From assembly GCA_030432595.1 (NCBI GenBank), contig JAUIGU010000006.1, positions 62,001 through 126,000 of the forward strand: 64,000 bases of DNA, in the 5' to 3' direction. The notes beneath the pieces were generated by a model. It saw only the letters and a list, made by a program, of their open reading frames with translations. It was not told where the DNA came from and ran no database searches. This document shows positions 1-64,000 of the stretch, piece after piece (the stretch's first letter is position 1; every line of letters begins with the position of its first letter). Source of the DNA: Phycisphaerae bacterium (GTDB lineage: Bacteria; Planctomycetota; Phycisphaerae; Phycisphaerales; Phycisphaeraceae). A program made the translations under genes and the position numbers.

Positions 1-805
1 ACGTCCCGCTCGAAAGGTAGCACCAGTCGGTGCCGGCTTGCGCGGGCACGGAGGCGACGGCGGAGGCGGTGTCGTGGGTCGGCGGCAACACCACTTTCAA
101 GTCGCCTGGCAAGTCGGTGGCCGCGGCGACCGCATCGGTGATCGTGCCGACGGCGGTGCCGGGATCGGTCGGCGTACTTAACGCGGACGTGGGCAGACCG
201 AGCTTGTCGAGCAACGCGCGGTTCCAGTCGCCGGTGCGCACATCGACCATCTGGCTCGTCGACGCGATGGTGCGTTCCACGCAGGCCCGGCCCGAGAGCA
301 GCCAGTGAAACACATCCGGCATGAACAGCAGGTGCTTCGCGACCTCAAACAGCCCGGCCTCGCGCTCGTACCGCGTGGCGACCTGGTACAGCGAGTTGAT
401 CGGCATGAGCTGGATGCCGGTCGCGTCGTAGATGTTGCGCGGCTTCACGCGGGCGGTCACGCTTTCAAAGCCCGTGCTGAACGCCGGGTCGCGGTAGCAG
501 CGCGGCAGCCCGAGCAGCGTGTCGCCCGGCCCGAGCAGCGCCCAGTCCACGCCCCACGTGTCGACGCCGACACTCACCGGCGTCAGGCTTCTCGACTTTG
601 CTTGAGCAGCCGCCTCGCGCAGACCATCCAGGATGTTCCGCCACAGCCCAGTGAGGTCCCAGCACAGCCCGCCGGGCGTGGGGATCGGCAGATGCCGAAA
701 ACGATGCACCTCCCGGATCGACAGCCGACCCGACTCGATCGTCCCGAGGATCACCCGGCCCGACTCGGCGCCCAGATCAACCGCGATGTGCGCCTGCTGA
801 CTCAT
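1..805 (-). CDS. rhaB: Rhamnulokinase, FGGY family (3' end outside window)
   Basis: Phosphorylates L-rhamnulose to L-rhamnulose-1-phosphate with ATP in the cytosol. About 268 residues are visible of a family length near 480-490; the C-terminal half runs off the left edge. Read on the minus strand the protein starts MSQQAHIAVDLGAESGRVIL, the N-terminal phosphate-binding loop of FGGY sugar kinases in its rhamnulokinase form, and later reads GVDTWGVDWALL and SLYQVATRYE, also typical of RhaB. The ATG at 805 is 90 bp downstream of the fused aldolase/dehydrogenase stop, so the two genes probably form one operon read leftwards from about 3.15 kb. Family assignment is strong; substrate is supported by the neighbour. 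Confidence 0.88.
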   Translation of the reverse strand, partial: MSQQAHIAVDLGAESGRVILGTIESGRLSIREVHRFRHLPIPTPGGLCWDLTGLWRNILDGLREAAAQAKSRSLTPVSVGVDTWGVDWALLGPGDTLLGLPRCYRDPAFSTGFESVTARVKPRNIYDATGIQLMPINSLYQVATRYEREAGLFEVAKHLLFMPDVFHWLLSGRACVERTIASTSQMVDVRTGDWNRALLDKLGLPTSALSTPTDPGTAVGTITDAVAAATDLPGDLKVVLPPTHDTASAVASVPAQAGTDWCYLSSGT

Positions 806-895
806 GTTCGAACCACGCGAGATGAAACCAAAAACCACGACACCCAACACATCCCACCCGACCCGCGGAGCTTAACCCACCCGATCAAACACTCT

Positions 896-3106
<2,211 letters not shown>

Positions 3107-3265
3107 GTCGGGCTCCAACAATCGAAAAAGACGACGAAAGAAACGCACAAAATCAAAGAAAAAGATAAAATATCAGATATTCTTCTGGCGTCAAATAAAG
3201 AAAATCGGTAAAAAACGCAGATTACTTCGTCAGATCCGCCCTGCCGCCCACCGCACGCCTGCCCC
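3107..3265. promoter_or_regulatory. Divergent control region with a small inverted repeat
   Basis: This 159-bp gap separates the leftward rhamnose genes from the rightward DeoR-type regulator and is much more AT-rich than the surrounding coding DNA, as expected for back-to-back promoters. It holds a perfect inverted repeat, AATATC-A-GATATT, at 3169-3181, a candidate operator for the adjacent regulator. No convincing -35/-10 pair was fixed, so the operator call is inference. Confidence 0.45.
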
Positions 3266-4051
3266 ATGATCGCCCTCCAACGTCACCGCCAGATCCTGGA
3301 ACGCGTCACCGAAGACGGCTCGGTCCGCGTGACCGAGCTTGCCCAGTGGCTCGACGTGACCGAAGAAACGGTCCGCCGGGACCTGCGGACGCTCTCGGAC
3401 CAGGGCCGGCTCACCCGGACGCACGGCGGCGCGGTCGCGCTCGACCACCAGGACGGGCGCGTCGACCTGCCCTTTGACCAGCGCCACGGCACGCACGTCG
3501 CCGCCAAGGCCGCGATCGCCCGGGCGGCGGCCTCGCTCATCCGCCCCGGCCAAGTGATCGCGCTCGACGCCAGCTCCACCGCCGGCCAACTCGCCAAACT
3601 CATCCCCGACCAACCGCTAACCGTCGTGACCAACTCGCTGTTCGTGTGCAGCACGCTCGCGACCCGGCCGCGCATCGAAGTGGTCTGCACGGGCGGCACG
3701 CTCGACGCCGACGCGATGGCGTTTTACGGCCTGCACGCGCAACGCACGCTCGAACGCCTGAACATCGAAACCCTGTTTTTCTCGGCCCGCGGCATCGACC
3801 TGGATCGCGGGCTCAGCGAAGCCAACGACCGGCACGCCGCCATCAAGCAACGCATGATCGAGTCGTCGCAACGCCGCGTGCTCATGGCGGACGCGAGCAA
3901 GATCGGCCTGGCGTCGACCGTGTTCTACGGCCACGCCGCCGTCGCCGACCGCCTCGTGGTCGAACCCACCGACGACCCCGCCAAGCGCGAAGCGCTCGAC
4001 ACGCTGGCGGATCGGGGCGTGGAGGTCACGGTCGCAGACGTGTCCGCGTAG
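3266..4051 (+). CDS. DeoR-family transcriptional regulator, probably of rhamnose genes
   Basis: A 261-residue DNA-binding repressor of DeoR type. The N-terminal winged helix-turn-helix is visible as VRVTELAQWLDVTEETVRRD followed by the family signature RTHGGAV around residues 50-56. The remainder is a DeoR sugar-phosphate sensor domain (IALDASSTAGQLAKLI, VVTNSL, FFSARGID, MADASKIG). It is divergent from the rhaEW/rhaB genes with a 159-bp AT-rich gap, which suggests that it regulates them, perhaps sensing rhamnulose-1-phosphate. The effector is inferred from position only. The ATG at 3266 lies directly before the HTH and matches family length. Confidence 0.85.
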   Translation: MIALQRHRQILERVTEDGSVRVTELAQWLDVTEETVRRDLRTLSDQGRLTRTHGGAVALDHQDGRVDLPFDQRHGTHVAAKAAIARAAASLIRPGQVIALDASSTAGQLAKLIPDQPLTVVTNSLFVCSTLATRPRIEVVCTGGTLDADAMAFYGLHAQRTLERLNIETLFFSARGIDLDRGLSEANDRHAAIKQRMIESSQRRVLMADASKIGLASTVFYGHAAVADRLVVEPTDDPAKREALDTLADRGVEVTVADVSA

Positions 4052-4173
4052 GCCGGCGACGCTGGCGAGCCAGATCCCGATCCACCAAGTTGTGCTGGCT
4101 TTTCAGCCCGTTTGGCTTAGGCTTGTCCGGGCGTCGTGCCCGAGTGGTCACGGCCTGCCCGGAGGTCGAAGTC

Positions 4174-5169
4174 ATGAAGAATGCGAGGAATCAAGGGTTT
4201 TTTCGGGGATTTGCCGCTAGTTTGTTGCTCGCGATGTGTGCGACCACCACGAGCCACGCCCGTGCCGGCGAAAACACGACGCTGGACGTGATGACGTTCA
4301 ACATCCGCGGCGACTTCAATCAGGGCCAGCCCACGGACGACCCGCGGAGTTGGCTGGTGAACGGCCAGACCGACCGCAAAGACCTGGTGATCGAAATCAT
4401 CCGTGACGCCGGGCCGGACATCCTCGGGGTGCAGGAGGCGTTTCGTAACCAGGTCGATGACCTGAGCGCCGCGTTCCCGGAGTACGCGTTCTACGGCGTC
4501 GGCCGTGAAGACGGCGTGGCGGCCGGGGAACACAGCGGCATCTTCTACCGCAGCGACCGCTTTGAACTTGTCGAGTCCGACACGTTCTGGCTGAGCAACA
4601 CGCCCGACGTCGCCGGCAGCATCTTCCCGGGCGCGGCGACCGTGCGCATCGCGTCGTGGGTGGTGCTCAACGACACCCAGACCGATTCCCCGCTGTTTGT
4701 GCTCAACACGCACTGGGACCACGTCAGCCAGGAAGCCCGCGAACACGGCGCCAACGTGATCCGGCATCACCTCGACGGGTTGCCGGCCGACCTGCCCGTG
4801 ATCGTGATGGGCGACCTGAACGTGAACGAAGACAATGCGGCGTACCAGGTCGTGCTCGGCGCCGACGCGGAGCGCCCGCTGCACGACGCGTTCCGCACGG
4901 TGTTCCCGGTGCGGGGGATCCAGGAAGGAACCTTCAACGCGTTTTCCGGCGCGAGTTTCGGGGCCCGGATCGACCACGTGCTGCACACCGACGCCTGGAC
5001 CGCGACCTCGGCCGCGATCATCCGCACGGCGTTCGACGACCGGTATGCGTCGGACCACTACCCCGTGACGGTGTCCCTGACCGCAGTCCCCGAGCCCGCG
5101 GCGGGTACCTTGGGGATTGGCGCGGCGGCGGCAGTTTCAACCCGCCGATCAAAAAAACCGGCCGATTGA
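4174..5169 (+). CDS. Exported endonuclease/exonuclease/phosphatase-family protein with PEP-CTERM-like tail
   Basis: A 331-residue hydrolase of the EEP (DNase I/sphingomyelinase-like) superfamily. The N-terminus is a signal peptide with hydrophobic stretch ASLLLAMCATTT and a likely cleavage after SHARAG. EEP motifs appear in order: MTFNIRGDF, DILGVQEAF (metal-binding Glu), NTHWDHVS, VIVMGDLNVNE, RIDHVLH and SDHYPV (catalytic Asp-His). The C-terminus VPEPAAGTLGIG plus a short hydrophobic stretch and basic RRSKK resembles a PEP-CTERM sorting signal. ATG 4174 is preceded by GGAGG eight bases upstream; an in-frame ORF extends farther left but overlaps the DeoR gene. Substrate unknown (nucleic acid, phospholipid or sugar phosphate). 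Confidence 0.85.
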   Translation: MKNARNQGFFRGFAASLLLAMCATTTSHARAGENTTLDVMTFNIRGDFNQGQPTDDPRSWLVNGQTDRKDLVIEIIRDAGPDILGVQEAFRNQVDDLSAAFPEYAFYGVGREDGVAAGEHSGIFYRSDRFELVESDTFWLSNTPDVAGSIFPGAATVRIASWVVLNDTQTDSPLFVLNTHWDHVSQEAREHGANVIRHHLDGLPADLPVIVMGDLNVNEDNAAYQVVLGADAERPLHDAFRTVFPVRGIQEGTFNAFSGASFGARIDHVLHTDAWTATSAAIIRTAFDDRYASDHYPVTVSLTAVPEPAAGTLGIGAAAAVSTRRSKKPAD

Positions 5170-5248
5170 TCTGGGATGTAAGCCCATCTTTGACTGTGCT
5201 TTGCGCACAGCAATCGAGGCGAAACATGCCGCCCGGACACAAAGCCTG

Positions 5249-5290
5249 TTGACGTGGGTTTGGTGGTCGGCTACTTTGTAAGCGCTTTCA
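5249..5290 (+). promoter_or_regulatory. Promoter with overlapping LacI-type operator
   Basis: A sigma-70-like promoter is readable: TTGACG at 5249-5254, a 17-bp spacer, and TACTTT at 5272-5277. The 14-bp LacI-family operator TGTAAGCGCTTTCA at 5277-5290 begins at the last base of the -10 box, a position suited to repression. The downstream gene is the PEP-CTERM gene at 5407. The same operator type recurs at 6475, 10101 and 57321. Confidence 0.7.
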
Positions 5291-5406
5291 TTTGGCGGCC
5301 GAGTTCTGGTTTCACGGCTCGCCTCGTTTCATGCCGGTTCGTGTGGCCACGTTTCATCCCGCCCACGGAGCCGTTCGCAACTTCCCCTTTTTGGAGGACT
5401 TTCGAT

Positions 5407-6117
5407 ATGAGATTGAGCACGCTTCTGTCTTGCGCCGTCGCCGGTGGCTTGGCCACGACGTCGGCCCACGCGTTCTTGCTGGACGACGGCAACCTGAGTC
5501 TGGCGACCAGCGGCGGCCTGGTCAGCAACAGCGACTGGGTGTTGACGGCGAATGCACCCGATGGTTCCAGCCTCGGTGCCCAGTTCCAGACCGGCTTCGC
5601 CAACGCCCAGAACTCCGGCGTCGGCGGCCCCGAAGCCCCGGGCACCGGGACCGGCGTCTGGTTCCGCTCCTTCGAGGGCAACCAGGGCGGCAGCGGCGAA
5701 CCGCTGGCCGACGCGACTTTGACCCAGTCCGTGATCGCCCCCGCGAGCGGCGACTACACGCTCAGCTTCGTGGCCGGCCGCGAAGTCAACTTCATGGCCT
5801 CCTCGTTCGGCGTCACACTCAGCTCCAGCGGCACGGGCGGGTCCGACTCGGTCGATCTGATCACCGCGGTGATCCCCGACGGAAACCTTGGCGGTGCGGC
5901 GTCCGGCAACCCCGGCGGCACGCCGTTCTCCCTCACGCTCCTGGGCGTCACGGCCGGCGACACCCTCACCGTGGACGGCTCGATGGTCGGCGGCACGGAC
6001 TCGCTGATCCCCGGCGGGCAGTCGGCGTTCCTCGACAGCTTCCGTCTCGTGCCCGAGCCGTCCAGCGCCGCCCTGCTGGGTGTGGCCGGGCTGGCCCTGC
6101 TGCATCGACGGAAGTGA
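5407..6117 (+). CDS. Exported PEP-CTERM protein of unknown function
   Basis: A 236-residue secreted protein. Residues 1-22 form a signal peptide (RLSTLLSCAVAGGLATTSAHA). The body is a beta-rich, Gly/Ser/Thr-rich domain with few charged residues, resembling carbohydrate-binding-like folds of PEP-CTERM proteins, but I recognise no catalytic motif. The C-terminus VPEPSSAALLGVAGLALLHR followed by RK is a full PEP-CTERM signal: PEP motif, hydrophobic helix, basic tail. ATG 5407 has GGAGGA seven bases upstream. It stands alone behind a strong promoter with a LacI-type operator and ends in a rho-independent terminator, so it is probably a monocistronic member of the adjacent LacI regulon. Confidence 0.85.
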   Translation: MRLSTLLSCAVAGGLATTSAHAFLLDDGNLSLATSGGLVSNSDWVLTANAPDGSSLGAQFQTGFANAQNSGVGGPEAPGTGTGVWFRSFEGNQGGSGEPLADATLTQSVIAPASGDYTLSFVAGREVNFMASSFGVTLSSSGTGGSDSVDLITAVIPDGNLGGAASGNPGGTPFSLTLLGVTAGDTLTVDGSMVGGTDSLIPGGQSAFLDSFRLVPEPSSAALLGVAGLALLHRRK

Positions 6118-6201
6118 TGCGGATCGACCCGTGAGAATCTCTCGGTCGGCAGGGGCGAATCCGGAATTGCCGGACTTCGACTGACCGACTTGACACCGTT
6201 C

Positions 6202-6238
6202 GGGCGACGGGGCGCACTCCGTCCCGTCGCCCCTTTTT
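6202..6238 (+). terminator. Rho-independent terminator after the PEP-CTERM gene
   Basis: A perfect 10-bp stem GGGCGACGGG (6202-6211) pairs with CCCGTCGCCC (6223-6232) and is followed by CTTTTT. It lies 85 bp after the stop at 6117. Confidence 0.8.
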
Positions 6239-6434
6239 CGGTCGGCTTTTTGTGGTGGGTGCCGGCGTCGGGGGCGGCGCGGCGACCGCCACCGGCCGTC
6301 GTTCAGCAGTGCCGCTTGCCCACGGTCGTTTTAGCTGTGAGAATTCAAGAGGCCGCGGCGAGAGGTCCGTCGCGCAAGTCGTTGAAAAAACGTTCCCTGG
6401 GTGACCGGATTGAGCACGAAGCGTAAGAAACCTC

Positions 6435-6488
6435 TTGACAGCAAACGGGGCGACAGTAGAGTGAAGACGGTGAATGAAAGCGGTTACA
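6435..6488 (+). promoter_or_regulatory. lacI-family gene promoter with autoregulatory operator
   Basis: TTGACA at 6435-6440, a 16-bp spacer and TAGAGT at 6457-6462 form a good promoter. The operator TGAAAGCGGTTACA at 6475-6488 lies about 12 bp after the -10 box and two bases before the ATG at 6491, so the regulator probably represses itself. Between the 5' PEP-CTERM terminator and this promoter (about 6240-6430) I see no gene. Confidence 0.7.
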
Positions 6489-6490
6489 AC

Positions 6491-7522
6491 ATGGGCGGCG
6501 GCGTGAAGCAGTCGCAGGCGGTCACCGTCGCCGACGTCTCCAAGCGGTCCGGGCTCTCGACCGCCACCGTGTCCCGGGTCCTCAACAACAGCCCGCTGGT
6601 GCGGGAACAGACCAAGGCCAAGGTCCTCGAGGCGATGCGGGAATTGGGCTACACCGCCAACCATTCCGCCCGGGCGCTGGCCCGCAAACGCACCGACACC
6701 ATCGGCGTGATCTTCCCGGGCATCGACGCGGGCTTCTTCTCCGAGGTCCTGATCGGCGTCAACCAACTCGCCAGCGAAAACGACATGCACCTGGCCGTCG
6801 CCTTCGCCCGCAACAAGCCCGAAGAAGCCCAGATGGTCAGCGAGTACCTCTACGGCGGCCGGGTCGATGCGCTGATCCTCATGAACCTGCGCATCGACGA
6901 CAAATTCATCCGTGAGGCGGCCATGGCCCCCACGCCGATGGTGCTGATCGACCGCCCCGCCAAAGATGCGCGGCTCGTGACCGTCCGCATGGACAACGCC
7001 GCCGGCGCCGAAGAGGCCATGACGCATCTGCTAGATCTGGGCCACCGGCGGATCGCGGTCATCCGCGGGCCGCAGGGCACATTCGACTCCGACGAGCGCT
7101 GGCTGGGTTGTCTGCAGGCGATGAAGCGGTCCGGCGTCAAGCCCGACCCGGAGCTGATCTGGGAAGGCACCTTCCACGACCACAGCGGATACGAGGCGAT
7201 GTCTTCCTGGCTGGACGCGGGCAAGCCGTTGCCCGAGGCGATCTTTGCCCTCAACGACCCGATGGCGATCGGCGTGCTCGAAGCGTTGACCGAGCGTGGC
7301 CTGCGCGTGCCGGACGACGTCGCGCTGGTCGGCTTCGACGACATCGAGTCGGCCCGTTACCTGGGCTTGACGACGGTGTCGTCGCCGATGCGCGGGCTGG
7401 GCCGGACGGCGTGCCAGGCCGTGGTCGAGCTGCTCGAAGGCGCCCCGCGCCGGCCGAAGGAACACGTGCTCCCCACCGAGTTGATCGTCAGACGATCGAC
7501 CATGATCGCCGGCAGTCCGTAA
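6491..7522 (+). CDS. LacI-family transcriptional regulator
   Basis: A 343-residue repressor of LacI/GalR type. The helix-turn-helix and hinge are clear: VTVADVSKRSGLSTATVSRV, then VREQTKAKVLEAMRELGYTA and ARALARKRTDTIGVIFPGI. The periplasmic-binding-like effector domain follows (DALILMNLR, DLGHRRIAVIRGP, IFALNDPMAIGVLEAL, DVALVGFDDIE, TVSSPMRGLGRTA). I start at ATG 6491 because the promoter and operator occupy 6435-6488; an ORF opening at GTG 6401 would place the promoter inside the gene. Matching operators occur at 5277, 6475, 10101 and 57321. The effector is probably a sugar, unknown. Confidence 0.9.
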   Translation: MGGGVKQSQAVTVADVSKRSGLSTATVSRVLNNSPLVREQTKAKVLEAMRELGYTANHSARALARKRTDTIGVIFPGIDAGFFSEVLIGVNQLASENDMHLAVAFARNKPEEAQMVSEYLYGGRVDALILMNLRIDDKFIREAAMAPTPMVLIDRPAKDARLVTVRMDNAAGAEEAMTHLLDLGHRRIAVIRGPQGTFDSDERWLGCLQAMKRSGVKPDPELIWEGTFHDHSGYEAMSSWLDAGKPLPEAIFALNDPMAIGVLEALTERGLRVPDDVALVGFDDIESARYLGLTTVSSPMRGLGRTACQAVVELLEGAPRRPKEHVLPTELIVRRSTMIAGSP

Positions 7523-7586
7523 CTGTTTCTGAGTATCTCGTTCTTACCCACGGCGCTGTTCGTGCCGTCGTCCTGGAGATTGACCC

Positions 7587-8786
7587 ATGAGAGCACCCGC
7601 CCGTGTTCGTACGGTGTTCCCGCCGCTGACCGGTGTCGCCGCCGTCCTGCTCGCCGGCCCCGCGCTGGCCGACATCACCACGATCGATGCGTTGGAGTTT
7701 GAGCTGCGCGAGTTGTGGAACCAGTACCCCAACAGCACGCTGACGGTCAACAACACGCCCGAGGGTTCACTGACCGGTACGCTCGCCATCGGCACGGACG
7801 TGCCCGGCGAGTTCCTGCGGATCGAAGACAACCCGCTCGGTCAGTTCGTGAGCCACGACGGGGTGGACCTCTTCCGGGCCAACTCGCACCGGGCGTGGTT
7901 CGCCGACAACGGCGGCGCTGACCGGCACGAATTCGACTTCCAAGCCGGGTTCGACGTGAGCGTGGACGTCCAACTCAACGCGACGGTCGCGACGCCGCGC
8001 CTCGAAGCGGGGTTCTTCTTCCGGCACGGCACGGGCGCCGACTCGCAGTTCATCGTCAAGACCTTCAACGACTTCCCCGAAGTCGGGGACTCGAGCCTCG
8101 GCGAGATCGCGGCGTTCGGCGGCCCCGCGCCCAAAGCGAGCAACCTCAAGACCGTCCAGGGCCCGCCCGGCTTGGAATGGGAAGGGCTCGAATACAACGC
8201 CGGCGAGACCGCGACCCTGCGTATGCAGTACCTGCCGCCGGTCCTCGACGAAAACACCGGCGCCGTCATCGAGCCGGCCACCATGCAGTACTGGTACAAC
8301 GGCGTCACCGCCTACGACGAGCCCGAGCCCTTCGGCGACACCGGCCTCCAGTTCCTCGCGCCCGGCACCACCTTCGCGCTCAAAGTGCAGACGCAGTCCA
8401 CCGTTCCGCGTGGCACGCCCGACACCGTCACCGACCCGCTCTACATCTTCAGCAACCTCGTGATCCGCGACCCGCTGGCCGGCGCGGACATCATCGGCGA
8501 CTACAACAACTCGGGCCAGGTCGAGCAGGCCGACCTGGACTTCGTGCTCCAGAACTGGGGCGACACCGACGTCTCCGACGTGACGGCCTGGGTCAACTTC
8601 GCGGGCCTGCCGGGTGGCAACATCGGCGGGCAGGTCGAGCAGACCGAACTGGACCTCGTGCTTTCCAACTGGGGCGACACCGCTGCGCCCGACTTCTCAG
8701 CGAGTGCGGTGCCGGAACCGGGCGCCGCGGCGGTCCTGGCGTCGGCCGTTTGGGGTCTGAACATCTCCCGGCGTCGCCGCGGATGA
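7587..8786 (+). CDS. Exported PEP-CTERM protein with VEQ-type dockerin-like repeats (paralogue 1)
   Basis: A 399-residue secreted protein. Signal peptide at residues 1-27 (LTGVAAVLLAGPALA). A beta-rich domain of about 270 residues follows, unrecognised but shared with the next gene (patterns HRAWFADNGGADRHEFDF and EAGFFFRHG). Near residues 305 and 349 are two EF-hand-like repeats, GDYNNSGQVEQADLDFVLQN and GQVEQTELDLVLSNWGD, spaced like the paired loops of dockerins. The C-terminus VPEPGAAAVLASAVWGL plus SRRRRG is a PEP-CTERM signal. GGAG lies nine bases upstream of ATG 7587. It follows lacI by 64 bp and precedes its paralogue by 64 bp. Confidence 0.85.
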   Translation: MRAPARVRTVFPPLTGVAAVLLAGPALADITTIDALEFELRELWNQYPNSTLTVNNTPEGSLTGTLAIGTDVPGEFLRIEDNPLGQFVSHDGVDLFRANSHRAWFADNGGADRHEFDFQAGFDVSVDVQLNATVATPRLEAGFFFRHGTGADSQFIVKTFNDFPEVGDSSLGEIAAFGGPAPKASNLKTVQGPPGLEWEGLEYNAGETATLRMQYLPPVLDENTGAVIEPATMQYWYNGVTAYDEPEPFGDTGLQFLAPGTTFALKVQTQSTVPRGTPDTVTDPLYIFSNLVIRDPLAGADIIGDYNNSGQVEQADLDFVLQNWGDTDVSDVTAWVNFAGLPGGNIGGQVEQTELDLVLSNWGDTAAPDFSASAVPEPGAAAVLASAVWGLNISRRRRG

Positions 8787-8850
8787 AGACCGGCCGCCGT
8801 CTGCGCGGGCGTGTGTCGCATTGTCCTGAACGCCATCTGGAATCCGCATC

Positions 8851-10047
8851 ATGTTGAGCATCAAGTCCACCACAAAACGATTCGTGCCCGCCACGCTGGC
8901 CGCGCTTAGCGCGCTGTTCTGTACCGTCTGCGTCGGCCCGGCCCTCGCCGTCGTCACCGACATTAACGGGCTGATCGTGCAGCGCGACACCGAAGAGAAC
9001 GACCCCGGCGGCACCAACACCAGCGCGTACCGCCAGTCGAACCTGCTCATCAACGGCGCGTCGCTGCCGGGCGTCCCGCCGACCGAAACGATCGTCGTCA
9101 ACAACCTCGCCGCGCCCTTCACCGTGTTCGAGGACAGCTACGACAACGAGCCGGCCCTGCCCGGGTTTTCCGCCAATCGCACCAACGCCTGGTTCACCGA
9201 CGACGGCACCGACCGCTACGAACTGCTCAACGCGCAGCCGTTCGAGATGTGGGTGACGGTGAACCTCGACGCGAGCCTCTACACCCGTGACAACCGCAAA
9301 GAGGCAGGCTTCCGCTTCCAGCGCCCCAACGACCACGCGGCCAACAGCCTGTTCATCGTCACCGTGGACGACGCGGCCGGCGGGCAGGTCGCCGCTATCG
9401 GCCCCAGCGGCATCTTCGTCACGACCCAGTCGTTCGACGGCCTCGACCCCGTCAACGGCGTCTACGTCCCGGGCACCGACGCGCGACTCGGGTTCCGGTA
9501 CACCCCGCCCGGCGTCAACGTCATCACTGACCCCGCGCACTACGAGTTCATCTTCGACGCCAACGCCGACGGCGTAGACATGGTCACCTACTCCACGACG
9601 CCCAACAACTTCGGCGGCTACCTCGACGGGACGACCTTCGGCTTGTACACCCAGAACCACGTCGCCGACGGCAACCCCGACATCTTCGGCGACGAGACCA
9701 CCTTCGCCAACGAGTTCATCGACGCGACGTTCACGGACCTGGTCTTCATCGATCCGCTGACCGCCATCGCCGGCGACTACAACGCGTCCGGCCAAGTGGA
9801 GCAAGGCGACCTGGACCTCGTCCTCCAGAACTGGGGCGTCGTAACCGACGCCAACAACATCCCCCTCGGCTGGCTCAACGACCTGCCCGAGGGCCAGATC
9901 GAGCAGGCCGAACTCGACGGCGTGCTGAGCAACTGGGGGGCGACTGCGGCACCCGACTTTTCCGGGGCGTTGGTGCCCGAGCCCGCGATGCCAGCGGCGC
10001 TGGCCCTGTGGCCCCTGCTGAGCGGCCGGGCACGGGCCCGCCACTAA
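8851..10047 (+). CDS. Exported PEP-CTERM protein with VEQ-type dockerin-like repeats (paralogue 2)
   Basis: A 398-residue tandem paralogue of the gene before it, with the same order: signal peptide (ATLAALSALFCTVCVGPALA), beta-rich domain (shared pattern TNAWFTDDGTDRYEL, then EAGFRFQRPNDHAANSLFIV), two dockerin-like loops near residues 308 and 349 (GDYNASGQVEQGDLDLVLQN and GQIEQAELDGVLSNWG), and C-terminal VPEPAMPAALALWPL with basic RARARH. The hydrophobic segment is shorter than in typical PEP-CTERM signals, so membrane processing is less certain. A strong terminator follows immediately. Function unknown; it may bind polysaccharide at the cell surface. Start at ATG 8851; no strong ribosome binding site. 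Confidence 0.83.
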   Translation: MLSIKSTTKRFVPATLAALSALFCTVCVGPALAVVTDINGLIVQRDTEENDPGGTNTSAYRQSNLLINGASLPGVPPTETIVVNNLAAPFTVFEDSYDNEPALPGFSANRTNAWFTDDGTDRYELLNAQPFEMWVTVNLDASLYTRDNRKEAGFRFQRPNDHAANSLFIVTVDDAAGGQVAAIGPSGIFVTTQSFDGLDPVNGVYVPGTDARLGFRYTPPGVNVITDPAHYEFIFDANADGVDMVTYSTTPNNFGGYLDGTTFGLYTQNHVADGNPDIFGDETTFANEFIDATFTDLVFIDPLTAIAGDYNASGQVEQGDLDLVLQNWGVVTDANNIPLGWLNDLPEGQIEQAELDGVLSNWGATAAPDFSGALVPEPAMPAALALWPLLSGRARARH

Positions 10048-10055
10048 CCCCTACA

Positions 10056-10101
10056 GGCGGAGTGTGCTCGGGGGGGGCACACTCCGCCTTGTATTATTTT
10101 T
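10056..10101 (+). terminator. Strong rho-independent terminator
   Basis: A perfect 12-bp stem GGCGGAGTGTGC (10056-10067) with GCACACTCCGCC (10077-10088) and a G-rich loop is followed by TTGTATTATTTTT (10089-10101). It ends the dockerin-like paralogue operon. Its T-tract doubles as the -35 region of the next promoter. Confidence 0.9.
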
Positions 10102-10116
10102 GAAACCGCTTACAAT
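10089..10116 (+). promoter_or_regulatory. Promoter and LacI-type operator for the pseudopilin-like gene
   Basis: TTGTAT (10089-10094), a 16-bp spacer and TACAAT (10111-10116) form a promoter. The operator TGAAACCGCTTACA at 10101-10114 covers the spacer end and most of the -10 box. The sequence is one base change from the lacI operator at 6475 read on the opposite strand. Confidence 0.68.
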
Positions 10117-10146
10117 ACAGCCGGCCATCTCTCAGGAGCCTGCACC

Positions 10147-10995
10147 ATGACCCGCCGACCGCAACACCCACGCGTCCCGATCCGCGCCGGCTTCACGCTC
10201 ATCGAACTGCTGGTCGTGATCTCCATCATCGCCCTGCTCATCGGCATCCTGCTACCAGCCTTGGGTGCGGCGCGCAACGCCGCGCGGCAATCCATGTGCC
10301 TCCAGCACCTCCGCCAGATCGCCAACGGCACGCAGTTGTACGCCCACGACTACGACGGCTACATGCCCTTCTCGATCACCAAAGACTTCCAGATGCGCCA
10401 GATCGAGTTCCTCGTCGGCGGGTTCTCGCAGTATTCGGGCGGGTACATCTCCAGCTTCGACGTGTTCCTCTGCCCCAACGCCGATGGCCAGGGCGGCAGC
10501 GGTCAGCAGTGGAGCGAAAACACCGGCTCGGGCACCGACCTCCTCGGCAACGCCCAGGGACGCTTCGAGTCGAAGTACCAGACGATTTCGACCCCGTCTC
10601 ATCAATTCCCCAACAACGTCGAGATCTGGGACGGCGACTCGCACTTCACCGATTACAAGTGGCAGGACCACCGCGGTCCGACCTCCTCTGCCGACGGCAT
10701 CCTCGACCGCAACCTCGATCAACTCCCCCAGCACACCTGGACCGTGATCGGCCTTGACCTGGACTGGGGCAAAGCGCCTTCATCGCCCGGAGCCGACGAC
10801 CGCGACCTGGACCTCCGCCGCCACGGCGCGGGCGAGAACCTCGCGTTCCTAGACGGCCACGCGAACTACATGGACCGGGCCGACTACCACGAGCCCGCCA
10901 CCGCGCTCGAAGACTCGTACGGCAACCGCAAGTGGAACCGCTGGGGCGACCCCGACCCCGACCCCGTCGGCGGCAGCGACATCCCGGTCAACTGA
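10147..10995 (+). CDS. Pseudopilin-like protein with prepilin cleavage site and H-X9-DG-type C-terminus
   Basis: A 282-residue protein of the large planctomycete family with a type IV pilin-like N-terminus. Residues 16-40 read [19 protein letters not shown], with prepilin peptidase cleavage expected after Gly and the conserved Glu at position +5. A soluble domain follows, with [20 protein letters not shown] and ending in [14 protein letters not shown], the H-X9-DG-type motif. AGGAG lies eight bases before ATG 10147. It stands alone behind its own LacI-operator promoter, next to two dockerin-like PEP-CTERM genes. Role unknown; a type II secretion-like minor pseudopilin or cell-surface filament component is possible. 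Confidence 0.85.
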
Positions 10996-11110
10996 CCGAG
11001 CGAATCAAACCACGCGGTAAAGTACGTGTCGTCATGTGGTTGTCCCCGCGGGTGTGCTTGAGTTGTTCTTCCCCCGTGGTCGTTTTGCCGTCATCTTTGA
11101 GGTCGCCGTC

Positions 11111-13135
11111 TTGACTCCGACACCTTCGGGCCGGTCTGGTTCTTCCCGCATCATTCCTCGTAGCGTCGGGCGTCTACGTCAGACCTGCGGGCTCGCACGC
11201 TTCGTACTTGCGCTGGCGGTCGGGCTTTGCCTCGCGTTCGGCGTCAGCTGCGCAAAGCAGGCACCCGTCCCGGTCGGGCTGAACACCGACGACGCACTGC
11301 TCGAAGAGATCCAGAAGCGGTGTTTCGACTTCTTCTGGGAGCAGGCCGACCCCGACACGGGCCTGATCGTGGACCGCGCCCACGCGGACGGCGGGAACCG
11401 CCCGCGCATGGGCAGCATCGCCGCGACGGGGTTCGGGCTGACCGCGGTGGCCATCGCCGACGAGCGCGGCTGGGTCGAGCACGGCTTGGCCTACGAGCGC
11501 GTGCTCACGACGCTGCGCTACCTGTGGGACGACCTGCCGAACAAGCACGGCTGGTACTACCACTTCATCGACATCCGTGACGGCGACCGACTCTGGAAGT
11601 CCGAAGTCTCGTCCATCGACACCGCGCTGCTCATGTGCGGCGTGCTTACCGTCCGGCAGGCGTACCCCGACACCGAGGTCGCCGAGCTGGCGACGAAGAT
11701 CTACGAACGCATCGACTTTCCGTGGATGACCAACGGCGAGGCGACGCTGAGCATGGGCTGGAAGCCCGAACCCAACAAGGTCAACAAAAACGGCTTCCTC
11801 CCGCAGCACTGGAACGAGTATTCCGAGCACCTCGTGCTCTCGCTGCTGGCGATGGGCTCCACGACGCACCCGCTGCCGCCCGAGCACTGGCACGGCTGGA
11901 CGCGCAGCGAGGTCTACGACTACAAGGGCAAGCGCTTCTTCGGCTCGACCGCCCTGTTCACACACCAGTACAGCCACGCGTACGTTGACCTGCGGGGAAA
12001 GCGTGACGAATACGCGGACTACTGGCACAACTCCGTGCTCGCCACGATCGCCCAGCAGGAGATGTGCGCGCAGCAGCTCAGCCGGCACTTCCCGCACTAC
12101 AACGCCAAGGTCTGGGGCATCTCCGCGTCGGACTTCGTGGACGGCTACACCGGCTGGGGCGGGCCGCCCGCGACGACCAACATCGACGGCACCGTCGTGC
12201 CCTACGCCGTCGCCGGCGCGCTGCCGTTCACGCCCGAGCTGGCGATGACGACGCTGCGCCACCTCGCGACCGAGCACGCCGACGAGTTCTGGACGCGCTA
12301 CGGCCCGTCGTCGGCGTTCAACCCCGCGATCGGCTGGAAGGGAGACGAGGTGCTCGGCATCGACGCGGGCATCACCTTCGTCATGATCGAGAACCACCGC
12401 ACCGGCCGGCCGTGGGAGCTGTTCATGGCCAACCCCGAGATCCGGAACGCCATGAACCACGCGGGCTTCCGCCCGCTCACCGCGGAAGAAAACGACCCGA
12501 CCCGCGCTTCCTCGCTGTTCAAGCTCGGGCACAAGCTGCCCATCCCTGCCGAGGCGCTGACCGACGCGCGGTTCGGGACCCACGACGCGGACGTCCTCCC
12601 CCTCGACGCCGGCTGGGACAGCGCCGACTGGCAAGAGCTCCGCATCGACAACGCGCTGGAGTGGGGCCAGCCCACCAACCGCCACCAACTCACCGGTCGG
12701 TTCGCGTTCATGTGGGACGACGACGCCCTGCACCTGCGCGTCCACGTCAACGACGACGAGATCGTCAACGACGAAGACGCCGACGAACTCCACCAGGGCG
12801 ACTCCGTTGAAATCTTCCTCGACCCCGACCACGACGGCATGGTCTGGCGCGACACCGACGACTTCCGCATCGGCGTCGCCCCCACGGGCCAGCGCTACGA
12901 GTGGTTCGGGCAGCGCGTCGGCTTCGGCTCGGTGATCCTCGTCAACGACGACGGCTACGAGCTGCGCTGCACCTTCCCGTGGAAGTTCCTGGGCCACCGC
13001 CCCCGCGCCGGCCAGACCCTCGGCGGCACCGTCGCGCTCAAGAGCGTGGACGAAGTCGATGGCCTCATCCGCCTCAACTGGGCGTTCCAGGGCAAGAAGC
13101 CGCCGATCTTCTTGGGCAACCTGCACCTGCGCTGA
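11111..13135 (+). CDS. Putative glucoamylase-fold (PF10091/GH144-like) enzyme with C-terminal CBM9-like domain
   Basis: A 674-residue exported enzyme. The N-terminus has basic residues, then FVLALAVGLCLAFGVSC, a signal sequence with an imperfect lipobox (GVSC). Residues about 55-480 match the putative glucoamylase domain: RCFDFFWEQADPDTGLIVDR, SIAATGFGLTAVAIADERGW, HWNEYSEHLVLSLLAMGS, ALFTHQYSHAYVDLRG, SDFVDGYTGWGGPP and a C-terminal IENHRTGRPWELFMANPEIR. Relatives include GH144 endo-beta-1,2-glucanases. The last ~190 residues look like a CBM9-type beta-sandwich (MWDDDALHLRVHVND, GDSVEIFLDPDHDG, FPWKFLG). TTG 11111 is chosen because GAGG sits eight bases upstream and gives a normal signal peptide; GTG 11036 is in frame. 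Substrate is inference. Confidence 0.8.
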   Translation: MTPTPSGRSGSSRIIPRSVGRLRQTCGLARFVLALAVGLCLAFGVSCAKQAPVPVGLNTDDALLEEIQKRCFDFFWEQADPDTGLIVDRAHADGGNRPRMGSIAATGFGLTAVAIADERGWVEHGLAYERVLTTLRYLWDDLPNKHGWYYHFIDIRDGDRLWKSEVSSIDTALLMCGVLTVRQAYPDTEVAELATKIYERIDFPWMTNGEATLSMGWKPEPNKVNKNGFLPQHWNEYSEHLVLSLLAMGSTTHPLPPEHWHGWTRSEVYDYKGKRFFGSTALFTHQYSHAYVDLRGKRDEYADYWHNSVLATIAQQEMCAQQLSRHFPHYNAKVWGISASDFVDGYTGWGGPPATTNIDGTVVPYAVAGALPFTPELAMTTLRHLATEHADEFWTRYGPSSAFNPAIGWKGDEVLGIDAGITFVMIENHRTGRPWELFMANPEIRNAMNHAGFRPLTAEENDPTRASSLFKLGHKLPIPAEALTDARFGTHDADVLPLDAGWDSADWQELRIDNALEWGQPTNRHQLTGRFAFMWDDDALHLRVHVNDDEIVNDEDADELHQGDSVEIFLDPDHDGMVWRDTDDFRIGVAPTGQRYEWFGQRVGFGSVILVNDDGYELRCTFPWKFLGHRPRAGQTLGGTVALKSVDEVDGLIRLNWAFQGKKPPIFLGNLHLR

Positions 13136-13186
13136 CCCGCATCCGCCGAACAAGCGGGCCGCGTGTTGCGTTTTCTGGAGAGAACA

Positions 13187-14803
13187 ATGTCCGTTTCGCT
13201 TCGATGCTCACGCGCCGCTTGCGGTTGGTTGTGTGCGGTGTTCCTGCTCTTGGCTTGCGGTTCAGCCCGGCCGGCCGAGCTCCACGTCCCGCAAGGCGTG
13301 ACGACGAACGCGCTGCCCCATCACATCGAGCTCACGTGGCAACGCCCGACCGACACCGAAGTCGAGTCTTACGTCGTCGAGCGCGCTTACGCCGAGGCCG
13401 GCCCCTTCGAAGCCGTCGGCCAGGTCGAGCGCGGCCTCACCGCGTTCACCGACTACCGCGGCGACGACGACCGCGCTGTGTTCTACCGCGTCAGACAACT
13501 CGGCGAACACAGCACCATGTCGCCGCCCTCCGCCGTCGTCTCGAGCAAGCCCGCGCCGATGGACGACGACGCCCTGCTCGACGCCATCCAACGCGCCTGC
13601 TTCCGCTACTTCTGGGACTTCGGCCACCCCGTCAGCGGCCTCGCCCGCGCGGGCACCAAGGAAGACCGCGACATCTGCGTCTCCGGCGGCACCGGCTTCG
13701 GCATGATTACCATCGTCGTCGGCACCGAGCGCGGCTTCGTCTCCCGCGAAGACGCCGCCCAGCGCCTGCTCAAGATGGTCACCTTCCTCGGCGAGGACGC
13801 CGAACGCTTCCACGGCGCGTGGTCCCACCGCCTCAACGGCCGCACCGGCAGCACCATCGAGTTCTTCAACCCCAACGACAACGGCGGCGACCTCCCCGAG
13901 ACCGCCTTCCTCATCCAGGGCATGCTCACCGCCCGCGCCTACTTCGACCAGGACAACGCCGTCGAAAACGAGCTGCGCGAACGCATCACCCGGCTCTGGC
14001 ACGAGGTCGAGTGGGGCTGGTACCTCCGCTACCCCGAGGGCAAGGTGCTGTACTGGCACTGGTCTCCCGACCAGGCGTGGGTCAAGAACCACCCGCTGCA
14101 CGGCTACAACGAGTGCATGATCACCTACCTCCTGGGCATCGCCTCGCCCACCCACTCCATCCCCGACGAGAGCTACCGCGAAGGCTGGATGGGCAAGCCG
14201 CAATACTTCAACGAACAGACCCACTACGGCCTCACCCAAAAGATCGGCCGCTCCATGGCCGGCCCGCTGTTCCTCACCCAATACTCCTTCCTCGGCCTCG
14301 ACCCCCGCGCCATCACCGACGACACCGGCAACTACCACGAACACAACCGCGTCTTCTCGCTGATGCACCACCGCTACGCGATCGACAACCCCAAACACCA
14401 CGCCGGCTACAACGAAAAATGCTGGGGCCTCACCTCGAGCCAGAACCCCAACAAGGGCTACCTCGGCCACGCGCCGCTCACCGACAAAGACGACGGCACG
14501 ATCGCCCCCACCGCCGCGCTCAGCGCCTTCGCCTACACACCCGAAGAATCCCTCGCCGCCGCCAAACACTTCTACTTCGACCGCGGACGCGAACTCTGGG
14601 GCCCGTTCGGCTTCTACGACGCCTTTAACCCCGGGCAGAACTGGGTCTCGCCGCACGTCCTCGCCATCGACGTCGGCCCCATCGCCCCCATGATCGAAAA
14701 CCACCGCACCGCCCTGTGCTGGCGCCTCTTCATGTCCAACCCCGAAATCGTGCCCATGCTCGAACGCCTCGGCATCTACACCGAACCCACCGACCAACCC
14801 TGA
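13187..14803 (+). CDS. Putative glucoamylase-fold (PF10091/GH144-like) lipoprotein with FN3-like domain
   Basis: A 538-residue lipoprotein. The signal peptide ends in the lipobox LLAC (WLCAVFLLLAC). Residues about 35-110 form a fibronectin type III-like module (HIELTWQRPTDTEVESYVVE through VFYRVRQLG). The remainder is the PF10091 domain (RACFRYFWDFGHPVSGLARA, SGGTGFGMITIVVGTERGF, GYNECMITYLLGIASPTHSI, FLTQYSFLGLDPRAITD, GYNEKCWGLTSSQNPNKGYL, IENHRTALCWRLFMSNPEI). ATG 13187 has GGAGA five bases upstream. It follows the previous glucoamylase-fold gene by 51 bp, so the two are likely cotranscribed and act on the same glucan outside or at the outer membrane. A beta-1,2-glucan substrate is plausible but unproven. 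Confidence 0.85.
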   Translation: MSVSLRCSRAACGWLCAVFLLLACGSARPAELHVPQGVTTNALPHHIELTWQRPTDTEVESYVVERAYAEAGPFEAVGQVERGLTAFTDYRGDDDRAVFYRVRQLGEHSTMSPPSAVVSSKPAPMDDDALLDAIQRACFRYFWDFGHPVSGLARAGTKEDRDICVSGGTGFGMITIVVGTERGFVSREDAAQRLLKMVTFLGEDAERFHGAWSHRLNGRTGSTIEFFNPNDNGGDLPETAFLIQGMLTARAYFDQDNAVENELRERITRLWHEVEWGWYLRYPEGKVLYWHWSPDQAWVKNHPLHGYNECMITYLLGIASPTHSIPDESYREGWMGKPQYFNEQTHYGLTQKIGRSMAGPLFLTQYSFLGLDPRAITDDTGNYHEHNRVFSLMHHRYAIDNPKHHAGYNEKCWGLTSSQNPNKGYLGHAPLTDKDDGTIAPTAALSAFAYTPEESLAAAKHFYFDRGRELWGPFGFYDAFNPGQNWVSPHVLAIDVGPIAPMIENHRTALCWRLFMSNPEIVPMLERLGIYTEPTDQP

Positions 14804-15274
14804 CCACGATCAACGAATGACTCCCTCACGCGACGATGTGTCCGCAAACGAATTCATGTTGACTTTGTATTTCGCACCTATGCGGGCATCGCCTGCGCGG
14901 CGAGCGGCAGGGGTTACACCCCTGCACCCCAACCTCTTCCGCCACCGCAATCCGCAGAATCGCAGAATCGCCGCACACCGAAACACCTTGCCATATCCCG
15001 GAACCCCACCGGACGCCGAATTGATAAGGACTCGCACGCGCGACCTCTCAGTCTCGGGGGGTGTCGGGGGCCACGCCCCTGACCGCCCGCCGCGCAGGCG
15101 CACACATCCCCACGTTTCACTCCGCACGTTGAACTTAGCCTTCACGCTGGCAAACGCCTCCCCCCATCAGACGAAGCGTTCTCCACCCGCTCGCCACCGC
15201 GCCGTCGACGCAAACCACAAGGAGTTGAGGTTTTGCCGGCAGCATGCCAATCAAAGGGGATATAGCTTCTACGT
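14804..15274. repeat. 471-bp intergenic stretch with two copies of a GC-rich palindromic repeat
   Basis: No gene is seen here. Two copies of the same repeat family lie at 14891-14930 (GCCTGCGCGGCGAGCGGCAG followed by a CAGGGG/CCCCTG palindrome) and, inverted, at 15055-15100. A third copy is at 24876-24917. The stretch marks the border between the polysaccharide genes and the accessory block. Confidence 0.6.
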
Positions 15275-16162
15275 ATGATGCCCGGGACACTCACCGTTCA
15301 AATCGGTCGCTGCTACGACCAATCTCAGGAGCCCCTCGTCGCTCCCAATGGCGAGGGAGGCCGGACTTATGTCAGCCCGGATGGTCGGAGCCGTTTGATC
15401 TTTCACGACCCGTGGGAGTTTGCCATGGGCGCTTCGGTCTACAAACTTAGGATCGAGATCGACGGCAAGCCCATCCCCATGCCTCTGGACCCCTTTGGCA
15501 ATGAGATGTTGTATCACGACAAGAACCCTGCCCACAACCCTTGGTCTTACGACGGCCGATACGCATTCTTCCACGAATTCGGGCAGAGCATGCGTATGCC
15601 CGATGACTCGTACCGTTTGATCGGACAGCGGACGTGGTGCATCGACACGCACACGCACCCGAATCCAAAGATGAGCAAGCCACGCTATTGGTTCAACCCT
15701 CAACACAGCGGTCGATGGTCACCCAACGATTACCGTGTCGTCAGCTCCGACGACAAACAGATCACCATCGGCCACCCGCTCACTGAGTACCGTGCGACGT
15801 GGCGAAGATTCTTCGTTCACCACGACACCCGCGATTGGTGGGACATGCAAAACTACGGATGGCTCGATAGCGGGCGGGTCGTTTGGTCAGCCTATCGCAT
15901 CGGCAAAGAAACGACGGCCGTTCGGTTTGACGACGCCTCGACCGGCCAGTGCATCCTCAATTACCATTTAGAACCAGACCATGTCATTGGCCGCGAAGCT
16001 GCGCTTAAGGATCAAGCAAACCAGCCCAGCACCGATTTATGCACCAAGCAGGGGCTCGACCCAACGCCGACCAAAGCTCCGGGATATGACCACGTCCAAA
16101 GAATCCACTGCATGCTCGGCACGCGCAATCTCTGGCTCGAAATTGTTGAAGCTGACGCCTAA
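15275..16162 (+). CDS. Hypothetical protein
   Basis: A 295-residue soluble protein that I do not recognise. No signal peptide or membrane segment is visible. It is rich in Trp, Tyr, His and Arg, with patterns such as SRLIFHDPWEFAMGASVYKL, DPFGNEMLYHDKNPAH, YRATWRRFFVHHDTRDWWDM and IHCMLGTRNLWLEIVEADA, which suggest an all-beta, possibly carbohydrate-related or structural fold. Base composition is lower in GC than the neighbours and codon choice is less biased, consistent with an accessory or transferred gene. ATG 15275 is followed by a second ATG. Its stop overlaps the convergent GNAT-like gene by four bases. Confidence 0.65.
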   Translation: MMPGTLTVQIGRCYDQSQEPLVAPNGEGGRTYVSPDGRSRLIFHDPWEFAMGASVYKLRIEIDGKPIPMPLDPFGNEMLYHDKNPAHNPWSYDGRYAFFHEFGQSMRMPDDSYRLIGQRTWCIDTHTHPNPKMSKPRYWFNPQHSGRWSPNDYRVVSSDDKQITIGHPLTEYRATWRRFFVHHDTRDWWDMQNYGWLDSGRVVWSAYRIGKETTAVRFDDASTGQCILNYHLEPDHVIGREAALKDQANQPSTDLCTKQGLDPTPTKAPGYDHVQRIHCMLGTRNLWLEIVEADA

Positions 16163-17520
16163 GCCGCCAGCCGCTTCACCTCCACCATCCCGACGTCCTG
16201 CCCCGCCGGCGAAGCGGCCGCATCGCCCGCATCCGCCCGCAGCCGGCCCACCGCGTACCGCGCCTCCCCCTTCGCCTCGATCAACTTCGCCAACGCGCTT
16301 CCGGGGGCCGCGTGCTCCTGCCAGCGGTCGCGCAGCTCCCGGGCGTAGGCCAGCAGCCGCGGGTCGTTCTTGCGTTGCGCCGCCTTGAGCGCCTTGCGCG
16401 CCGCCGCCCGCTCGGCCTTCAACCGCTCCGACTCCTCTGCCGCCCGTGCCGCGGCCGCGCGCCGCCGGGCCTCTTCCGCCGCCTTCACCTCCGGGGCATC
16501 CGCATCAAACCCCGGCGCGACGCCGAACCCGAACCCGCCCGTCCCCACGACCCGCGTCGCCGCCCCACCCACGCCGCCGAACCCCACCGCCGACCCTTGC
16601 GGCCCGCGCCCGCCCTTGGCGTTCTTGCCGCTCTTGCCGTTCTTGCCGCCCCGGGCGTCCTGGCGCTCCTGCTTCCGCACGGCCCGCTCGCGCTCCCGCG
16701 CCGCCTCCACCCGGCCCTCCAACAACCGCCGCTCCGCGTCCCGCTCCGCCTGACCCGGCAGCACCACCGGCGCCGCCTCCCACCACTGCACCTCCGGCGG
16801 CAGCGGCAGCACCACCCGCCCCTCCATCATCGCGCCCCCGGACGTCTCGTACGGGTACCACCAGGGCGTCTCCACGTCGCCCGCCCGCACCCGCTTCTGC
16901 CAATAAATGTGCACGCCCCCGGCCGTGTGGCCCTCGCGCTTCTTCAGCTTCTCCAACGTCGAGCGGCCCGCCGCCCGGAACGCCAACGGCACAAACCCGC
17001 ACGCCGACCAGAACCGGTTCGCTTCCAAACTCTGCTTGCACCAGCACCCGTACAGCTTCGTCCCGTACGCCGACGTGTCGAACCGCGCCTGCAGCAGCGT
17101 CGCCGCCACCAGCGACCGCCGGAACTCCTTGCGGACACACATCTGATAGATGATCCCCACGTGGTCCTGCTTCATGTACCGGTCCACGCCCAGGCAGTAG
17201 CCCGCGAAGCGGGATGAGTGCCCCGTGTCCAGTGGCCGGTGGCCAGTGCGCACGTCCGAAGGGCCATCCGTTCCGGTGTCTGCGTTCTGGCCACTGGCCA
17301 CCGGGCACTGGCCACTCGTCGCCTCCGCGACGAACACATTCCCCTCATCGATGCGTTTGCGGATCGCCTGCTCCCACATAAACCCGACCTTGTCCGACTC
17401 GCTCTTCTGTAGCGCATCGATCCAATCGAAGTCGTCCTGCGTCGCCCGACGCACGGCAATAGCCCGCCGCGGCTCCACCTTCCGCAAACCGGCCGCTTCA
17501 TATCGAACAAGATCAGACAT
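16159..17520 (-). CDS. GNAT-like acyltransferase domain protein with charged coiled-coil C-terminus
   Basis: A 453-residue protein. Residues about 20-195 look like a GNAT acetyltransferase fold (IAVRRATQDDFDWIDALQKS, IDEGNVFVAE, GYCLGVDRYMKQDHVGIIYQ, MCVRKEFRRSLVAATLLQAR, ANRFWSACGFVPLAFRAAGR). A WWYPYETSGG stretch is followed by a long Ala/Arg/Glu/Lys-rich helical tail with a Gly-rich interruption (GGKNGKSGKN). About 35 residues (SGQCPVASGQ to LDTGHSS) between two GNAT strands are encoded by a palindromic repeat. ATG 17520 has GAGGA seven bases upstream. It lies 140 bp after the hypothetical gene at 17660 and may be cotranscribed. Substrate unknown. Confidence 0.7.
   Translation of the reverse strand: MSDLVRYEAAGLRKVEPRRAIAVRRATQDDFDWIDALQKSESDKVGFMWEQAIRKRIDEGNVFVAEATSGQCPVASGQNADTGTDGPSDVRTGHRPLDTGHSSRFAGYCLGVDRYMKQDHVGIIYQMCVRKEFRRSLVAATLLQARFDTSAYGTKLYGCWCKQSLEANRFWSACGFVPLAFRAAGRSTLEKLKKREGHTAGGVHIYWQKRVRAGDVETPWWYPYETSGGAMMEGRVVLPLPPEVQWWEAAPVVLPGQAERDAERRLLEGRVEAARERERAVRKQERQDARGGKNGKSGKNAKGGRGPQGSAVGFGGVGGAATRVVGTGGFGFGVAPGFDADAPEVKAAEEARRRAAAARAAEESERLKAERAAARKALKAAQRKNDPRLLAYARELRDRWQEHAAPGSALAKLIEAKGEARYAVGRLRADAGDAAASPAGQDVGMVEVKRLAA
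17229..17311. repeat. Palindromic element inside the GNAT-like reading frame
   Basis: Left arm CCAGTGGCCGGTGGCCAGTG (17229-17248) and right arm CACTGGCCACCGGGCACTGG (17292-17311) are inverted copies identical at 19 of 20 bases, with a 43-bp centre. The frame of the GNAT-like gene stays open through the whole element. Confidence 0.85.
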
Positions 17521-17659
17521 GGTGCATTCCTCGAACGTGGCAATCCCCGGGTTCAAAGCGCCCTGCGCCGCTGTCACGGCGCGGGCACGGTTTCAACTCA
17601 TCGCCATCCGTAGGCCGCGGAGCGGCCCTCCGGAAGCGGAGCGGAATCCCTTCCGGGGG

Positions 17660-18343
17660 TTAGGCCGCTTCCGACAGCCCCTGGTACCCGATCCGCGTTT
17701 GCTGTGGCGCGCACGCCGGGCCCGGCTGGTCGGTGGGGTTGACCCACAGGGCCGTGACCCACACCTTCGTGCCCGGGGCCACGCTGTCCTCGAAGACCAC
17801 CTGCGGGTTGCTGCGTGTCGTTCCGCCGCGGAACTGCCACGCGGTCAGCTCGGCCGGCGGGTCGTCACCGACGTGCGTGTACAGCCACGCCCCGCGCGCC
17901 CCGTCGGGCTTGCGCTTCTTGCCCTCGGTGTCCAGCACCTCCAGTTCAAGCAATCGGCCGAACACACCGGCGACGCGCAGCACCGGCATCTCCTCGGGCG
18001 GGCCGATCGGGGTGGGCTGGCGGTCACGCGTCGGGATGCCCAGCGTGTCGCGCTTGTCGTCCGTCATGCCCGACCAGTTCTGCAGCGTCTGCACCAGCGG
18101 GCGGATGATGTCGATCATCGCCTGCTTCTTGGCGTTCTTGTCCGCGATGGTCGGCTTGGTCTTGGTCGCCGGGTTGGTGGTGACCGCCAGCGCGGCCTTG
18201 AAGGCGTTGAACGCCGTGCCGAACGGCGCGATCGACTCGATGGTCTGACCGTAGGTCGCCGGGTTGGCCTCGAGGTGGTCGAACAGGTTCTGCGCGAACG
18301 CGAGCAGTTCGGCCTCCCGGGCCGGCAGATACGTACTTGGCAT
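17660..18343 (-). CDS. Hypothetical protein
   Basis: A 227-residue protein I do not recognise by name. The N-terminal half is helical (YLPAREAELLAFAQNLFDHL, NAKKQAMIDIIRPLVQTLQN); the C-terminal half is beta-rich with EMPVLRVAGVFGRLLELEVL and KVWVTALWVNPTDQPGPACA, resembling a fibronectin-like module. There is no signal peptide. ATG 18343 is preceded by AAAGGAG at good spacing. The C-terminus ends at a GC-rich palindromic intergenic segment before the GNAT-like gene, which may attenuate read-through. Proteins of this shape occur as orphan genes in planctomycetes and verrucomicrobia; no function is inferred. Confidence 0.7.
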   Translation of the reverse strand: MPSTYLPAREAELLAFAQNLFDHLEANPATYGQTIESIAPFGTAFNAFKAALAVTTNPATKTKPTIADKNAKKQAMIDIIRPLVQTLQNWSGMTDDKRDTLGIPTRDRQPTPIGPPEEMPVLRVAGVFGRLLELEVLDTEGKKRKPDGARGAWLYTHVGDDPPAELTAWQFRGGTTRSNPQVVFEDSVAPGTKVWVTALWVNPTDQPGPACAPQQTRIGYQGLSEAA

Positions 18344-18579
18344 GGCCAAGCTCCTTTCGATGGCGGCCAGAGTCGCCGCTGCGTGAAGCCCCCAACGAAT
18401 CACAACGGGGCCAAAGACGCCGGAACCCGCGACACCTCGAACGGGCGCGCCGTTTCGCCGGCCCCACCGACATCGCCCGCACCACCCGCCGACTTGACCC
18501 GCCCCGCACAAAACCGACCTCAGCGCCAACCACGAAGCAGCGGCATCAATTCTCTCGGACGTAACAACGTTTAATCAAT

Positions 18580-18840
18580 TTATGATTGGGGCACATACAG
18601 CCGCAGGCTTTTCCACCCGCGACCGGATTTTCGGCTGTGGCTCCCAACCGGCTCGCGTTGAGCAATTTCACCAAAGCTCGTCCTGAATTCCTGACCACAA
18701 CAGGAGGCACGATAATCCTGAACCCGCAAAGTTTCGCCACAATGGGGACACGGCACCCCCGCCCCGGCTCGATAGGGATGCTTGAGCATTGTCTGTCCGG
18801 ACATGTTGTCGTAGCAATACCAAGCCCAATCCGGAAACAT
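18580..18840 (-). CDS. Small zinc-ribbon-like protein (candidate)
   Basis: An 86-residue ORF with a convincing metal-site pattern, CPHCGETLRVQDYRASCCGQ, i.e. two CxxC-like pairs 14 residues apart, followed by a basic C-terminus (SHSRKSGRGWKSLRLY). This pattern is unlikely by chance, but no ribosome binding site is evident and the gene is divergent from the ApeA-like gene with only a 71-bp gap. It may be a small regulator or a partner of the neighbouring defence gene. The call rests on the cysteine pattern alone. Confidence 0.5.
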   Translation of the reverse strand: MFPDWAWYCYDNMSGQTMLKHPYRAGAGVPCPHCGETLRVQDYRASCCGQEFRTSFGEIAQREPVGSHSRKSGRGWKSLRLYVPQS

Positions 18841-18911
18841 TGTCGGAATCCTTTACCTGAAATCGGACGAACGTACTTACAAAGAATCAATTCTAGGTAT
18901 CAGGTCAACCT

Positions 18912-20435
18912 ATGAGCAAGCTGCCCCAAGGTGAAGAAATCGATGCGTTCAAGAAAGACGGTGTCTTCTGGGATGAATCAAGTGCAGTAGATGGTGTAAA
19001 TCCCGAGAAGTTTATGGGTCGGATTGAGTACGACCGACAGCACGGGATCTCGCTCCATGTCGCGAAGGAACTCACCCGACAAGAGGCGTGGGGCATGCGG
19101 GGCAAACTTTCCGGTGATGACGACAAGCCTTTAAATCTTCAGGGCCACATCGACACGTTTGGCCCCATCACGCTTTTTTCTGGATTCCTCAGCAGTCGGC
19201 AAAGCGATGCCAACGGATTGACCAAGTACAGGTACTACTTCAACCGTGCCCTGATCGGTGGTCATGCCGACAGCCCGACCGAAGAAACATTTAGCCGTCT
19301 CGATGCGATCGTGTCCGGACTGGGCTACTGGCTCAACCAATACGCGATCCAGATCACCGGGCACGACGAACAAAGCGTAACGCTTCGCGCCTGGACGCCC
19401 GTTTCCGAATACGCAGACCTCGCGCCGGGCGTGGTTCTCGAAATCGGGTGGGCGGTTTCCTACTCAGTCCCGTACACGTCTGAGAAAACCGCGAGTCTGC
19501 ATAGCCAACCAAGGCTGTCATTGCTCTTTTCGGACCCGAAACCGCTCGCCGAGGTAAGGAAACACTTTGGCTCTGCCCTCGCGCTGCTAACGGTACTTGC
19601 GGGTGCAGAGTTCGACGTACGCACGATCAATCTCACCGCGACCCAAGCGGATGCGGACGAACCGGGCGAAGGTCCGAGTGCCGGCCCCGACCACCAATCC
19701 AAACGTCCCGCAACACTCATTCTCAGATATCTGGACGGCAAGCAGACCCCGCCGCGCCGCCCGTTGGAGGACGCACACCGGGCGCTGATCCCGTTTGGCG
19801 AGGTCGAAGACTGGGCCGGTCTCGTAAAACGATGGGACGGGCTGCGCCAGAAACTGGGAACCGAAGTGCTCGACGTTCTCGGCGGCCGCTACCACCTCGA
19901 ACCGTACGCTGAAACATCCTTCCTGTTGGCGGCAAGCGCCTTGGAGCGACTGCACGGCAGACTGTTTGCCGCGGACGGGTTAGAAGACCATAGACTGACC
20001 ACCGACCAAATACGGCGGTGCACCGACACGTTGGGGCCTGAGTTTGAGGAAAGTGTCGAAACGTACCTGCAACAATTCGGCCGCCCGGGGTTCCGCCGCC
20101 GCCTCGCGGCGTTGCTGGAACGCGCGAGCGATCTGGCTGATTGGTGCATCGGCGACGAGTCCATCCAGAAGCAGTTTGTCAACACCTGCACCCACTGGCG
20201 CAACGAGCTGGCACATTGTCTTGCGCCGAAGCCGGCTTATCGGAGGCGCACCGGCTGGGATTTCATGCGGACCAATCTGCGCCTGTTTGCCCTGTTGGAC
20301 TTTTTCGTGCTCCGCGAACTCGGCCTCCCGCGGGAAAAGGTCGTGCGGAGAATCCGTGAAGCGTCCCGTCACGGTTCGTGGATAGAAGCCCCCTGGCAGG
20401 CGTGCAAAGACGCCTTAGACGACGAGGCGCAGTAG
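18912..20435 (+). CDS. apeA: ApeA-like HEPN-domain anti-phage protein
   Basis: A 507-residue soluble protein. The N-terminal ~300 residues resemble the ApeA N-terminal domain: DGVFWDESSAVDG, GRIEYDRQHGISLHV, LQGHIDTFGPITLFSG, and the typical YYFNRALIGGHAD followed by SRLDAIVSGLGYWLNQ. The C-terminal ~170 residues are helical and carry the HEPN ribonuclease motif RNELAH (R430, H435; Rx4H). ApeA is a known single-gene abortive-infection defence (Gao et al. 2020), thought to cut RNA on phage infection. The location between orphan genes and repeats and the lower GC fit a mobile defence gene. Family match is by pattern; other HEPN proteins with this layout exist. Start at ATG 18912. Confidence 0.65.
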   Translation: MSKLPQGEEIDAFKKDGVFWDESSAVDGVNPEKFMGRIEYDRQHGISLHVAKELTRQEAWGMRGKLSGDDDKPLNLQGHIDTFGPITLFSGFLSSRQSDANGLTKYRYYFNRALIGGHADSPTEETFSRLDAIVSGLGYWLNQYAIQITGHDEQSVTLRAWTPVSEYADLAPGVVLEIGWAVSYSVPYTSEKTASLHSQPRLSLLFSDPKPLAEVRKHFGSALALLTVLAGAEFDVRTINLTATQADADEPGEGPSAGPDHQSKRPATLILRYLDGKQTPPRRPLEDAHRALIPFGEVEDWAGLVKRWDGLRQKLGTEVLDVLGGRYHLEPYAETSFLLAASALERLHGRLFAADGLEDHRLTTDQIRRCTDTLGPEFEESVETYLQQFGRPGFRRRLAALLERASDLADWCIGDESIQKQFVNTCTHWRNELAHCLAPKPAYRRRTGWDFMRTNLRLFALLDFFVLRELGLPREKVVRRIREASRHGSWIEAPWQACKDALDDEAQ

Positions 20436-21045
20436 AACAGGCCGCATTGAAGCGCAAGCAGATATCATCGTTTATGACCTCGGCCGAAAGGTCTTTGGAT
20501 TCCCAGACGACCATGCGCCGCCGGTCGGCACGGCCGCAACACTCCATGATTTGCGCGACCCGGCCCCTTGATTCTTGGTCATGACCCAGGGTGATAAAGC
20601 CGTGACCCCGGGAACGTGGTTTTGAACTCAGGGTTTGCGGAGCATCCGCCCGGGGTGAGCACCCGCGGCCCGTGGACCCCGCGGCGACTTCCGGGGGTGC
20701 CGCGGCGGCTTCCGGGGGTGCCGTGGCGTCTTCCGGGGGTGCTGCGGCGATTTTTGGGGCTCCACGGGTCCGGACCCGGGGCACCGTGTCTTTTTCCCTC
20801 GGTCCTGCGGGTTGGATGGGGGGTGACACGACGGTTTCGATGAGCGGTGCGGTCCCGTCCGGGGTTTTATGCTTGGTTTCAGGGAGGGACGGGGCGGCGG
20901 CGCGCGTCGGGAGGCGTTCCGTCGCGGCCGAATCGACCGCGGGTGGGGCGCGACGCGCGGGTCCGCGCTGCGTAATCACAAGAATTTCGGGTGAACCCCC
21001 ATAAATCGCTTGGTTTTATGGGGGAAGCCCGGTAATCTGGGAGGG
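20436..21045. other. 610-bp region without a clear gene; possible minus-strand coding remnant
   Basis: Between the ApeA-like and pseudopilin genes no complete gene is convincing. On the minus strand, about 20450-20640 reads through in a plausible protein-like way (GHGFITLGHDQESRGRVAQI then MVVWESKDLSAEVINDDICL) but without a sensible start, the ORF continuing into low-complexity Pro/Ala repeats upstream and into the 3' end of apeA downstream. It may be a gene remnant. The right half holds a 21-bp tandem repeat. Confidence 0.35.
20681..20764 (+). repeat. 21-bp tandem repeat, about four units
   Basis: Units start at 20681, 20702, 20723 and 20744; the first is GCGGCGACTTCCGGGGGTGC plus C, the next two differ at a few bases and the fourth is degenerate. 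Translated, it gives a seven-residue Ala/Ser/Gly repeat, but no start or domain supports coding. Confidence 0.8.
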
Positions 21046-22071
21046 ATGGGATCGATCAATCCCGTGTTCCGTGGGTCTTCACTCCGGACCGCCCGCCGGG
21101 CAGCTTTTGGCAGGTCACGCGGCAGGCGCGGTTTCACCCGCCTCGACATGATCGCACTCGTTGCGATGTTGGGCGTGGCGTTGGGGTGTATCCTGCCGGC
21201 TTTAGCACAGACACGGAATGATGAGAGAATCTTGAAGTGTCAACAGAACCTTAGGAAAATCGCTACTTCGGCAAATAGTTATGCATTGGACCACAAGGGG
21301 AAATTCTACAGACATTGGTTTGGCGAATCATCCCCACCATGGCCTAAAGAAACCAATTTCGTCTCTGCTTGGTGGGACGAAAATCAATGCGGAGCGTATC
21401 TTGATGATTTGATAACTATTTACAATCGACGCCCATCCTTACAACCCGATGATAGATTCGCAGAATACCGTCAAGAGGGCCTTGGCGCCGGCATTATGTT
21501 TTGCCCCGGCAGTGATGAAGAACTACGCTCATATAATATGAATTTTTGGGCATCAGGGATTGATCCACCCAAGACTTTACCTGATTGGCCAGCACATTAT
21601 GACAGAATTACGGATGCCCCTCGCTATCCCGGATCGTTCTTCGACACCGATTCTGTTATTGACCCTGAAGTGCGATTGTTGTTTGGGGAAGCACTCGCTC
21701 TAGCTAGCGCAACCGCAAAAGAAATTCCCAGAAATATGTGGGCAACCGAAGGATATTTAGGAAACGAGCACTTGCCCGGGGAACGGTTTGCTGGCGTAAA
21801 TAATCTTGCAGTCCTCGGTGTTAACAACGGTGAGTGGCGTTGGGGCAGACACCAAAACTGGCCAAGCCGTTTTGATTACGGTCGCCATGGGGGCTTTCGG
21901 GGGCTTTCGCCAGAGAGAGGTAACGCGAACTTTGCTTTTGTCGATGGACACGTCGATATGTTCACTGCTACTGATCTATATGATCACGACACCCGAAGAT
22001 CAACGTTTCGCATTACGTGGTCTAACGTGGACCGCGAACTCGAAGAACAATTCCGAGGAGAATCACGATGA
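21046..22071 (+). CDS. Pseudopilin-like protein with atypical N-terminal helix and H-X9-DG-type C-terminus
   Basis: A 341-residue member of the pseudopilin-like family. After a basic leader the helix reads RGFTRLDMIALVAMLGVALG; cleavage after Gly would leave Asp where pilins have Glu at +5, and the helix is weaker than usual. The soluble part has the usual CQQNLRKIATSANSYALDHK and ends NANFAFVDGHVDMF, the DG motif. Base composition drops sharply toward AT after about 21.2 kb. Start ATG 21046 is preferred; a TTG at 21010 is in frame. The stop TGA overlaps the ATG of the protease gene (ATGA), so the two are translationally coupled. It may help display or export the protease. Confidence 0.75.
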   Translation: MGSINPVFRGSSLRTARRAAFGRSRGRRGFTRLDMIALVAMLGVALGCILPALAQTRNDERILKCQQNLRKIATSANSYALDHKGKFYRHWFGESSPPWPKETNFVSAWWDENQCGAYLDDLITIYNRRPSLQPDDRFAEYRQEGLGAGIMFCPGSDEELRSYNMNFWASGIDPPKTLPDWPAHYDRITDAPRYPGSFFDTDSVIDPEVRLLFGEALALASATAKEIPRNMWATEGYLGNEHLPGERFAGVNNLAVLGVNNGEWRWGRHQNWPSRFDYGRHGGFRGLSPERGNANFAFVDGHVDMFTATDLYDHDTRRSTFRITWSNVDRELEEQFRGESR

Positions 22072-24788
22072 CACGGCTAATCAATGCTCTCATTATTCTA
22101 TTTGCCATCGCGTGTTCACCTGACAGCGCATTCGCCGCTTCGGTGTACGTCGATCCTGCTGGAGCCGGTGACATCGAAGACTTTAATGCGGCAGCATCTA
22201 CGAACTTAATTCTTGAAGCAATTGGCTTAGACCCAAGCGGGGTAGTCAAAATCACGATTACAGATGCTGTAACAGGACAAGAAGGGACAGATATTGGCGG
22301 TGTATTTGCTGGCGACTATGTCGGCAGCGGCGTGCTTCTATCGGGCGGAAAATTCATCTTGACGGCAGCGCATAATTTTGACACTCCCGGCGGTATCAAC
22401 GACCCAGACACAGCAAAATATTCTGTCCGCATACAGAACCAAGCTGGAGTTGTTTCCCCAATCGCTCCTGTAAATGTTGGCGGAGATTTAACTGGGTTAA
22501 ACCCTCCACCGCCGACTATCACAGTTCACCCCAAATTTTTAGAAGCGGACGATGCTATACAAGGCAGTCAGAATGAAGACAGCTATTCCGTGTATGCTGG
22601 ATACGATCTCGCACTTATCGAGTTGGCGAATCCGGTCCAAGGCAACTACGCCACTTACGACGTATTTCAAGGACAATTGGTCGGACGAACGGTTTACGGT
22701 ATTGGATACGGTCCTGCTGGGACGCACAACAATCCACAATCAACCAATCAAAATCAATTCAATCGCTATTTCTTTACCAACATTATTGACGGCACATACC
22801 CGCCGGCGTTTGAGTTCTTTGATCGCGATATTACACGGCATGAAACCATGGTTGTGTATGACTTCGACGCTCCAGACCAAGGGAATCACAGTTTTGATTT
22901 TTTGGGAGACCCCACCCGATCAATTGCTGAAGGCATTGCGGTACCTGGAGATTCGGGCGGCCCGTTGATGGTTCCAGAAGCGAACGGCAGTTATTCTATT
23001 GGGGCAATATCAAGTTGGACGAGTCGTACACCTCAAGATCTAGACAATGACACCGGCACACCGGGCGAAATCGGGATCGCGGTAAATCTTAGTGCATTGA
23101 ACGGTGATTTTGACAACCAACAAACGCCTGAGGATGAGTCGCAACGCACGATTGCCGACTGGATCATTGAAGAAGCCGGCCTCAATCAGGCTCGAGCAAA
23201 TAATCCTCAAGGTGGTAGCTTCAGCCAAGCATCGACTTGGGCATTCGGGAATACGCCCCAATCGGGAGCATCCATAGCGATTAATGTTAACGCCGGCGGT
23301 CCGATTTCTTTTACTCCTGCAACGGGAAGCAACAGTTATAGTCGCATCAGTGTCGGAGGTGGGGAGGGGCAAAAAACTGTTGAATTTTCGCAGGGGCAAT
23401 CCATTACCCTCACTGACAATTTGGGCGTCACTACCAATGGCGGGCTGCGTATTGAAGATGGAACTTTGCAGGCGGACGAAATCTTCGTTGATTCCCTCAC
23501 ACCCGTCTTTTCTGGGCCAACACCGGAGCGTGGCGAACTCAGGATCACCGATATCAATGGCCCCGGCGCGGCCGACATCATCGCCAATAAGTTAACGGTC
23601 GGGCCGGGCGGCGACCTGATTCACGACTGGTCAAATCCAAATACGGGTGAGATTAATGTTGCGGAGGTCGTTGTAGAGAGTGGTGGACGAGCGTTTTTCC
23701 AGTGGGACACACTTGCCATCGACAATGTCACAAACCGCGGTCTGGTTTCGCTTGGTGAGTTCGATTTTGGCAATGCGTTGGTCGTTGACAGTTACAGCGC
23801 CACGAACGATTCAGCGACGGCTTTCTGGACGATCACCTCGGGAGGAACCCCGATTAGTGACGTGATTGTCGCGAACACGTCAGCGTCGGTTGGCGGGGAG
23901 GCGTTTGTTGCGACCAACAGCGCGGATTTTGTGGGACTTGGCGACACTTACACTTTGATTAGTTCTTCTTCTGTCAGCGGTGTCTTCACATCCGTTGATG
24001 CCGCAGTGCTTGGAAGCTCTACAGGTACGACAAATATAGGTATTGATTCCTCAGGCGTCCGCAAGTCGCTTGCGGTCACATACGCGTCAACGGGTGTCAA
24101 GGCGATGGTCGCACTTACAGGCGATGCCAGCCTGAACGGGCAGGTGGAGCAAGCCGATCTGGATGCGGTGCTTCAATATTGGGGGCTAAACGCCGAGGTT
24201 GACCCGGTCTGGTGGATGTATGGTGAATTGAGCGGTAATGGAACCGTCGAGCAGGCCGACCTGGACGCGGTGCTTCAGAACTGGGGCAACTTGACGGCGG
24301 CTTATAGCCAGCCGCCATCTTTAAAGCGTTCATTGAACGATTTAGGTATGGAGCTTTCGGTCAATGAAGTGACCGGCGAGGTGACCTTGACGGGCGAGGG
24401 CGAGGTGTTGGCGGTGATCGTGCAGTCCAACGACGGGCTCGCCGAGAAGGGCGACGACCCCGTGGTGACGTGGTACGACGACGAGCGAGTTTTGATGGAG
24501 AGCGCACGGACGGCGATCTATGTGGACGTGGCCGGCGTAGACGCTGCAGACGGCCTGTCGCTGGGCAGGCTGTTTGACTCGGGCGCGGACCTGTCGAGCC
24601 TGCGTTTCAGCTATGCGTTGGCGGGACAGGGATTGACGCCGGTGGGGGCTTCAGCGCCCTTGAGTGACACGGTGACGGGCCGGAGCTTCGTCTGGGGCAC
24701 GGGCGGGATCGAGGTCGTGCCCGAGCCGGCGGGGGTGGTGGCACTAGCTGCCTTGGGGCTGCTGGCGCGGCGGAGACGGGCGGCCTGA
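22068..24788 (+). CDS. Exported trypsin-like serine protease with dockerin-like repeats and PEP-CTERM
   Basis: A 906-residue secreted protease. Signal peptide residues 1-24 (LIILFAIACSPDSAFA). Residues about 80-370 form an S1 peptidase domain with catalytic His102 (LTAAHNFD), Asp180 (YDLALIEL) and Ser296 (PGDSGGPL). A beta-helical or adhesin-like middle follows (residues ~390-670, many SxTVxNxG-type stretches). Two dockerin-like loops lie near residues 685 and 721 (GQVEQADLDAVLQYWG, GTVEQADLDAVLQNWG). The C-terminus VPEPAGVVALAALGLLARR plus RRAA is a PEP-CTERM signal. CGAGGAG lies upstream of ATG 22068, which overlaps the preceding stop. The 5' two thirds is AT-richer than the 3' third, hinting at a mosaic gene. 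Confidence 0.88.
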   Translation: MTRLINALIILFAIACSPDSAFAASVYVDPAGAGDIEDFNAAASTNLILEAIGLDPSGVVKITITDAVTGQEGTDIGGVFAGDYVGSGVLLSGGKFILTAAHNFDTPGGINDPDTAKYSVRIQNQAGVVSPIAPVNVGGDLTGLNPPPPTITVHPKFLEADDAIQGSQNEDSYSVYAGYDLALIELANPVQGNYATYDVFQGQLVGRTVYGIGYGPAGTHNNPQSTNQNQFNRYFFTNIIDGTYPPAFEFFDRDITRHETMVVYDFDAPDQGNHSFDFLGDPTRSIAEGIAVPGDSGGPLMVPEANGSYSIGAISSWTSRTPQDLDNDTGTPGEIGIAVNLSALNGDFDNQQTPEDESQRTIADWIIEEAGLNQARANNPQGGSFSQASTWAFGNTPQSGASIAINVNAGGPISFTPATGSNSYSRISVGGGEGQKTVEFSQGQSITLTDNLGVTTNGGLRIEDGTLQADEIFVDSLTPVFSGPTPERGELRITDINGPGAADIIANKLTVGPGGDLIHDWSNPNTGEINVAEVVVESGGRAFFQWDTLAIDNVTNRGLVSLGEFDFGNALVVDSYSATNDSATAFWTITSGGTPISDVIVANTSASVGGEAFVATNSADFVGLGDTYTLISSSSVSGVFTSVDAAVLGSSTGTTNIGIDSSGVRKSLAVTYASTGVKAMVALTGDASLNGQVEQADLDAVLQYWGLNAEVDPVWWMYGELSGNGTVEQADLDAVLQNWGNLTAAYSQPPSLKRSLNDLGMELSVNEVTGEVTLTGEGEVLAVIVQSNDGLAEKGDDPVVTWYDDERVLMESARTAIYVDVAGVDAADGLSLGRLFDSGADLSSLRFSYALAGQGLTPVGASAPLSDTVTGRSFVWGTGGIEVVPEPAGVVALAALGLLARRRRAA

Positions 24789-24814
24789 CACTAATGGAGT
24801 AATTCAGACCTGTG

Positions 24815-24845
24815 ACCGGTCGGCGTAAGACGCCGGCCGGTTTTT
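24815..24845 (+). terminator. Rho-independent terminator after the protease gene
   Basis: A 12-bp stem ACCGGTCGGCGT (24815-24826) pairs with ACGCCGGCCGGT (24830-24841) with one G-T wobble and a 3-base loop, followed by TTTTTG. It ends the pseudopilin-protease pair. Confidence 0.85.
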
Positions 24846-24875
24846 GTTTCGCCGGGCTTCCGGGGACCGGGGGGC

Positions 24876-24917
24876 GGGGGTGCAGGGGGACGCCCCCTGC
24901 CGCTCGCCGCGCAGGCG
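24876..24917. repeat. GC-rich palindromic repeat, third copy of the 14.9-kb family
   Basis: Contains a CAGGGG-N-CCCCTG palindrome followed by CCGCTCGCCGCGCAGGCG, matching the reverse complement of 14891-14930 apart from the palindrome centre. Confidence 0.7.
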
Positions 24918-24969
24918 GGCTTACGGGTTTGCGGGCTTACGGTTCAAATCGAACCGTTATGCTCGCCGC

Positions 24970-26517
24970 ATGCGCATCCTCTACCTCGACCTCGACGCCC
25001 TGAACCCGTCGCACCTCTCGTGTTACGGCTACGCCCGCGCCACCTCGCCGGCGATCGACGCGATTGCCGGCGACGGGCTGCGGTGCACGAACGTGTACTG
25101 CTCGGATGCGCCGTGCCTGCCGTCGCGGACGGCGTTCTATCAAGGACGCTTCGGCATCCAGACGGGCGTCGTCGGGCACGGCGACACCGCGGCGGACCCG
25201 AAGCGGCAGGGGAAAGGCAGAGGGTTTCGCTCGGTGTACGAAGAGGAGTCGCTGCCGCGGAAGCTGCAGCACGCGGGGTTTCACACGGCGATGGTCTCGC
25301 CGTTCGGGCAGCGGCACGCAGCGCACCACTTCTACGCCGGGTTCAACGAGGTGCACAACTCCGGCGGGTGCGGGGCGGACTCGGCCGAGTTGGTGACGCC
25401 CACGCTGCACCGCTGGCTCGACGACCACGCGGCCCAGGACCGGTGGTACCTGCACGTCAACTTCTGGGACATCCATACGTACTGCCGGGTGCCCGCGTCG
25501 TTCAAGAACCCGTTCGAGAAAGACCCGCTGCCGGACTACTTCACGCAGGCGCTGCTGGACGAGCACATCAAGCGGCCCGGCCCGCACTCGGCCCAAGACC
25601 TGGGGATGTACGAGGACGCGGACGTCGCGCGGTACCCGCGCTGCCCGGCGCGTATCACAGACATGACGACGCTCAAGCAGTGGATCGACTGCTACGACCT
25701 GTCGATCCGCTACGTGGACGACTGCGTCGCGGTGATCGTCGAGAAGCTCAAGGCGGCGGGCGTGTACGAGGACACGGTGATCGTCATCTCGGCCGACCAC
25801 GGCGAGAACAACGGGCATTTGGGGATCTACGGCGAGCACGGCACCGCCGACCACGCGACGTGCAACATCCCGTTCATCGTGCGTTGGCCGAACGTGACGA
25901 AGCCGTCGGTCGATGAGGGCTTGCACTACCACCTCGACTGGGCGCCGACGCTGCTCGAACTGCTCGGCGAGGGCAAGCGCATCCCGGACATCTGGGACGG
26001 CGAGTCGTTTACAAAGACCGTGAAGGACAACACGCCGCAGGGACGGGACCAGCTCGTCGTCAGTCAGTGCGCCCATGTGTGCCAGCGCTCCGTGCGCTTC
26101 GACCAAGGCGCCCCCGGAAGTGAAGACAACGCCGGAAGTAGCCACCGCTGGCTGTACATGCGGACGTACCACGACGGGTTCCATCCGTTCCCCAAGCACA
26201 TGCTCTACGACCTCGCGGCGGACCCGCTGGAGTCGCACAACCTCGCGGAGGAACGCCCGGACGTGGTGAACGAGGCGAGTGCGCGGCTGCTCGCGTGGCA
26301 CGACGACCAGATGGTGAAGATGACGGAGTACGCCAGCGACTCGGTCGATCCGCTGTGGACGGTGATGCGCGAGAGCGGGCCGTTCCACGGCAGCGCCCGG
26401 CAGTTCAAAGACTTTTCGTGCGACTTCCCGGGGTATCTCGACCGCCTGGAGAAGACCGGACGCAAGGAAGGGGCCGACGACCTGCGTCAACGTTACCCGG
26501 AGTTGCTCGAAGCCTGA
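24970..26517 (+). CDS. Sulfatase (formylglycine-type)
   Basis: A 515-residue type I sulfatase that hydrolyses sulfate esters. The N-terminal metal site reads YLDLDALNPSHLSCYGY; the catalytic cysteine is Cys49 in CLPSRTAF, the CxPSR motif converted to formylglycine. Further sulfatase features are DRWYLHVNFWDIHTYCR, VIVISADHGENNGHLGIYGE and CNIPFIVRWP. No signal peptide is evident from ATG 24970, so it may act in the cytosol on imported oligosaccharides or choline/steroid-type esters, or the export signal lies in an upstream start (the frame is open to 24844 but that part is repeat DNA). No maturase gene is in the window. Substrate unknown. Confidence 0.88.
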   Translation: MRILYLDLDALNPSHLSCYGYARATSPAIDAIAGDGLRCTNVYCSDAPCLPSRTAFYQGRFGIQTGVVGHGDTAADPKRQGKGRGFRSVYEEESLPRKLQHAGFHTAMVSPFGQRHAAHHFYAGFNEVHNSGGCGADSAELVTPTLHRWLDDHAAQDRWYLHVNFWDIHTYCRVPASFKNPFEKDPLPDYFTQALLDEHIKRPGPHSAQDLGMYEDADVARYPRCPARITDMTTLKQWIDCYDLSIRYVDDCVAVIVEKLKAAGVYEDTVIVISADHGENNGHLGIYGEHGTADHATCNIPFIVRWPNVTKPSVDEGLHYHLDWAPTLLELLGEGKRIPDIWDGESFTKTVKDNTPQGRDQLVVSQCAHVCQRSVRFDQGAPGSEDNAGSSHRWLYMRTYHDGFHPFPKHMLYDLAADPLESHNLAEERPDVVNEASARLLAWHDDQMVKMTEYASDSVDPLWTVMRESGPFHGSARQFKDFSCDFPGYLDRLEKTGRKEGADDLRQRYPELLEA

Positions 26518-26544
26518 TCCGAACGCACACGGCTCTTCGACGAG

Positions 26545-26883
26545 TCAGCTCCCGCGGTACGTGCTGTAGCCGAACGGCGAGAGCAGCAGCGGCACGTGGT
26601 GGTGCTGCGCGGCGTCATCGACCCGAAACCGCACGGACACCGAAGGGTAAAAAGACGCCCGGCCGTCGCGTTGGAAGTACGCGTCGGTCTCGAAGTGCAG
26701 CACGTACTCGCCGGAGACGAACGGCTGTTCGCCCAGTAGATCGGCGAGGCGTCCGTCGGCGTTGGTCTCGCCTTGGCCGATCACGACGGGTTCCCCGTCC
26801 ACCACGCGTTCGAGGCGGACGGGCACGCCGGCGGCGGGCCGGCCCTGGGCGGTGTCGAGGACGTGGGTGGTGATTGCGGCCAT
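26545..26883 (-). CDS. uraH: 5-hydroxyisourate hydrolase (transthyretin-like)
   Basis: Hydrolyses 5-hydroxyisourate, the product of uricase, to OHCU. The 112-residue protein begins AAITTHVLDTAQGRPAAGVP with the active-site His, contains GRLADLLG and FHHHVPLLLSPFGYSTY-like core (HHHVPLLLSPFGYSTYRGS) and ends in YRGS, the signature C-terminal tetrapeptide that separates HIU hydrolases from transthyretins. It lies 65 bp after uraD on the same strand, with allB upstream, in an allB-uraD-uraH order. Length equals the family norm. ATG 26883 is chosen over longer in-frame extensions because it gives the standard N-terminus. Confidence 0.93.
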   Translation of the reverse strand: MAAITTHVLDTAQGRPAAGVPVRLERVVDGEPVVIGQGETNADGRLADLLGEQPFVSGEYVLHFETDAYFQRDGRASFYPSVSVRFRVDDAAQHHHVPLLLSPFGYSTYRGS

Positions 26884-26948
26884 GCCGGATTGAACCACGG
26901 CGGGCGTCGAAACACAACACGAGCAGCGCGGACGTTGATGCCCATTCG

Positions 26949-27461
26949 TCAAGCATCGACGCCGAGCAGTTTGTCGAGGCGCAGGTGCGTGATCTTCCGC
27001 TGCTCGGCACCGGCGACCTGCGCTTCGCGTTGGGGGTCGTTGCGCATCCGTCGGGTCAGCGCGGCGAGCATGTCGCCGGCCGTGACCCCGGTCGCGCAGA
27101 GGATGAAGATGTGACCGAACCGCTGCTCATAGCGGACATTCGCCTCGGCGAGGTTGCGGAGGAGGTCTTCGTCGGCGTCGGTGATGCCTGCCTGCTCGCG
27201 CGCGGACCAGCGGTCGTTGCCGACGAACTTCATGCGCAGCGATTCGAGGTCGCCCAAACGGGGGTGGGCGGCGAACGCCTGGAGCCAGTGGCCGTCGTCC
27301 ATCACCTCAAACACGGCGTCGGCCGTGTCGTGCAACTCGGCGGCCGACGCGAACGGACGGGCGTGGGCCATCTGCTGCGCCCACCACGGCGTTCCACAGC
27401 AACCGAGCAGCGCCTCCGATGCTTCGTCGAGGGGCAGCGCATTGAGTTCGTGGATATTCAT
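26949..27461 (-). CDS. uraD: OHCU decarboxylase
   Basis: Converts 2-oxo-4-hydroxy-4-carboxy-5-ureidoimidazoline to (S)-allantoin. The 170-residue helical protein has the catalytic HPRLGD motif (His near residue 67), followed by WSAREQAGI and YEQRFGHIFILCATG, all diagnostic of the family. Its ATG at 27461 overlaps the allB stop (ATGA), so translation is coupled to allantoinase; uraH follows after 65 bp. It acts in the cytosol between HIU hydrolase and allantoinase. Confidence 0.94.
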   Translation of the reverse strand: MNIHELNALPLDEASEALLGCCGTPWWAQQMAHARPFASAAELHDTADAVFEVMDDGHWLQAFAAHPRLGDLESLRMKFVGNDRWSAREQAGITDADEDLLRNLAEANVRYEQRFGHIFILCATGVTAGDMLAALTRRMRNDPQREAQVAGAEQRKITHLRLDKLLGVDA

Positions 27462-28909
27462 GCCTTGGCCCCTCCCGCTTTGGATGCATCAACGCCGAGC
27501 AATCGCCCGCGCGGTTGATCCATGATTTGTCCGTCGCAGACGGCCTTGACACCGTGGAGCCAGACCTGTTCGACGCGGCCAGTCAATACCTCGCCGTCGT
27601 AGGGCGTGACGGGGTGGCGGTGTTCAAGCTCGTCCGCGCGAACGGTCCACTGCGTGTCGGGGTTGAACACCACCAGGTTCGCCGGGTTGCCGGGCGCAAT
27701 GCCGCCCGGGACGCTCATGACGCGGGCCGGGCAGTGGCACCACCATCTGGCAAGGTCGTCGAGCGTGACGCCGCGCCGCCGCGCGTGCGTCCAGGTGACG
27801 GTGGGGCCGACTTGCAGCGAGGCGATGCCGCCCCAAGCTAAGAAGAAGTCGCCCGTGTCCAAAGCCTTCATGCTTGGCGGGCAGGGCGAGTGGTCTGAGG
27901 CGACGAAGTCGAGCGTCCCGTCGCGCAGCGCGTCCCACAACGCCTCGCGGTGCCGCGATTCGCGGATGGGCGGGGCGCACTTGAAGCGCGTGTCGCCGTC
28001 GGGGATGTCGTCGGCGGAAAACGCCAGGTAGTGCGGGCAGGTCTCGGCGGTGACCGGCAGGCCCCGGTGCTTCGCATCGCGAATCAACGCAACGACCTCG
28101 GCGCACGCGACGTGCACGACGTGTAGCGGGCAACTCGTCGCCTCCACGAGGTCGATCAACTCCGTGACCGCGTCGCGCTCGAACGCCGGCGGCCGCGACG
28201 CCAGCCACGCCCGGTGTGACCGTGGGTCGGCCGAGGCAAGCACGCAGGGCAGATCACCGACGCGTTCCGCGTGGGCCAGCAGCGGGACCTTCGGCCGACG
28301 CAGGGCGAGCATCGCCATCGCGTCGGCGAGGGTGTCGTGGTCCACCGCCGGAAACTCGGGCAGCCCGGAATCGCAAAGGAAGCACTTCACACCGAGTACG
28401 CCCGCGTCGAGCAGGGCCGGCAACGCGTCGAGGTTGTCCGGGGTCAGCCCCGCGTACAGACCGACGTCGGTGAAGAGTTTGCCGGTCGCGGCTTGCCGCT
28501 TCCGCGCCAGCGCGTCCATCGTCGTCGTCACCGGCAGGCTGTTCAACGGCATGTCGATCACCGTCGTGATCCCGCCGGCCAGCGCCGCGCGCGTACCGGT
28601 GTCGAAGCCTTCCCACGACTCGTGTGCGGCGTCGGTCGGCCGCGGGTCGTTGAGGTGGACGTGGGCGTCGATGAAACCGGGCAACAGCGCGAGGTCGCCG
28701 AGGTCTTCAGGGCGGACGTTGGCAAGCCGCGGCGGCGGCGGGGCTCCGTCAGCCACGACCGCGGCGATCACGCCGCGCTCGACCGTGACCGTCGCGGCCA
28801 CCGTTCCCGCCGGTGTCACCACGTGCCGGCTGCGCAACGCAAACGTATGGTCTATGGAACCCGCGTCGTGTTTCACGGTGTTATCGTAAGACCTCGCCGC
28901 TTCCAACAC
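27458..28909 (-). CDS. allB: Allantoinase
   Basis: Hydrolyses allantoin to allantoate. The 483-residue cyclic amidohydrolase has PGFIDAHVHLNDPRPT with the metal-binding His-x-His, the lysine-containing GVKCFLCDSGLPEF, CPLHVVHVACAEVV, TAETCPHYLAF, and FVASDHSPCPPSMKALDTG, which carries the last metal Asp. These match allantoinase better than dihydropyrimidinase (ETCPHYL, SDHSPC). The start is uncertain: GTG 28909 is given; GTG 28876 would remove 11 residues and fits the family N-terminus equally well. Divergent from uricase, with only a short gap; coupled to uraD. Confidence 0.92.
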   Translation of the reverse strand: MLEAARSYDNTVKHDAGSIDHTFALRSRHVVTPAGTVAATVTVERGVIAAVVADGAPPPPRLANVRPEDLGDLALLPGFIDAHVHLNDPRPTDAAHESWEGFDTGTRAALAGGITTVIDMPLNSLPVTTTMDALARKRQAATGKLFTDVGLYAGLTPDNLDALPALLDAGVLGVKCFLCDSGLPEFPAVDHDTLADAMAMLALRRPKVPLLAHAERVGDLPCVLASADPRSHRAWLASRPPAFERDAVTELIDLVEATSCPLHVVHVACAEVVALIRDAKHRGLPVTAETCPHYLAFSADDIPDGDTRFKCAPPIRESRHREALWDALRDGTLDFVASDHSPCPPSMKALDTGDFFLAWGGIASLQVGPTVTWTHARRRGVTLDDLARWWCHCPARVMSVPGGIAPGNPANLVVFNPDTQWTVRADELEHRHPVTPYDGEVLTGRVEQVWLHGVKAVCDGQIMDQPRGRLLGVDASKAGGAKA

Positions 28910-28922
28910 AGGGAATCTGCCC

Positions 28923-29786
28923 GTGCCCCAACTCCTCCATCACCACTACGGCAAGCACCGCGTCCGGGTCAGCAAGATCCAGCGCGACCCGTCTACGCCC
29001 CCCTCCGGGCCCGAGGCCCGCCACGACTTTGTCGAGGCCGAGGTCGATGTCGAACTCGAGGGCGGCTTCGAGCAGGCCTACACCGACGGCGACAACACGC
29101 CCGTCGTCGCGACCGACACCGTCCGCAACACGGTCTACGCGCTGGCGATGGATGACCCGTGGGGATCGATCGAGACACTCGGGCTTACGATCGCGCGGCA
29201 CTTTGTCGGCACCTACGACCACGTCAGCCGCGCGACCGTCCGCCTCCGCGAACACCGCTGGCACCGCATCGGCGACCACCCGCACGCGTTCACCGGCAGC
29301 GACGGCGAGACCCCGACCACTACAGTCAGCGTCCAGCGCGACGGCCACGCCTCGGTCACTGCGGGCCTGGACCACCTGATGATCGCCAAGACCACCCAGA
29401 CCGGGTTCGAGAACTTTCACCGCGACGCGTTCCGCAGCCTGCCCGACACGGACGACCGCATCCTCGCCACCGTGCTCAAAGCGCAGTGGGCATTCGATGC
29501 GACGGATCACAACGCCAGCCAATTCAACACCGACCGTGCCGCGATCCGCACGGCCATGTTGAATGCGTTCGGCGACCACTACAGCGTCTCGGTCCAACAA
29601 ACGCTCTACCGGATGGGCGCGGCCGCGCTGGAGGCGTGCCCGCGCATAAGTCAGATCACACTGACGATGCCCAACAAGCACCACCTGCGCTTCGATCTGG
29701 AAAAGATCGGACGCCCCAACGCGAACGTGGTGTTCCACGTCACCGACGAACCGTGCGGGTTCATCGAGGCGACGGTCGGCCGCTGA
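28923..29786 (+). CDS. Urate oxidase (cofactor-independent uricase)
   Basis: Oxidises urate to 5-hydroxyisourate with O2. The 287-residue protein consists of two T-fold modules: HHHYGKHRVRVSKIQRD and DGDNTPVVATDTVRNTVYAL in the first, then LMIAKTTQTGFENFHRD, ATVLKAQWAF and ISQITLTMPNKHHLRFDLEK in the second. The catalytic Lys near the N-terminus, Thr of the VATDT loop, and the His in NKHH are conserved. It is the only rightward gene among leftward allB-uraD-uraH and UAH-allE-allC, and starts with GTG 28923. It probably shares a divergent promoter with allB. Confidence 0.94.
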   Translation: MPQLLHHHYGKHRVRVSKIQRDPSTPPSGPEARHDFVEAEVDVELEGGFEQAYTDGDNTPVVATDTVRNTVYALAMDDPWGSIETLGLTIARHFVGTYDHVSRATVRLREHRWHRIGDHPHAFTGSDGETPTTTVSVQRDGHASVTAGLDHLMIAKTTQTGFENFHRDAFRSLPDTDDRILATVLKAQWAFDATDHNASQFNTDRAAIRTAMLNAFGDHYSVSVQQTLYRMGAAALEACPRISQITLTMPNKHHLRFDLEKIGRPNANVVFHVTDEPCGFIEATVGR

Positions 29787-29821
29787 CATGGCCAAAAACA
29801 CTTAGAAATAAGGTTTATTTG

Positions 29822-31096
29822 TTACGATCCGCTCAGCGTCGCCAGCGTCCTGGCGAGGGTGGCGACGCCTGCTTCGAGGTGCCGGGGCTCCGCGAACTCG
29901 TCGGGTCGGTGGGAGACGCCGCCGCGGCAGGGGATGAACAGCATCGCGGTGGGGAAGCGTGACGCCATGAACAGGCTGTCGTGGTACGCCCGGCTGACCA
30001 TGCCGCGGTGGGTGTAGCCGCCGGCGTCCGCGGCCTCGGCGAGCGCCTCGACGATCGGCCCGTCACAGTCTGCGGGCGGGTCGGCGTTGAGGACGCTGTG
30101 CTCAACCTGCACGTGCCGGCGGGCGGCGATGCGTTGGTTTTCGCCGACGATGGCTTCACAGACCCCGTCGCGGTTGACGCCGTCGATATCGCGCAGGTCC
30201 AACGAGAAGGCGACGCGTGACGGAATCGAGTTGACGGCGTGGGGGTGGATGTCCATCGTGCCGACCGTCGCGACGCAGTCGGGGCTGGGCGAGCTGCGGC
30301 ATAGCTGTTCGATGGCGTGGATCATCTCGGCGGCGGCGCACAGCGCGTCGTGGCGGTCGGGCATGAGCACGGCGCCGGCGTGGCCGCCCTGCCCGGTGAC
30401 GACGAAGTTGATGGTCGATGGCGCGGCGATGGCAAACACACGGCCCAGGTCCAGGCCTTCCTCTTCGAGTTTCGGTCCTTGCTCGATGTGCAACTCGACG
30501 AACGCGGCGTAGGCGTCATCGGATAGCCGGACGCCGGCAAGGTCGCCGTCGTACCCGGCGCGTCGGCGGACGGCGTCGAGCGAGTCACCGGCGTCGTCGG
30601 TCAGTAGCGCGAGTCGGTCTGCGGGGAGTTGCCCAGCCATCGCGCGGGATCCGGTGCAGCCCAGACCGAAACGCGTCGGCTCCTCGGAGGTAAAGAGCAC
30701 GACGTCGATCGGTCTCTTCGCCCTGTGTCCGGCCCGCTGCAAGGCCCGCACGGCTTCGAGCGCGCCCAGGACGCCGACGGTGCCGTCGTACATGCCCGCG
30801 TGCGGGATGGCGTCGATGTGCGAGCCGGACCCCACGGCCGGCGCGTCGGCGTCGCAGCCGTCCGGACACCAGCGCGCGAAGGTGTTGCCGATCGGGTCGA
30901 CGCGGACCGAGAGGCCGGCGTCCCGAAACAACCCGTCGAACCATTGACGCGCAGCGCGGTCTTCGTCGGAGTAGACCACGCGCGTCACGGCCGGCGTCGG
31001 CTCGGGGCAGGAGCTGAACGCGGCGAGCTCGTGCAATTCCGCGACCAGACGGCCGGTATCGATGTAGAGGTTCTTCATCGCGTCCATCATCATCAC
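29822..31096 (-). CDS. Ureidoglycolate amidohydrolase-like M20 peptidase family enzyme
   Basis: A 424-residue Zn/Mn-dependent amidohydrolase. Metal-site motifs GSGSHIDAIPHAGMYDG and LFTSEEPTRFG, and FVELHIEQGPKLEEEGLDLG are typical of the allantoate amidohydrolase/UAH/carbamoylase group. The C-terminal MVSRAYHDSLFMASRFPTAM has SRAYHDS, as I recall for plant ureidoglycolate amidohydrolases, where carbamoylases have SGAGHDA as in the neighbour at 31874. With AllE between the two, this gene fits the last step, ureidoglycolate to glyoxylate, 2 NH3 and CO2. Several start codons in a row (GTG 31096, ATG 31093, 31090, 31087); AllE ends 13 bp upstream. Specificity is inference. Confidence 0.78.
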   Translation of the reverse strand: MMMMDAMKNLYIDTGRLVAELHELAAFSSCPEPTPAVTRVVYSDEDRAARQWFDGLFRDAGLSVRVDPIGNTFARWCPDGCDADAPAVGSGSHIDAIPHAGMYDGTVGVLGALEAVRALQRAGHRAKRPIDVVLFTSEEPTRFGLGCTGSRAMAGQLPADRLALLTDDAGDSLDAVRRRAGYDGDLAGVRLSDDAYAAFVELHIEQGPKLEEEGLDLGRVFAIAAPSTINFVVTGQGGHAGAVLMPDRHDALCAAAEMIHAIEQLCRSSPSPDCVATVGTMDIHPHAVNSIPSRVAFSLDLRDIDGVNRDGVCEAIVGENQRIAARRHVQVEHSVLNADPPADCDGPIVEALAEAADAGGYTHRGMVSRAYHDSLFMASRFPTAMLFIPCRGGVSHRPDEFAEPRHLEAGVATLARTLATLSGS

Positions 31097-31109
31097 GGAA
31101 GAACCCGCG

Positions 31110-31877
31110 TCACAAAGCCGGCCGGTTCACGTTTTTGCTGTAGAGGTACGTCGCCGGCCCGGTGCCGAAGCAGCAGAACCACTGCGGGCAGAACGCGCCC
31201 ATCCAGATCGCGTCGCCGGTGGCGACGGTCTGCCAGTGCGTTTCGGGGCCGCTGCCCAGGCGGTACACGCCGGTGCCTTCGAGCATGAGCAGGCCGTGCT
31301 CGTTCACGTGCGACTCGACCATCGGGAGCGCCGCGCCCGGGTCGAACGTGAAACGGTTGACCTCGAGGTCGAACGCGGCCTCCTGCGGGAGCAGCTTGGC
31401 GAGTCGGGCCGCCGGGTCGCCCAGAAACGGCTCGGCGCGGACGCCACTTGCGTGACCGAAACACGGCTTTGGCGTTGCGGCCACTTCGGTCGCCGCGTAA
31501 CGCTGCTCGTGGACCCAGAGGCGTGACCCGGCCTGACCCGTGATCTCGTGCGTTTGATCGGGCGGCAACCAGGCGTAACCGTCCGCGTCCAACTCGTTTC
31601 CGCCGACCGACGCCTTGCCCTCCAGGACGTAAACAAAGCGTTGACACCCCGGGGGCGCGGCAGTGCTCCGGCTGGTCGATTCGAGCGTGGCCAGATACTG
31701 CGTGAAGTTCGGACCGTTAGCGCCCGTGCCTTGCGCACTGCCCATCGCCGGCGCGATCAGCACAACCCCCTGAGTCTCTTCCCAGCCCGGCAGCGGCGCC
31801 ACGACGTGCGAGTCCGGGCCGATCACCGCGTGGTTCCGGGCCAGGTGGGTGCGCGTGTCTCCGAGCGGTGCGGTCAT
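31110..31877 (-). CDS. allE: (S)-ureidoglycine aminohydrolase (bicupin)
   Basis: Releases ammonia from (S)-ureidoglycine to give (S)-ureidoglycolate, using Mn. The 255-residue bicupin matches AllE: LARNHAVIGPDSHVVAPLPG near the N-terminus, the first cupin (RFVYVLEGKASV, DGYAWLPPDQTHEI), and the second with FDPGAALPMVESHVNEHGLL and the metal-binding His and Glu, then GDAIWMGAFCPQWFCCFG, a signature of the family. ATG 31877 overlaps the allC stop (ATGA), so it is translationally coupled. Longer in-frame ORFs upstream are not needed. Acts in the cytosol between AllC and the UAH-like enzyme. Confidence 0.92.
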   Translation of the reverse strand: MTAPLGDTRTHLARNHAVIGPDSHVVAPLPGWEETQGVVLIAPAMGSAQGTGANGPNFTQYLATLESTSRSTAAPPGCQRFVYVLEGKASVGGNELDADGYAWLPPDQTHEITGQAGSRLWVHEQRYAATEVAATPKPCFGHASGVRAEPFLGDPAARLAKLLPQEAAFDLEVNRFTFDPGAALPMVESHVNEHGLLMLEGTGVYRLGSGPETHWQTVATGDAIWMGAFCPQWFCCFGTGPATYLYSKNVNRPAL

Positions 31878-33163
31878 GGGCGCAATGTACCTTCGTGGCA
31901 CTGGTCGGCGAGCCCGAGCACGTACCGCGTCATCACTTCGACCGCCGTCGCCACGTCGTCGGGCCAGACGCGTTCGTCGGCGTGGTGGCTGACGCCGCCG
32001 GGGTGCCGGACGAAGAGCATGGACACCGGGCCCAAATCCGCGACCGCCACCGCGTCGTGCCCCGCGCCGCTGGGCATCTCGGTGAGCTCGACGCCCGAGG
32101 CCTGCAACGCCTCGACCAGCGCCGCGGTCAGGTTGCCGTCCACATGCGTTGCTTGCTGCGTCTGGTGTTCGACGACCGCAAACCTCACGCCGTCCGCCGC
32201 GGATAAACGCTCGGCCGTCTCGATCAGCGCGTCCACCGCCGCCATGCGAATCTCGTCCTGTGCGTGGCGCACGTCCAGCGACATCTCGACCGCGCCGGGA
32301 ACCACATTGCGCACGTTCGGCCAGACCTCGAACAGCCCGACGGTCGCCCGCAGCTCATCGACCGACCGGCCGTAGTCCTGCACCTCCACCGCCAGCTTCG
32401 CCGCGCACACCAGGGCGTCGCGCCGCTGGTCCATCGGGACGGTGCCCGCGTGCGCCGCGTCGCCCTCAAAACGCAGCCGGACCCGGCTCTGCCCCTGGAT
32501 GCCCGAGACCACGCCGACCGGACGCTTGAGGTGTTCGAGCACGGGCCCCTGCTCCAGGTGCACCTCGGTGTACCCGAGGAACCGCTCGGGGTCGAGCGCG
32601 GCCTTGGGGATCTGGTCGGGGTCGAGCCCGAAGTGCTCGATCGCGCCGTGCAGGGACACGCCGTCGCGGTCACGACGGTTCAGCCACGCCGGGTCGAATG
32701 AGCCCGCCAGCGCGCGGCTGCCGATATAGGGCAGGCCGAACCGCACGCCTTCCTCTTCGCTGAACGCGACGACGTCGATGTGGAACGGCAGCACGGCGCT
32801 CCCCAGGGCCTCAATGACCGCCGACGCGATCAGCACACCCAGCACGCCGTCGTACTTCCCGCCGCCGGGCACGGTGTCGATGTGCGACCCGAGCACGAGC
32901 GTTTTGGTGGTCGCCAGCGAGGGCGACGCCGACCGGTGGCCGATCACGTTGCCCGCGGCATCGACCCGCACGGCCAGGCCCTGCTCCGACATCCACCGGC
33001 GCAGCACCGCGTGGACCGACGCGGTCGCGTCGGAGAGAAACAGCCGCGTGATCCGGCCGGGCTCGTCGGTGTGCTCGGCGAGGCTGTCGCAGCGATCCAT
33101 CACCCGCTGCCCCAACGCCTGGGCGTCAAACCCGTCCGGCAGTCCCGTCGTCAAGGTCCTCAT
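31874..33163 (-). CDS. allC: Allantoate amidohydrolase (M20 family)
   Basis: Probably converts allantoate to (S)-ureidoglycine, NH3 and CO2. The 429-residue enzyme has metal-site motifs VLGSHIDTVPGGGKYDGVLG and AFSEEEGVRFGLPYIGSRAL, dimer/substrate motifs YTEVHLEQGPVLE and GDAAHAGTVPMDQRRDAL, and C-terminal MPSGAGHDAVAVADLGPVSM and HPGGVSHHADE. It resembles both AllC and N-carbamoyl-L-amino acid hydrolase; the position as first gene of an allC-allE-UAH operon decides for AllC. The ATG at 33163 is preceded by a G-run. Divergent from xdhA with a 204-bp control region (33164-33367). Confidence 0.85.
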   Translation of the reverse strand: MRTLTTGLPDGFDAQALGQRVMDRCDSLAEHTDEPGRITRLFLSDATASVHAVLRRWMSEQGLAVRVDAAGNVIGHRSASPSLATTKTLVLGSHIDTVPGGGKYDGVLGVLIASAVIEALGSAVLPFHIDVVAFSEEEGVRFGLPYIGSRALAGSFDPAWLNRRDRDGVSLHGAIEHFGLDPDQIPKAALDPERFLGYTEVHLEQGPVLEHLKRPVGVVSGIQGQSRVRLRFEGDAAHAGTVPMDQRRDALVCAAKLAVEVQDYGRSVDELRATVGLFEVWPNVRNVVPGAVEMSLDVRHAQDEIRMAAVDALIETAERLSAADGVRFAVVEHQTQQATHVDGNLTAALVEALQASGVELTEMPSGAGHDAVAVADLGPVSMLFVRHPGGVSHHADERVWPDDVATAVEVMTRYVLGLADQCHEGTLRP

Positions 33164-33367
33164 CCCCCCACGGTACCGCCTAGGCCTCGATTCTGTCGAT
33201 CACCACCCTGTGAAAACTCGAACATTCCCGGGTTTGCTCGATGTATTTGCCGCCCACCACCGATAGAAAACCATTGACAGCGCCGCCTCCCGGTGCGTAA
33301 CGTTCAAAATGGCGCGTTCGGCCATCAACCCTGCCCGCCGCCCGCCCTTCGCGACCCGCCCAGCCCC

Positions 33368-35113
33368 GTGACGACCACACCCCCTCTGCCAAGCCCGCCC
33401 GCCGACGACGCGATCCGTTTCGCGCTCAACGGCCGTCTCATCGACCTGGCCGGCCGCGACGCGCTGCGGCCGCTCTCCACCCTCCTTCGCGACCGCCTCG
33501 GCTTGACCGGCACCAAGGTCGTCTGCGCCGAGGGCGACTGCGGCGCCTGCACCGTGCTCCTGGGCCGACCCATTGATGGAACATCGCAACGGGAAGAACG
33601 TTTCGATTACCGCCCTGTGGACAGTTGCATCGTGTTCGCGTTCCAGTGCCACGGTGCCCACGTCGTCACCGTCGAAGGCCTGCACCCAACCGCCACAGGC
33701 TGCACCCGTCAGACACGCGACAAGACAAACAAGCCCGGCACAGAGGAGCGCCACGACGAAGTTGCGGGTCCCTGCCATAACGCACTGACCGTCATTCAGA
33801 ATGCACTCGTCCACGGCCACGGCTCCCAGTGCGGCTTCTGCACACCGGGCATCGTCATGGCCCTGCACGCCCTGCGCGAGCGCGGACGGGACCTCTCCGA
33901 GTCCTCCGTCCGCCACGCCCTCTCCGGCAACCTCTGCCGCTGCACGGGGTACCAGCAGATCTTCGACGCCTGCGAAGCACTAAAAGACGTCCAAGACATC
34001 GCCACCCTCGACGACACGTACGACGAGCCTGCGCTGTTGCAGGCTCTGACCAAGAACCAAGGTCAAGGCATCACCCTCACCGCCGAAGTGCCTTGCTCCC
34101 TCACCCTTGAGGGAGAGGGCCGGAGTGAGGGTGAAAGCCACCGCGGCCAGGAACGCAACGGTCAGAGCCACAAAGATCAATCGCGCAACGGGAAGACCCA
34201 CGACGGCGCTTCAGCCGAGCGTTGGATGCACGCTTCATCCTTGCCCACCCGCACCGTAACCCTCCGCCTCCCCGGGACGCTCGACGAAGCGCTGGCCGTC
34301 AAGCGCGAACACCCCGAGGCGCTGGTTGTCGCCGGCGCCACCGACGCCGGCGTCTGGCACAACCACGGCGCACCTTGGCCCGACCACGTCCTGTGCGTCA
34401 CCGCGTTGCCGGGCCTGTCCGCGTGCGACAACAACGGCGACACCCTCGCCCTGGGCGGCGGCGCCACTTGGGACACGATCTCCGACTTCCTGGCCCCGCA
34501 CTTCCCCGCCTTAGCCGAAATCCTCGACCGCTTCGGGTCGCCCCAGATCCGCCAACTCGGCACGATCGCCGGCAACCTCGCCAACGGCTCGCCCATCGCG
34601 GACTCGTTGCCGTTCCTGTTCGTCATGGACGCGGCGGTCGAGGCCCGGTCGTCGTCGCGCGGTTCGCGCCGCATTCCTGTGACCAGTTTCTACACGGGTT
34701 ACAAGCAGAACGTCCTCGAACCCGACGAACTCATCGCCGCCGTCCACGTCCCCAAGCCCGCGGACCACGAACGCCTGCACCTCGAAAAAACGTCCAAGCG
34801 TCGCGACATGGACATCTCAACGTTCACCGCCGCGATCCGCCTGACGCTCGATCAAACGGGCAACACCATCGAAACCGCCGCGGTCGCCATGGGCGGCGTG
34901 GGCCCGGTCGTCGTGCGCCTGCCCAACACCGAAGCGGCGCTAAAAGGTCAACCTTTCAGCGAAGACACCATGCGAATCGCCGGCCAAACCGCCCGCCACG
35001 AGATCGCCCCCATCTCCGACGTGCGCGGTAGCGCCCCCTACCGCTTCCAACTCGCTGAGAACGTCTTCCGCAAAGCCTTCCACCAGTGGAATGAAACACC
35101 CGTGATGACTTGA
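33368..35113 (+). CDS. xdhA: Xanthine dehydrogenase, FeS/FAD subunit
   Basis: Electron-transfer subunit of xanthine dehydrogenase (xanthine + NAD+ to urate). The first [2Fe-2S] centre uses C53, C58, C61 and C87 (CAEGDCGACTVLLG); the second uses C155, C158, C190 and C192 (CGFCTPGIV, LCRCTGYQQI). An FAD-binding domain follows (LVVAGATDAGVW, LGGGATWDTISDF, QIRQLGTIAGNLANGSPIAD) and a CO-dehydrogenase-type C-terminal domain. At 581 residues it exceeds the ~460-490 usual for XdhA because of inserts at residues ~112-137 and ~239-287, the second of repeat DNA. GTG 33368 is chosen at the normal N-terminus; the frame is open to 33293. First gene of xdhABC. Confidence 0.92.
   Translation: MTTTPPLPSPPADDAIRFALNGRLIDLAGRDALRPLSTLLRDRLGLTGTKVVCAEGDCGACTVLLGRPIDGTSQREERFDYRPVDSCIVFAFQCHGAHVVTVEGLHPTATGCTRQTRDKTNKPGTEERHDEVAGPCHNALTVIQNALVHGHGSQCGFCTPGIVMALHALRERGRDLSESSVRHALSGNLCRCTGYQQIFDACEALKDVQDIATLDDTYDEPALLQALTKNQGQGITLTAEVPCSLTLEGEGRSEGESHRGQERNGQSHKDQSRNGKTHDGASAERWMHASSLPTRTVTLRLPGTLDEALAVKREHPEALVVAGATDAGVWHNHGAPWPDHVLCVTALPGLSACDNNGDTLALGGGATWDTISDFLAPHFPALAEILDRFGSPQIRQLGTIAGNLANGSPIADSLPFLFVMDAAVEARSSSRGSRRIPVTSFYTGYKQNVLEPDELIAAVHVPKPADHERLHLEKTSKRRDMDISTFTAAIRLTLDQTGNTIETAAVAMGGVGPVVVRLPNTEAALKGQPFSEDTMRIAGQTARHEIAPISDVRGSAPYRFQLAENVFRKAFHQWNETPVMT
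34096..34133. repeat. Palindromic repeat within xdhA
   Basis: Consists of CTCCCTCACCCTTGAGGGAG, containing CCCTCA-N4-TGAGGG, followed by AGGGCCGGAGTGAGGGTG. This resembles the widespread short palindromes usually found between genes, yet it is read in frame within the linker between the FeS and FAD domains of XdhA. Low-complexity Gln/Asn/Ser/Lys-rich codons continue after it to about 34220. Confidence 0.7.
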
Positions 35114-35153
35114 TTTCCCTGCGTTTCTTGATTTTCCTGCTTTTGCCTCCCCC

Positions 35154-37529
35154 ATGCCCTCCGTCGGCCGATCCATCCCGCACGAGTCCGCCGCCGGCCA
35201 CGTCACTGGCACGGCCCCGTACATCGACGACCTGCCGCGTTACGCCGGCGAACTCGTCGTCGGATTCGTCGGCGCGCCCTTCGCCGCGGGGCGGCTCACC
35301 AGGATCGACACGACCCGGGCCAAGAAACTCCCGGGCATCACCGAAGTGCTCACCGCCGCGGACCTGCCGCCCGCCGCGGCACCCCGCTTTGGCCCGATCT
35401 TTCACGACGAACCGTTCCTGCCGACCGACGAGGTCGCGTACCTGGGCCAGCCGCTCGTGGTCATCGCCGCCGAGAACAGTGATGCCCTGGCCCTTGCGAA
35501 ACAGGCCGTCACCATCGAGGGCGACCCGACCGACCCCACGCTCACCATCGATCAGGCCATCGAGCGCGACCGCTACCTCGGGCCGATCCGACACATCCGC
35601 CGCGGCGACGCCGAGGTCGCGCTCAAGCAAGCACCCCACACCCTCAAGGGCGAGTTCTTCTGCAACGGCCAGGAACAGTTCTACCTCGAGTCGCAGGCCA
35701 CGCTCGCGATCCCCGAGGACGACGGCAACGTCCGCCTGATCTCTTCCACGCAGAACCCCACGGAGTCACAGGTCGTCGTCGCCGAGGTGCTCGGGCTGCC
35801 GTACCACAAGGTGGTCTGCGAGTGCCCGCGCATGGGCGGCGGGTTCGGCGGCAAGGAGACCCAGGGCGCGATCCCCGCCGCGATGGTCGCCTGGATCGCG
35901 CTGCGCACCGGTCGGCCGACGCGGATCGTCTACGACAAAACGCTGGACATGTGTATCACTGGCAAACGCCACGCGACCAAGGCCTGGTACCGCGCCGGTT
36001 ACGACGACGACGGCACGCTGCTCGCGCTCGACGTCACCTTCGTGTCCAACGGCGGGGCCTACGCCGACCTGTCTACGTCCGTCATGGAGCGGACCATGCT
36101 CCACGCCGACAACGCCTACTTCGTCCCCGACATCGCGATCACCGGCAAGATCGCCCGCACCAACCTGCCGCCCAACACCGCCTTCCGCGGCTTCGGCGGA
36201 CCGCAGGGCATCGTCGTCATCGAGTCCATCCTCCAGGACATCGCCCAGAAAACCCAGCGCGACGCCTTCGACGTCCGCCGCCGCAACGTCTACGGCCACG
36301 ACGCCCGCAACGTCACGCCTTACGGACAGCGCGTGCAGAACCACGTCCTGCCCGAGCTGTTCGACGCGATGGAAACCCGCTGCGACTACCGCGCCCGGAA
36401 GTCGGCCGTGGAGAAGTTCAACGCGGAAAGTCGGACGCACCTCAAGGGCCTGGCGATGACCTCCGTGAAGTTTGGCATCAGCTTCACGACCAAGTTCCTC
36501 AACCAGGGCAACGCGCTGGTCAACGTCTACACCGACGGCAGCGTGCAGGTCTCGACCGGCGGCACCGAAATGGGCCAAGGCCTGAACACCAAGGTCAAGC
36601 AGCTCGTCGCCGACGAATTCGGCATCGCGCCGCGGTTCGTGCGGATGATGACCACCTCGACCGAGAAGAACCACAACACTTCGCCCACCGCCGCCAGCGC
36701 CGGCACCGACCTCAACGGCCAAGCCGCCCTGCACGCCTGCACCCAGATCAAGGCCCGCATGGCCGAGTTCGCCGCCGCGCAGTTCGCCGACGAATCGCGC
36801 GGGCTCACGCCCAGCCCCGAGCACGTGCGCTTCGCCGACGGCGTCGTGTTCGACGAACGCGCGCCCGACCGCCGGCTGCCCTTCGGCGACTTCTGCGACG
36901 CCGCCCGCCGCGCCCGTGTCGATCTGGGCGCCCGCGGCTTCTACGCCACGCCCGGCGTCGACTTCAACCGCGAGACCGGCCAGGGCACGCCGTTCTTCTA
37001 CTTCACCACCGGAGTCGCCGCCGCCGAGGTCACGATCGACCGCTTCACCGGCGACCTCGTGGTCGACCGCTGCGATGTGCTCATGGACGTCGGCCAGATG
37101 ATCAACCCCGGCGTCGACCTGGGCCAGCTCTACGGCGGCTTCATCCAGGGCGTGGGCTGGTGCACCGCCGAAGAACTCTGCTACGGCGACGAGGGCCAAC
37201 TGCTCTCGAAGTCTCCCACCACTTACAAAGTCCCCAACGCGACCGACACGCCGCGCATCTTCCACGTCAACACCTTCCCCAACCCCAAGCACACCATCAA
37301 CGTGCGCTGGAGCAAGGCCGTCGGCGAACCGCCGCTGATGCTGGGCATCGCGCCGTTCCTGGCGTGCCGGCACGCGCTGTCGTTCGTGAACCCCGACCGG
37401 CTGCCGCCGCTGAATCTGCCGGCGACCAACGAGGCTTTGCTGATGGCGATGGTGGCGATGCGCGGATCGTCTGGAGTGGATTGCGCGAAGAACACAAAGA
37501 CGTCAAGGCGCGAAGTCCCGAGCAAGTGA
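35154..37529 (+). CDS. xdhB: Xanthine dehydrogenase, molybdopterin-binding subunit
   Basis: Catalytic subunit of xanthine dehydrogenase (791 residues). Landmarks in order: SAAGHVTGTAPYIDDLPRYA near the N-terminus, PRMGGGFGGKET for the molybdenum cofactor channel, NTAFRGFGGPQG with the substrate Arg, GGTEMGQGLNTKVKQ, TSPTAASAGTDLNG, and SKAVGEPPLMLG with the catalytic Glu725. Length and order match XdhB. The last ~18 residues (VDCAKNTKTSRREVPSK) are encoded by the start of a dispersed repeat, so the tail is probably not part of the fold. ATG 35154 is 40 bp after xdhA; xdhC follows after 174 bp of repeat. Confidence 0.95.
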   Translation: MPSVGRSIPHESAAGHVTGTAPYIDDLPRYAGELVVGFVGAPFAAGRLTRIDTTRAKKLPGITEVLTAADLPPAAAPRFGPIFHDEPFLPTDEVAYLGQPLVVIAAENSDALALAKQAVTIEGDPTDPTLTIDQAIERDRYLGPIRHIRRGDAEVALKQAPHTLKGEFFCNGQEQFYLESQATLAIPEDDGNVRLISSTQNPTESQVVVAEVLGLPYHKVVCECPRMGGGFGGKETQGAIPAAMVAWIALRTGRPTRIVYDKTLDMCITGKRHATKAWYRAGYDDDGTLLALDVTFVSNGGAYADLSTSVMERTMLHADNAYFVPDIAITGKIARTNLPPNTAFRGFGGPQGIVVIESILQDIAQKTQRDAFDVRRRNVYGHDARNVTPYGQRVQNHVLPELFDAMETRCDYRARKSAVEKFNAESRTHLKGLAMTSVKFGISFTTKFLNQGNALVNVYTDGSVQVSTGGTEMGQGLNTKVKQLVADEFGIAPRFVRMMTTSTEKNHNTSPTAASAGTDLNGQAALHACTQIKARMAEFAAAQFADESRGLTPSPEHVRFADGVVFDERAPDRRLPFGDFCDAARRARVDLGARGFYATPGVDFNRETGQGTPFFYFTTGVAAAEVTIDRFTGDLVVDRCDVLMDVGQMINPGVDLGQLYGGFIQGVGWCTAEELCYGDEGQLLSKSPTTYKVPNATDTPRIFHVNTFPNPKHTINVRWSKAVGEPPLMLGIAPFLACRHALSFVNPDRLPPLNLPATNEALLMAMVAMRGSSGVDCAKNTKTSRREVPSK

Positions 37530-37695
37530 TCCGGATTGAGATTGCCGAGTTCGGCCTTTTATACCTCCGGAAGCAAAGAGTTCATCATGCCGTTTCTATG
37601 CCCTTCGTGCCTTCGCGCCTTCGCGGCCTTCGTGCCATCCTTTTGCACGGTGTTTCTGCTTCTCCGTGCCCCTGTGTCTCCGTGCCCTCTGTGAT
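37483..37695. repeat. Long imperfect inverted repeat between xdhB and xdhC
   Basis: The left arm (GCGAAGAACACAAAGACGTC then AAGGCGCGAAG, from about 37484) and right part (CCTTCGTGCCTTCGCGCCTT, CGCGGCCTTCGTGCC, then TTCTCCGTGCCCCTGTGTCT and CCGTGCCCTCTGTG) are partly complementary. Such arms resemble intergenic repeat elements seen in many planctomycetes. The xdhB reading frame ends inside the left arm. Confidence 0.6.
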
Positions 37696-37703
37696 AGTTC
37701 CGG

Positions 37704-38501
37704 ATGCCCAGCCCCACGCACACCGACCGATACACCCAACTCGCCGAGCGCGGCGAGCGGTTCGTCGCGGTCACGCTCGTCGATGCACACGGCTCCACCC
37801 CCGCCGACGCCGGCGCGAAGATGATCGTCACCGCCGCCGGCCACGACCACGGCACCGTCGGCGGCGGCCGGGTCGAAGCCCGGGCGATCAAAGAAGCGCA
37901 GGCCATGCTCGGCGAACGCATCGCGACACGCTTTTTCGACTGGAACCTCAAGGCCGACATCGGCATGACCTGCGGCGGCCGCGTCCGGCTGTTCTTCGAG
38001 CTGGTCGATCCGGACGTCTGGCACGTCGCGATCTTCGGGGCCGGGCATGTCACGCAGGCTTTGGCGAAACTGCTGGTCGAGCTGCCCTGCTCCGTGACGT
38101 GCATCGACCCGCGTGACGACTGGCTCCGCAAGCTGCCCGAGGGCGTCAAGGCCGTCCGCACCGACGACCCGCCCGCACACGTCGACCGGCTCCCCGACAA
38201 TACTTTTGTGCTGTGCATGACGCGCGGGCACTCGGCCGACCGCCCGGTGTTGCAGCGCATCTTCGAGACCGGCCGGCGCTTTGCGTACCTGGGCGTCATC
38301 GGCAGCGACGCCAAGGCCGCCACCCTACGACGTGAATTGGTCGAATCCGGCATCGGCGAAGGCGTCATCGACTTCCGCTGCCCCGTCGGTCTGCCCTTGG
38401 GCAGCAACCACCCCGCCGAGATCGCGGTGAGCATCGCGGCGCAGCTTCTGCAGATGCGTGACGAGAATCAGCCACAAAAGGCACACAAGTCACAAATGTA
38501 A
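37704..38501 (+). CDS. xdhC: XdhC-family molybdenum cofactor insertion/sulfuration factor
   Basis: Binds the molybdenum cofactor, promotes its sulfuration and hands it to XdhB; not part of the final enzyme. The 265-residue protein has the N-terminal XdhC domain (ERGERFVAVTLVDAHGSTPA, HDHGTVGGGRVEARAI, ADIGMTCGGRVRLFFELVDP with the conserved CGG) and a C-terminal Rossmann-like domain (HVAIFGAGHVTQALAKLL, TFVLCMTRGHSADRPVL, FAYLGVIGSDAKAATLRREL). The extreme C-terminus (NQPQKAHKSQM) is encoded by the left arm of the following repeat. Third gene of xdhABC, convergent with guaD. Confidence 0.92.
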   Translation: MPSPTHTDRYTQLAERGERFVAVTLVDAHGSTPADAGAKMIVTAAGHDHGTVGGGRVEARAIKEAQAMLGERIATRFFDWNLKADIGMTCGGRVRLFFELVDPDVWHVAIFGAGHVTQALAKLLVELPCSVTCIDPRDDWLRKLPEGVKAVRTDDPPAHVDRLPDNTFVLCMTRGHSADRPVLQRIFETGRRFAYLGVIGSDAKAATLRRELVESGIGEGVIDFRCPVGLPLGSNHPAEIAVSIAAQLLQMRDENQPQKAHKSQM

Positions 38502-38551
38502 AACCGAAGACTCGGGCTTTTCGGTTCTGTGACTTTAGTCTTCTTTGTGGC
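38471..38551. terminator. Inverted repeat between xdhC and guaD, likely bidirectional terminator
   Basis: Outer arms at 38471-38494 and 38528-38551 are imperfect inverted copies starting GCCACAAA and ending AGTCACA; an inner stem AACCGAA (38502-38508) pairs with TTCGGTT (38520-38526). It lies between two convergent genes and overlaps the last codons of xdhC and the stop codon of guaD. The termination role is inferred from position. Confidence 0.5.
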
Positions 38552-39777
38552 TATGCCTGAAAGGCAATCTTGCCACGCACGATCGTCCGCTTGATCCACC
38601 GGTCGTCCCACGCCCACATGAGCATGGCCAGCGGGTCGCGGTGGTTCAGCCAGTCGATGTTGGGACGGACCAAGAGCACGTCGGCCGAGGCGCCGGGAAA
38701 CAGCACGCCGGCGCGGTCGGTGTCGTGGTTTTTGGGGATGACCGCGGCGTTGTGCTCGGTGATCGTGCGCCAGGCCTGTGCGGCCGAGGGGTATGTGTCG
38801 CCGCGGGCCGAAGCCGTCTCGATCATGCCGCGGGCGGCGCGGACCATGCTGCGCTCGTACCCGCCGCCGATGTCGCTGCCGAGCGTGACGTTGACGCCGG
38901 CGTCTTGGTGTTCACGCAACGGCATCGCGCCCGAACGCAGGAAAGAGTTGGCCGTGGGGCAATGCGCGATCACGGCACCGTGTTCTTTCAACGTCGCCCG
39001 GTCGGCGTCATCCAGGTAGATGCCGTGGCCCCAGATCGACCCGGGCCGCAGCAGCCCAGCGTCACGGTAAACGTCGACGTAAGACGCGCCGCCGAAGAGC
39101 TTGCTGACCAACGCACACTCGGGTTGGGTCTCGGCCAGATGCGACTGGACCGTCGCGTTGCGTGCGCCGGCGAGCTTGCCGGCGCCTTCGAGCAACGCCG
39201 GCGTGCACGTGATCGCGAACCTCGGCGTCACCGCGGCCGCCAACCGCGACCCGGGCGGGAAGGCGTCGAGCAACGTTGCCGTCTCGTCGAGCAGTTGCCC
39301 GGCCGGACGCGTCAGAAAACCCGGCGCTTCTCGGTCCATCAGCACCTGCCCGATCACCCCGCGCATCCCCTTCGCGCCTGCGACCTCCAGCGCCGCTCTC
39401 GTTCCCTCGGCGTGGAGGGTGCCGTACGCCGCGACGCCCGTGGTGCCCACGGCGAAGAGTTGCCGGATCACGCGCTCGGCCATGCCGCGGGCGTAGGCCG
39501 GGTCTTCCCACTTCCGCTCGGCGGGGAACGTGACCTCGTCCAGCCACCGCAGCAGCGGCAGGCCGTGGGCCCCGATCAGGTCGAACTGCGGGAAGTGCAG
39601 GTGCGTGTCGGTAAAGGCCGGGCAGATCAGGCAGTCCGCGTCGCCGGCGTCTGCGTTTGGCGTAGCGCCGCCTTCCTCCACCGACGTAATGACGCCGTCT
39701 TCAATGGCAACCACGCCCGGCGACAATCGCACGCCGTCGTCGCCGTCGGGCAAGAGCAGGTGGCCGGTCAGGATCAT
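38551..39777 (-). CDS. guaD: Guanine deaminase
   Basis: Deaminates guanine to xanthine, feeding XdhAB. The 408-residue amidohydrolase has the zinc-binding PAFTDTHLHFPQFDLIG, then HGLPLLRWLDEVTFPAERKW, a guanine deaminase hallmark, SHLAETQPE with the next metal/substrate His, GHGIYLDDADRATLKEHGAV, AHCPTANSFLRSG and TLGSDIGGGYERSMV with the catalytic Asp. These motifs separate it from cytosine and S-adenosylhomocysteine deaminases. ATG 39777. Its stop lies in the repeat shared with xdhC; pucG-like gene is 61 bp upstream, so the two likely form an operon. Confidence 0.92.
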   Translation of the reverse strand: MILTGHLLLPDGDDGVRLSPGVVAIEDGVITSVEEGGATPNADAGDADCLICPAFTDTHLHFPQFDLIGAHGLPLLRWLDEVTFPAERKWEDPAYARGMAERVIRQLFAVGTTGVAAYGTLHAEGTRAALEVAGAKGMRGVIGQVLMDREAPGFLTRPAGQLLDETATLLDAFPPGSRLAAAVTPRFAITCTPALLEGAGKLAGARNATVQSHLAETQPECALVSKLFGGASYVDVYRDAGLLRPGSIWGHGIYLDDADRATLKEHGAVIAHCPTANSFLRSGAMPLREHQDAGVNVTLGSDIGGGYERSMVRAARGMIETASARGDTYPSAAQAWRTITEHNAAVIPKNHDTDRAGVLFPGASADVLLVRPNIDWLNHRDPLAMLMWAWDDRWIKRTIVRGKIAFQA

Positions 39778-39838
39778 GGGGTACCCGCTCCCTCACGGTC
39801 GCGGCTCGTTCAGGCGGTCGCGGCTCGTCCCGAAAAAC

Positions 39839-40939
39839 TCAGTTGAGCACCGCGTCGATGCTCTCCAGGATGAAATCGACGTGCTCGTCGCGCGCGCCTT
39901 CGCCCATGATGCCGATGCGCCAGCACTTGCCCTTGAACGCGCCCAGACCGGCGCCGACTTCGAGGCCGAACTCGTCGAGCAGGCGTTTGCGTAGCTTGCC
40001 TTCGTCGCCGACCCCCTTGGGCAGTTCGACGCAGTTGAGCATCGGGAGCACGTGGCCCTCCTGCGTGACGTACTTGAACCCGCGCTTCGTCAAGCCGTCT
40101 CTGAGCTTCTCGTGCGCTTTGCGGTGGCGATCGAAGCGCGCCTCCAAGCCTTCTTCGAGGATCAGCCGCAGCGCCTCGTGCAGGCCGTAGTTCATGTTCA
40201 CCGGGGCGGTGTGGTGGTAGGCGCGGTCGCCGTCCCAGTAGTTGCCGACCAGGGACAGATCGAGGTACCACGAGTTGCACTTGGTCTTGCGTTTTTTCAC
40301 TTTCTGCATCGCGCGGTCGTTGAGCGTGACCGGCGACAAACCGGGCGGGCAACTCAAACACTTCTGCGTGCCGGAGTACGCGGCGTCGACGCCCCACGCG
40401 TCGATCTCCACCGGCACCCCGGCGAGCGAGGTCACGCAGTCCATCACCAGCAGCCCGCCGTGCTTGTGCACCTCGTCGGCCAGGCCCTCGAACGGCTGGT
40501 GCGCCCCGGTGGACGTCTCGGCGTGAACGAGCGCGACGAGCTTGGGCTTTAGGTCGGCCACGCGCTGCTTGACCGAGTCCAGATCGAACACGTCGCCCCA
40601 GGCGATCTCCATGGTGTGCACGGTCCCGCCCGCGCGGCCGGCCTTGTCCGCGAGCCGGCCGCCGAACACGCCGTTGACCCCGATCAGGCAGCAGTCGCCG
40701 GGCTCGACGAGGTTGTCCATGAGCATCTCGGCGCCGGCGGACCCGGTGCCGGAACACGCGAGGGTCATGGCGTTGTCGGTCTTGAAGACCTTCTGCAGCA
40801 TCGAGCGGACGCCGTCCATGATCTCCATGAACGCGGGGTCCATGTGACCGATGCAGGGCTGGCCGAGGGCTTGGAGGACGTTGGGGTGGACCGGCGAGGG
40901 GCCGGGGCCGTGCAAGCGACGCGGGGGGACTTCGAGCAT
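39839..40939 (-). CDS. pucG: Purine catabolism aminotransferase (PucG/alanine-glyoxylate type)
   Basis: A 366-residue PLP-dependent class V aminotransferase of the AGXT/PucG group. It begins [20 protein letters not shown], has the PLP-site stretch [56 protein letters not shown] and the lysine loop [20 protein letters not shown] with the Schiff-base Lys in TQK. In this cluster it may transfer the amino group of ureidoglycine (PucG) or of alanine/serine to glyoxylate, giving glycine. Because AllE is present, the glyoxylate-detoxifying role is equally likely. ATG 40939; an open frame extends to 41770 but overlaps the divergent membrane protein gene. Confidence 0.85.
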
Positions 40940-40981
40940 CGGCCCATCGTAGCCGCAACGGCCCGTTGTTACGCTGCAACG

Positions 40982-42391
40982 ATGCGGAACGCGTCTCACC
41001 GCGCAGCGGCGGTCCTCCTGCCGGGGTGCGGGCTGGGGGTCTTGTTGTGCATGGCGTGGCTGAACACGCTCGGCGACCTGCGGGCGGACCGCGCGGTCGT
41101 GTGGTCGTTCGTGTCGGCCTGGACCGTGTGGTTCGCGTTGCTGGCGGGCGCGGTTTGGGCGGTGCGGCGCGTGGATGTGCCTTGGGCGTTGTGGGTGATC
41201 ATGGCGGTGGCGGTCGGGGCGCGGGTGCTGTCGCTGGGGATGGAGCCGTCGCTGTCGGAAGACTGGATGCGGTACCTCTGGGACGGCCGGCTCACGGTGA
41301 ACGGCTTCGATCCGTACGCCCACGTCCCGACCGACGCCGCGCTGGCGGAACTGCACGACGACATGCTGCTGCCGGGCATGAACAGCCCGGAGTACCACAC
41401 CGTGTACCCGCCGGTGAGCCAGAGCGTGTTCGCGGTTTCGTGGTGGCTGGGCGGCGGCGACGTGGATCGTGCGCTGCTCGCGCTGCGGGCGATCTTTGCG
41501 TTGGTGGACAGCGCCGCGGTGCTGTGCATCGTCGGTTGGTTGGGCGCGATCCGCGTCGACCGGCGGTGGGCGATCCTCTACGCGTGGAACCCCATCGCCG
41601 TGGTCGAGTTGGTCGGCACCGGGCACAGCGAGGCGCTGCTGGTGGCGCCGCTGGCCGGGTGCCTGTGGGCGGTGGCGCGGCGGCGCGACGCGTTGGCGGG
41701 CGGACTTCTGGCGGTCGCGGTGTGGGTGAAGCTGTTCCCGATCCTCGCGGTCGTGCCGCTGTGGCGGCACGTCGGTATGAAGCGCGGGTTGCGCGCCGGG
41801 GTGGCGTGCCTGATCGCGGGACTATTGCTCGGCTGGCCGATGCTGCGGCCGTCGGCGCTGACAAATGTGACTGAATCACTTGGGCTTTACGCGGGCGTGT
41901 TCGAGTTCAACCACGGGCCGTTCCAGACGCTCGTCGCCGTCGTGTCGAACTGGACGGGCAACGCATACCGCATCGTCGCGCGCGGTTTGCTCGGGCTCTA
42001 CCTGCTGTGGGTGCTGGCGTGGTGGTGCGTCCGGCCCGGCGATGCGCGAAAACTCGCAACCATCCTGCTGGCGATCTTCGGCGGGTACGCGCTCGCCAAC
42101 GCGAACGTGTTCCCGTGGTCGGTCGCGTGGGCGCTGTGGCTGGTGCCGGCCGTGTGGACGCGCGACGTCGCGCACCAGCGCCCGGCCCTGGGCACCCCGT
42201 GGGTCTGGCTGAGTTTCGCGATCGGGTGGACGTACCTCTCCGTGCATCATCCTCCCGACGGCAGCGTGCCGCTGTGGGTGCTGTGGACTGAATGGGGCGT
42301 GTTGATCGCGCTGCTCTTGATGCCGGTTTTGACGTGGTTCAATCGCTCGGGAACAAAGCGAGATCAAACTGCCGCACCAGCGCCGCCTTGA
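40982..42391 (+). CDS. Integral membrane glycosyltransferase (GT-C, GT87-like)
   Basis: A 469-residue protein with about ten to eleven hydrophobic segments spread over its length. After the first segments comes the GT-C hallmark [20 protein letters not shown] followed by DPYAHVPTD, where the acidic residues bind the polyprenyl-phosphate donor; later [20 protein letters not shown] and [20 protein letters not shown] match GT87 and polyprenol-phosphate mannosyltransferase families. It likely moves a sugar onto a lipid or glycan at the outer face of the inner membrane. ATG 40982 is 42 bp from divergent pucG. Its 3' end overlaps lipB (convergent) by 53 bp. Confidence 0.8.
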
Positions 42392-43175
42392 CCGCGTCCA
42401 TCGACGGGCACGCCTCGCCCAGCAACGCCTGAAGCGACGTCACCGGGCGTCTACCTAGCCCGCACGGGTCGATGGTTCGGAAGTGCGACAGGTCGGTGGT
42501 GACGTTGAGCGCGAGGCCGTGCATGGTGGTGTGCTTGCGGACGCGGACGCCCAGCGCGGCGAGCTTCGCTTTGGGGTCTGGGGTCTGGGGCTTGGGCTTG
42601 GGCTTGGGGTCGAGGGAATCAGCCTTTCGCTTCTCACATGCTCGCGTCGAACCTGCAGCAGTTTCGGGCGAAGACCTTTGCTTCATTTCGGGCCTTTCGC
42701 CCCCAACCCCAGACCCCAGGCCCCGAACCCCAGCACCAACCCACACCCCCGTCGCCCCCGGCTCGCGCATACCCTCGACTCCAAACCCGCCGAGCGTCTC
42801 GATGATGACGTGTTCCAACATCCGCATGTATCGCGCGAGGTTCAGGCGTTGGCCGTCGAAGTGGTGGCGGTCGAGGCGCAGGATCGGGTACACCACGAGC
42901 TGCCCGGGCCCGTGGTAGGTGACGTCGCCGCCGCGGTCGGTTTCGTGCAACGCGATGCCGAGTTGTTGCAGTTCTTCCGGGGGCGTCAGCACGTGGTCGG
43001 CCGCGCCTTTGCGGTGGGTGACGGTGATGACGGGTTCGTGCTCGACCAGCAACAGCGCTTCGGGCGCTTCGCCGCGCGACACCGCGAGGTTGCGCTCCCG
43101 CTGGAACGCCAAGGCCGGGCCGTACGCCAGCCGGCACAGATCGATGACCTCCAATCGGTCGGCCGTGACGCGCAT
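42339..43175 (-). CDS. lipB: Octanoyltransferase LipB with a palindromic-repeat insert
   Basis: Transfers octanoate from acyl carrier protein to lipoyl domains, the first step of de novo lipoylation. The 278-residue protein has LLLVEHEPVITVTHRKGA, ETDRGGDVTYHGPGQLVVYP (family signature) and GATGVWVG. Catalytic Lys204 (KLAALGVRVRK) and Cys238 (IDPCGL) are present. Residues ~147-203, just before Lys204, are a Gly/Pro/Lys-rich low-complexity insert encoded by an inverted repeat; without it the length is near the family's ~220. ATG 43175 gives the standard N-terminus; an upstream GTG-type start at 43226 is in frame. Its 3' end overlaps the convergent membrane gene. Confidence 0.9.
   Translation of the reverse strand: MRVTADRLEVIDLCRLAYGPALAFQRERNLAVSRGEAPEALLLVEHEPVITVTHRKGAADHVLTPPEELQQLGIALHETDRGGDVTYHGPGQLVVYPILRLDRHHFDGQRLNLARYMRMLEHVIIETLGGFGVEGMREPGATGVWVGAGVRGLGSGVGGERPEMKQRSSPETAAGSTRACEKRKADSLDPKPKPKPQTPDPKAKLAALGVRVRKHTTMHGLALNVTTDLSHFRTIDPCGLGRRPVTSLQALLGEACPSMDAVKAALVRQFDLALFPSD
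42570..42740. repeat. Inverted repeat element inside lipB
   Basis: Left arm contains GGGGTCTGGGGTCTGGGGC (from about 42572), right arm CCAACCCCAGACCCCAGGCC (about 42703-42722), whose reverse complement aligns to the left arm with about two mismatches. The ~100-bp centre has no stop in the lipB frame. The LipB frame is kept. Confidence 0.8.
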
Positions 43176-43222
43176 CGACGCATCGTAGCCAGGCACCACG
43201 CTGCAGGATTGTTCCACCGTCC

Positions 43223-44659
43223 TCAAGGATTTTGCCGACTGTCTATGGGGTCGTCGTCGCGACTCAGAGGCAGGAACTCGTATCGCACCACTTCGCCCCA
43301 GACGCGCGTCACGCCCTCGAAGCCATCGACGTGGGCGGGATTGGGGGTCAGCACGACGTCGGCCGTCGTGATCCCCGCGTCGAGGGCGTCGAGCGTCATG
43401 CCGTAGGTCAGGGCGCTGGCCCGGGTGTCGGGGCCGTCGGGGTAGACGTACAGCGGGCCAAGGTCATGCTGCTCGCCGCCGAGTTCGATGGCGACATCAA
43501 AGCTGACGGGCCCGCGGTAGCCCGGCTGAAGCTCGAATTCCACGCCCAGCAACTTGCGGCCGTTCTCCGGGTGGACCGACAACCGTCGCACCCTCAGCCC
43601 GTAGACGCCGGGATCGACGAGGTTTCCTGTGGCGAGACGCACAAACGGTTCGTCGTGGCCGACCACGGTCATCGTGTTGGTCAGCGTCACCTTGCGGGTC
43701 TGCAACGTGGCCGGCCATTCGGCCGGGTCCGTAAGCGGAAGACTGGCGGCATCGACCTCACCAGACCGCACAAAGCCCAACTCGGCTTCAACTTCGACCG
43801 CGTGCCGACCCGCGGTCAGTTCACCGAGTTCGAGGGTCAACAACGGGCCGGTCTTATCGACATCCTTGACCCAAAAAGGCACCAACCGGCCGCCGATGCG
43901 AACGCTCTTAATCGCGCAAAGTCGAACGATCGGCAAATCGCTGAGGTGCGCCGGCTCGACGGCGGCACCCAAATTCACCCGGACCTCGCCCGTCACCAGG
44001 CCCTCACGGATACGCGGCGACGGCAGCATCGTGCTGGCCCCGAAATACGCGTCGGCGAGTCCGACCAGCGCTCCGTCACCGAGAAGGTTTGCCTGCCGGG
44101 CCGAAGCGAGAAAGGCGCTCTGCTCGGTCAAAGGCCTGCCCCACCCGTAGGGCCGTTTGCCGGCCATGTGCTTCGACATCTCAGCCAACACGCCGTCTGC
44201 CTGCGTGTTCGTCAAGCCACCGGTCAGCACCTCCGTGTGCAGATCATTCCAGAAGGCCGGGTCTTCAAACGCCGACGGATCAAACACCCGGACCACCGGT
44301 TGCGTCTGATACCGCACATAGGTGACCGTAACCGGCCCCGGCTGGTGTGTCGTGGCCACGGCGGCGAACACGACGATGACGACCAGCGGAATCAACGCCA
44401 TGGCCAGTCCGCCGAACACCATGCCTTTGCGTGCGCCGCGCTGCACAAAACCCACCGCGCCGTCGCGCGTCAGATCGGCACCGCACTCCGGACAGGCCGG
44501 CGTTTCCTCAGGCACCCGCGCACGCAGGTCGTAGCGACAGGACACGCAGTACGGCGCCGACCACGCCACCAAACCCTTGAACCCCAGAACGAACAGCATG
44601 ACTCCCGCCCCGACCATCGGGACCAACACAAACCACACGAGCAGTGCCAGCAGTTCCAT
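43223..44659 (-). CDS. Membrane protein with cytosolic zinc ribbon
   Basis: A 478-residue protein of a type frequent in Phycisphaerae. Residues 1-30 form a first membrane helix (LLALLVWFVLVPMVGAGVML); a zinc ribbon follows (CVSCRYDLRARVPEETPACP, then ECG, CxxC-x-CxxC) around residues 38-62; a second helix (LAMALIPLVVIVVFAAVATT) at ~80-100; then ~370 residues of exported beta-rich domain that I do not recognise. ATG 44659 is chosen over an in-frame GTG at 44671. Neighbours lipB and purB are housekeeping genes, so context says little. Function unknown. Confidence 0.75.
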   Translation of the reverse strand: MELLALLVWFVLVPMVGAGVMLFVLGFKGLVAWSAPYCVSCRYDLRARVPEETPACPECGADLTRDGAVGFVQRGARKGMVFGGLAMALIPLVVIVVFAAVATTHQPGPVTVTYVRYQTQPVVRVFDPSAFEDPAFWNDLHTEVLTGGLTNTQADGVLAEMSKHMAGKRPYGWGRPLTEQSAFLASARQANLLGDGALVGLADAYFGASTMLPSPRIREGLVTGEVRVNLGAAVEPAHLSDLPIVRLCAIKSVRIGGRLVPFWVKDVDKTGPLLTLELGELTAGRHAVEVEAELGFVRSGEVDAASLPLTDPAEWPATLQTRKVTLTNTMTVVGHDEPFVRLATGNLVDPGVYGLRVRRLSVHPENGRKLLGVEFELQPGYRGPVSFDVAIELGGEQHDLGPLYVYPDGPDTRASALTYGMTLDALDAGITTADVVLTPNPAHVDGFEGVTRVWGEVVRYEFLPLSRDDDPIDSRQNP

Positions 44660-44705
44660 TTGCACAACCAAGTCGCTCGGAAGGCAGAAGGCAGCGCCAC
44701 GAAAC

Positions 44706-46169
44706 TCAAACCTTCAGCGTCGGATCGTGCGCCAGCGTGTCGGCGTAGCGCCGCCGGATCGGCTCAACGACGCGCGTGATGAATTCGTCCACCTGTTGCG
44801 GGGCCCGGCCGACGAACTTCGACGGGTCCAGGATCGCGCCCAGGTCCAACCCCGCGAACGCCGGCTCGCTTTTCAAGCGTTCGAGCAGGTCGTTGTCCGC
44901 GCCTTCCTGCTTGACGCGCTGGGCCGCGGCCTGGCTGTGGACGCGGATGACTTCGTGCAATTCCTGCCGGTCGCCGCCCTTCTGCACGGCGGCCATGAGC
45001 AGGTTTTCGCTGGCCATGAACGGGAGCTCGGACGCGAGGTTCCGCCGGATCGTTTCGGGGTACACGACCAGGCCCGACGTCACGTTCACCAGTAAGTCCA
45101 ACACCCCGTCGAGCGCAAGGAACGGCTCGGGCAGCGTCAACCGCCGGCAACTCGAATCGTCCAGCGTGCGCTCCATCCACTGCTCGGCTGCAGTGACGAA
45201 CGGGGTCTGCACCATCCCGATCACGAACCGCGACAGCCCGCAGATCCGCTCGCAGCGCATCGGGTTGCGCTTGTACGCCATGGCCGAGCTGCCGATCTGG
45301 TTTTTCTCGAACGGTTCTTCGAGCTCCTTTCGGTTGGCGAGCAGGCGCACGTCCGTCGCGAACTTCTGCGCCGCCGCCGCCACCGACGCCAGCGACGCGG
45401 CAAGAAGCGCGTCGGTCAGCCTTGGGTACGTCTGCCCGGTGACGACGAAACGTTTGTCTTTTGGCCAGCCCACCTTTTCGGTGACGAGCGCGTCAAGCTT
45501 TTCGACTTTTTCGTGTGCCTCAGCGGTCGTCTCCGAACTTCCGGGGGTGCCGAAGAGCGCGAGGAACGATGCCTGCGTGCCGGTCGTGCCTTTGACGCCG
45601 CGGAAGCCCAGCACGTCTAGACGATGCTCGATCTCTTCCAGCGCCATCGCCAGGTCGTTGGCCCACAGCGCCGCGCGTTTGCCCACTGTCGTTGGTTGCG
45701 CCGGCTGGTAGTGCGTGAACCCCAAGGTCGGCAACGCCCGGAACTCGTCCGCGAATTGCCCCAGGCGGTCGATCGCCGCGGCGGTCTTCTGCGCGACCAG
45801 CGTGAGCGCATCACGGATCAGGATCAGCTCGGTGTTGCACACGACGAACTGCGAGGTCGCGCCCAGGTGGATGATCGGCCGGGCGGTCAGGGCCTGGTCG
45901 CCCCACGCGTGGATGTGCGCCATCACGTCGTGCCGGAGCTTCTTCTCGTAGCCGGCCGCGGCATCAAAGTCGATGTCGTCCAGGTGGTCCCGCAACTCCG
46001 CGAGTTGGGCGTCGGTGATGTCCAGCCCGAGTTCCTGCTGCGCCTCGGCCAGCGCGAGCCACAGCCGACGCCACGTCGAGAACTTCCGCTGGGGCGACCA
46101 GATCGCCTGCATTTCCGGGGAGGCGTTGCGGCTGGCCAGGGGGGAAACGTAGGTGTTCGGCGAATCCAA
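44706..46169 (-). CDS. purB: Adenylosuccinate lyase
   Basis: Catalyses two fumarate-releasing steps of purine synthesis, on SAICAR and adenylosuccinate. The 487-residue protein begins with TYVSPLASRNASPEMQAIWS, the usual PurB N-terminus, and has GATSQFVVCNTELILIRDAL, PTLGFTHYQPAQPTTVGKRA (catalytic His) and the fumarate lyase signature GSSAMAYKRNPMRCERI. No ATG precedes the conserved N-terminus closely; TTG 46169 with GGAG nine bases upstream fits family length, but a farther start cannot be excluded because the frame is open. Divergent from the sigma factor gene, with the 46170-46422 gap holding both promoters. Confidence 0.9.
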   Translation of the reverse strand: MDSPNTYVSPLASRNASPEMQAIWSPQRKFSTWRRLWLALAEAQQELGLDITDAQLAELRDHLDDIDFDAAAGYEKKLRHDVMAHIHAWGDQALTARPIIHLGATSQFVVCNTELILIRDALTLVAQKTAAAIDRLGQFADEFRALPTLGFTHYQPAQPTTVGKRAALWANDLAMALEEIEHRLDVLGFRGVKGTTGTQASFLALFGTPGSSETTAEAHEKVEKLDALVTEKVGWPKDKRFVVTGQTYPRLTDALLAASLASVAAAAQKFATDVRLLANRKELEEPFEKNQIGSSAMAYKRNPMRCERICGLSRFVIGMVQTPFVTAAEQWMERTLDDSSCRRLTLPEPFLALDGVLDLLVNVTSGLVVYPETIRRNLASELPFMASENLLMAAVQKGGDRQELHEVIRVHSQAAAQRVKQEGADNDLLERLKSEPAFAGLDLGAILDPSKFVGRAPQQVDEFITRVVEPIRRRYADTLAHDPTLKV

Positions 46170-46422
46170 GTCGGTCGGCTCCGATCGGGCGATCCCGCCG
46201 GCCGTGACCGGCGTACCAGGGGGGCTGGACGCAAAGACGTCGCACGGACGCCACCGGCGGTCTGAACGTTTGACCGCCCGCGCCGCGACGCCCATAGTAG
46301 TGGTCGGCGGAGCGGGGGCCCGCCCGGGCCCGCCGGCGTACGGACACGCCGGCCGTGCAGTTTCCACGCCGCCCCGGGGCCACGATAGCGCCCCACGCCG
46401 CCCGCCCGTCAAGGCCGACGCC

Positions 46423-47064
46423 ATGCCCAGCACCTCCCAGCGCGACACGGCCAGCGACGCCGACCTCGTCGCCGACGCCCAGGCCGGGGACCGCGGCGCG
46501 CTCAGCCAACTGCTCCGGCGGCACGAAACCCGGCTGTACCACGTCGTGCTCGGCGTCGTCCGCAACCACGACGACGCCCAGGACGCCACGCAGGACGCCC
46601 TCATCAAGATCGTGCAGAACCTCGACAAGTTCCGCGGCGACGCCCAGTTCACCACCTGGATCACGCGCATCGCCGTCAACCAGGCGATCTCGCTGCTACG
46701 CAAACAGAAACGCCGGCCCGCGCTGAGCCTGCACCGCAACGGGCACAGCGCCGCCGACTTCGACCACGCCCCCGATTACGCCGACCGCCTGGAACAACAC
46801 CGGGAACCCGCTCCGTTCCAACGCGTCCAAGAGCAGGAAACCCACGCCCGGCTGCGCGACGCCGTCGCCGGGCTCGAAGAAACCTTCCGCGTCGTGCTCG
46901 TGCTGCGCGACTTCGACGGCATGGACTACCAGCAGATCGCCGAGACCCTCGAACTGCCCCTGGGCACCGTGAAAAGCCGGCTCTTCCGCGCCCGTTTACT
47001 TTTACGTGAAGCCCTGCGACCCGACCAGAACGACCCGGCCCCGAGTTTCGACGCCACCGCCTGA
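46423..47064 (+). CDS. ECF RNA polymerase sigma factor
   Basis: A 213-residue sigma-70 family factor of the RpoE-like ECF type. Region 2 is visible at residues ~14-90: DADLVADAQAGDRGALSQLL, DAQDATQDALIKIVQNLDKF, TTWITRIAVNQAISLLRK. Region 4 at ~140-200: LEETFRVVLVLRDFDGMDYQ, IAETLELPLGTVKSRLFRAR. The linker (RRPALSLHRNGHSAADFDHA) is longer than usual. ATG 46423. The gene downstream by 106 bp encodes a membrane protein with anti-sigma layout, so the two probably form a signal pair responding to envelope stress. Target promoters unknown. Confidence 0.92.
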   Translation: MPSTSQRDTASDADLVADAQAGDRGALSQLLRRHETRLYHVVLGVVRNHDDAQDATQDALIKIVQNLDKFRGDAQFTTWITRIAVNQAISLLRKQKRRPALSLHRNGHSAADFDHAPDYADRLEQHREPAPFQRVQEQETHARLRDAVAGLEETFRVVLVLRDFDGMDYQQIAETLELPLGTVKSRLFRARLLLREALRPDQNDPAPSFDATA

Positions 47065-47170
47065 TGTCCGATAGCCAAACGAGGACGAGAACACACATCC
47101 GATCCCCAACCCCGCCGACTTTCACCCCCGAATCGGCACCCCACCCGCCGGCCAACCCGCCGGCCCGACC

Positions 47171-49162
47171 ATGGACGACCGCTACGACCCCAACCTGATC
47201 CTCGCCTACGTCGAAGACGAACTCGACGAACAGCAACGCGCCGACTTCGAAGCCCGCTTCGAGAACGACACCGCACTGCGCGACCTGGTCGAGCAGCTCG
47301 CCCAGGACCGTGTCGCGCTGAGGGCCCTGCCGCGCGATGAACCCGCCACCTCGCCCGCCGACGCCGCCATCGCCGTGATGGAACGCGACCTCCTGCTCGG
47401 CGACACGCCCGGCCCCGAACCCATTGTGGCCGGCACAATCGGAACACCCGAGAGGCAGTACACGCTCCTGCGGTGGCTCACCTACGGCAGCGTCGCCGCC
47501 GCGCTCGCGCTCACCGGCGCCGTCGTCGTCATGACCCTCACCGACACCCCGCTGGACGACCGCGCCGAGCAACTCGCCGCGACCGACCCCGACGCGCCCG
47601 GCTGGGACGCGGACCTCGCGGAACGTGACGACCTTACCGACTTCGATTCGCTCGGCGACAACGTGAAATCCCAGCCCACCGCCGACGACGCCACGCTGGC
47701 CATGGTGGACCGTCTGGCCGCGCTGGAAAGCGATGGCGATGTGTCCACCGATGAAATCCTGTCGCCCGAACTTTCCAAATCCGACGCATCAACCCTCTTC
47801 GCCGATTCGCATTCCGACAAACGACTGGCCGGCGGGTTTTCGCCACCGGCCGACCGGCCGGCGGAACGCTTCGACCTCGCGGCCGCGGGAAGAACGAACG
47901 CCCGAGGGATCGTCGGCACCACGCCCCCACCCGGCGTGGAAGACTCCCGGTTGGGATACGCGGAAGACGCCGCCACCGACGGTGCCACCGCCGACGCCGC
48001 GTCGCCGGCGATGTCCGAATCGCTGGCGATCTACGGCCTCGATACCCGGACCCGCGAACCCGACCCGTTCGTCAACACCACGCACCTGGCCGGCAACGTC
48101 GCGGGCCCGCCGACCTACACCCCCGCCGCCCCACCGGTCAACTACTACACCGTCGCCGCCGAACGCCCGGTGTACTCGCAGCGACAACTCGCCGCGTGGG
48201 TCGTCAGCAACGGCGGCACCGTCCTCAACACCGTTGCGTTCGCCGAAGAAGCAGAGGTTGAGTCGCACCGGCTCGGCGCTGCGCTCGCGGATGAGAACGG
48301 CCAGACCGAACCCGTTGTTCTCGGGGCCAAGTTGGATCCCGTCGCCGCCAAGGCCTCGGGGTCCGGCGAGCAGCCGATCCGCGCGCAGCAGCTCGACGTG
48401 CTCGTCCCCTCCGACAAGTTCGACGACCTGATGGCCCAGGTCCCCGCCGCCCGGGCCGTGCCGGAACCTCGGGGGCAGGTCCTGGTCACGCGCGGCCGTA
48501 ACGCGGTCGAATTCAACCCCCGCCTCCCCCACGCCGATCCGTCGCCCCGACGGCAACCCCGCACCGCCGAAGCGAACACGCCCGCGTCGTCGTTGGACGA
48601 CGCGATGCGGCTCAAGCGTGGCGCTTCCGTGGTCACCGCCGACGCCGAAGACGCCGAGATCGCCGCCGATCAATCCCCGCCGGCCGAAACCCCGCTCTTG
48701 CGCTTCGGAGACGGCCGGGCCGATGCCGACATCGCCGACCTCGTTGCCGAAGAATCCCTGCAAGACGCTTTGGGTGAACGATCCCGGGACCGCGCGTTTT
48801 CGTCCACCAATGAAACCATGGCCCGCGAATCGTTCTTCCAGTCCGAAGGCGAAGCCCAGCGGCGTCTCGCCCAGGGATTTGGCGGCCGCGCGATCGCCGT
48901 GCCCAACGCCCCGCTCGGCGTGGAGGAGCCATCGTCCGTGCGGGATGTCGCGCGGAACATCTTTGGGGACGACACCACCGACGGTGTCGCTGAAAACCCC
49001 ATGGGCCCCGCGCTGGGGCGCGGCGCGGGCGTCCCGGCCCAGTGGACCGCCGGCTACTGGTTCACCAACACCACCGCGCCGCCGGCCATCGGGCAGGTCC
49101 GGGTTATCCTCGAACTGACCCCGGCGCAACCCGCAACCGCAGGCCCTGACGCGTCAAACTGA
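47171..49162 (+). CDS. Probable anti-sigma factor with large exported domain
   Basis: A 663-residue single-pass membrane protein. Residues 1-95 are an acidic helical cytosolic domain (NLILAYVEDELDEQQRADFE, LRDLVEQLAQDRVALRAL) like anti-sigma factors, but without the zinc-binding HxxxCxxC motif. One membrane helix is at ~100-120 (LTYGSVAAALALTGAVVVMT). About 540 exported residues follow, rich in Asp, Ala and Pro, with a more ordered part around residues 320-440 (YYTVAAERPVYSQRQLAAWV, QQLDVLVPSDKFDDLMAQVP). It follows the ECF gene by 106 bp. The anti-sigma role is inferred from layout and context. ATG 47171. Confidence 0.72.
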   Translation: MDDRYDPNLILAYVEDELDEQQRADFEARFENDTALRDLVEQLAQDRVALRALPRDEPATSPADAAIAVMERDLLLGDTPGPEPIVAGTIGTPERQYTLLRWLTYGSVAAALALTGAVVVMTLTDTPLDDRAEQLAATDPDAPGWDADLAERDDLTDFDSLGDNVKSQPTADDATLAMVDRLAALESDGDVSTDEILSPELSKSDASTLFADSHSDKRLAGGFSPPADRPAERFDLAAAGRTNARGIVGTTPPPGVEDSRLGYAEDAATDGATADAASPAMSESLAIYGLDTRTREPDPFVNTTHLAGNVAGPPTYTPAAPPVNYYTVAAERPVYSQRQLAAWVVSNGGTVLNTVAFAEEAEVESHRLGAALADENGQTEPVVLGAKLDPVAAKASGSGEQPIRAQQLDVLVPSDKFDDLMAQVPAARAVPEPRGQVLVTRGRNAVEFNPRLPHADPSPRRQPRTAEANTPASSLDDAMRLKRGASVVTADAEDAEIAADQSPPAETPLLRFGDGRADADIADLVAEESLQDALGERSRDRAFSSTNETMARESFFQSEGEAQRRLAQGFGGRAIAVPNAPLGVEEPSSVRDVARNIFGDDTTDGVAENPMGPALGRGAGVPAQWTAGYWFTNTTAPPAIGQVRVILELTPAQPATAGPDASN

Positions 49163-49224
49163 AAAGACATGCGGACGCGCATGCCGTTCGCTTGCGGCTA
49201 AAGCATTTACATCCTTTATGTCTC

Positions 49225-49299
49225 TTAGCTGCGACGCACCGCGTCGCAGGTGTCACCGATGATTGACAATAAAACAGCGACGCGCTGCGTCGCAGCTAA
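49225..49299. repeat. REP-like pair of palindromes
   Basis: TTAGCTGCGACGCACCGCGT then CGCAG (49225-49249) and an inverted copy ending GCGTCGCAGCTAA (49275-49299) face each other across a 25-bp spacer. Related copies are at 53469-53493 and, with a different core, 62126-62200. No REP-associated transposase is in the window. Confidence 0.75.
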
Positions 49300-49362
49300 A
49301 AGGCATTCATCTCACAATGCGCTCCTGGTCAAGAACCCCTGACGAACACACACCTCGTGCAC

Positions 49363-50226
49363 TCAGCGCGGGATGCGGACCAGGACCGACTCCTGCTCAC
49401 CGAGCGTTTCGCCGCCGTTGGTCGACTTCTCGACGACGGTCATGCCGTTCACAATGTTGTGCGGGAACAGCGCCTGCACCTCGTTGATCCGTGGGCCGTA
49501 GCCACGGGCGCGGGCGCCGGTGGGGGTGGCGACCCAGATGCGGTCGTTCTCGCTGAACAGCCCGATGGTCACCATCGAGCGGTGCGGGCCGTGGTAGTAG
49601 AACGCATCGAGGCCTTCGTGCTGTTCGCGCAGGTCACGGGCCCACTGCTCGGCGGCGGCGCGGCGGTCGCCGGCGAACTCGGCGGTGAACGTGCCGACCT
49701 GCAGCGTGAACTCGAACTGACCCGCGTAGGTCCGTAGGTCCAGCGGGCTGGTCGGGCCGTCCTCGCGCTTCTGGAGCGCGACGATCTTCGCGTCGGCGAA
49801 GGGCGTCTCCTCGCCGCGCTGCACCTTCTGCACCCGCGACAACAACTGCCGGCCGCGCGGGTCGTCTTCCCGGCTGAAACGCCCGGCGTAGACCGCCGCC
49901 ACGCCCTCCGCATCCGCGAACCACACGTCCGGCACGGCGGCCTCGCTCTGCAGCCAGTGCGCCTCGCGGAACGCCGCGGTCATCCGCCCCTCGCCCTCGT
50001 GCGACGAGATGAACACGCTGTACGAATCCCCCCGCCGGCGACGCAAAATCGCTTCGGCCGCGCCGCCGCGCTCACGCTCCCCGCCCCAGGTCACGTTGCC
50101 GCCGCCGGCCTCGACCGCCTCGGCAAACTGGGCCCAGTCGTCACGGACCACCCGCTCATACGTACACGCCGTGGCCACGACGAGCACCGCGGCCGCGAGG
50201 CCCAGGATGACGAACGATCGCGTCAT
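49363..50226 (-). CDS. Hypothetical lipoprotein, possibly SPOR-like
   Basis: A 287-residue exported protein. The signal peptide ends in an imperfect lipobox (VVATAC, Cys21). The body is mixed alpha/beta with GDSYSVFISSHEGEGRMTAA near the N-terminus and FEFTLQVGTFTAEFAGDRRA, WARDLREQHEGLDAFYYHGP, RSMVTIGLFSE in the C-terminal half; the latter resembles a SPOR peptidoglycan-binding fold, a weak inference. No known catalytic motif. ATG 50226. Repeats flank its 3' side; the next gene on the same strand ends 91 bp upstream, so a loose operon is possible. Confidence 0.7.
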   Translation of the reverse strand: MTRSFVILGLAAAVLVVATACTYERVVRDDWAQFAEAVEAGGGNVTWGGERERGGAAEAILRRRRGDSYSVFISSHEGEGRMTAAFREAHWLQSEAAVPDVWFADAEGVAAVYAGRFSREDDPRGRQLLSRVQKVQRGEETPFADAKIVALQKREDGPTSPLDLRTYAGQFEFTLQVGTFTAEFAGDRRAAAEQWARDLREQHEGLDAFYYHGPHRSMVTIGLFSENDRIWVATPTGARARGYGPRINEVQALFPHNIVNGMTVVEKSTNGGETLGEQESVLVRIPR

Positions 50227-50317
50227 GAGATGCTTTGCCGTCTATCGGCTCGGCCGCCCCGGCGCTCCGACCCACTCAAACGGGGATCAAAAGGGGTTGG
50301 CGGCGGGTTCCGCGGGC

Positions 50318-51610
50318 CTACACGCCCTGCGGCAGCGTCCCGGGGTGGACGCCTTCGAAGGCATTGTAATCGGTCAGGTCCACGGTCTCGCTGGGCGACG
50401 TAAATCCGAACCGCCCGGTCTCGTGCAGCATCTGACCGGCGGGCCCGGCCTGGTCGAAGGCCTCCTCGATCCCCGGGATCGCCGCGATCGCGCCGCCGCT
50501 GCGTGACTCGACCCGGCGGACGTCGGCGTTGGGCACCGCGACCACGGGGAAGTGCTGCGACAACGCGCTGACCAGCCGGGCGTGGGCCAGCGACGTCTCG
50601 AGCGTGGCGATCGCGGTGTCGCCGTCTTCCACGCCGCGCACGGCTTTGGCGAAGCGCTCCACCATGCGGGCCCGCATCGAGCCATCGCGTTGGAGCGTCT
50701 CGGTGGTCCCGTTGCTGGTGATCTGCACATCGTCGACCGTGTGGACCAGCACGCCCTGGTCGCCGACGATGCGGATCACCGGCTGGTGCTGCTGGGCGCA
50801 GGCGTGGGTCATGAGGATGCTGAAGTCGATGCCGCGGTCGAGGGTGGCGCGGGCCGAGACGGTGTCGTAGTTCTCGATGTCGGCGGCGCGGTAGAGCTCT
50901 CCGCGCAGGGCCGTGAGCTGCGCGCCGCTGGCCAGGTCGGGCCCGAGCAGGAACAGCGTGATGTTCACGAAGTGGGCCATCGCGTTGTTGATCGGGCTGT
51001 CGAGGATCCACGGCCCCGGCGCGCCGCCGTCCGACCCCCGCCGCGCCGGCCGACGCACCCGGCCCGCCCAGGAGTTGCGGCTGAAGTACACCGTGTCCCG
51101 CGGCCAGCAGCACCACACGCTCGCCGACTGCACCGTGCCGATCCGGCCGTCCAGCAGCGCCTGCTTGGCCGGCAGCGTCGTCGCGTCGTAGACGTCCTGG
51201 AACCCCACCGCCACAGGCAGCCCGGCCTTGCGTTCGGCGGCCTGCATCGCCAGCAGATCGTCCACCGTCGCTGCCACGGGCTTTTCGACCATCACCGCCT
51301 TGCCCGCCGCCAGCGCCGCCTCGGCGAACGGGCGGTGCAACTCGATGGGCACCGGGAGCCAGACGGCGTCGAGCCCGTCGTGCTCGAGCATCGTGTGGAA
51401 GTCGTCGTACACCGACACGCCCGCGTCGCGGAGGTCGGCGATCAGCGACGTGTGCGTCGCGCGGTCGGGGTCGCAGGCCGCGGCCAGCTTGATCTGCGGG
51501 TGGCTCCGCGGGCCGTGCTCGGTCACGACCGTACGGATCGCGCCGGCGTACCCGCCCAAACCCGCGATGCCCAGCCGCACCGGTTCGATCTGGTCCGATG
51601 ATGTGCTCAA
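50318..51610 (-). CDS. Gfo/Idh/MocA-family oxidoreductase
   Basis: A 430-residue NAD(P)-dependent dehydrogenase. The N-terminal Rossmann domain has RLGIAGLGGYAGAIRTVVTE, KLAAACDPDR, GLDAVWLPVPIELHRPFAEA and the hallmark GKAVMVEKPVAATVDDLLAM (EKP). The C-terminal alpha/beta domain includes WILDSPINNAMAHFVNITLF with the conserved His. Substrate is likely a sugar or cyclitol derivative, unknown. There is no ATG near the conserved start; TTG 51610 lies 11 bp after the stop of the upstream lipoprotein gene and is the most economical start. Typical family length is 350-430. Confidence 0.85.
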   Translation of the reverse strand: MSTSSDQIEPVRLGIAGLGGYAGAIRTVVTEHGPRSHPQIKLAAACDPDRATHTSLIADLRDAGVSVYDDFHTMLEHDGLDAVWLPVPIELHRPFAEAALAAGKAVMVEKPVAATVDDLLAMQAAERKAGLPVAVGFQDVYDATTLPAKQALLDGRIGTVQSASVWCCWPRDTVYFSRNSWAGRVRRPARRGSDGGAPGPWILDSPINNAMAHFVNITLFLLGPDLASGAQLTALRGELYRAADIENYDTVSARATLDRGIDFSILMTHACAQQHQPVIRIVGDQGVLVHTVDDVQITSNGTTETLQRDGSMRARMVERFAKAVRGVEDGDTAIATLETSLAHARLVSALSQHFPVVAVPNADVRRVESRSGGAIAAIPGIEEAFDQAGPAGQMLHETGRFGFTSPSETVDLTDYNAFEGVHPGTLPQGV

Positions 51611-51621
51611 GGTCGTCCCGC

Positions 51622-52416
51622 TCAGGGCGTGCCCGCGGCGGCCTGCTCCTTGAGGGCTTCCCACTGGGCCTTCGCCGCCGCCAACTCGGCGTTCCACGCC
51701 GCCTCGCTGCCGGCCGCCCAACTCCCGTCGGGCGTAAACGTCACCGTGATCTCCTCGGTCCCCTGCAACTGCTCGATCAACTCGGTCTGGCCGCCGAGGA
51801 TCATCTGTGCGTCGATCGTGAGCTCCGCTTTGTTGCCGTCGGCGGTCATCAGCCCCGCCTCCTGCACGGCGCCGGGCACGTGGATCTCTTCCTTGATCTC
51901 CATGCCCTGAAGCATCGGCGCGATCATCGGCATCATCTGCGGGTCGGTCATCTCCTCGGTGTCCATGTCCGCGGTCATCTGCGCCAGCATCGGTTTACTC
52001 ACCGTCAGCGTGCCGTCCGCGAAGACGTACGTCGTGGCCTGGGCCTGATCTGCGTCGCCGCCGGCGTCGTCGTTGTCGCCGTTCTCGAACACGACCTGAT
52101 TGATGTCCTCGAAGTACCCCGTGACCTTCATGGTCTTGTAGCCGTTCTCCTGGCCGACCTCCGGCTCGGAGAACGCGACGAAGCCGTTCTCCTCCTCGTC
52201 GATCATCTCCTCGATGGTGAAGTCCTCGAACGGGTCCTGGTCGGGGCCGGCCATCGCGAGCATCTGCTCGCTGATCGCGACGTTGAGCTCCATCTTGCCC
52301 GAGCCGTTGGGGTTGACGGTGAGGACCTGCTTGAACTTGACGCAGCCGGTCAGCCCCAGCGTCGCCGCCAGGGTCAGCAGGGCCGCAAACGACCATCGAG
52401 AGAACAGTGCGGACAT
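51622..52416 (-). CDS. Hypothetical lipoprotein
   Basis: A 264-residue lipoprotein with a clear lipobox (LGLTGC, Cys25). After it comes VKFKQVLTVNPNGSGKMELN, a beta-strand pattern common in planctomycete lipoproteins that describe quadratic or beta-barrel-like folds, then a Met/Glu/Asp-rich middle (MIDEEENGF, MTADMDTEEMTDPQMMPMIA) and a helical C-terminus. I do not recognise a named family. ATG 52416 has GGAGG eight bases upstream, a strong ribosome binding site. Probably cotranscribed with the oxidoreductase 11 bp downstream. Confidence 0.75.
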   Translation of the reverse strand: MSALFSRWSFAALLTLAATLGLTGCVKFKQVLTVNPNGSGKMELNVAISEQMLAMAGPDQDPFEDFTIEEMIDEEENGFVAFSEPEVGQENGYKTMKVTGYFEDINQVVFENGDNDDAGGDADQAQATTYVFADGTLTVSKPMLAQMTADMDTEEMTDPQMMPMIAPMLQGMEIKEEIHVPGAVQEAGLMTADGNKAELTIDAQMILGGQTELIEQLQGTEEITVTFTPDGSWAAGSEAAWNAELAAAKAQWEALKEQAAAGTP

Positions 52417-52690
52417 TACGAAACCTCCAAGGGATGGGCTCGGCGAGTAACGCCGGGGAACCGGCCAGCGTAACACATCACCGGCCACAGGGTGATTACG
52501 GCCCCTTCCCGGGGTATACCCCTACACGACGCCGCGGGTTCGCACACCTTTGGGAGTTCGACGAGGGATTTCGCAGCTCTGGCAGAACCAACCCGGATAT
52601 TTTTCGTCTATCCCATGGGGCCGACGCCCACGCAGCACCGAGCTGCAATCGGCCCCGCCGACGGGGCGTTACCCCCGGTGAGGAACCATC

Positions 52691-53188
52691 ATGCTCGCCC
52701 GGACCCTCCAGCAGATCATCGACCGCAAGCAGTCCACCGCCCGTGAGATGGGCGAACTGGCCGGCGTGTCCACCTCGACCGTCTACCGCTGGATCGCCGG
52801 GCAGAGCCAGCCCGACTTCGACTCGATCCGACTTCTGGTCAGGCACCTGCCCGACCACCGTGCGCAGGAGGCGCTGCTGACCGTGATTATTGCCGGCACC
52901 GACTGGAACGTGGACCACCTCGAACTGAACCTGGACCTCAACGACGACGGCGAAATCGACGCCCGGGACGCCCTGGACGCCTCGATCCGCACCGTCCGCC
53001 ACGCCGCCGAGTCCCTCGCCCAGGTCCGCGCGACCTGTTGCCAGGACGGCAGCCCGCCCCCCGCCGAGGACACGCTCAAGCTCATCGCCGAATTGGGCGA
53101 AGTCGTCCGGCACTGCACCATCACCCAACGGGTCCTGCTGGAAATGGCCGAGCAACGCCGCAAACGCAAACTCAAGATCGCTAACTGA
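52691..53188 (+). CDS. Small HTH protein with an EF-hand-like loop
   Basis: A 165-residue cytosolic protein. Residues ~3-60 form a helix-turn-helix of the XRE or phage CII-like kind (TAREMGELAGVSTSTVYRWI then AGQSQPDFDSIRLLVRHL). Residues ~79-90 read DLNDDGEIDARD, a full 12-residue EF-hand/dockerin calcium-loop pattern (D1, N3, D5, G6, I8, D9, D12). Two helices follow, the last ending in a basic tail (RRKRKLKIAN). GAGGA lies seven bases before ATG 52691. A zinc-ribbon gene follows after 27 bp. It may be a DNA-binding regulator; calcium binding is speculative. Confidence 0.7.
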   Translation: MLARTLQQIIDRKQSTAREMGELAGVSTSTVYRWIAGQSQPDFDSIRLLVRHLPDHRAQEALLTVIIAGTDWNVDHLELNLDLNDDGEIDARDALDASIRTVRHAAESLAQVRATCCQDGSPPPAEDTLKLIAELGEVVRHCTITQRVLLEMAEQRRKRKLKIAN

Positions 53189-53215
53189 CCCAGCCGAAAC
53201 CCCCGGGGAACCGCG

Positions 53216-53443
53216 ATGACCACCGCCACGCCCAAACCGACCGACCCGCGGGACAAGCCCTTCGAGGCCCGCTGCGCCGCGTGCGGGCACTCCCGCCGGA
53301 CCCGCGAACGCTCGTGGTTCCGCCCGCAGGGCTGGTCGTTCGTCACCGCCTTCTGCCCGCGCTGCAAGGACGAGCGCTGGATCGTTGTCGAACGCTCCCC
53401 CCAGCCCGACGACTCCGGCCACTTCACCCCCACCGCGGCGTGA
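53216..53443 (+). CDS. Small zinc-ribbon protein
   Basis: A 75-residue protein with CAACGHSRRTRERSWF and FCPRCKDERW, a CxxC-x~26-CxxC zinc ribbon. It follows the HTH gene by 27 bp on the same strand, so the two are probably cotranscribed. It could assist DNA or RNA binding. GGGGAA precedes the ATG at short spacing. No family name is recognised. Confidence 0.65.
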   Translation: MTTATPKPTDPRDKPFEARCAACGHSRRTRERSWFRPQGWSFVTAFCPRCKDERWIVVERSPQPDDSGHFTPTAA

Positions 53444-53468
53444 CCCGCCCCACCCTCCGCACCACGCC

Positions 53469-53493
53469 TTAGCTACGACGCCACGCGTCGCAG
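53469..53493. repeat. REP-like palindrome, single copy
   Basis: TTAGCTACGACGCCACGCGT then CGCAG differs from the 49225 copy at two positions and keeps the CGACGC/GCGTCG stem. Confidence 0.7.
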
Positions 53494-53553
53494 CCCGTGT
53501 CTCATTCCATCCCCGCCTCACGCCTCAACCTCACCGGCGACTAAACTCGCCCG

Positions 53554-54207
53554 ATGCCCTACCGGGTCAAGGAAATCTACTACACGCTCCAGGGCGAAGG
53601 CGCCCACACGGGCCGGCCCGCGGTGTTCCTGCGCTTCGCCGGCTGCAACCTCTGGTCCGGCCGTGAAAAAGACCGGGCCTCCGCAATCTGCCAGTTCTGC
53701 GACACCGACTTCGTCGGCACCGACGGCCCCGGCGGCGGCCAATTCGCCACCGCCGACAAGCTCGCCGAAGCGGTGGCGCACGCTTGGCCGGACACCGACA
53801 CTGACACCCGCTTCACCGTCTGCACCGGCGGTGAACCGCTCCTCCAACTCGACGCCCCTCTGCTCGACGCGCTTCATGCCCACGGCTTCACCGTCGCCGT
53901 CGAAACCAACGGCACAAAACCGCTTCCCGACCCCACGCCCGAACGTCCGGGGGTCGATTGGGTCACGGTCTCGCCCAAAGCCAACGCACCACTGCACCTC
54001 ACCACCGGCGACGAACTCAAACTCGTCTACCCCCAAGACGACCTGAAACCCGAGCACGTCGAACACCTCGACTTCACCCACTTCTACCTCCAACCCATGG
54101 ACGGCCCAAACGCCGCGGCCAACACCGAAAAAACCATCGCGTACTGCAAAACTCATCCCAAGTGGCGACTGTCTTTGCAGACGCACAAGCTGATGGGCAT
54201 CCCTTAA
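53554..54207 (+). CDS. queE: 7-carboxy-7-deazaguanine synthase
   Basis: Radical SAM enzyme of queuosine and 7-deazaguanine synthesis, converting 6-carboxy-tetrahydropterin (QueD product) to CDG. The 217-residue protein has EIYYTLQGEGAHTGRPAVFL, the QueE-type cluster motif C31-x14-C46-x2-C49, the SAM-binding TVCTGGEPLLQ and VETNGTKPLP, and C-terminal FYLQPMDGPN. The Cx14CxxC spacing is characteristic of QueE rather than the CxxxCxxC standard. It precedes queD by 104 bp, which supports the pathway call. ATG 53554. Confidence 0.93.
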   Translation: MPYRVKEIYYTLQGEGAHTGRPAVFLRFAGCNLWSGREKDRASAICQFCDTDFVGTDGPGGGQFATADKLAEAVAHAWPDTDTDTRFTVCTGGEPLLQLDAPLLDALHAHGFTVAVETNGTKPLPDPTPERPGVDWVTVSPKANAPLHLTTGDELKLVYPQDDLKPEHVEHLDFTHFYLQPMDGPNAAANTEKTIAYCKTHPKWRLSLQTHKLMGIP

Positions 54208-54210
54208 AGC

Positions 54211-54303
54211 AATTCAGATGGCAGATTTCAAATTGCAGATGTGATGCCGTTGAGATCTCCTCCGATATGCTTTCAAATCTGAATTCAGCAATCTGAAATC
54301 GGC
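54211..54303. repeat. AT-rich imperfect inverted repeat between queE and queD
   Basis: AATTCAGATGGCAGATTTCA then AATTGCAGAT (54211-54240) is partly inverted in TCAAATCTGAATTCAGCAAT then CTGAAATCGGCAAT (54272-54305). This type differs from the GC-rich families elsewhere in the window. Confidence 0.55.
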
Positions 54304-54311
54304 AATGCTCT

Positions 54312-54755
54312 ATGATCACCTGTTCCAAAACCTTCGCCGACATCCCCCTCGCGCACCGGCAGCACGCGCACCCCGGGCCCTGCCGGTTCATCCACGGGCA
54401 CTCGTGGTCGATTCGCGTCACCTTCGCCTGCGAACAGCTCAACGAGCACGGCTTCGTCGTCGACTTCGGCAAGCTCGGCTACCTGCAGACCTGGATCGAC
54501 GAACACCTCGACCACGGCATCATGCTCGCCAACGATGACGCCGCGGCAAAGAAACTCATCGACGCCGAACCGGGGTTGTTCAAAGTCTTCTGGGTCGATC
54601 AACCGAGCTGTGAAGGCCTGGCCGAGGTGCTTTTCGAGACGTTCAACGGACTCCTCAAGCAACACGAGCGCGGCCGGGCGTGGGTCACTTCCGTCGAGGT
54701 CTGGGAAGACCCCCGCAACATGACGCGCTACACGGCGGATACTTCGGGCCGATGA
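54312..54755 (+). CDS. queD: 6-carboxy-5,6,7,8-tetrahydropterin synthase
   Basis: Converts dihydroneopterin triphosphate to 6-carboxytetrahydropterin for QueE. The 147-residue T-fold protein has TFADIPLAHRQHAH near the N-terminus, CRFIHGHSWSIRV with the zinc-binding HGH, GFVVDFGKLGYLQTWIDEHL, and LDHGIMLAN with the catalytic Asp-His. The first zinc His is in an unusual HRQHAH context. The stop TGA overlaps the ATG of the following GH2 gene. queE-queD are likely one transcript. Confidence 0.9.
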   Translation: MITCSKTFADIPLAHRQHAHPGPCRFIHGHSWSIRVTFACEQLNEHGFVVDFGKLGYLQTWIDEHLDHGIMLANDDAAAKKLIDAEPGLFKVFWVDQPSCEGLAEVLFETFNGLLKQHERGRAWVTSVEVWEDPRNMTRYTADTSGR

Positions 54756-57274
54756 TGCCGAATCCACCCCGCCGATCTCCGTGGGTGTTGCACGGCGTTG
54801 CCGCGCTATTGACCGGCCGGGCACTGATCGCCACGATGGCGGCCGTGATGATCGTTGGCACGCTTCCCGCTTCGGCCGCGCCGCGCGACCGCTCGTTCAA
54901 CGACGGCTGGCGCTTCCACCTCGGCGACGTCACGGACGCACCGCACATCGACCTCGACGACACGGCATGGCGACAGCTCGACCTCCCGCACGATTGGAGC
55001 ATCGAAGACCGGCCCGCCGATCCGTCGTCGCCTGAACTCTCCGACCCACGCGTCGGCCCGTTCGAACCCGCGGCCAGCCAGGGCGGGCACTTCACCGGGC
55101 ACACCGTCGGAGGCACCGGCTGGTACCGGCGAAGCTTTGAGACGGAAGCGCCAGGCAAACGCGTGGCCGTTCGCTTCGACGGCGTCTACATGAACGCCGA
55201 GGTCTGGATCAATGGCCACCGCCTCGGCGAGCACCCGCACGGCTACACAGCGTTCGGCTTCGACCTCACCGACCACCTCCACCCGCCCGGCGAGACCAAC
55301 GTCCTCGCGGTGAAGGTCCGCAACCACGGCCGCAACAGCCGGTGGTACTCCGGCTCGGGCATCTACCGGTCCGTCTGGCTGACGACCACCGACCCGATCC
55401 ACATCCCGACGTGGGGCGTCTTCGTCACCACGCCCGAAGTGTCCGAAGCGTCGGCCGCCACCCACCTCGCCGTCGAGGTCCGCAACACGACCGCGACCCC
55501 GCGAGACGCCACGGTGCGGGTATCGGTGAAAGACGCGTCGGGCCACGAGGTGGCGGAAACGTCGGCCCAGGCGAAACTCCCGGCGGCGAGCGACACGACG
55601 GTCGAACTGTCCGCCGTCATCGACCGGCCCGCGCGGTGGTCACCGGATTCGCCGACGCTCTACACCGCCGAGGTCGCGGTCGTCGTGGCCGGTGAAACCA
55701 TCGATTCCGTCACTGTGCCGTTTGGCGTCCGCACGATCGCCTTCGACGCCGAGCACGGCTTCCGGCTCAACGGTGAAACACTGCTGCTCAAGGGCGGTAA
55801 CGTCCACCACGACAACGGCCCGCTCGGCGCCGCCGCAATCGACCGCGCGGAAGAGCGCCGCGTCGAACTGCTCAAGGCCAACGGCTTCAACGCCGTACGC
55901 TGCGCCCACAACCCGCCTTCCACCGAGTTCCTCAACGCGTGCGACCGGCTCGGCGTCCTCGTGATCAACGAGGCCTTCGATGGCTGGAGAGAGCCGAAAG
56001 AAAACCGACACGAGGGGTATCAGCGGTTCTTTGAGGATTGGTGCGAGCACGACATCGCCGCCATGGTCCGCCGTGACCGCAACCACCCGTCGGTCATCAT
56101 GTGGTCGGTTGGCAATGAGATCCCCGAACAGTTCCGCGACCCCGCGACCGGGCGACGCCTGCGTGAAGCCGTGCATGAACACGACACAACCCGCCCGGTC
56201 ACCCAGGCCATCTGCACCGACTGGGGCGAGGTCATCAAGCATTGGGACGAGCGCTCCGACCCGGCGTTTAAGCACCTCGACGTCGCCGGCTACAACTATC
56301 TCTCCGACAAATACGAGCCCGACCACGCCCGCCACCCCGATCGCGTGATGTACGGGGCCGAGACCTTTCCCCTCGACGCGTTCAAGGAGTGGTCACTCGT
56401 CGAGAAAAACCCGTACGTCATCGGCGACTTCGTCTGGACCGCGATGGACTACCTCGGCGAGGCGGGCCTGGCGCACAGCGTGCTGAGCACCGAGCCCAAC
56501 CCGTTCTTCATGCCCTGGCCCTGGACCCACGCGGGATCGGGCGACCTGGACCTGTGCGGGTTCAAGAAGCCGCCGTCGTACTACCGCGACGTGGTCTGGC
56601 GGAACAGCGCGATCGAGATGGCGGTGCACGAGCCGCTACCCGAAGGCGCCCCGGAAGGGACGCACGAAGTGCTGAGCTGGTGGGCCTGGCCGCGGCAGCA
56701 GCGCAGCTGGAACTGGCCCGGGCGCGAAGGAGATAACCTGAAAGTTGCGGTCTACACCCGCGCAAAGCGCGTCCGGCTCGAACTCAACGGCAAGGTCATC
56801 GACGAAAAACCCGTGTCGGAAGACACCAAACTCACCGCGAGGTTCGACGTGCCCTACGCGCCCGGCAAGCTGCGGGCGATCGCGCTGAGCGACGGCACGG
56901 TGGTCGGCGACACCGCGCTGAACACGACCGGCCGACCCGCGCGGCTGCGGCTCACCGCCGACCGTGACACGATCCACGCCGACCGCGACGACCTGTCCTA
57001 CGTCACCGTCGAGGTGGTGGACGACCTCGGCCGCCGCGTGCGGGACGCCGAGGTCAACGTGCGGTTCATCACCACAGGCGCGGGCAAACTCGCCGCCCAG
57101 GCCAACGGCGTGCCCGACCGGCCGGCCAGCTTCCGGGTGCCCGAGTGCGAGACGTACCGCGGGCGATGCCTGGCGATCCTCCGGCCCACCGGCGCGGACG
57201 GCGAGATCGTGCTCGTAGCGCAGGCCGAGGGGCTGGAGCCGGCGACGCTGACGGTTCGGTGCGTCACGCCGTGA
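54752..57274 (+). CDS. Exported GH2-family beta-galactosidase-like enzyme
   Basis: An 840-residue secreted glycoside hydrolase of family 2. The signal peptide covers residues ~1-43 (ATMAAVMIVGTLPASAA). The jelly-roll domain (FNDGWRFHLGDV, LDLPHDWSIED, GWYRRSFETEAPGKRVAVRF) is followed by an immunoglobulin-like domain (WSPDSPTLYTAEV) and the TIM barrel (FRLNGETLLLKGGNVHHDNG, NAVRCAHNPPS). Catalytic acid Glu456 is in SVGNEIP, nucleophile Glu537 in YGAETFP. A C-terminal Ig-like domain follows (VVDDLGRRVRDAEVNVRF). beta-Galactosidase is likely but GH2 covers other activities. ATG 54752 overlaps the queD stop, although the functions differ; the GH27 gene follows. Confidence 0.88.
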   Translation: MMPNPPRRSPWVLHGVAALLTGRALIATMAAVMIVGTLPASAAPRDRSFNDGWRFHLGDVTDAPHIDLDDTAWRQLDLPHDWSIEDRPADPSSPELSDPRVGPFEPAASQGGHFTGHTVGGTGWYRRSFETEAPGKRVAVRFDGVYMNAEVWINGHRLGEHPHGYTAFGFDLTDHLHPPGETNVLAVKVRNHGRNSRWYSGSGIYRSVWLTTTDPIHIPTWGVFVTTPEVSEASAATHLAVEVRNTTATPRDATVRVSVKDASGHEVAETSAQAKLPAASDTTVELSAVIDRPARWSPDSPTLYTAEVAVVVAGETIDSVTVPFGVRTIAFDAEHGFRLNGETLLLKGGNVHHDNGPLGAAAIDRAEERRVELLKANGFNAVRCAHNPPSTEFLNACDRLGVLVINEAFDGWREPKENRHEGYQRFFEDWCEHDIAAMVRRDRNHPSVIMWSVGNEIPEQFRDPATGRRLREAVHEHDTTRPVTQAICTDWGEVIKHWDERSDPAFKHLDVAGYNYLSDKYEPDHARHPDRVMYGAETFPLDAFKEWSLVEKNPYVIGDFVWTAMDYLGEAGLAHSVLSTEPNPFFMPWPWTHAGSGDLDLCGFKKPPSYYRDVVWRNSAIEMAVHEPLPEGAPEGTHEVLSWWAWPRQQRSWNWPGREGDNLKVAVYTRAKRVRLELNGKVIDEKPVSEDTKLTARFDVPYAPGKLRAIALSDGTVVGDTALNTTGRPARLRLTADRDTIHADRDDLSYVTVEVVDDLGRRVRDAEVNVRFITTGAGKLAAQANGVPDRPASFRVPECETYRGRCLAILRPTGADGEIVLVAQAEGLEPATLTVRCVTP

Positions 57275-57320
57275 GTCCGCCCGCGGCGTGCTGCTCACGC
57301 AATGCGGCGGGGTGTGGTGC

Positions 57321-57380
57321 GCAAAGCGCTTTCAAACGGACGCAATCGCGTCTTGCGTGGCCGAGCGGCCCGCGTATTCT
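57321..57380 (+). promoter_or_regulatory. Candidate LacI-type operator and promoter for the GH27 gene
   Basis: GCAAAGCGCTTTCA at 57321-57334 contains the perfect palindrome AAAGCGCTTT and matches the operators at 5277, 6475 and 10101 at 11 or 12 of 14 positions. A promoter follows: TTGCGT at 57353-57358, 16 bp, TATTCT at 57375-57380. Here the operator lies upstream of the promoter, so either activation, looping or a different LacI protein is possible. Confidence 0.55.
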
Positions 57381-57561
57381 GGGGGAGCGGCCGACCCTGC
57401 GAACGGCGCTGCTTGTTGACTTCTCGCGCGGGCGGTGCCGGCAGACCATCGGCTGACGCACCGGCGTGCGTCCGGCGGGCTTCGGGCCGCCTCTTGCGTC
57501 GGTGTCTCTTCCCAAGATAGCGCCCGCGTCTTCACCCCTCAACACGCCGGAGCTCCCCCGC

Positions 57562-59436
57562 ATGGCCGCACCGCATCCCTCGAGCCCGCGCGTCGGCCCT
57601 CCGTCACGCCGCCACGCCGGCCGCGCGCCGGCGTGGGCCACGACGGCCCTGACCGGTTTTGCTGTAATGCTCGGCATGACCACGCCCACCCCTGCCGCGT
57701 CGGCCGACGACCCACCCGCCCCCGGCTTCCGCGGCTTCGCGGCCACCCCGCCCATGGGCTGGAACAGCTGGGACATCTTCGGCACCACCGTCACCGAGCA
57801 GCAGACGCGCGAGCAGGCCGACGCCATGGCCGAGCACCTGCTGCCCGCGGGGTACGACGTGCTCACCGTGGACATCCAGTGGTACGAGCCGAACGCACAG
57901 GGCCACGTCTACCGACCCGGCGCGCCGCTGGAGATGGACGAATACTCCCGGCTGATCCCGGCCGTAAAGCGCTTCCCCTCCTCCGCCGACGGCCAGGGCT
58001 TCAAGCCGCTGGCGGACTACGTGCACAGCAAGGGACTGCGCTTCGGCATCCACATCATGCGCGGCATCCCGCGCCAAGCGGTGCACCAAAACACGCCGCT
58101 GCTCGGTACCGACGCCACGGCCGCCGACGTCGCCGACACCGATTCGATCTGCCACTGGAACCCGGACATGTACGGCGTGGACATTTCCAAGGACGGCGCC
58201 CAGGCCTACTACGACTCGATCATCCAGATGTACGCGGACTGGGGCGTGGACTACATCAAGGTCGACGACATCGCCCGGCCGTACGACGACGTGCAGAAGG
58301 CCGAGATCGAAGCGCTCCGCAAAGCCATCGACAAAACCGGTCGCGAGATCGTGCTGAGTCTGTCGCCGGGCGCGACGCCGATCGAGGCAGGCCCGCACGT
58401 CATGGAGCACGCGAACCTCTGGCGGATCACCGACGACTTCTGGGACCGCTGGGGCCTGCTGTACGCGATGTTCGAGCGCGTCGACACCTGGACCCCGTAC
58501 CGCCGCGAAGGCAACTGGCCCGACGCGGACATGATCCCGCTGGGCATCGTAGACTTCGACCGCCCCACCAACTTCACGCCCGACGAGCAGAAGACCCTCA
58601 TGTCGCTGTGGTGCATCGCGCGGTCGCCGCTGATCTTCGGCGGGGACATGACCCGCATGGACGACCAGACGCTGGCCATGCTGACCAACCCCGAAGTCCT
58701 CGAGGTCAACCAGCACAGCACGAACAACCGGCAGGTCTCCCGCGAAAACAACCTGATCGTCTGGACCGCCGACGTCCCCGACAGCGACGACAAGTACGTC
58801 GCCCTGTTCAACGCCCAGAGCAAGGGCGACAACCTCGACTTCGACGCCGCCGACTTCACCAGCCCGGTGATCTCCGGGCAAGGCAGCACCGTGCCGATCG
58901 AGGTGTCGGTCAAGGACGCCACGCAACTGGTGCTCTTCGTCCGCGACGGCGGGGACGGCTTCCACTACGACCACGCGGTGTGGATGGAGCCGACTCTCAC
59001 CGGACCCAAGGGTCGGCGCAAGCTCACCAGCCTCGAATGGGGCCACGCCACATCGGGCTGGGGCCAACCCCGCATCGACCGCACCTGCGAAGGCCGCCCG
59101 CTGATGGTCAAGGGCCAACCCACCTGGGGCATCGGCACCCACGCGAACTCCACCGTCGTCTACGACCTGCCCGCCGGCTACGACACGTTCACCGCCACCG
59201 GCGTGCTGACCGAACGCGGCTCCGTCGAGTTCGGTGTGCTGGTCGGCAAGGGCGACGCCGCCACGATCCCCGACACCAGCACCGTCTCCGTGGACCTCGC
59301 CGACCTGGGCATCACCGGTGAGGTGGCCGTACGCGACCTTTGGGAGAAGAAAGACCTCGGCACCGTTGAAGGCGAATTCAGCCGCGAACTCCCGCTGCAC
59401 GGCTCGGGCCTGTACCGGGTCTCGCCGATGGATTGA
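57562..59436 (+). CDS. Exported GH27 alpha-galactosidase-like enzyme with NPCBM-like domain
   Basis: A 624-residue secreted enzyme. Signal peptide to about residue 49 (TTALTGFAVMLGMTTPTPAA). The GH27 barrel starts ATPPMGWNSWDIFGT, has YDVLTVDIQWYEPN, the nucleophile Asp235 in DYIKVDDIARP, ISLSPGAT-like IVLSLSPGATPIE, and the acid/base region WRITDDFW (Asp291 nearby), then ARSPLIFGGDMTRMDDQTLA. After a beta-sandwich comes an NPCBM-like domain (WGQPRIDRTCEGRPLMVKGQ, GIGTHANSTVVYDLPAGYDT). Substrate: alpha-galactosides, possibly alpha-galactan or galactomannan side chains. ATG 57562 has GGAG about nine bases upstream. Follows the GH2 gene with a promoter between. Confidence 0.9.
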   Translation: MAAPHPSSPRVGPPSRRHAGRAPAWATTALTGFAVMLGMTTPTPAASADDPPAPGFRGFAATPPMGWNSWDIFGTTVTEQQTREQADAMAEHLLPAGYDVLTVDIQWYEPNAQGHVYRPGAPLEMDEYSRLIPAVKRFPSSADGQGFKPLADYVHSKGLRFGIHIMRGIPRQAVHQNTPLLGTDATAADVADTDSICHWNPDMYGVDISKDGAQAYYDSIIQMYADWGVDYIKVDDIARPYDDVQKAEIEALRKAIDKTGREIVLSLSPGATPIEAGPHVMEHANLWRITDDFWDRWGLLYAMFERVDTWTPYRREGNWPDADMIPLGIVDFDRPTNFTPDEQKTLMSLWCIARSPLIFGGDMTRMDDQTLAMLTNPEVLEVNQHSTNNRQVSRENNLIVWTADVPDSDDKYVALFNAQSKGDNLDFDAADFTSPVISGQGSTVPIEVSVKDATQLVLFVRDGGDGFHYDHAVWMEPTLTGPKGRRKLTSLEWGHATSGWGQPRIDRTCEGRPLMVKGQPTWGIGTHANSTVVYDLPAGYDTFTATGVLTERGSVEFGVLVGKGDAATIPDTSTVSVDLADLGITGEVAVRDLWEKKDLGTVEGEFSRELPLHGSGLYRVSPMD

Positions 59437-59511
59437 AACACACATCCCGGCGACCAGACTCGCCCGATGGATGCAAGACCAATGAAGCAGAACAATTCGC
59501 AACAAAACGAA

Positions 59512-59534
59512 GCCCGCGGAGTGACTCCGCGGGC
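59512..59534 (-). terminator. Terminator between GH27 gene and pckA
   Basis: GCCCGCGGAG (59512-59521) pairs with CTCCGCGGGC (59525-59534), extended by GAAG/CTTC outside. Read leftwards the stem is followed by TTCGTTTTGTTGC, so it terminates pckA best; it may also stop the GH27 transcript. Confidence 0.75.
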
Positions 59535-59563
59535 CTCTTCGTGTTGCTCGAAGTGGACGTCCC

Positions 59564-61168
<1,605 letters not shown>

Positions 61169-61263
61169 GTCGTGCTCCTTTCAACCCGGGTTCCGTCCTG
61201 CCGGGCAGGCCCGAACGCGGAACCGGGAACGTCATGGTACTTAAATCGGATATTTTTGTCCAG

Positions 61264-62064
61264 TTATTTGGATGTTTTTTCGAGCAATTCCGTCAGCGTC
61301 GCGTAGGCGTCCGCCAGCAGCAACCCCGGCACCAGCGCCCCGGCCGCCCCCTCGATGCTCAGGTGCGTCTGCACGTCGTGCAACTGCTGCTCCGCAAAAC
61401 TCACCGTCTCGGGAAACCACAGAAACGCCGCCAACGCCCAGGGCTGGTACGTGGTGTAGTCGGGCTGGGTGTGGTGGAGGTGGTAACGGGCGGCACGCCG
61501 GGCGATTTCCCCCGGTTCGTCATAACTGTTAGCGACAAACGTCCCGAACGCGCCGTGAATGCCGACGAGCTCTCTATAAACCCAAGTGTCGGGCGTGTCG
61601 TCACTAGCCATCGCGTGCAGTGGCCCCTCACCTTGCACCGGACCCCAGGTGACGAGAGCGGCCATCAATCTCCTATCACACATTTCGTGCAACCAGTCGT
61701 GGTGAATTTGGCCGTCCGACTTTGGCAACTCGAAAGGGAGATAAACTTCGAATTCAGGATGCACCAGTGGCCACGCCCGGACCACCAAATCGAAGAGCAA
61801 GAAGTGATAAGTCAGTCGACAATGACCAAACCCGTCGGCGAAACGCGGAGACCCTTCCTCAAATGCTTCTACAAGAACCGCGCGCGGTTTGGTGATGTCT
61901 TGTCCAGCATGTCCGAGCATCGCGCGAGCGCACGGGATTGCAACTTTGAGAGATTGAACGAACTCCCCCTCCCGCGGCTTGATCGGCGACGCGTCGACCG
62001 CCATGTCCAGCGCCTGTTCCGCCAGCGCCTTGATGGTCGGGAGGTAGCGCGCGACGTGGTCCAT
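61264..62064 (-). CDS. Hypothetical protein
   Basis: A 266-residue soluble, helical protein that I do not recognise. Patterns include HVARYLPTIKALAEQALDMA, GQIHHDWLHEMCDRRLMAAL, RRAARYHLHHTQPDYTTYQP and WALAAFLWFPETVSFAEQQL; the many His and Trp residues suggest a metal or ligand site, but there is no recognised motif. No signal peptide. GC content is lower in the middle. It ends 95 bp before pckA on the same strand and may share its transcript. ATG 62064. Confidence 0.65.
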   Translation of the reverse strand: MDHVARYLPTIKALAEQALDMAVDASPIKPREGEFVQSLKVAIPCARAMLGHAGQDITKPRAVLVEAFEEGSPRFADGFGHCRLTYHFLLFDLVVRAWPLVHPEFEVYLPFELPKSDGQIHHDWLHEMCDRRLMAALVTWGPVQGEGPLHAMASDDTPDTWVYRELVGIHGAFGTFVANSYDEPGEIARRAARYHLHHTQPDYTTYQPWALAAFLWFPETVSFAEQQLHDVQTHLSIEGAAGALVPGLLLADAYATLTELLEKTSK

Positions 62065-62125
62065 GCGGGGATGCTATCGCGCCGCGCCCGACCGCGAACC
62101 ATCGTTCAAACCAGGCCATAAGCAG

Positions 62126-62200
62126 TTAGCCGCACGCCAACGGCGTGCGCGCCGTGCGCTCGAGTCCGTCGGGCGCGCAGCCCGTTGGGCTGCGGCTATG
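62126..62200. repeat. REP-like inverted pair with variant core
   Basis: TTAGCCGCACGCCAACGGCG then TGCG (62126-62149) faces GCGCAGCCCGTTGGGCTGCG then GCTAT (62176-62200). Each arm forms its own hairpin. Confidence 0.7.
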
Positions 62201-62254
62201 CACAGAACTTTCTTCGCCGCGTGCGAGGGCAGACACGCCCCCCACGCCCCCGCG

Positions 62255-62680
62255 TCACATGTCTTTCATCTTCTCCACCGCCGTGCCGTCAAGCAGGTCC
62301 TGCGTCGTGATCGGCTCGCCGATGCTCTCGACCTTGCCGTCGCCGTCGAAGTACACGTCGTACACCTCGCCGGCCCCGAAGACCCACTGCAGCATAAACC
62401 CGTCGCTGAACTTGCCCTCGTCCACGTTGCGCTTGAACGTGTCTTCGCGGTACTTCAGCTCGTTGGAGATCGAGAGCAGCCCCTCGCTGTCGGTGTAGTA
62501 GTTGCGGTAGTTGCTGGGCTTGTTGCTTTCGACGAGCTCGGTCCAGTCGGCGCCGGGCTGGGCCTTGGCCTTGAACTCGGCGAGCTGGTCGGCCGGGTCG
62601 AAGTCCATGACCCCGCCGAGCTTCACGATGGCGAAGACCGCGGCGCCGACGACGATGAGGGTGATGAGCAGTGCTTTCAT
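62255..62680 (-). CDS. Small membrane-anchored protein of unknown function
   Basis: A 141-residue protein with an N-terminal helix (ALLITLIVVGAAVFAIVKLG) that may be an uncleaved anchor, and a soluble part with NKPSNYRNYYTDSEGLLSIS, RNVDEGKFSDGFMLQWVFGA and VYDVYFDGDGKVESIGEPIT. I do not recognise the family; the last part resembles a PepSY/beta-strand pattern. ATG 62680 has GGAGG-like sequence (TTGGAGG seen in reverse at 62681-62690 region) just upstream. It follows the pseudopilin gene by 126 bp on the same strand. Confidence 0.7.
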   Translation of the reverse strand: MKALLITLIVVGAAVFAIVKLGGVMDFDPADQLAEFKAKAQPGADWTELVESNKPSNYRNYYTDSEGLLSISNELKYREDTFKRNVDEGKFSDGFMLQWVFGAGEVYDVYFDGDGKVESIGEPITTQDLLDGTAVEKMKDM

Positions 62681-62806
62681 GTTGGAGGCCCCTTGGAAAG
62701 ACGTGTGGTGGAGAACGATGCCGTGGCCCACAGCATACCGCCCACGCGCGGGATCGCGCCGGCATTCCCCATCTTCGCATCACCTGTCGGCCAGCCGCGT
62801 CGGTGG

Positions 62807-63334
62807 TCACAGCCCCAGGTCGACCTCGCCCGCCAGGTTCACGCGGTCCAGGGCCTGCACCGCCGTGCCGTTGAGCCCGTTGTAGAACGCCAGGTTCCGC
62901 GCGGCGTTGCCCCGGTCCGGCACGCGGGCGCGGACGTGCCCGTTGGCCCGGTTGTACCACCAGCCGGCCATGTCGACGCCGTCCAAGAACACCTTCGCGC
63001 CCGGATCGGTGTACCGGTCGTTGAACAGTCCCTGCTGCACGAGCGGCGCGCCCTCGGGGGCGTACGGGTTCCCGCTGTTCAGGGCGTTGCTCGCGAAGAA
63101 GGCCCGGTCGATCACCGGGTATTCGTTCTGCTCGGCGAAATGCATCTCGACGCCTTCGCGCAGGTTGCGCAGCGCGGCCTGGGCGGCGTGGTACTGGGCG
63201 TTCTCGCCGGCGGCGGAGAACCGCGGGATCGCGATCGCGGCGAGCAGCCCGACGATCACGACGACGATGACCAGCTCCACGAGACTGAACGCGCCACGCC
63301 CCCGCGTGTTGACCCGACGACGGGCCTGAGACAT
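62807..63334 (-). CDS. Type II secretion-like pseudopilin (GspG/H group)
   Basis: A 175-residue prepilin. The N-terminus reads RGRGAFSLVELVIVVVIVGL followed by LAAIAIPRFSAAGENA; prepilin peptidase would cleave near GA/FSLVE, leaving Phe1 and Glu5. The soluble domain is short, with ALRNLREGVEMHFAEQNEYP and WWYNRANGHVRARVPDRG, like major pseudopilins, not the H-X9-DG type found at 10.1 and 21.0 kb. ATG 63334. It may belong to a type II secretion or fimbrial filament; no secretion machinery genes are in the window. Confidence 0.85.
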   Translation of the reverse strand: MSQARRRVNTRGRGAFSLVELVIVVVIVGLLAAIAIPRFSAAGENAQYHAAQAALRNLREGVEMHFAEQNEYPVIDRAFFASNALNSGNPYAPEGAPLVQQGLFNDRYTDPGAKVFLDGVDMAGWWYNRANGHVRARVPDRGNAARNLAFYNGLNGTAVQALDRVNLAGEVDLGL

Positions 63335-63455
63335 GCGGGATACATCGGCCAGCGCAACCGGCGGCGTAAGCCCGGCCCGACGCAGGATCGCCAACCACCA
63401 AGCGAGAGGACGGCCGCGCCGTTATCGGAACACGACCCGCCGTTCCGTCGTTGAT

Positions 63456-64000
63456 TCAGTCGCCCTGTACCGCCGCCCGCACGCCCGGGAACTCCCGCCA
63501 GATGTCGGCCATGGTGTCGGTGTCGTTTTTCGCCGCGTCCACATGCTTGGCGCGGAAGATCGCGGCGTAGCGGACATCGTGCCCGTGGTTGGGCGCGGCG
63601 CCGTGGTGGATCTGGTGGTGCGCGAGCACGACGTCGCCCGGCTCGCCGGTGAGCTGCACGGGCGGGTGCGGGAAGCCGAGCTGATCGGCCGGCGGGATCG
63701 AGTCGCTGCTGTGCCCCGGCGGGTGGTCCTTGAAGTAGGCCTCGTACACCCGGTGCGACCCGGGCCAGACCGTGAAGTTCCCGCCCCACGGCCCGGCGAC
63801 GCGCTGCAGGTACACCACCGCGAGCACCGTGAAGTTGCGGACGAAGTCGCCGACCGCGATGCCGTTGGTCCCGGTGCCCACGCCGTCCATGTGCCCGCCG
63901 AGCTTGGTCGGGTCGCTCGGCGGCGCCTGGTCCCACGTCGGGAAACGCAGCGCGACCTGCGCCCGGTCCATCGGCTCGAGGTTGCCCGCACCCAACATCG
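63456..64000 (-). CDS. Phytanoyl-CoA dioxygenase (PhyH) family protein, 5' end outside window
   Basis: About 180 residues of a Fe(II)/2-oxoglutarate dioxygenase are visible; the family is normally 250-300 aa, so the N-terminus probably lies beyond 64000 and the ATG at 63998 is probably internal. The metal motif HxD is in GGHMDGVGTG, followed by VYLQRVAGPWGGNFTVWPGS, HRVYEAYF, and the distal His in GDVVLAHHQIHHGAAPNHG. Substrate unknown; planctomycetes carry many such genes. It ends 121 bp before the pseudopilin gene. Confidence 0.82.
   Translation of the reverse strand, partial: MLGAGNLEPMDRAQVALRFPTWDQAPPSDPTKLGGHMDGVGTGTNGIAVGDFVRNFTVLAVVYLQRVAGPWGGNFTVWPGSHRVYEAYFKDHPPGHSSDSIPPADQLGFPHPPVQLTGEPGDVVLAHHQIHHGAAPNHGHDVRYAAIFRAKHVDAAKNDTDTMADIWREFPGVRAAVQGD

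Follow-up and report, generated by a model that had tools for sequence, protein, structure and literature searches.

Class-H pseudopilins beside PEP-CTERM proteins and depolymerases: candidate polymer-utilisation cassettes in a Phycisphaerae bacterium

Class-H pseudopilins recur in the genome of Phycisphaerae bacterium GCA_030432595.1 together with PEP-CTERM surface proteins and depolymerases, and on balance we favour the reading that these gene groups are polymer-utilisation cassettes with a dedicated pilin, a LacI-family repressor acting locally in some of them. Across genera, the pilins keep company with PEP-CTERM proteins, LacI-type regulators and depolymerases. The VEQ dockerin-like tail is specific to the lineage and looks as if it had been added at genus level to a cassette that already comprised regulator, PEP-CTERM protein, pilin and depolymerase. 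The window referred to below is a 64 kb stretch of contig JAUIGU010000006.1, and coordinates are positions within it.

Two pilin loci in the window

The features of locus 1 are as follows.

5277-5290, + strand: LacI-family operator-like palindrome, exact TGNAANCGNTTNCA, with the PEP-CTERM gene starting 116 nt downstream, at 5407
5407-6117, + strand: PEP-CTERM protein of 236 aa without dockerin repeats (TIGR02595 20.6 bits, cut-off 16, on ORF 5254-6117)
6461-7522, + strand: LacI-family regulator (PF00356 E 2e-15; PF13377 E 6.2e-41)
6475-6488, + strand: operator-like palindrome at the LacI gene start, within the called gene and ahead of an internal ATG
7587-8786, + strand: dockerin-like/PEP-CTERM protein 1 (VEQ repeats at 8520 and 8634, VPEP tail; relatives in L161, L046 and L201)
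8851-10047, + strand: dockerin-like/PEP-CTERM protein 2, a paralogue of protein 1 (VEQ repeats at 9796 and 9898)
10055-10089, + strand: terminator-like hairpin following dockerin gene 2 and preceding the pilin (15-pair stem, then a T-rich run)
10101-10114, + strand: operator-like palindrome 32 nt upstream of the pilin ATG
10147-10995, + strand: class-H pseudopilin (TIGR02532 26.7 bits, cut-off 16.3; H-X9-DG at 10822)
11036-13135, + strand: glycoamylase-type enzyme with a CBM9-like domain (PF10091 E 5.6e-62; PF06452 E 1.3e-15), its true start possibly as late as 11369
13163-14803, + strand: second glycoamylase-type enzyme (PF10091 E 8e-74)

The start at 5407 comes from the gene caller, and the TIGR02595 score of this gene is for the longer ORF. 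Dockerin-like proteins 1 and 2, aligned with four relatives, show 33-51% identity. With a LacI regulator and two PF10091 enzymes, one carrying CBM9, locus 1 has the combination of regulator and carbohydrate enzymes that marks a CAZyme gene cluster, as does its counterpart L161 in the congener; no dedicated transporter was found among the ten window genes scanned with profiles. L161 also has operator-like sites at 1342, close to its PEP-CTERM gene start, and at 5912, ahead of its pilin, and a hairpin and T run are seen by eye in the same place as the locus 1 hairpin. Three operator-like sites per 64 kb are not rare at the tolerance tested, and exact sites stand ahead of only 3 of 105 pilins.

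Locus 2 consists of a pilin and a protease.

21010-22071, + strand: divergent pseudopilin with Asp at +5 (GFTRLD) and H-X18-DG (low GC, 0.507; third-position GC 0.477)
22068-24788, + strand: trypsin-like protease (PF00089; ATGA start) with a repeat region, two VEQ repeats and a PEP-CTERM-like VPEP tail
24096-24299, + strand: part of the protease that carries its VEQ dockerin-like repeats; GC here swings back toward the genome value

The protease gene begins within the pilin stop codon (ATGA at 22068-22071), an overlap pointed out in an earlier note on this DNA and confirmed in the sequence; the same note placed all five pilin and dockerin genes correctly. Third-position GC in the protease is 0.488 ahead of the VEQ region, 0.721 inside it and 0.802 past it, and the pilin and protease body, both of atypical composition, recur as one unit at four loci (L224, L225, L226 and L229) in three genomes of another genus, g7. 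A search of named genomes with the protease as query found no relative.

Family assignments in that note held in part. Both pilins had been described as H-X9-DG pseudopilins, which fits 10147-10995; the H-X18-DG protein at 21010-22071 is not reported by TIGR02532 at E<=0.1 and reaches 17.9 bits with GspG (cut-off 88.85). It matches a class-H alignment model at E 5.7e-11, a sequence match that supports its being pilin-like, not its membership of the family. Both window pilins fall below the DUF1559 (PF07596) cut-off of 23.3 bits, at 18.0 (10147) and 17.4, whereas 16 of 19 PF07596 matches listed for this genome pass it; with H-X9-DG-CTERM (TIGR04294) the locus 2 pilin scores 13.3 of 19 bits and the locus 1 pilin is not reported at E<=0.1. 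Two VEQ repeats are present in each of 7587, 8851 and 22068, none of which is reported by Pfam Dockerin_1 (PF00404) at E<=0.1. The VPEP tail is likewise present, but all three proteins lie under the curated TIGR02595 cut-off (15.8 of 16 bits for 7587; 8851 and 22068 not reported). The protease passes PF00089 (22.2 bits, cut-off 20.6) over the whole protein, with no single stretch passing alone, and stays below PF13365 (19.8 of 27.6 bits). What we take to be its His, Asp and GDSGG motifs are visible by eye in the translation.

Class-H pilins have a near-invariant N-terminal assembly helix and strongly divergent heads. In the model of pilin 10147-10995 (mean pLDDT 65.6) the helix at residues 18-68 is confident and the head uncertain; a Foldseek search of this model against the PDB gave nothing at E<=0.001, the best hit being a type IVb pilin at E 0.58. 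An AlphaFold2 model of the dockerin-protein ectodomain, built from six sequences, had a pLDDT of 36.8 and was set aside as unusable.

Association of class-H pilins with dockerin, PEP-CTERM and LacI genes

The genome has 79 TIGR02532 matches in 4.39 Mb, divided into 52 class-H pilins (motif close to the N-terminus and length >200 aa) and 27 other tagged genes; among the latter, C17:312047 is an adjacent gene tagged because of its position and C20:101305 a class-H pilin truncated by a contig end. Adding C20:101305, and C13:75938, which the gene caller missed, gives a class-H set of 54; the divergent pilin of locus 2 is left out of it. VEQ dockerin-like matches number at least 150 (150 scored among 211 candidates), some of those listed being two matches within one protein, and a literal VEQ occurs in 52 of 59 dockerin-match genes in the regions of this genome that were covered. 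For the shuffles, pilins were placed over the 28 pilin-bearing contigs, which make up 2.87 of the 4.39 Mb and hold 101 of the 150 listed dockerin matches.

A listed VEQ-type match lies within 5 kb of 30/54 class-H pilins (shuffle mean 12.6, maximum 24, 2,000 shuffles), which bears out for this genome the earlier expectation of co-occurrence beyond random; the other 24/54 have no listed match within that distance. For 10/54 a listed match on the pilin's own strand lies upstream at a distance of 100-400 nt, against a shuffle mean of 0.27 and a maximum of 3 (2,000 shuffles), and in these 10 pairs the repeat lies 189-235 nt from the prepilin motif, with the pilin downstream. Ordinary T2SS/T4P-type pilins, used as a control, gave 2/25 within 5 kb and 0/25 tight upstream. 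In the congener, 12/75 dockerin loci have a pilin in the tight downstream arrangement. High copy number does not account for the pairing.

An immediate same-strand dockerin/PEP-CTERM neighbour was found for 28/52 class-H pilins, 0/27 other pilins and 36/490 other genes of the same regions. The preference extends to relatives: an immediate PEP-CTERM neighbour stands beside 10/22 pilins and 11/159 other genes in G001 (genes called by a retrained codon method), and beside 6/27 pilins, 3/185 same-region genes and 6/252 random-region genes in G003 (longest-ORF method), where the remaining 21/27 pilins have none. Fisher tests treat adjacent genes as independent, and no weight is put on their values.

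LacI genes show the association from the regulator's side: 12/16 have a class-H pilin no more than 4 kb away (shuffle mean 2.4, maximum 8, 2,000 shuffles). Seen from the pilins, the share is smaller, only 12/54 having a LacI gene at up to 5 kb. In relatives, a typed pilin occurs within 5 kb of 9/12 (G001), 4/9 (G003) and 4/10 (G007) LacI genes, the typed pilins being a subset of those present (24/53, 21/54 and 10/45, respectively, among the matches listed). In a circular-shift test (5,000 shifts) the largest shifted value equalled the observed one in all three (9, 4 and 4), as expected from shifts near zero. Pilin and LacI counts correlate over 15 genomes (Spearman 0.92); five of these same-family genomes have 4-38 pilins and zero LacI genes, and a sixth has 50 pilins and 3 LacI genes.

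Cassette conservation and alternative readings

Whole cassettes are kept between two species and parts of cassettes between genera. The locus 1 cassette is conserved at L161 and the paralogous cassette L046 at L201; a cassette in the same genome related to locus 1 runs from LacI through a dockerin/PEP-CTERM protein and a pilin to a glycoamylase-type enzyme. Catalytic domains (RGL11, GH53 and GH113) were found in 3/16 dockerin/PEP-CTERM proteins directly downstream of pilins of this genome and in 0/14 upstream. Twenty hand-chosen genes scanned in G001 and G003 included two GH10, GH53, GH5, GH30, GH99, GH20 and two sulfatases, carbohydrate genes making up 9/20 against 3/20 of random G003 genes. 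Some pilin-adjacent enzymes carry neither a PEP-CTERM nor a dockerin tag, and housekeeping genes also lie close to some pilins (glutamine synthetase at L101, tRNA synthetase at L143).

How such a cassette might work can be sketched. The LacI-family repressor would release the cassette when polymer is present; a prepilin peptidase would cut the pilin and a shared T2SS/T4P-type platform polymerise it; the pilin head would capture or position the polymer, exosortase-sorted PEP-CTERM partners would bind it, and the enzymes would cut it, a glycan at locus 1 and a protein at locus 2. Assembly platforms are far fewer than pilin genes, and exosortase (PF09721) has 2 matches in this genome and 2-3 in each of five relatives. 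Polymer capture by the cassette pilins is possible, and the VEQ tail, carried by part of the PEP-CTERM proteins, possibly provides calcium-dependent attachment. Extended further, and here we are tentative and somewhat doubtful, the system would be a counterpart, built on pilins, of the utilisation locus of Bacteroidota: each cassette would supply its own fibre subunit, with a variable head matched to one polymer, to a few shared platforms; exosortase-sorted partners with dockerin-like calcium loops would keep the matching depolymerase on the cell surface; and the dozens of DUF1559/H-X9-DG-type pilins in a planctomycete genome would form a set of interchangeable heads that capture glycan and protein polymers alike.

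The earlier note had instead suggested that the pilin is a pseudopilin-type factor for secretion or display of the neighbouring dockerin/PEP-CTERM protein, through the envelope or on a fibre. The regular 189-235 nt spacing, found in 10 when all 80 pilins are counted, agrees with this, as do the ATGA overlap at locus 2, perhaps a second such overlap in L046 (the start of that pilin being uncertain), the conserved pilin-protease unit, and the pil1-type head, immediately preceded by a related dockerin/PEP-CTERM protein at 4/4 loci found. However, no class-H pilin lies within 5 kb of 109 of the 150 listed dockerin matches, 51 of which are on contigs that have no such pilin at all (some partners possibly being hidden past contig ends); for this reason the idea that the pilins export dockerin cargo in general was dropped. 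In addition, exosortases already exist for PEP-CTERM sorting, G003, of the same family, retains 54 class-H pilins with only 4 weak VEQ matches, and the association reaches LacI genes and the untagged enzymes. The non-random link stands and general service to VEQ cargo is not supported; we regard a secretion or display factor as unlikely overall, and an export role could still apply to single pairs, locus 2 above all.

We consider it similarly improbable that pilins and PEP-CTERM proteins are merely common residents of polymer-degradation loci, sharing neither substrate nor contact. LacI and enzyme genes do surround the pilins, the largest PEP-CTERM ectodomain cluster has 6/91 members with no single family pairing with pilins, and heads and neighbours are weakly co-conserved (a common non-LacI neighbour family in 8/67 related-head pairs at E<1e-10 and 113/4,492 unrelated ones). 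Against this, the same-strand order is tight relative to shuffles and repeated in the congener, operator-like sites at locus 1 precede both the PEP-CTERM gene and the pilin, and at locus 2 pilin and protease body share their atypical composition as a recurring unit. Chance, for which only the high copy number of both families speaks, is refuted for this genome and the congener by the shuffles and the T2SS/T4P-type pilin control, and we give it practically no weight.

Comparison with known systems

The pilin/dockerin link had been called undescribed, and nothing on it was found in an open-access literature library, which lacks most subscription journals. The 'fishing-rod' pili hypothesis of planctomycete polysaccharide uptake proposes that dedicated pilin-like proteins bind whole polysaccharides, and pili-like fibres of crateriform structures bind dextran-gold (Boedeker et al. 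2017, PMC5394234; PMC12078418). In the available parts of these papers the fibres, described in Planctopirus and Gemmata, outside the lineage of the present genome, have no assigned pilin gene, cassette, regulator or PEP-CTERM partner; class-H pilins are good candidates. Planctomycetes have dozens of pilin-like paralogues per genome lacking assigned function. If the cassette reading is correct, cassettes point to specific pilin genes, the adjoining enzyme predicts the polymer served, the 'fishing-rod' idea becomes testable cassette by cassette, and a pilin-centred design joins the known bacterial ways of organising polymer degradation.

Proteins with DUF1559/SBP_bac_10 (PF07596) and H-X9-DG-CTERM (TIGR04294) reach 68 copies in P. 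limnophila (PMC10632474) and 74 in R. baltica (PMC2754498), where, in the parts available, their function is termed unknown or solute binding and the cassette context is absent. The window pilins have the N-terminal stretch and DG motif in common with these families but score under the curated cut-offs.

The C-terminal VPEP, hydrophobic stretch and basic end, and the presence of exosortase genes, are as in the PEP-CTERM/exosortase system (Haft et al. 2006, PMC1569441), the available text of which has no instance of 'dockerin' and does not pair PEP-CTERM proteins with pilins. Duplicated EF-hand-like loops close to the C-terminus of secreted proteins recall type I dockerins of the cellulosome; the window repeats differ in going unreported by Dockerin_1, and cohesin (PF00963) was found in 0/3 genomes at E<=0.05, a profile that a divergent cohesin could escape. 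A cellulosome-like cohesin-dockerin assembly was rejected on this count. Bacteroidota PULs and CAZyme gene clusters (for Planctomycetota, PMC11131199, as far as its available text goes) are alike in having a local sugar-type regulator, a possible surface binding protein, depolymerases and one cassette per substrate; the present cassettes differ in that a pilin holds a recurrent place.

Class-H pilins and their dockerin-like and PEP-CTERM neighbours

Locus 1 comprises seven genes, all on the plus strand:

5407-6117, plus strand, PEP-CTERM gene
6461-7522, plus strand, LacI-family regulator
7587-8786, plus strand, dockerin-like/PEP-CTERM paralogue 1
8851-10047, plus strand, dockerin-like/PEP-CTERM paralogue 2
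10147-10995, plus strand, pilin
11036-13135, plus strand, glycoamylase-type enzyme with a CBM9-like domain
13163-14803, plus strand, second glycoamylase-type enzyme

Several domains in the window were assigned by motif, the curated cut-off not being passed. The gene description in the earlier note, paralogues with a pilin here and an ATGA-coupled pilin and protease at locus 2, was borne out.

The source genome (4.39 Mb, 73 contigs) contains 79 matches to a prepilin motif model. These were split on sequence into 54 class-H pilins, in which the N-terminal helix is near-invariant and the head variable, and 25 ordinary T2SS/T4P-like pilins. A search model aligned from the window's three VEQ (dockerin-like) repeat regions gave at least 150 matches in this genome (150 of 211 candidates scored), with a literal VEQ present in 52 of 59 readable genes of this type. 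Ten of the 54 class-H pilins form a tight pair with a VEQ-repeat match, the match being on the same strand and the prepilin motif following it by 189-235 nt; 2,000 random placements gave a mean of 0.27 and a maximum of 3 such tight pairs. Co-occurrence within 5 kb, the measure by which the earlier note proposed to judge the pairing, exceeds the shuffled expectation in this genome, with a repeat match near 30 of the 54 (random mean 12.6, maximum 24). Among the ordinary pilins, 2/25 have a match within 5 kb and 0/25 a tight same-strand pair. Gene order gave a similar picture: 28 of 52 class-H pilins are directly adjacent to a dockerin or PEP-CTERM gene on the same strand, compared with 0/27 in the other pilin group and 36/490 other genes of the same regions.

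VEQ-type dockerin genes also form arrays on contigs C7, C17 and C42, the first with 11 VEQ-type matches and no class-H pilin. An ordinary T2SS/T4P-type pilin at 62807-63280 on the minus strand has its closest dockerin match at least 6.3 kb away. Several class-H pilins (L060, L036, L037, L085 and L077) end in a glycine run and phenylalanine (GGGGGF or similar). Another class-H group with related heads (L101, L106, L093, L097 and contig C17, 159-162 kb) consists mostly of pilin tandems, PEP-CTERM being absent among the neighbours shown; this group is possibly structural and not cassette-bound.

A strict-pattern VEQ-repeat scan of named genomes gave 125 confirmed matches; the best of them, 75 loci, belong without exception to a single Phycisphaera sp. 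MAG (JANQPR01, isolate IP29b_bin.17), which probably corresponds to G011, a genome of the source genus. Of these 75 congener loci, selected by dockerin alone, 12, on 12 different contigs, are followed by a same-strand class-H match at 126-262 nt, and a thirteenth by one at 490 nt. Within 5 kb a class-H match was found at 35 of the 75, on the same strand in 30 of these 35.

G003, from another genus of the same family, has 54 class-H matches versus only 4 weak VEQ matches. A PEP-CTERM gene is nevertheless the immediate same-strand neighbour of 6/27 of its pilins, against 3/185 other genes of the same regions and 6/252 in 20 random regions. In the same-family genome G001 the corresponding figures are 10/22 pilins and 11/159 other genes.

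Cassette composition, enzymes and regulators

The gene order of locus 1 is kept in the congener (L161): PEP-CTERM, LacI, two dockerin/PEP-CTERM genes, pilin, glycoamylase-CBM9 enzyme and a second glycoamylase-type enzyme. A paralogous cassette on contig C13 of the source genome (L046) combines LacI with a single related dockerin/PEP-CTERM protein, a pilin that is likewise related and a glycoamylase-CBM9 enzyme, and also encodes a 734-residue protein with no Pfam family and a VEQ/PEP-CTERM tail; L201 is its congener counterpart. At all four loci where the locus 1-type pilin head was found, a related dockerin/PEP-CTERM protein is encoded directly upstream of it. Contig C64 and G001 locus L136 have a common pilin head (49% identical) with a GH53-family gene directly downstream in each, the two enzymes being only 23% identical. 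The C64 enzyme carries a dockerin/PEP-CTERM tail and its G001 counterpart neither tag; likewise, the GH30 enzyme of G003 locus L095 lacks the tail borne by its source-genome relative on contig C22. These tail-less relatives of tailed enzymes suggest that the VEQ tail was a later addition to an older cassette. A non-LacI neighbour family is held in common by 8/67 related-head pairs versus 113/4,492 unrelated pairs, a modest excess that is in part plain orthology.

A domain scan covered 30 dockerin or PEP-CTERM proteins flanking class-H pilins of the source genome on the same strand. Catalytic domains were found in 3 of 16 downstream flankers (a rhamnogalacturonan lyase with CBMs, GH53 and GH113), a further one being a ricin-type/LamG lectin protein, and in none of 14 upstream flankers. 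Twenty downstream genes of G001 and G003, hand-picked with LacI loci preferred and the nearest gene not always taken, included nine for GH10 (two), GH53, GH5, GH30, GH99, GH20 and two sulfatases, against 3/20 (GH2, GH99 and a phosphodiester glycosidase) among random genes of at least 350 residues from G003 alone. Two further picks encode sugar-transport-type proteins, and two are housekeeping genes, so the enzyme context of the pilins is non-universal.

Of the 16 LacI genes in the source genome, 12 have a class-H pilin no more than 4 kb away, against 2.4 on average and 8 at most in shuffles. Measured against typed pilins only, LacI genes lie within 5 kb in 9/12 cases in G001, 4/9 in G003 and 4/10 in G007, with circular-shift means of 0.76, 0.37 and 0.20, respectively; G003 has five LacI-type genes in 18 pilin regions and none in 20 random regions. 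Genomes of the family that are rich in pilins also tend to be rich in LacI genes (Spearman 0.92 over 15 genomes), though genome size itself correlates with each (0.72 with pilins, 0.58 with LacI). Five of the 15 have no LacI gene and 4-38 pilin matches, and a sixth has 50 pilins and 3 LacI genes. Peripla_BP_3 (the LacI-type sugar-binding domain) occurs in 13 of 65 genes lying upstream on the same strand, dockerin genes excluded; LacI HTH occurs in 7, AraC in 4 and GntR in 2.

The palindrome TGNAANCGNTTNCA, which we take to be a LacI/CcpA-type operator pattern, has three matches in the 64 kb, all exact in a search tolerating up to one mismatch. Chance expectation at that tolerance is 1.24, and 13 of 100 shuffles reached at least three. 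The number of sites is thus unremarkable by itself; their locations are remarkable, since one precedes the PEP-CTERM gene by 116 nt, another falls at the LacI start and the third lies 32 nt ahead of the pilin ATG. In L161 there are sites at 1342, ahead of the likely start of its PEP-CTERM gene, and at 5912, ahead of the pilin, while L046 and L201 each have one operator-like site ahead of LacI. Twin operator-like sites, spaced by 145 and 151 nt, occur at two G003 pilins. The exact site precedes just 3/105 class-H pilins of the source, G001 and G003 loci, versus 5/1,150 other genes, so different operators would be required in most cassettes. Between dockerin gene 2 and the pilin of locus 1 lies a terminator-like hairpin, with a similar one, judged by eye, in L161; these two genes may therefore be co-regulated rather than co-transcribed.

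The pilin-protease unit of locus 2

Locus 2 contains two genes:

21010-22071, divergent pilin
22068-24788, trypsin-like protease with two VEQ repeats and a VPEP tail at its end

The pilin stop codon overlaps the protease start (ATGA). This coupling and the pilin-like character had both been described correctly; the H-X9-DG assignment did not hold, the H-to-DG spacing being longer. The +5 residue is Asp, not Glu. From 21.1 to 24.1 kb GC is 0.48-0.54 versus 0.66 for the window, the opening 141 nt of the pilin gene having 0.63. At third codon positions GC rises from 0.48-0.49 across the pilin and protease body to 0.72 within the dockerin repeats and 0.80 beyond these, compared with about 0.9 for six neighbouring genes. 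From this composition the pilin and protease body look to have been acquired together, with a native-like tail. An ApeA-type gene at 18912-20435 (ApeA_NTD1 and HEPN_Apea), a putative anti-phage defence gene, lies inside a smaller GC dip.

Protease matches (E ≤ 1e-5) were found in 6 of 201 genomes of the order, this one included, at nine places. Apart from the window itself, a relative of the window pilin directly precedes the protease at four of these nine places, in three genomes of another genus (g7); at the other four, no pilin was found within the readable ~0.75-1.1 kb upstream. Some protease relatives have a different dockerin-like repeat where the window has VEQ. A related gene in genome G004 (L223) has a stop within the dockerin region, near the gene end, and in L228 and L230 the tail is in a different frame, through decay, assembly error or another cause.

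Assembly and a reading of the cassettes

T2SSF-domain matches number 18 in the source genome (about two per protein) and four in G012, a same-family relative, beside 62 and 18 class-H pilin matches, respectively. With pilin matches in such excess, the platforms must be common to many pilins, if these are assembled at all. The source genome has two exosortase genes; no cohesin was found in three genomes.

These observations support a cassette in which a regulator and a PEP-CTERM protein are combined with a pilin and a depolymerase. The earlier note's view that the link is undescribed agrees with searches of the open-access literature, which brought up no pairing of such pilins with dockerins, LacI genes or PEP-CTERM proteins. 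The 68-74 DUF1559 paralogues per genome are a standing mystery (PMC10632474, PMC2754498). We consider putative capture of polymer by the pilin the most likely mechanism, and alongside it we cite the fishing-rod pili hypothesis for planctomycetes (PMC5394234).
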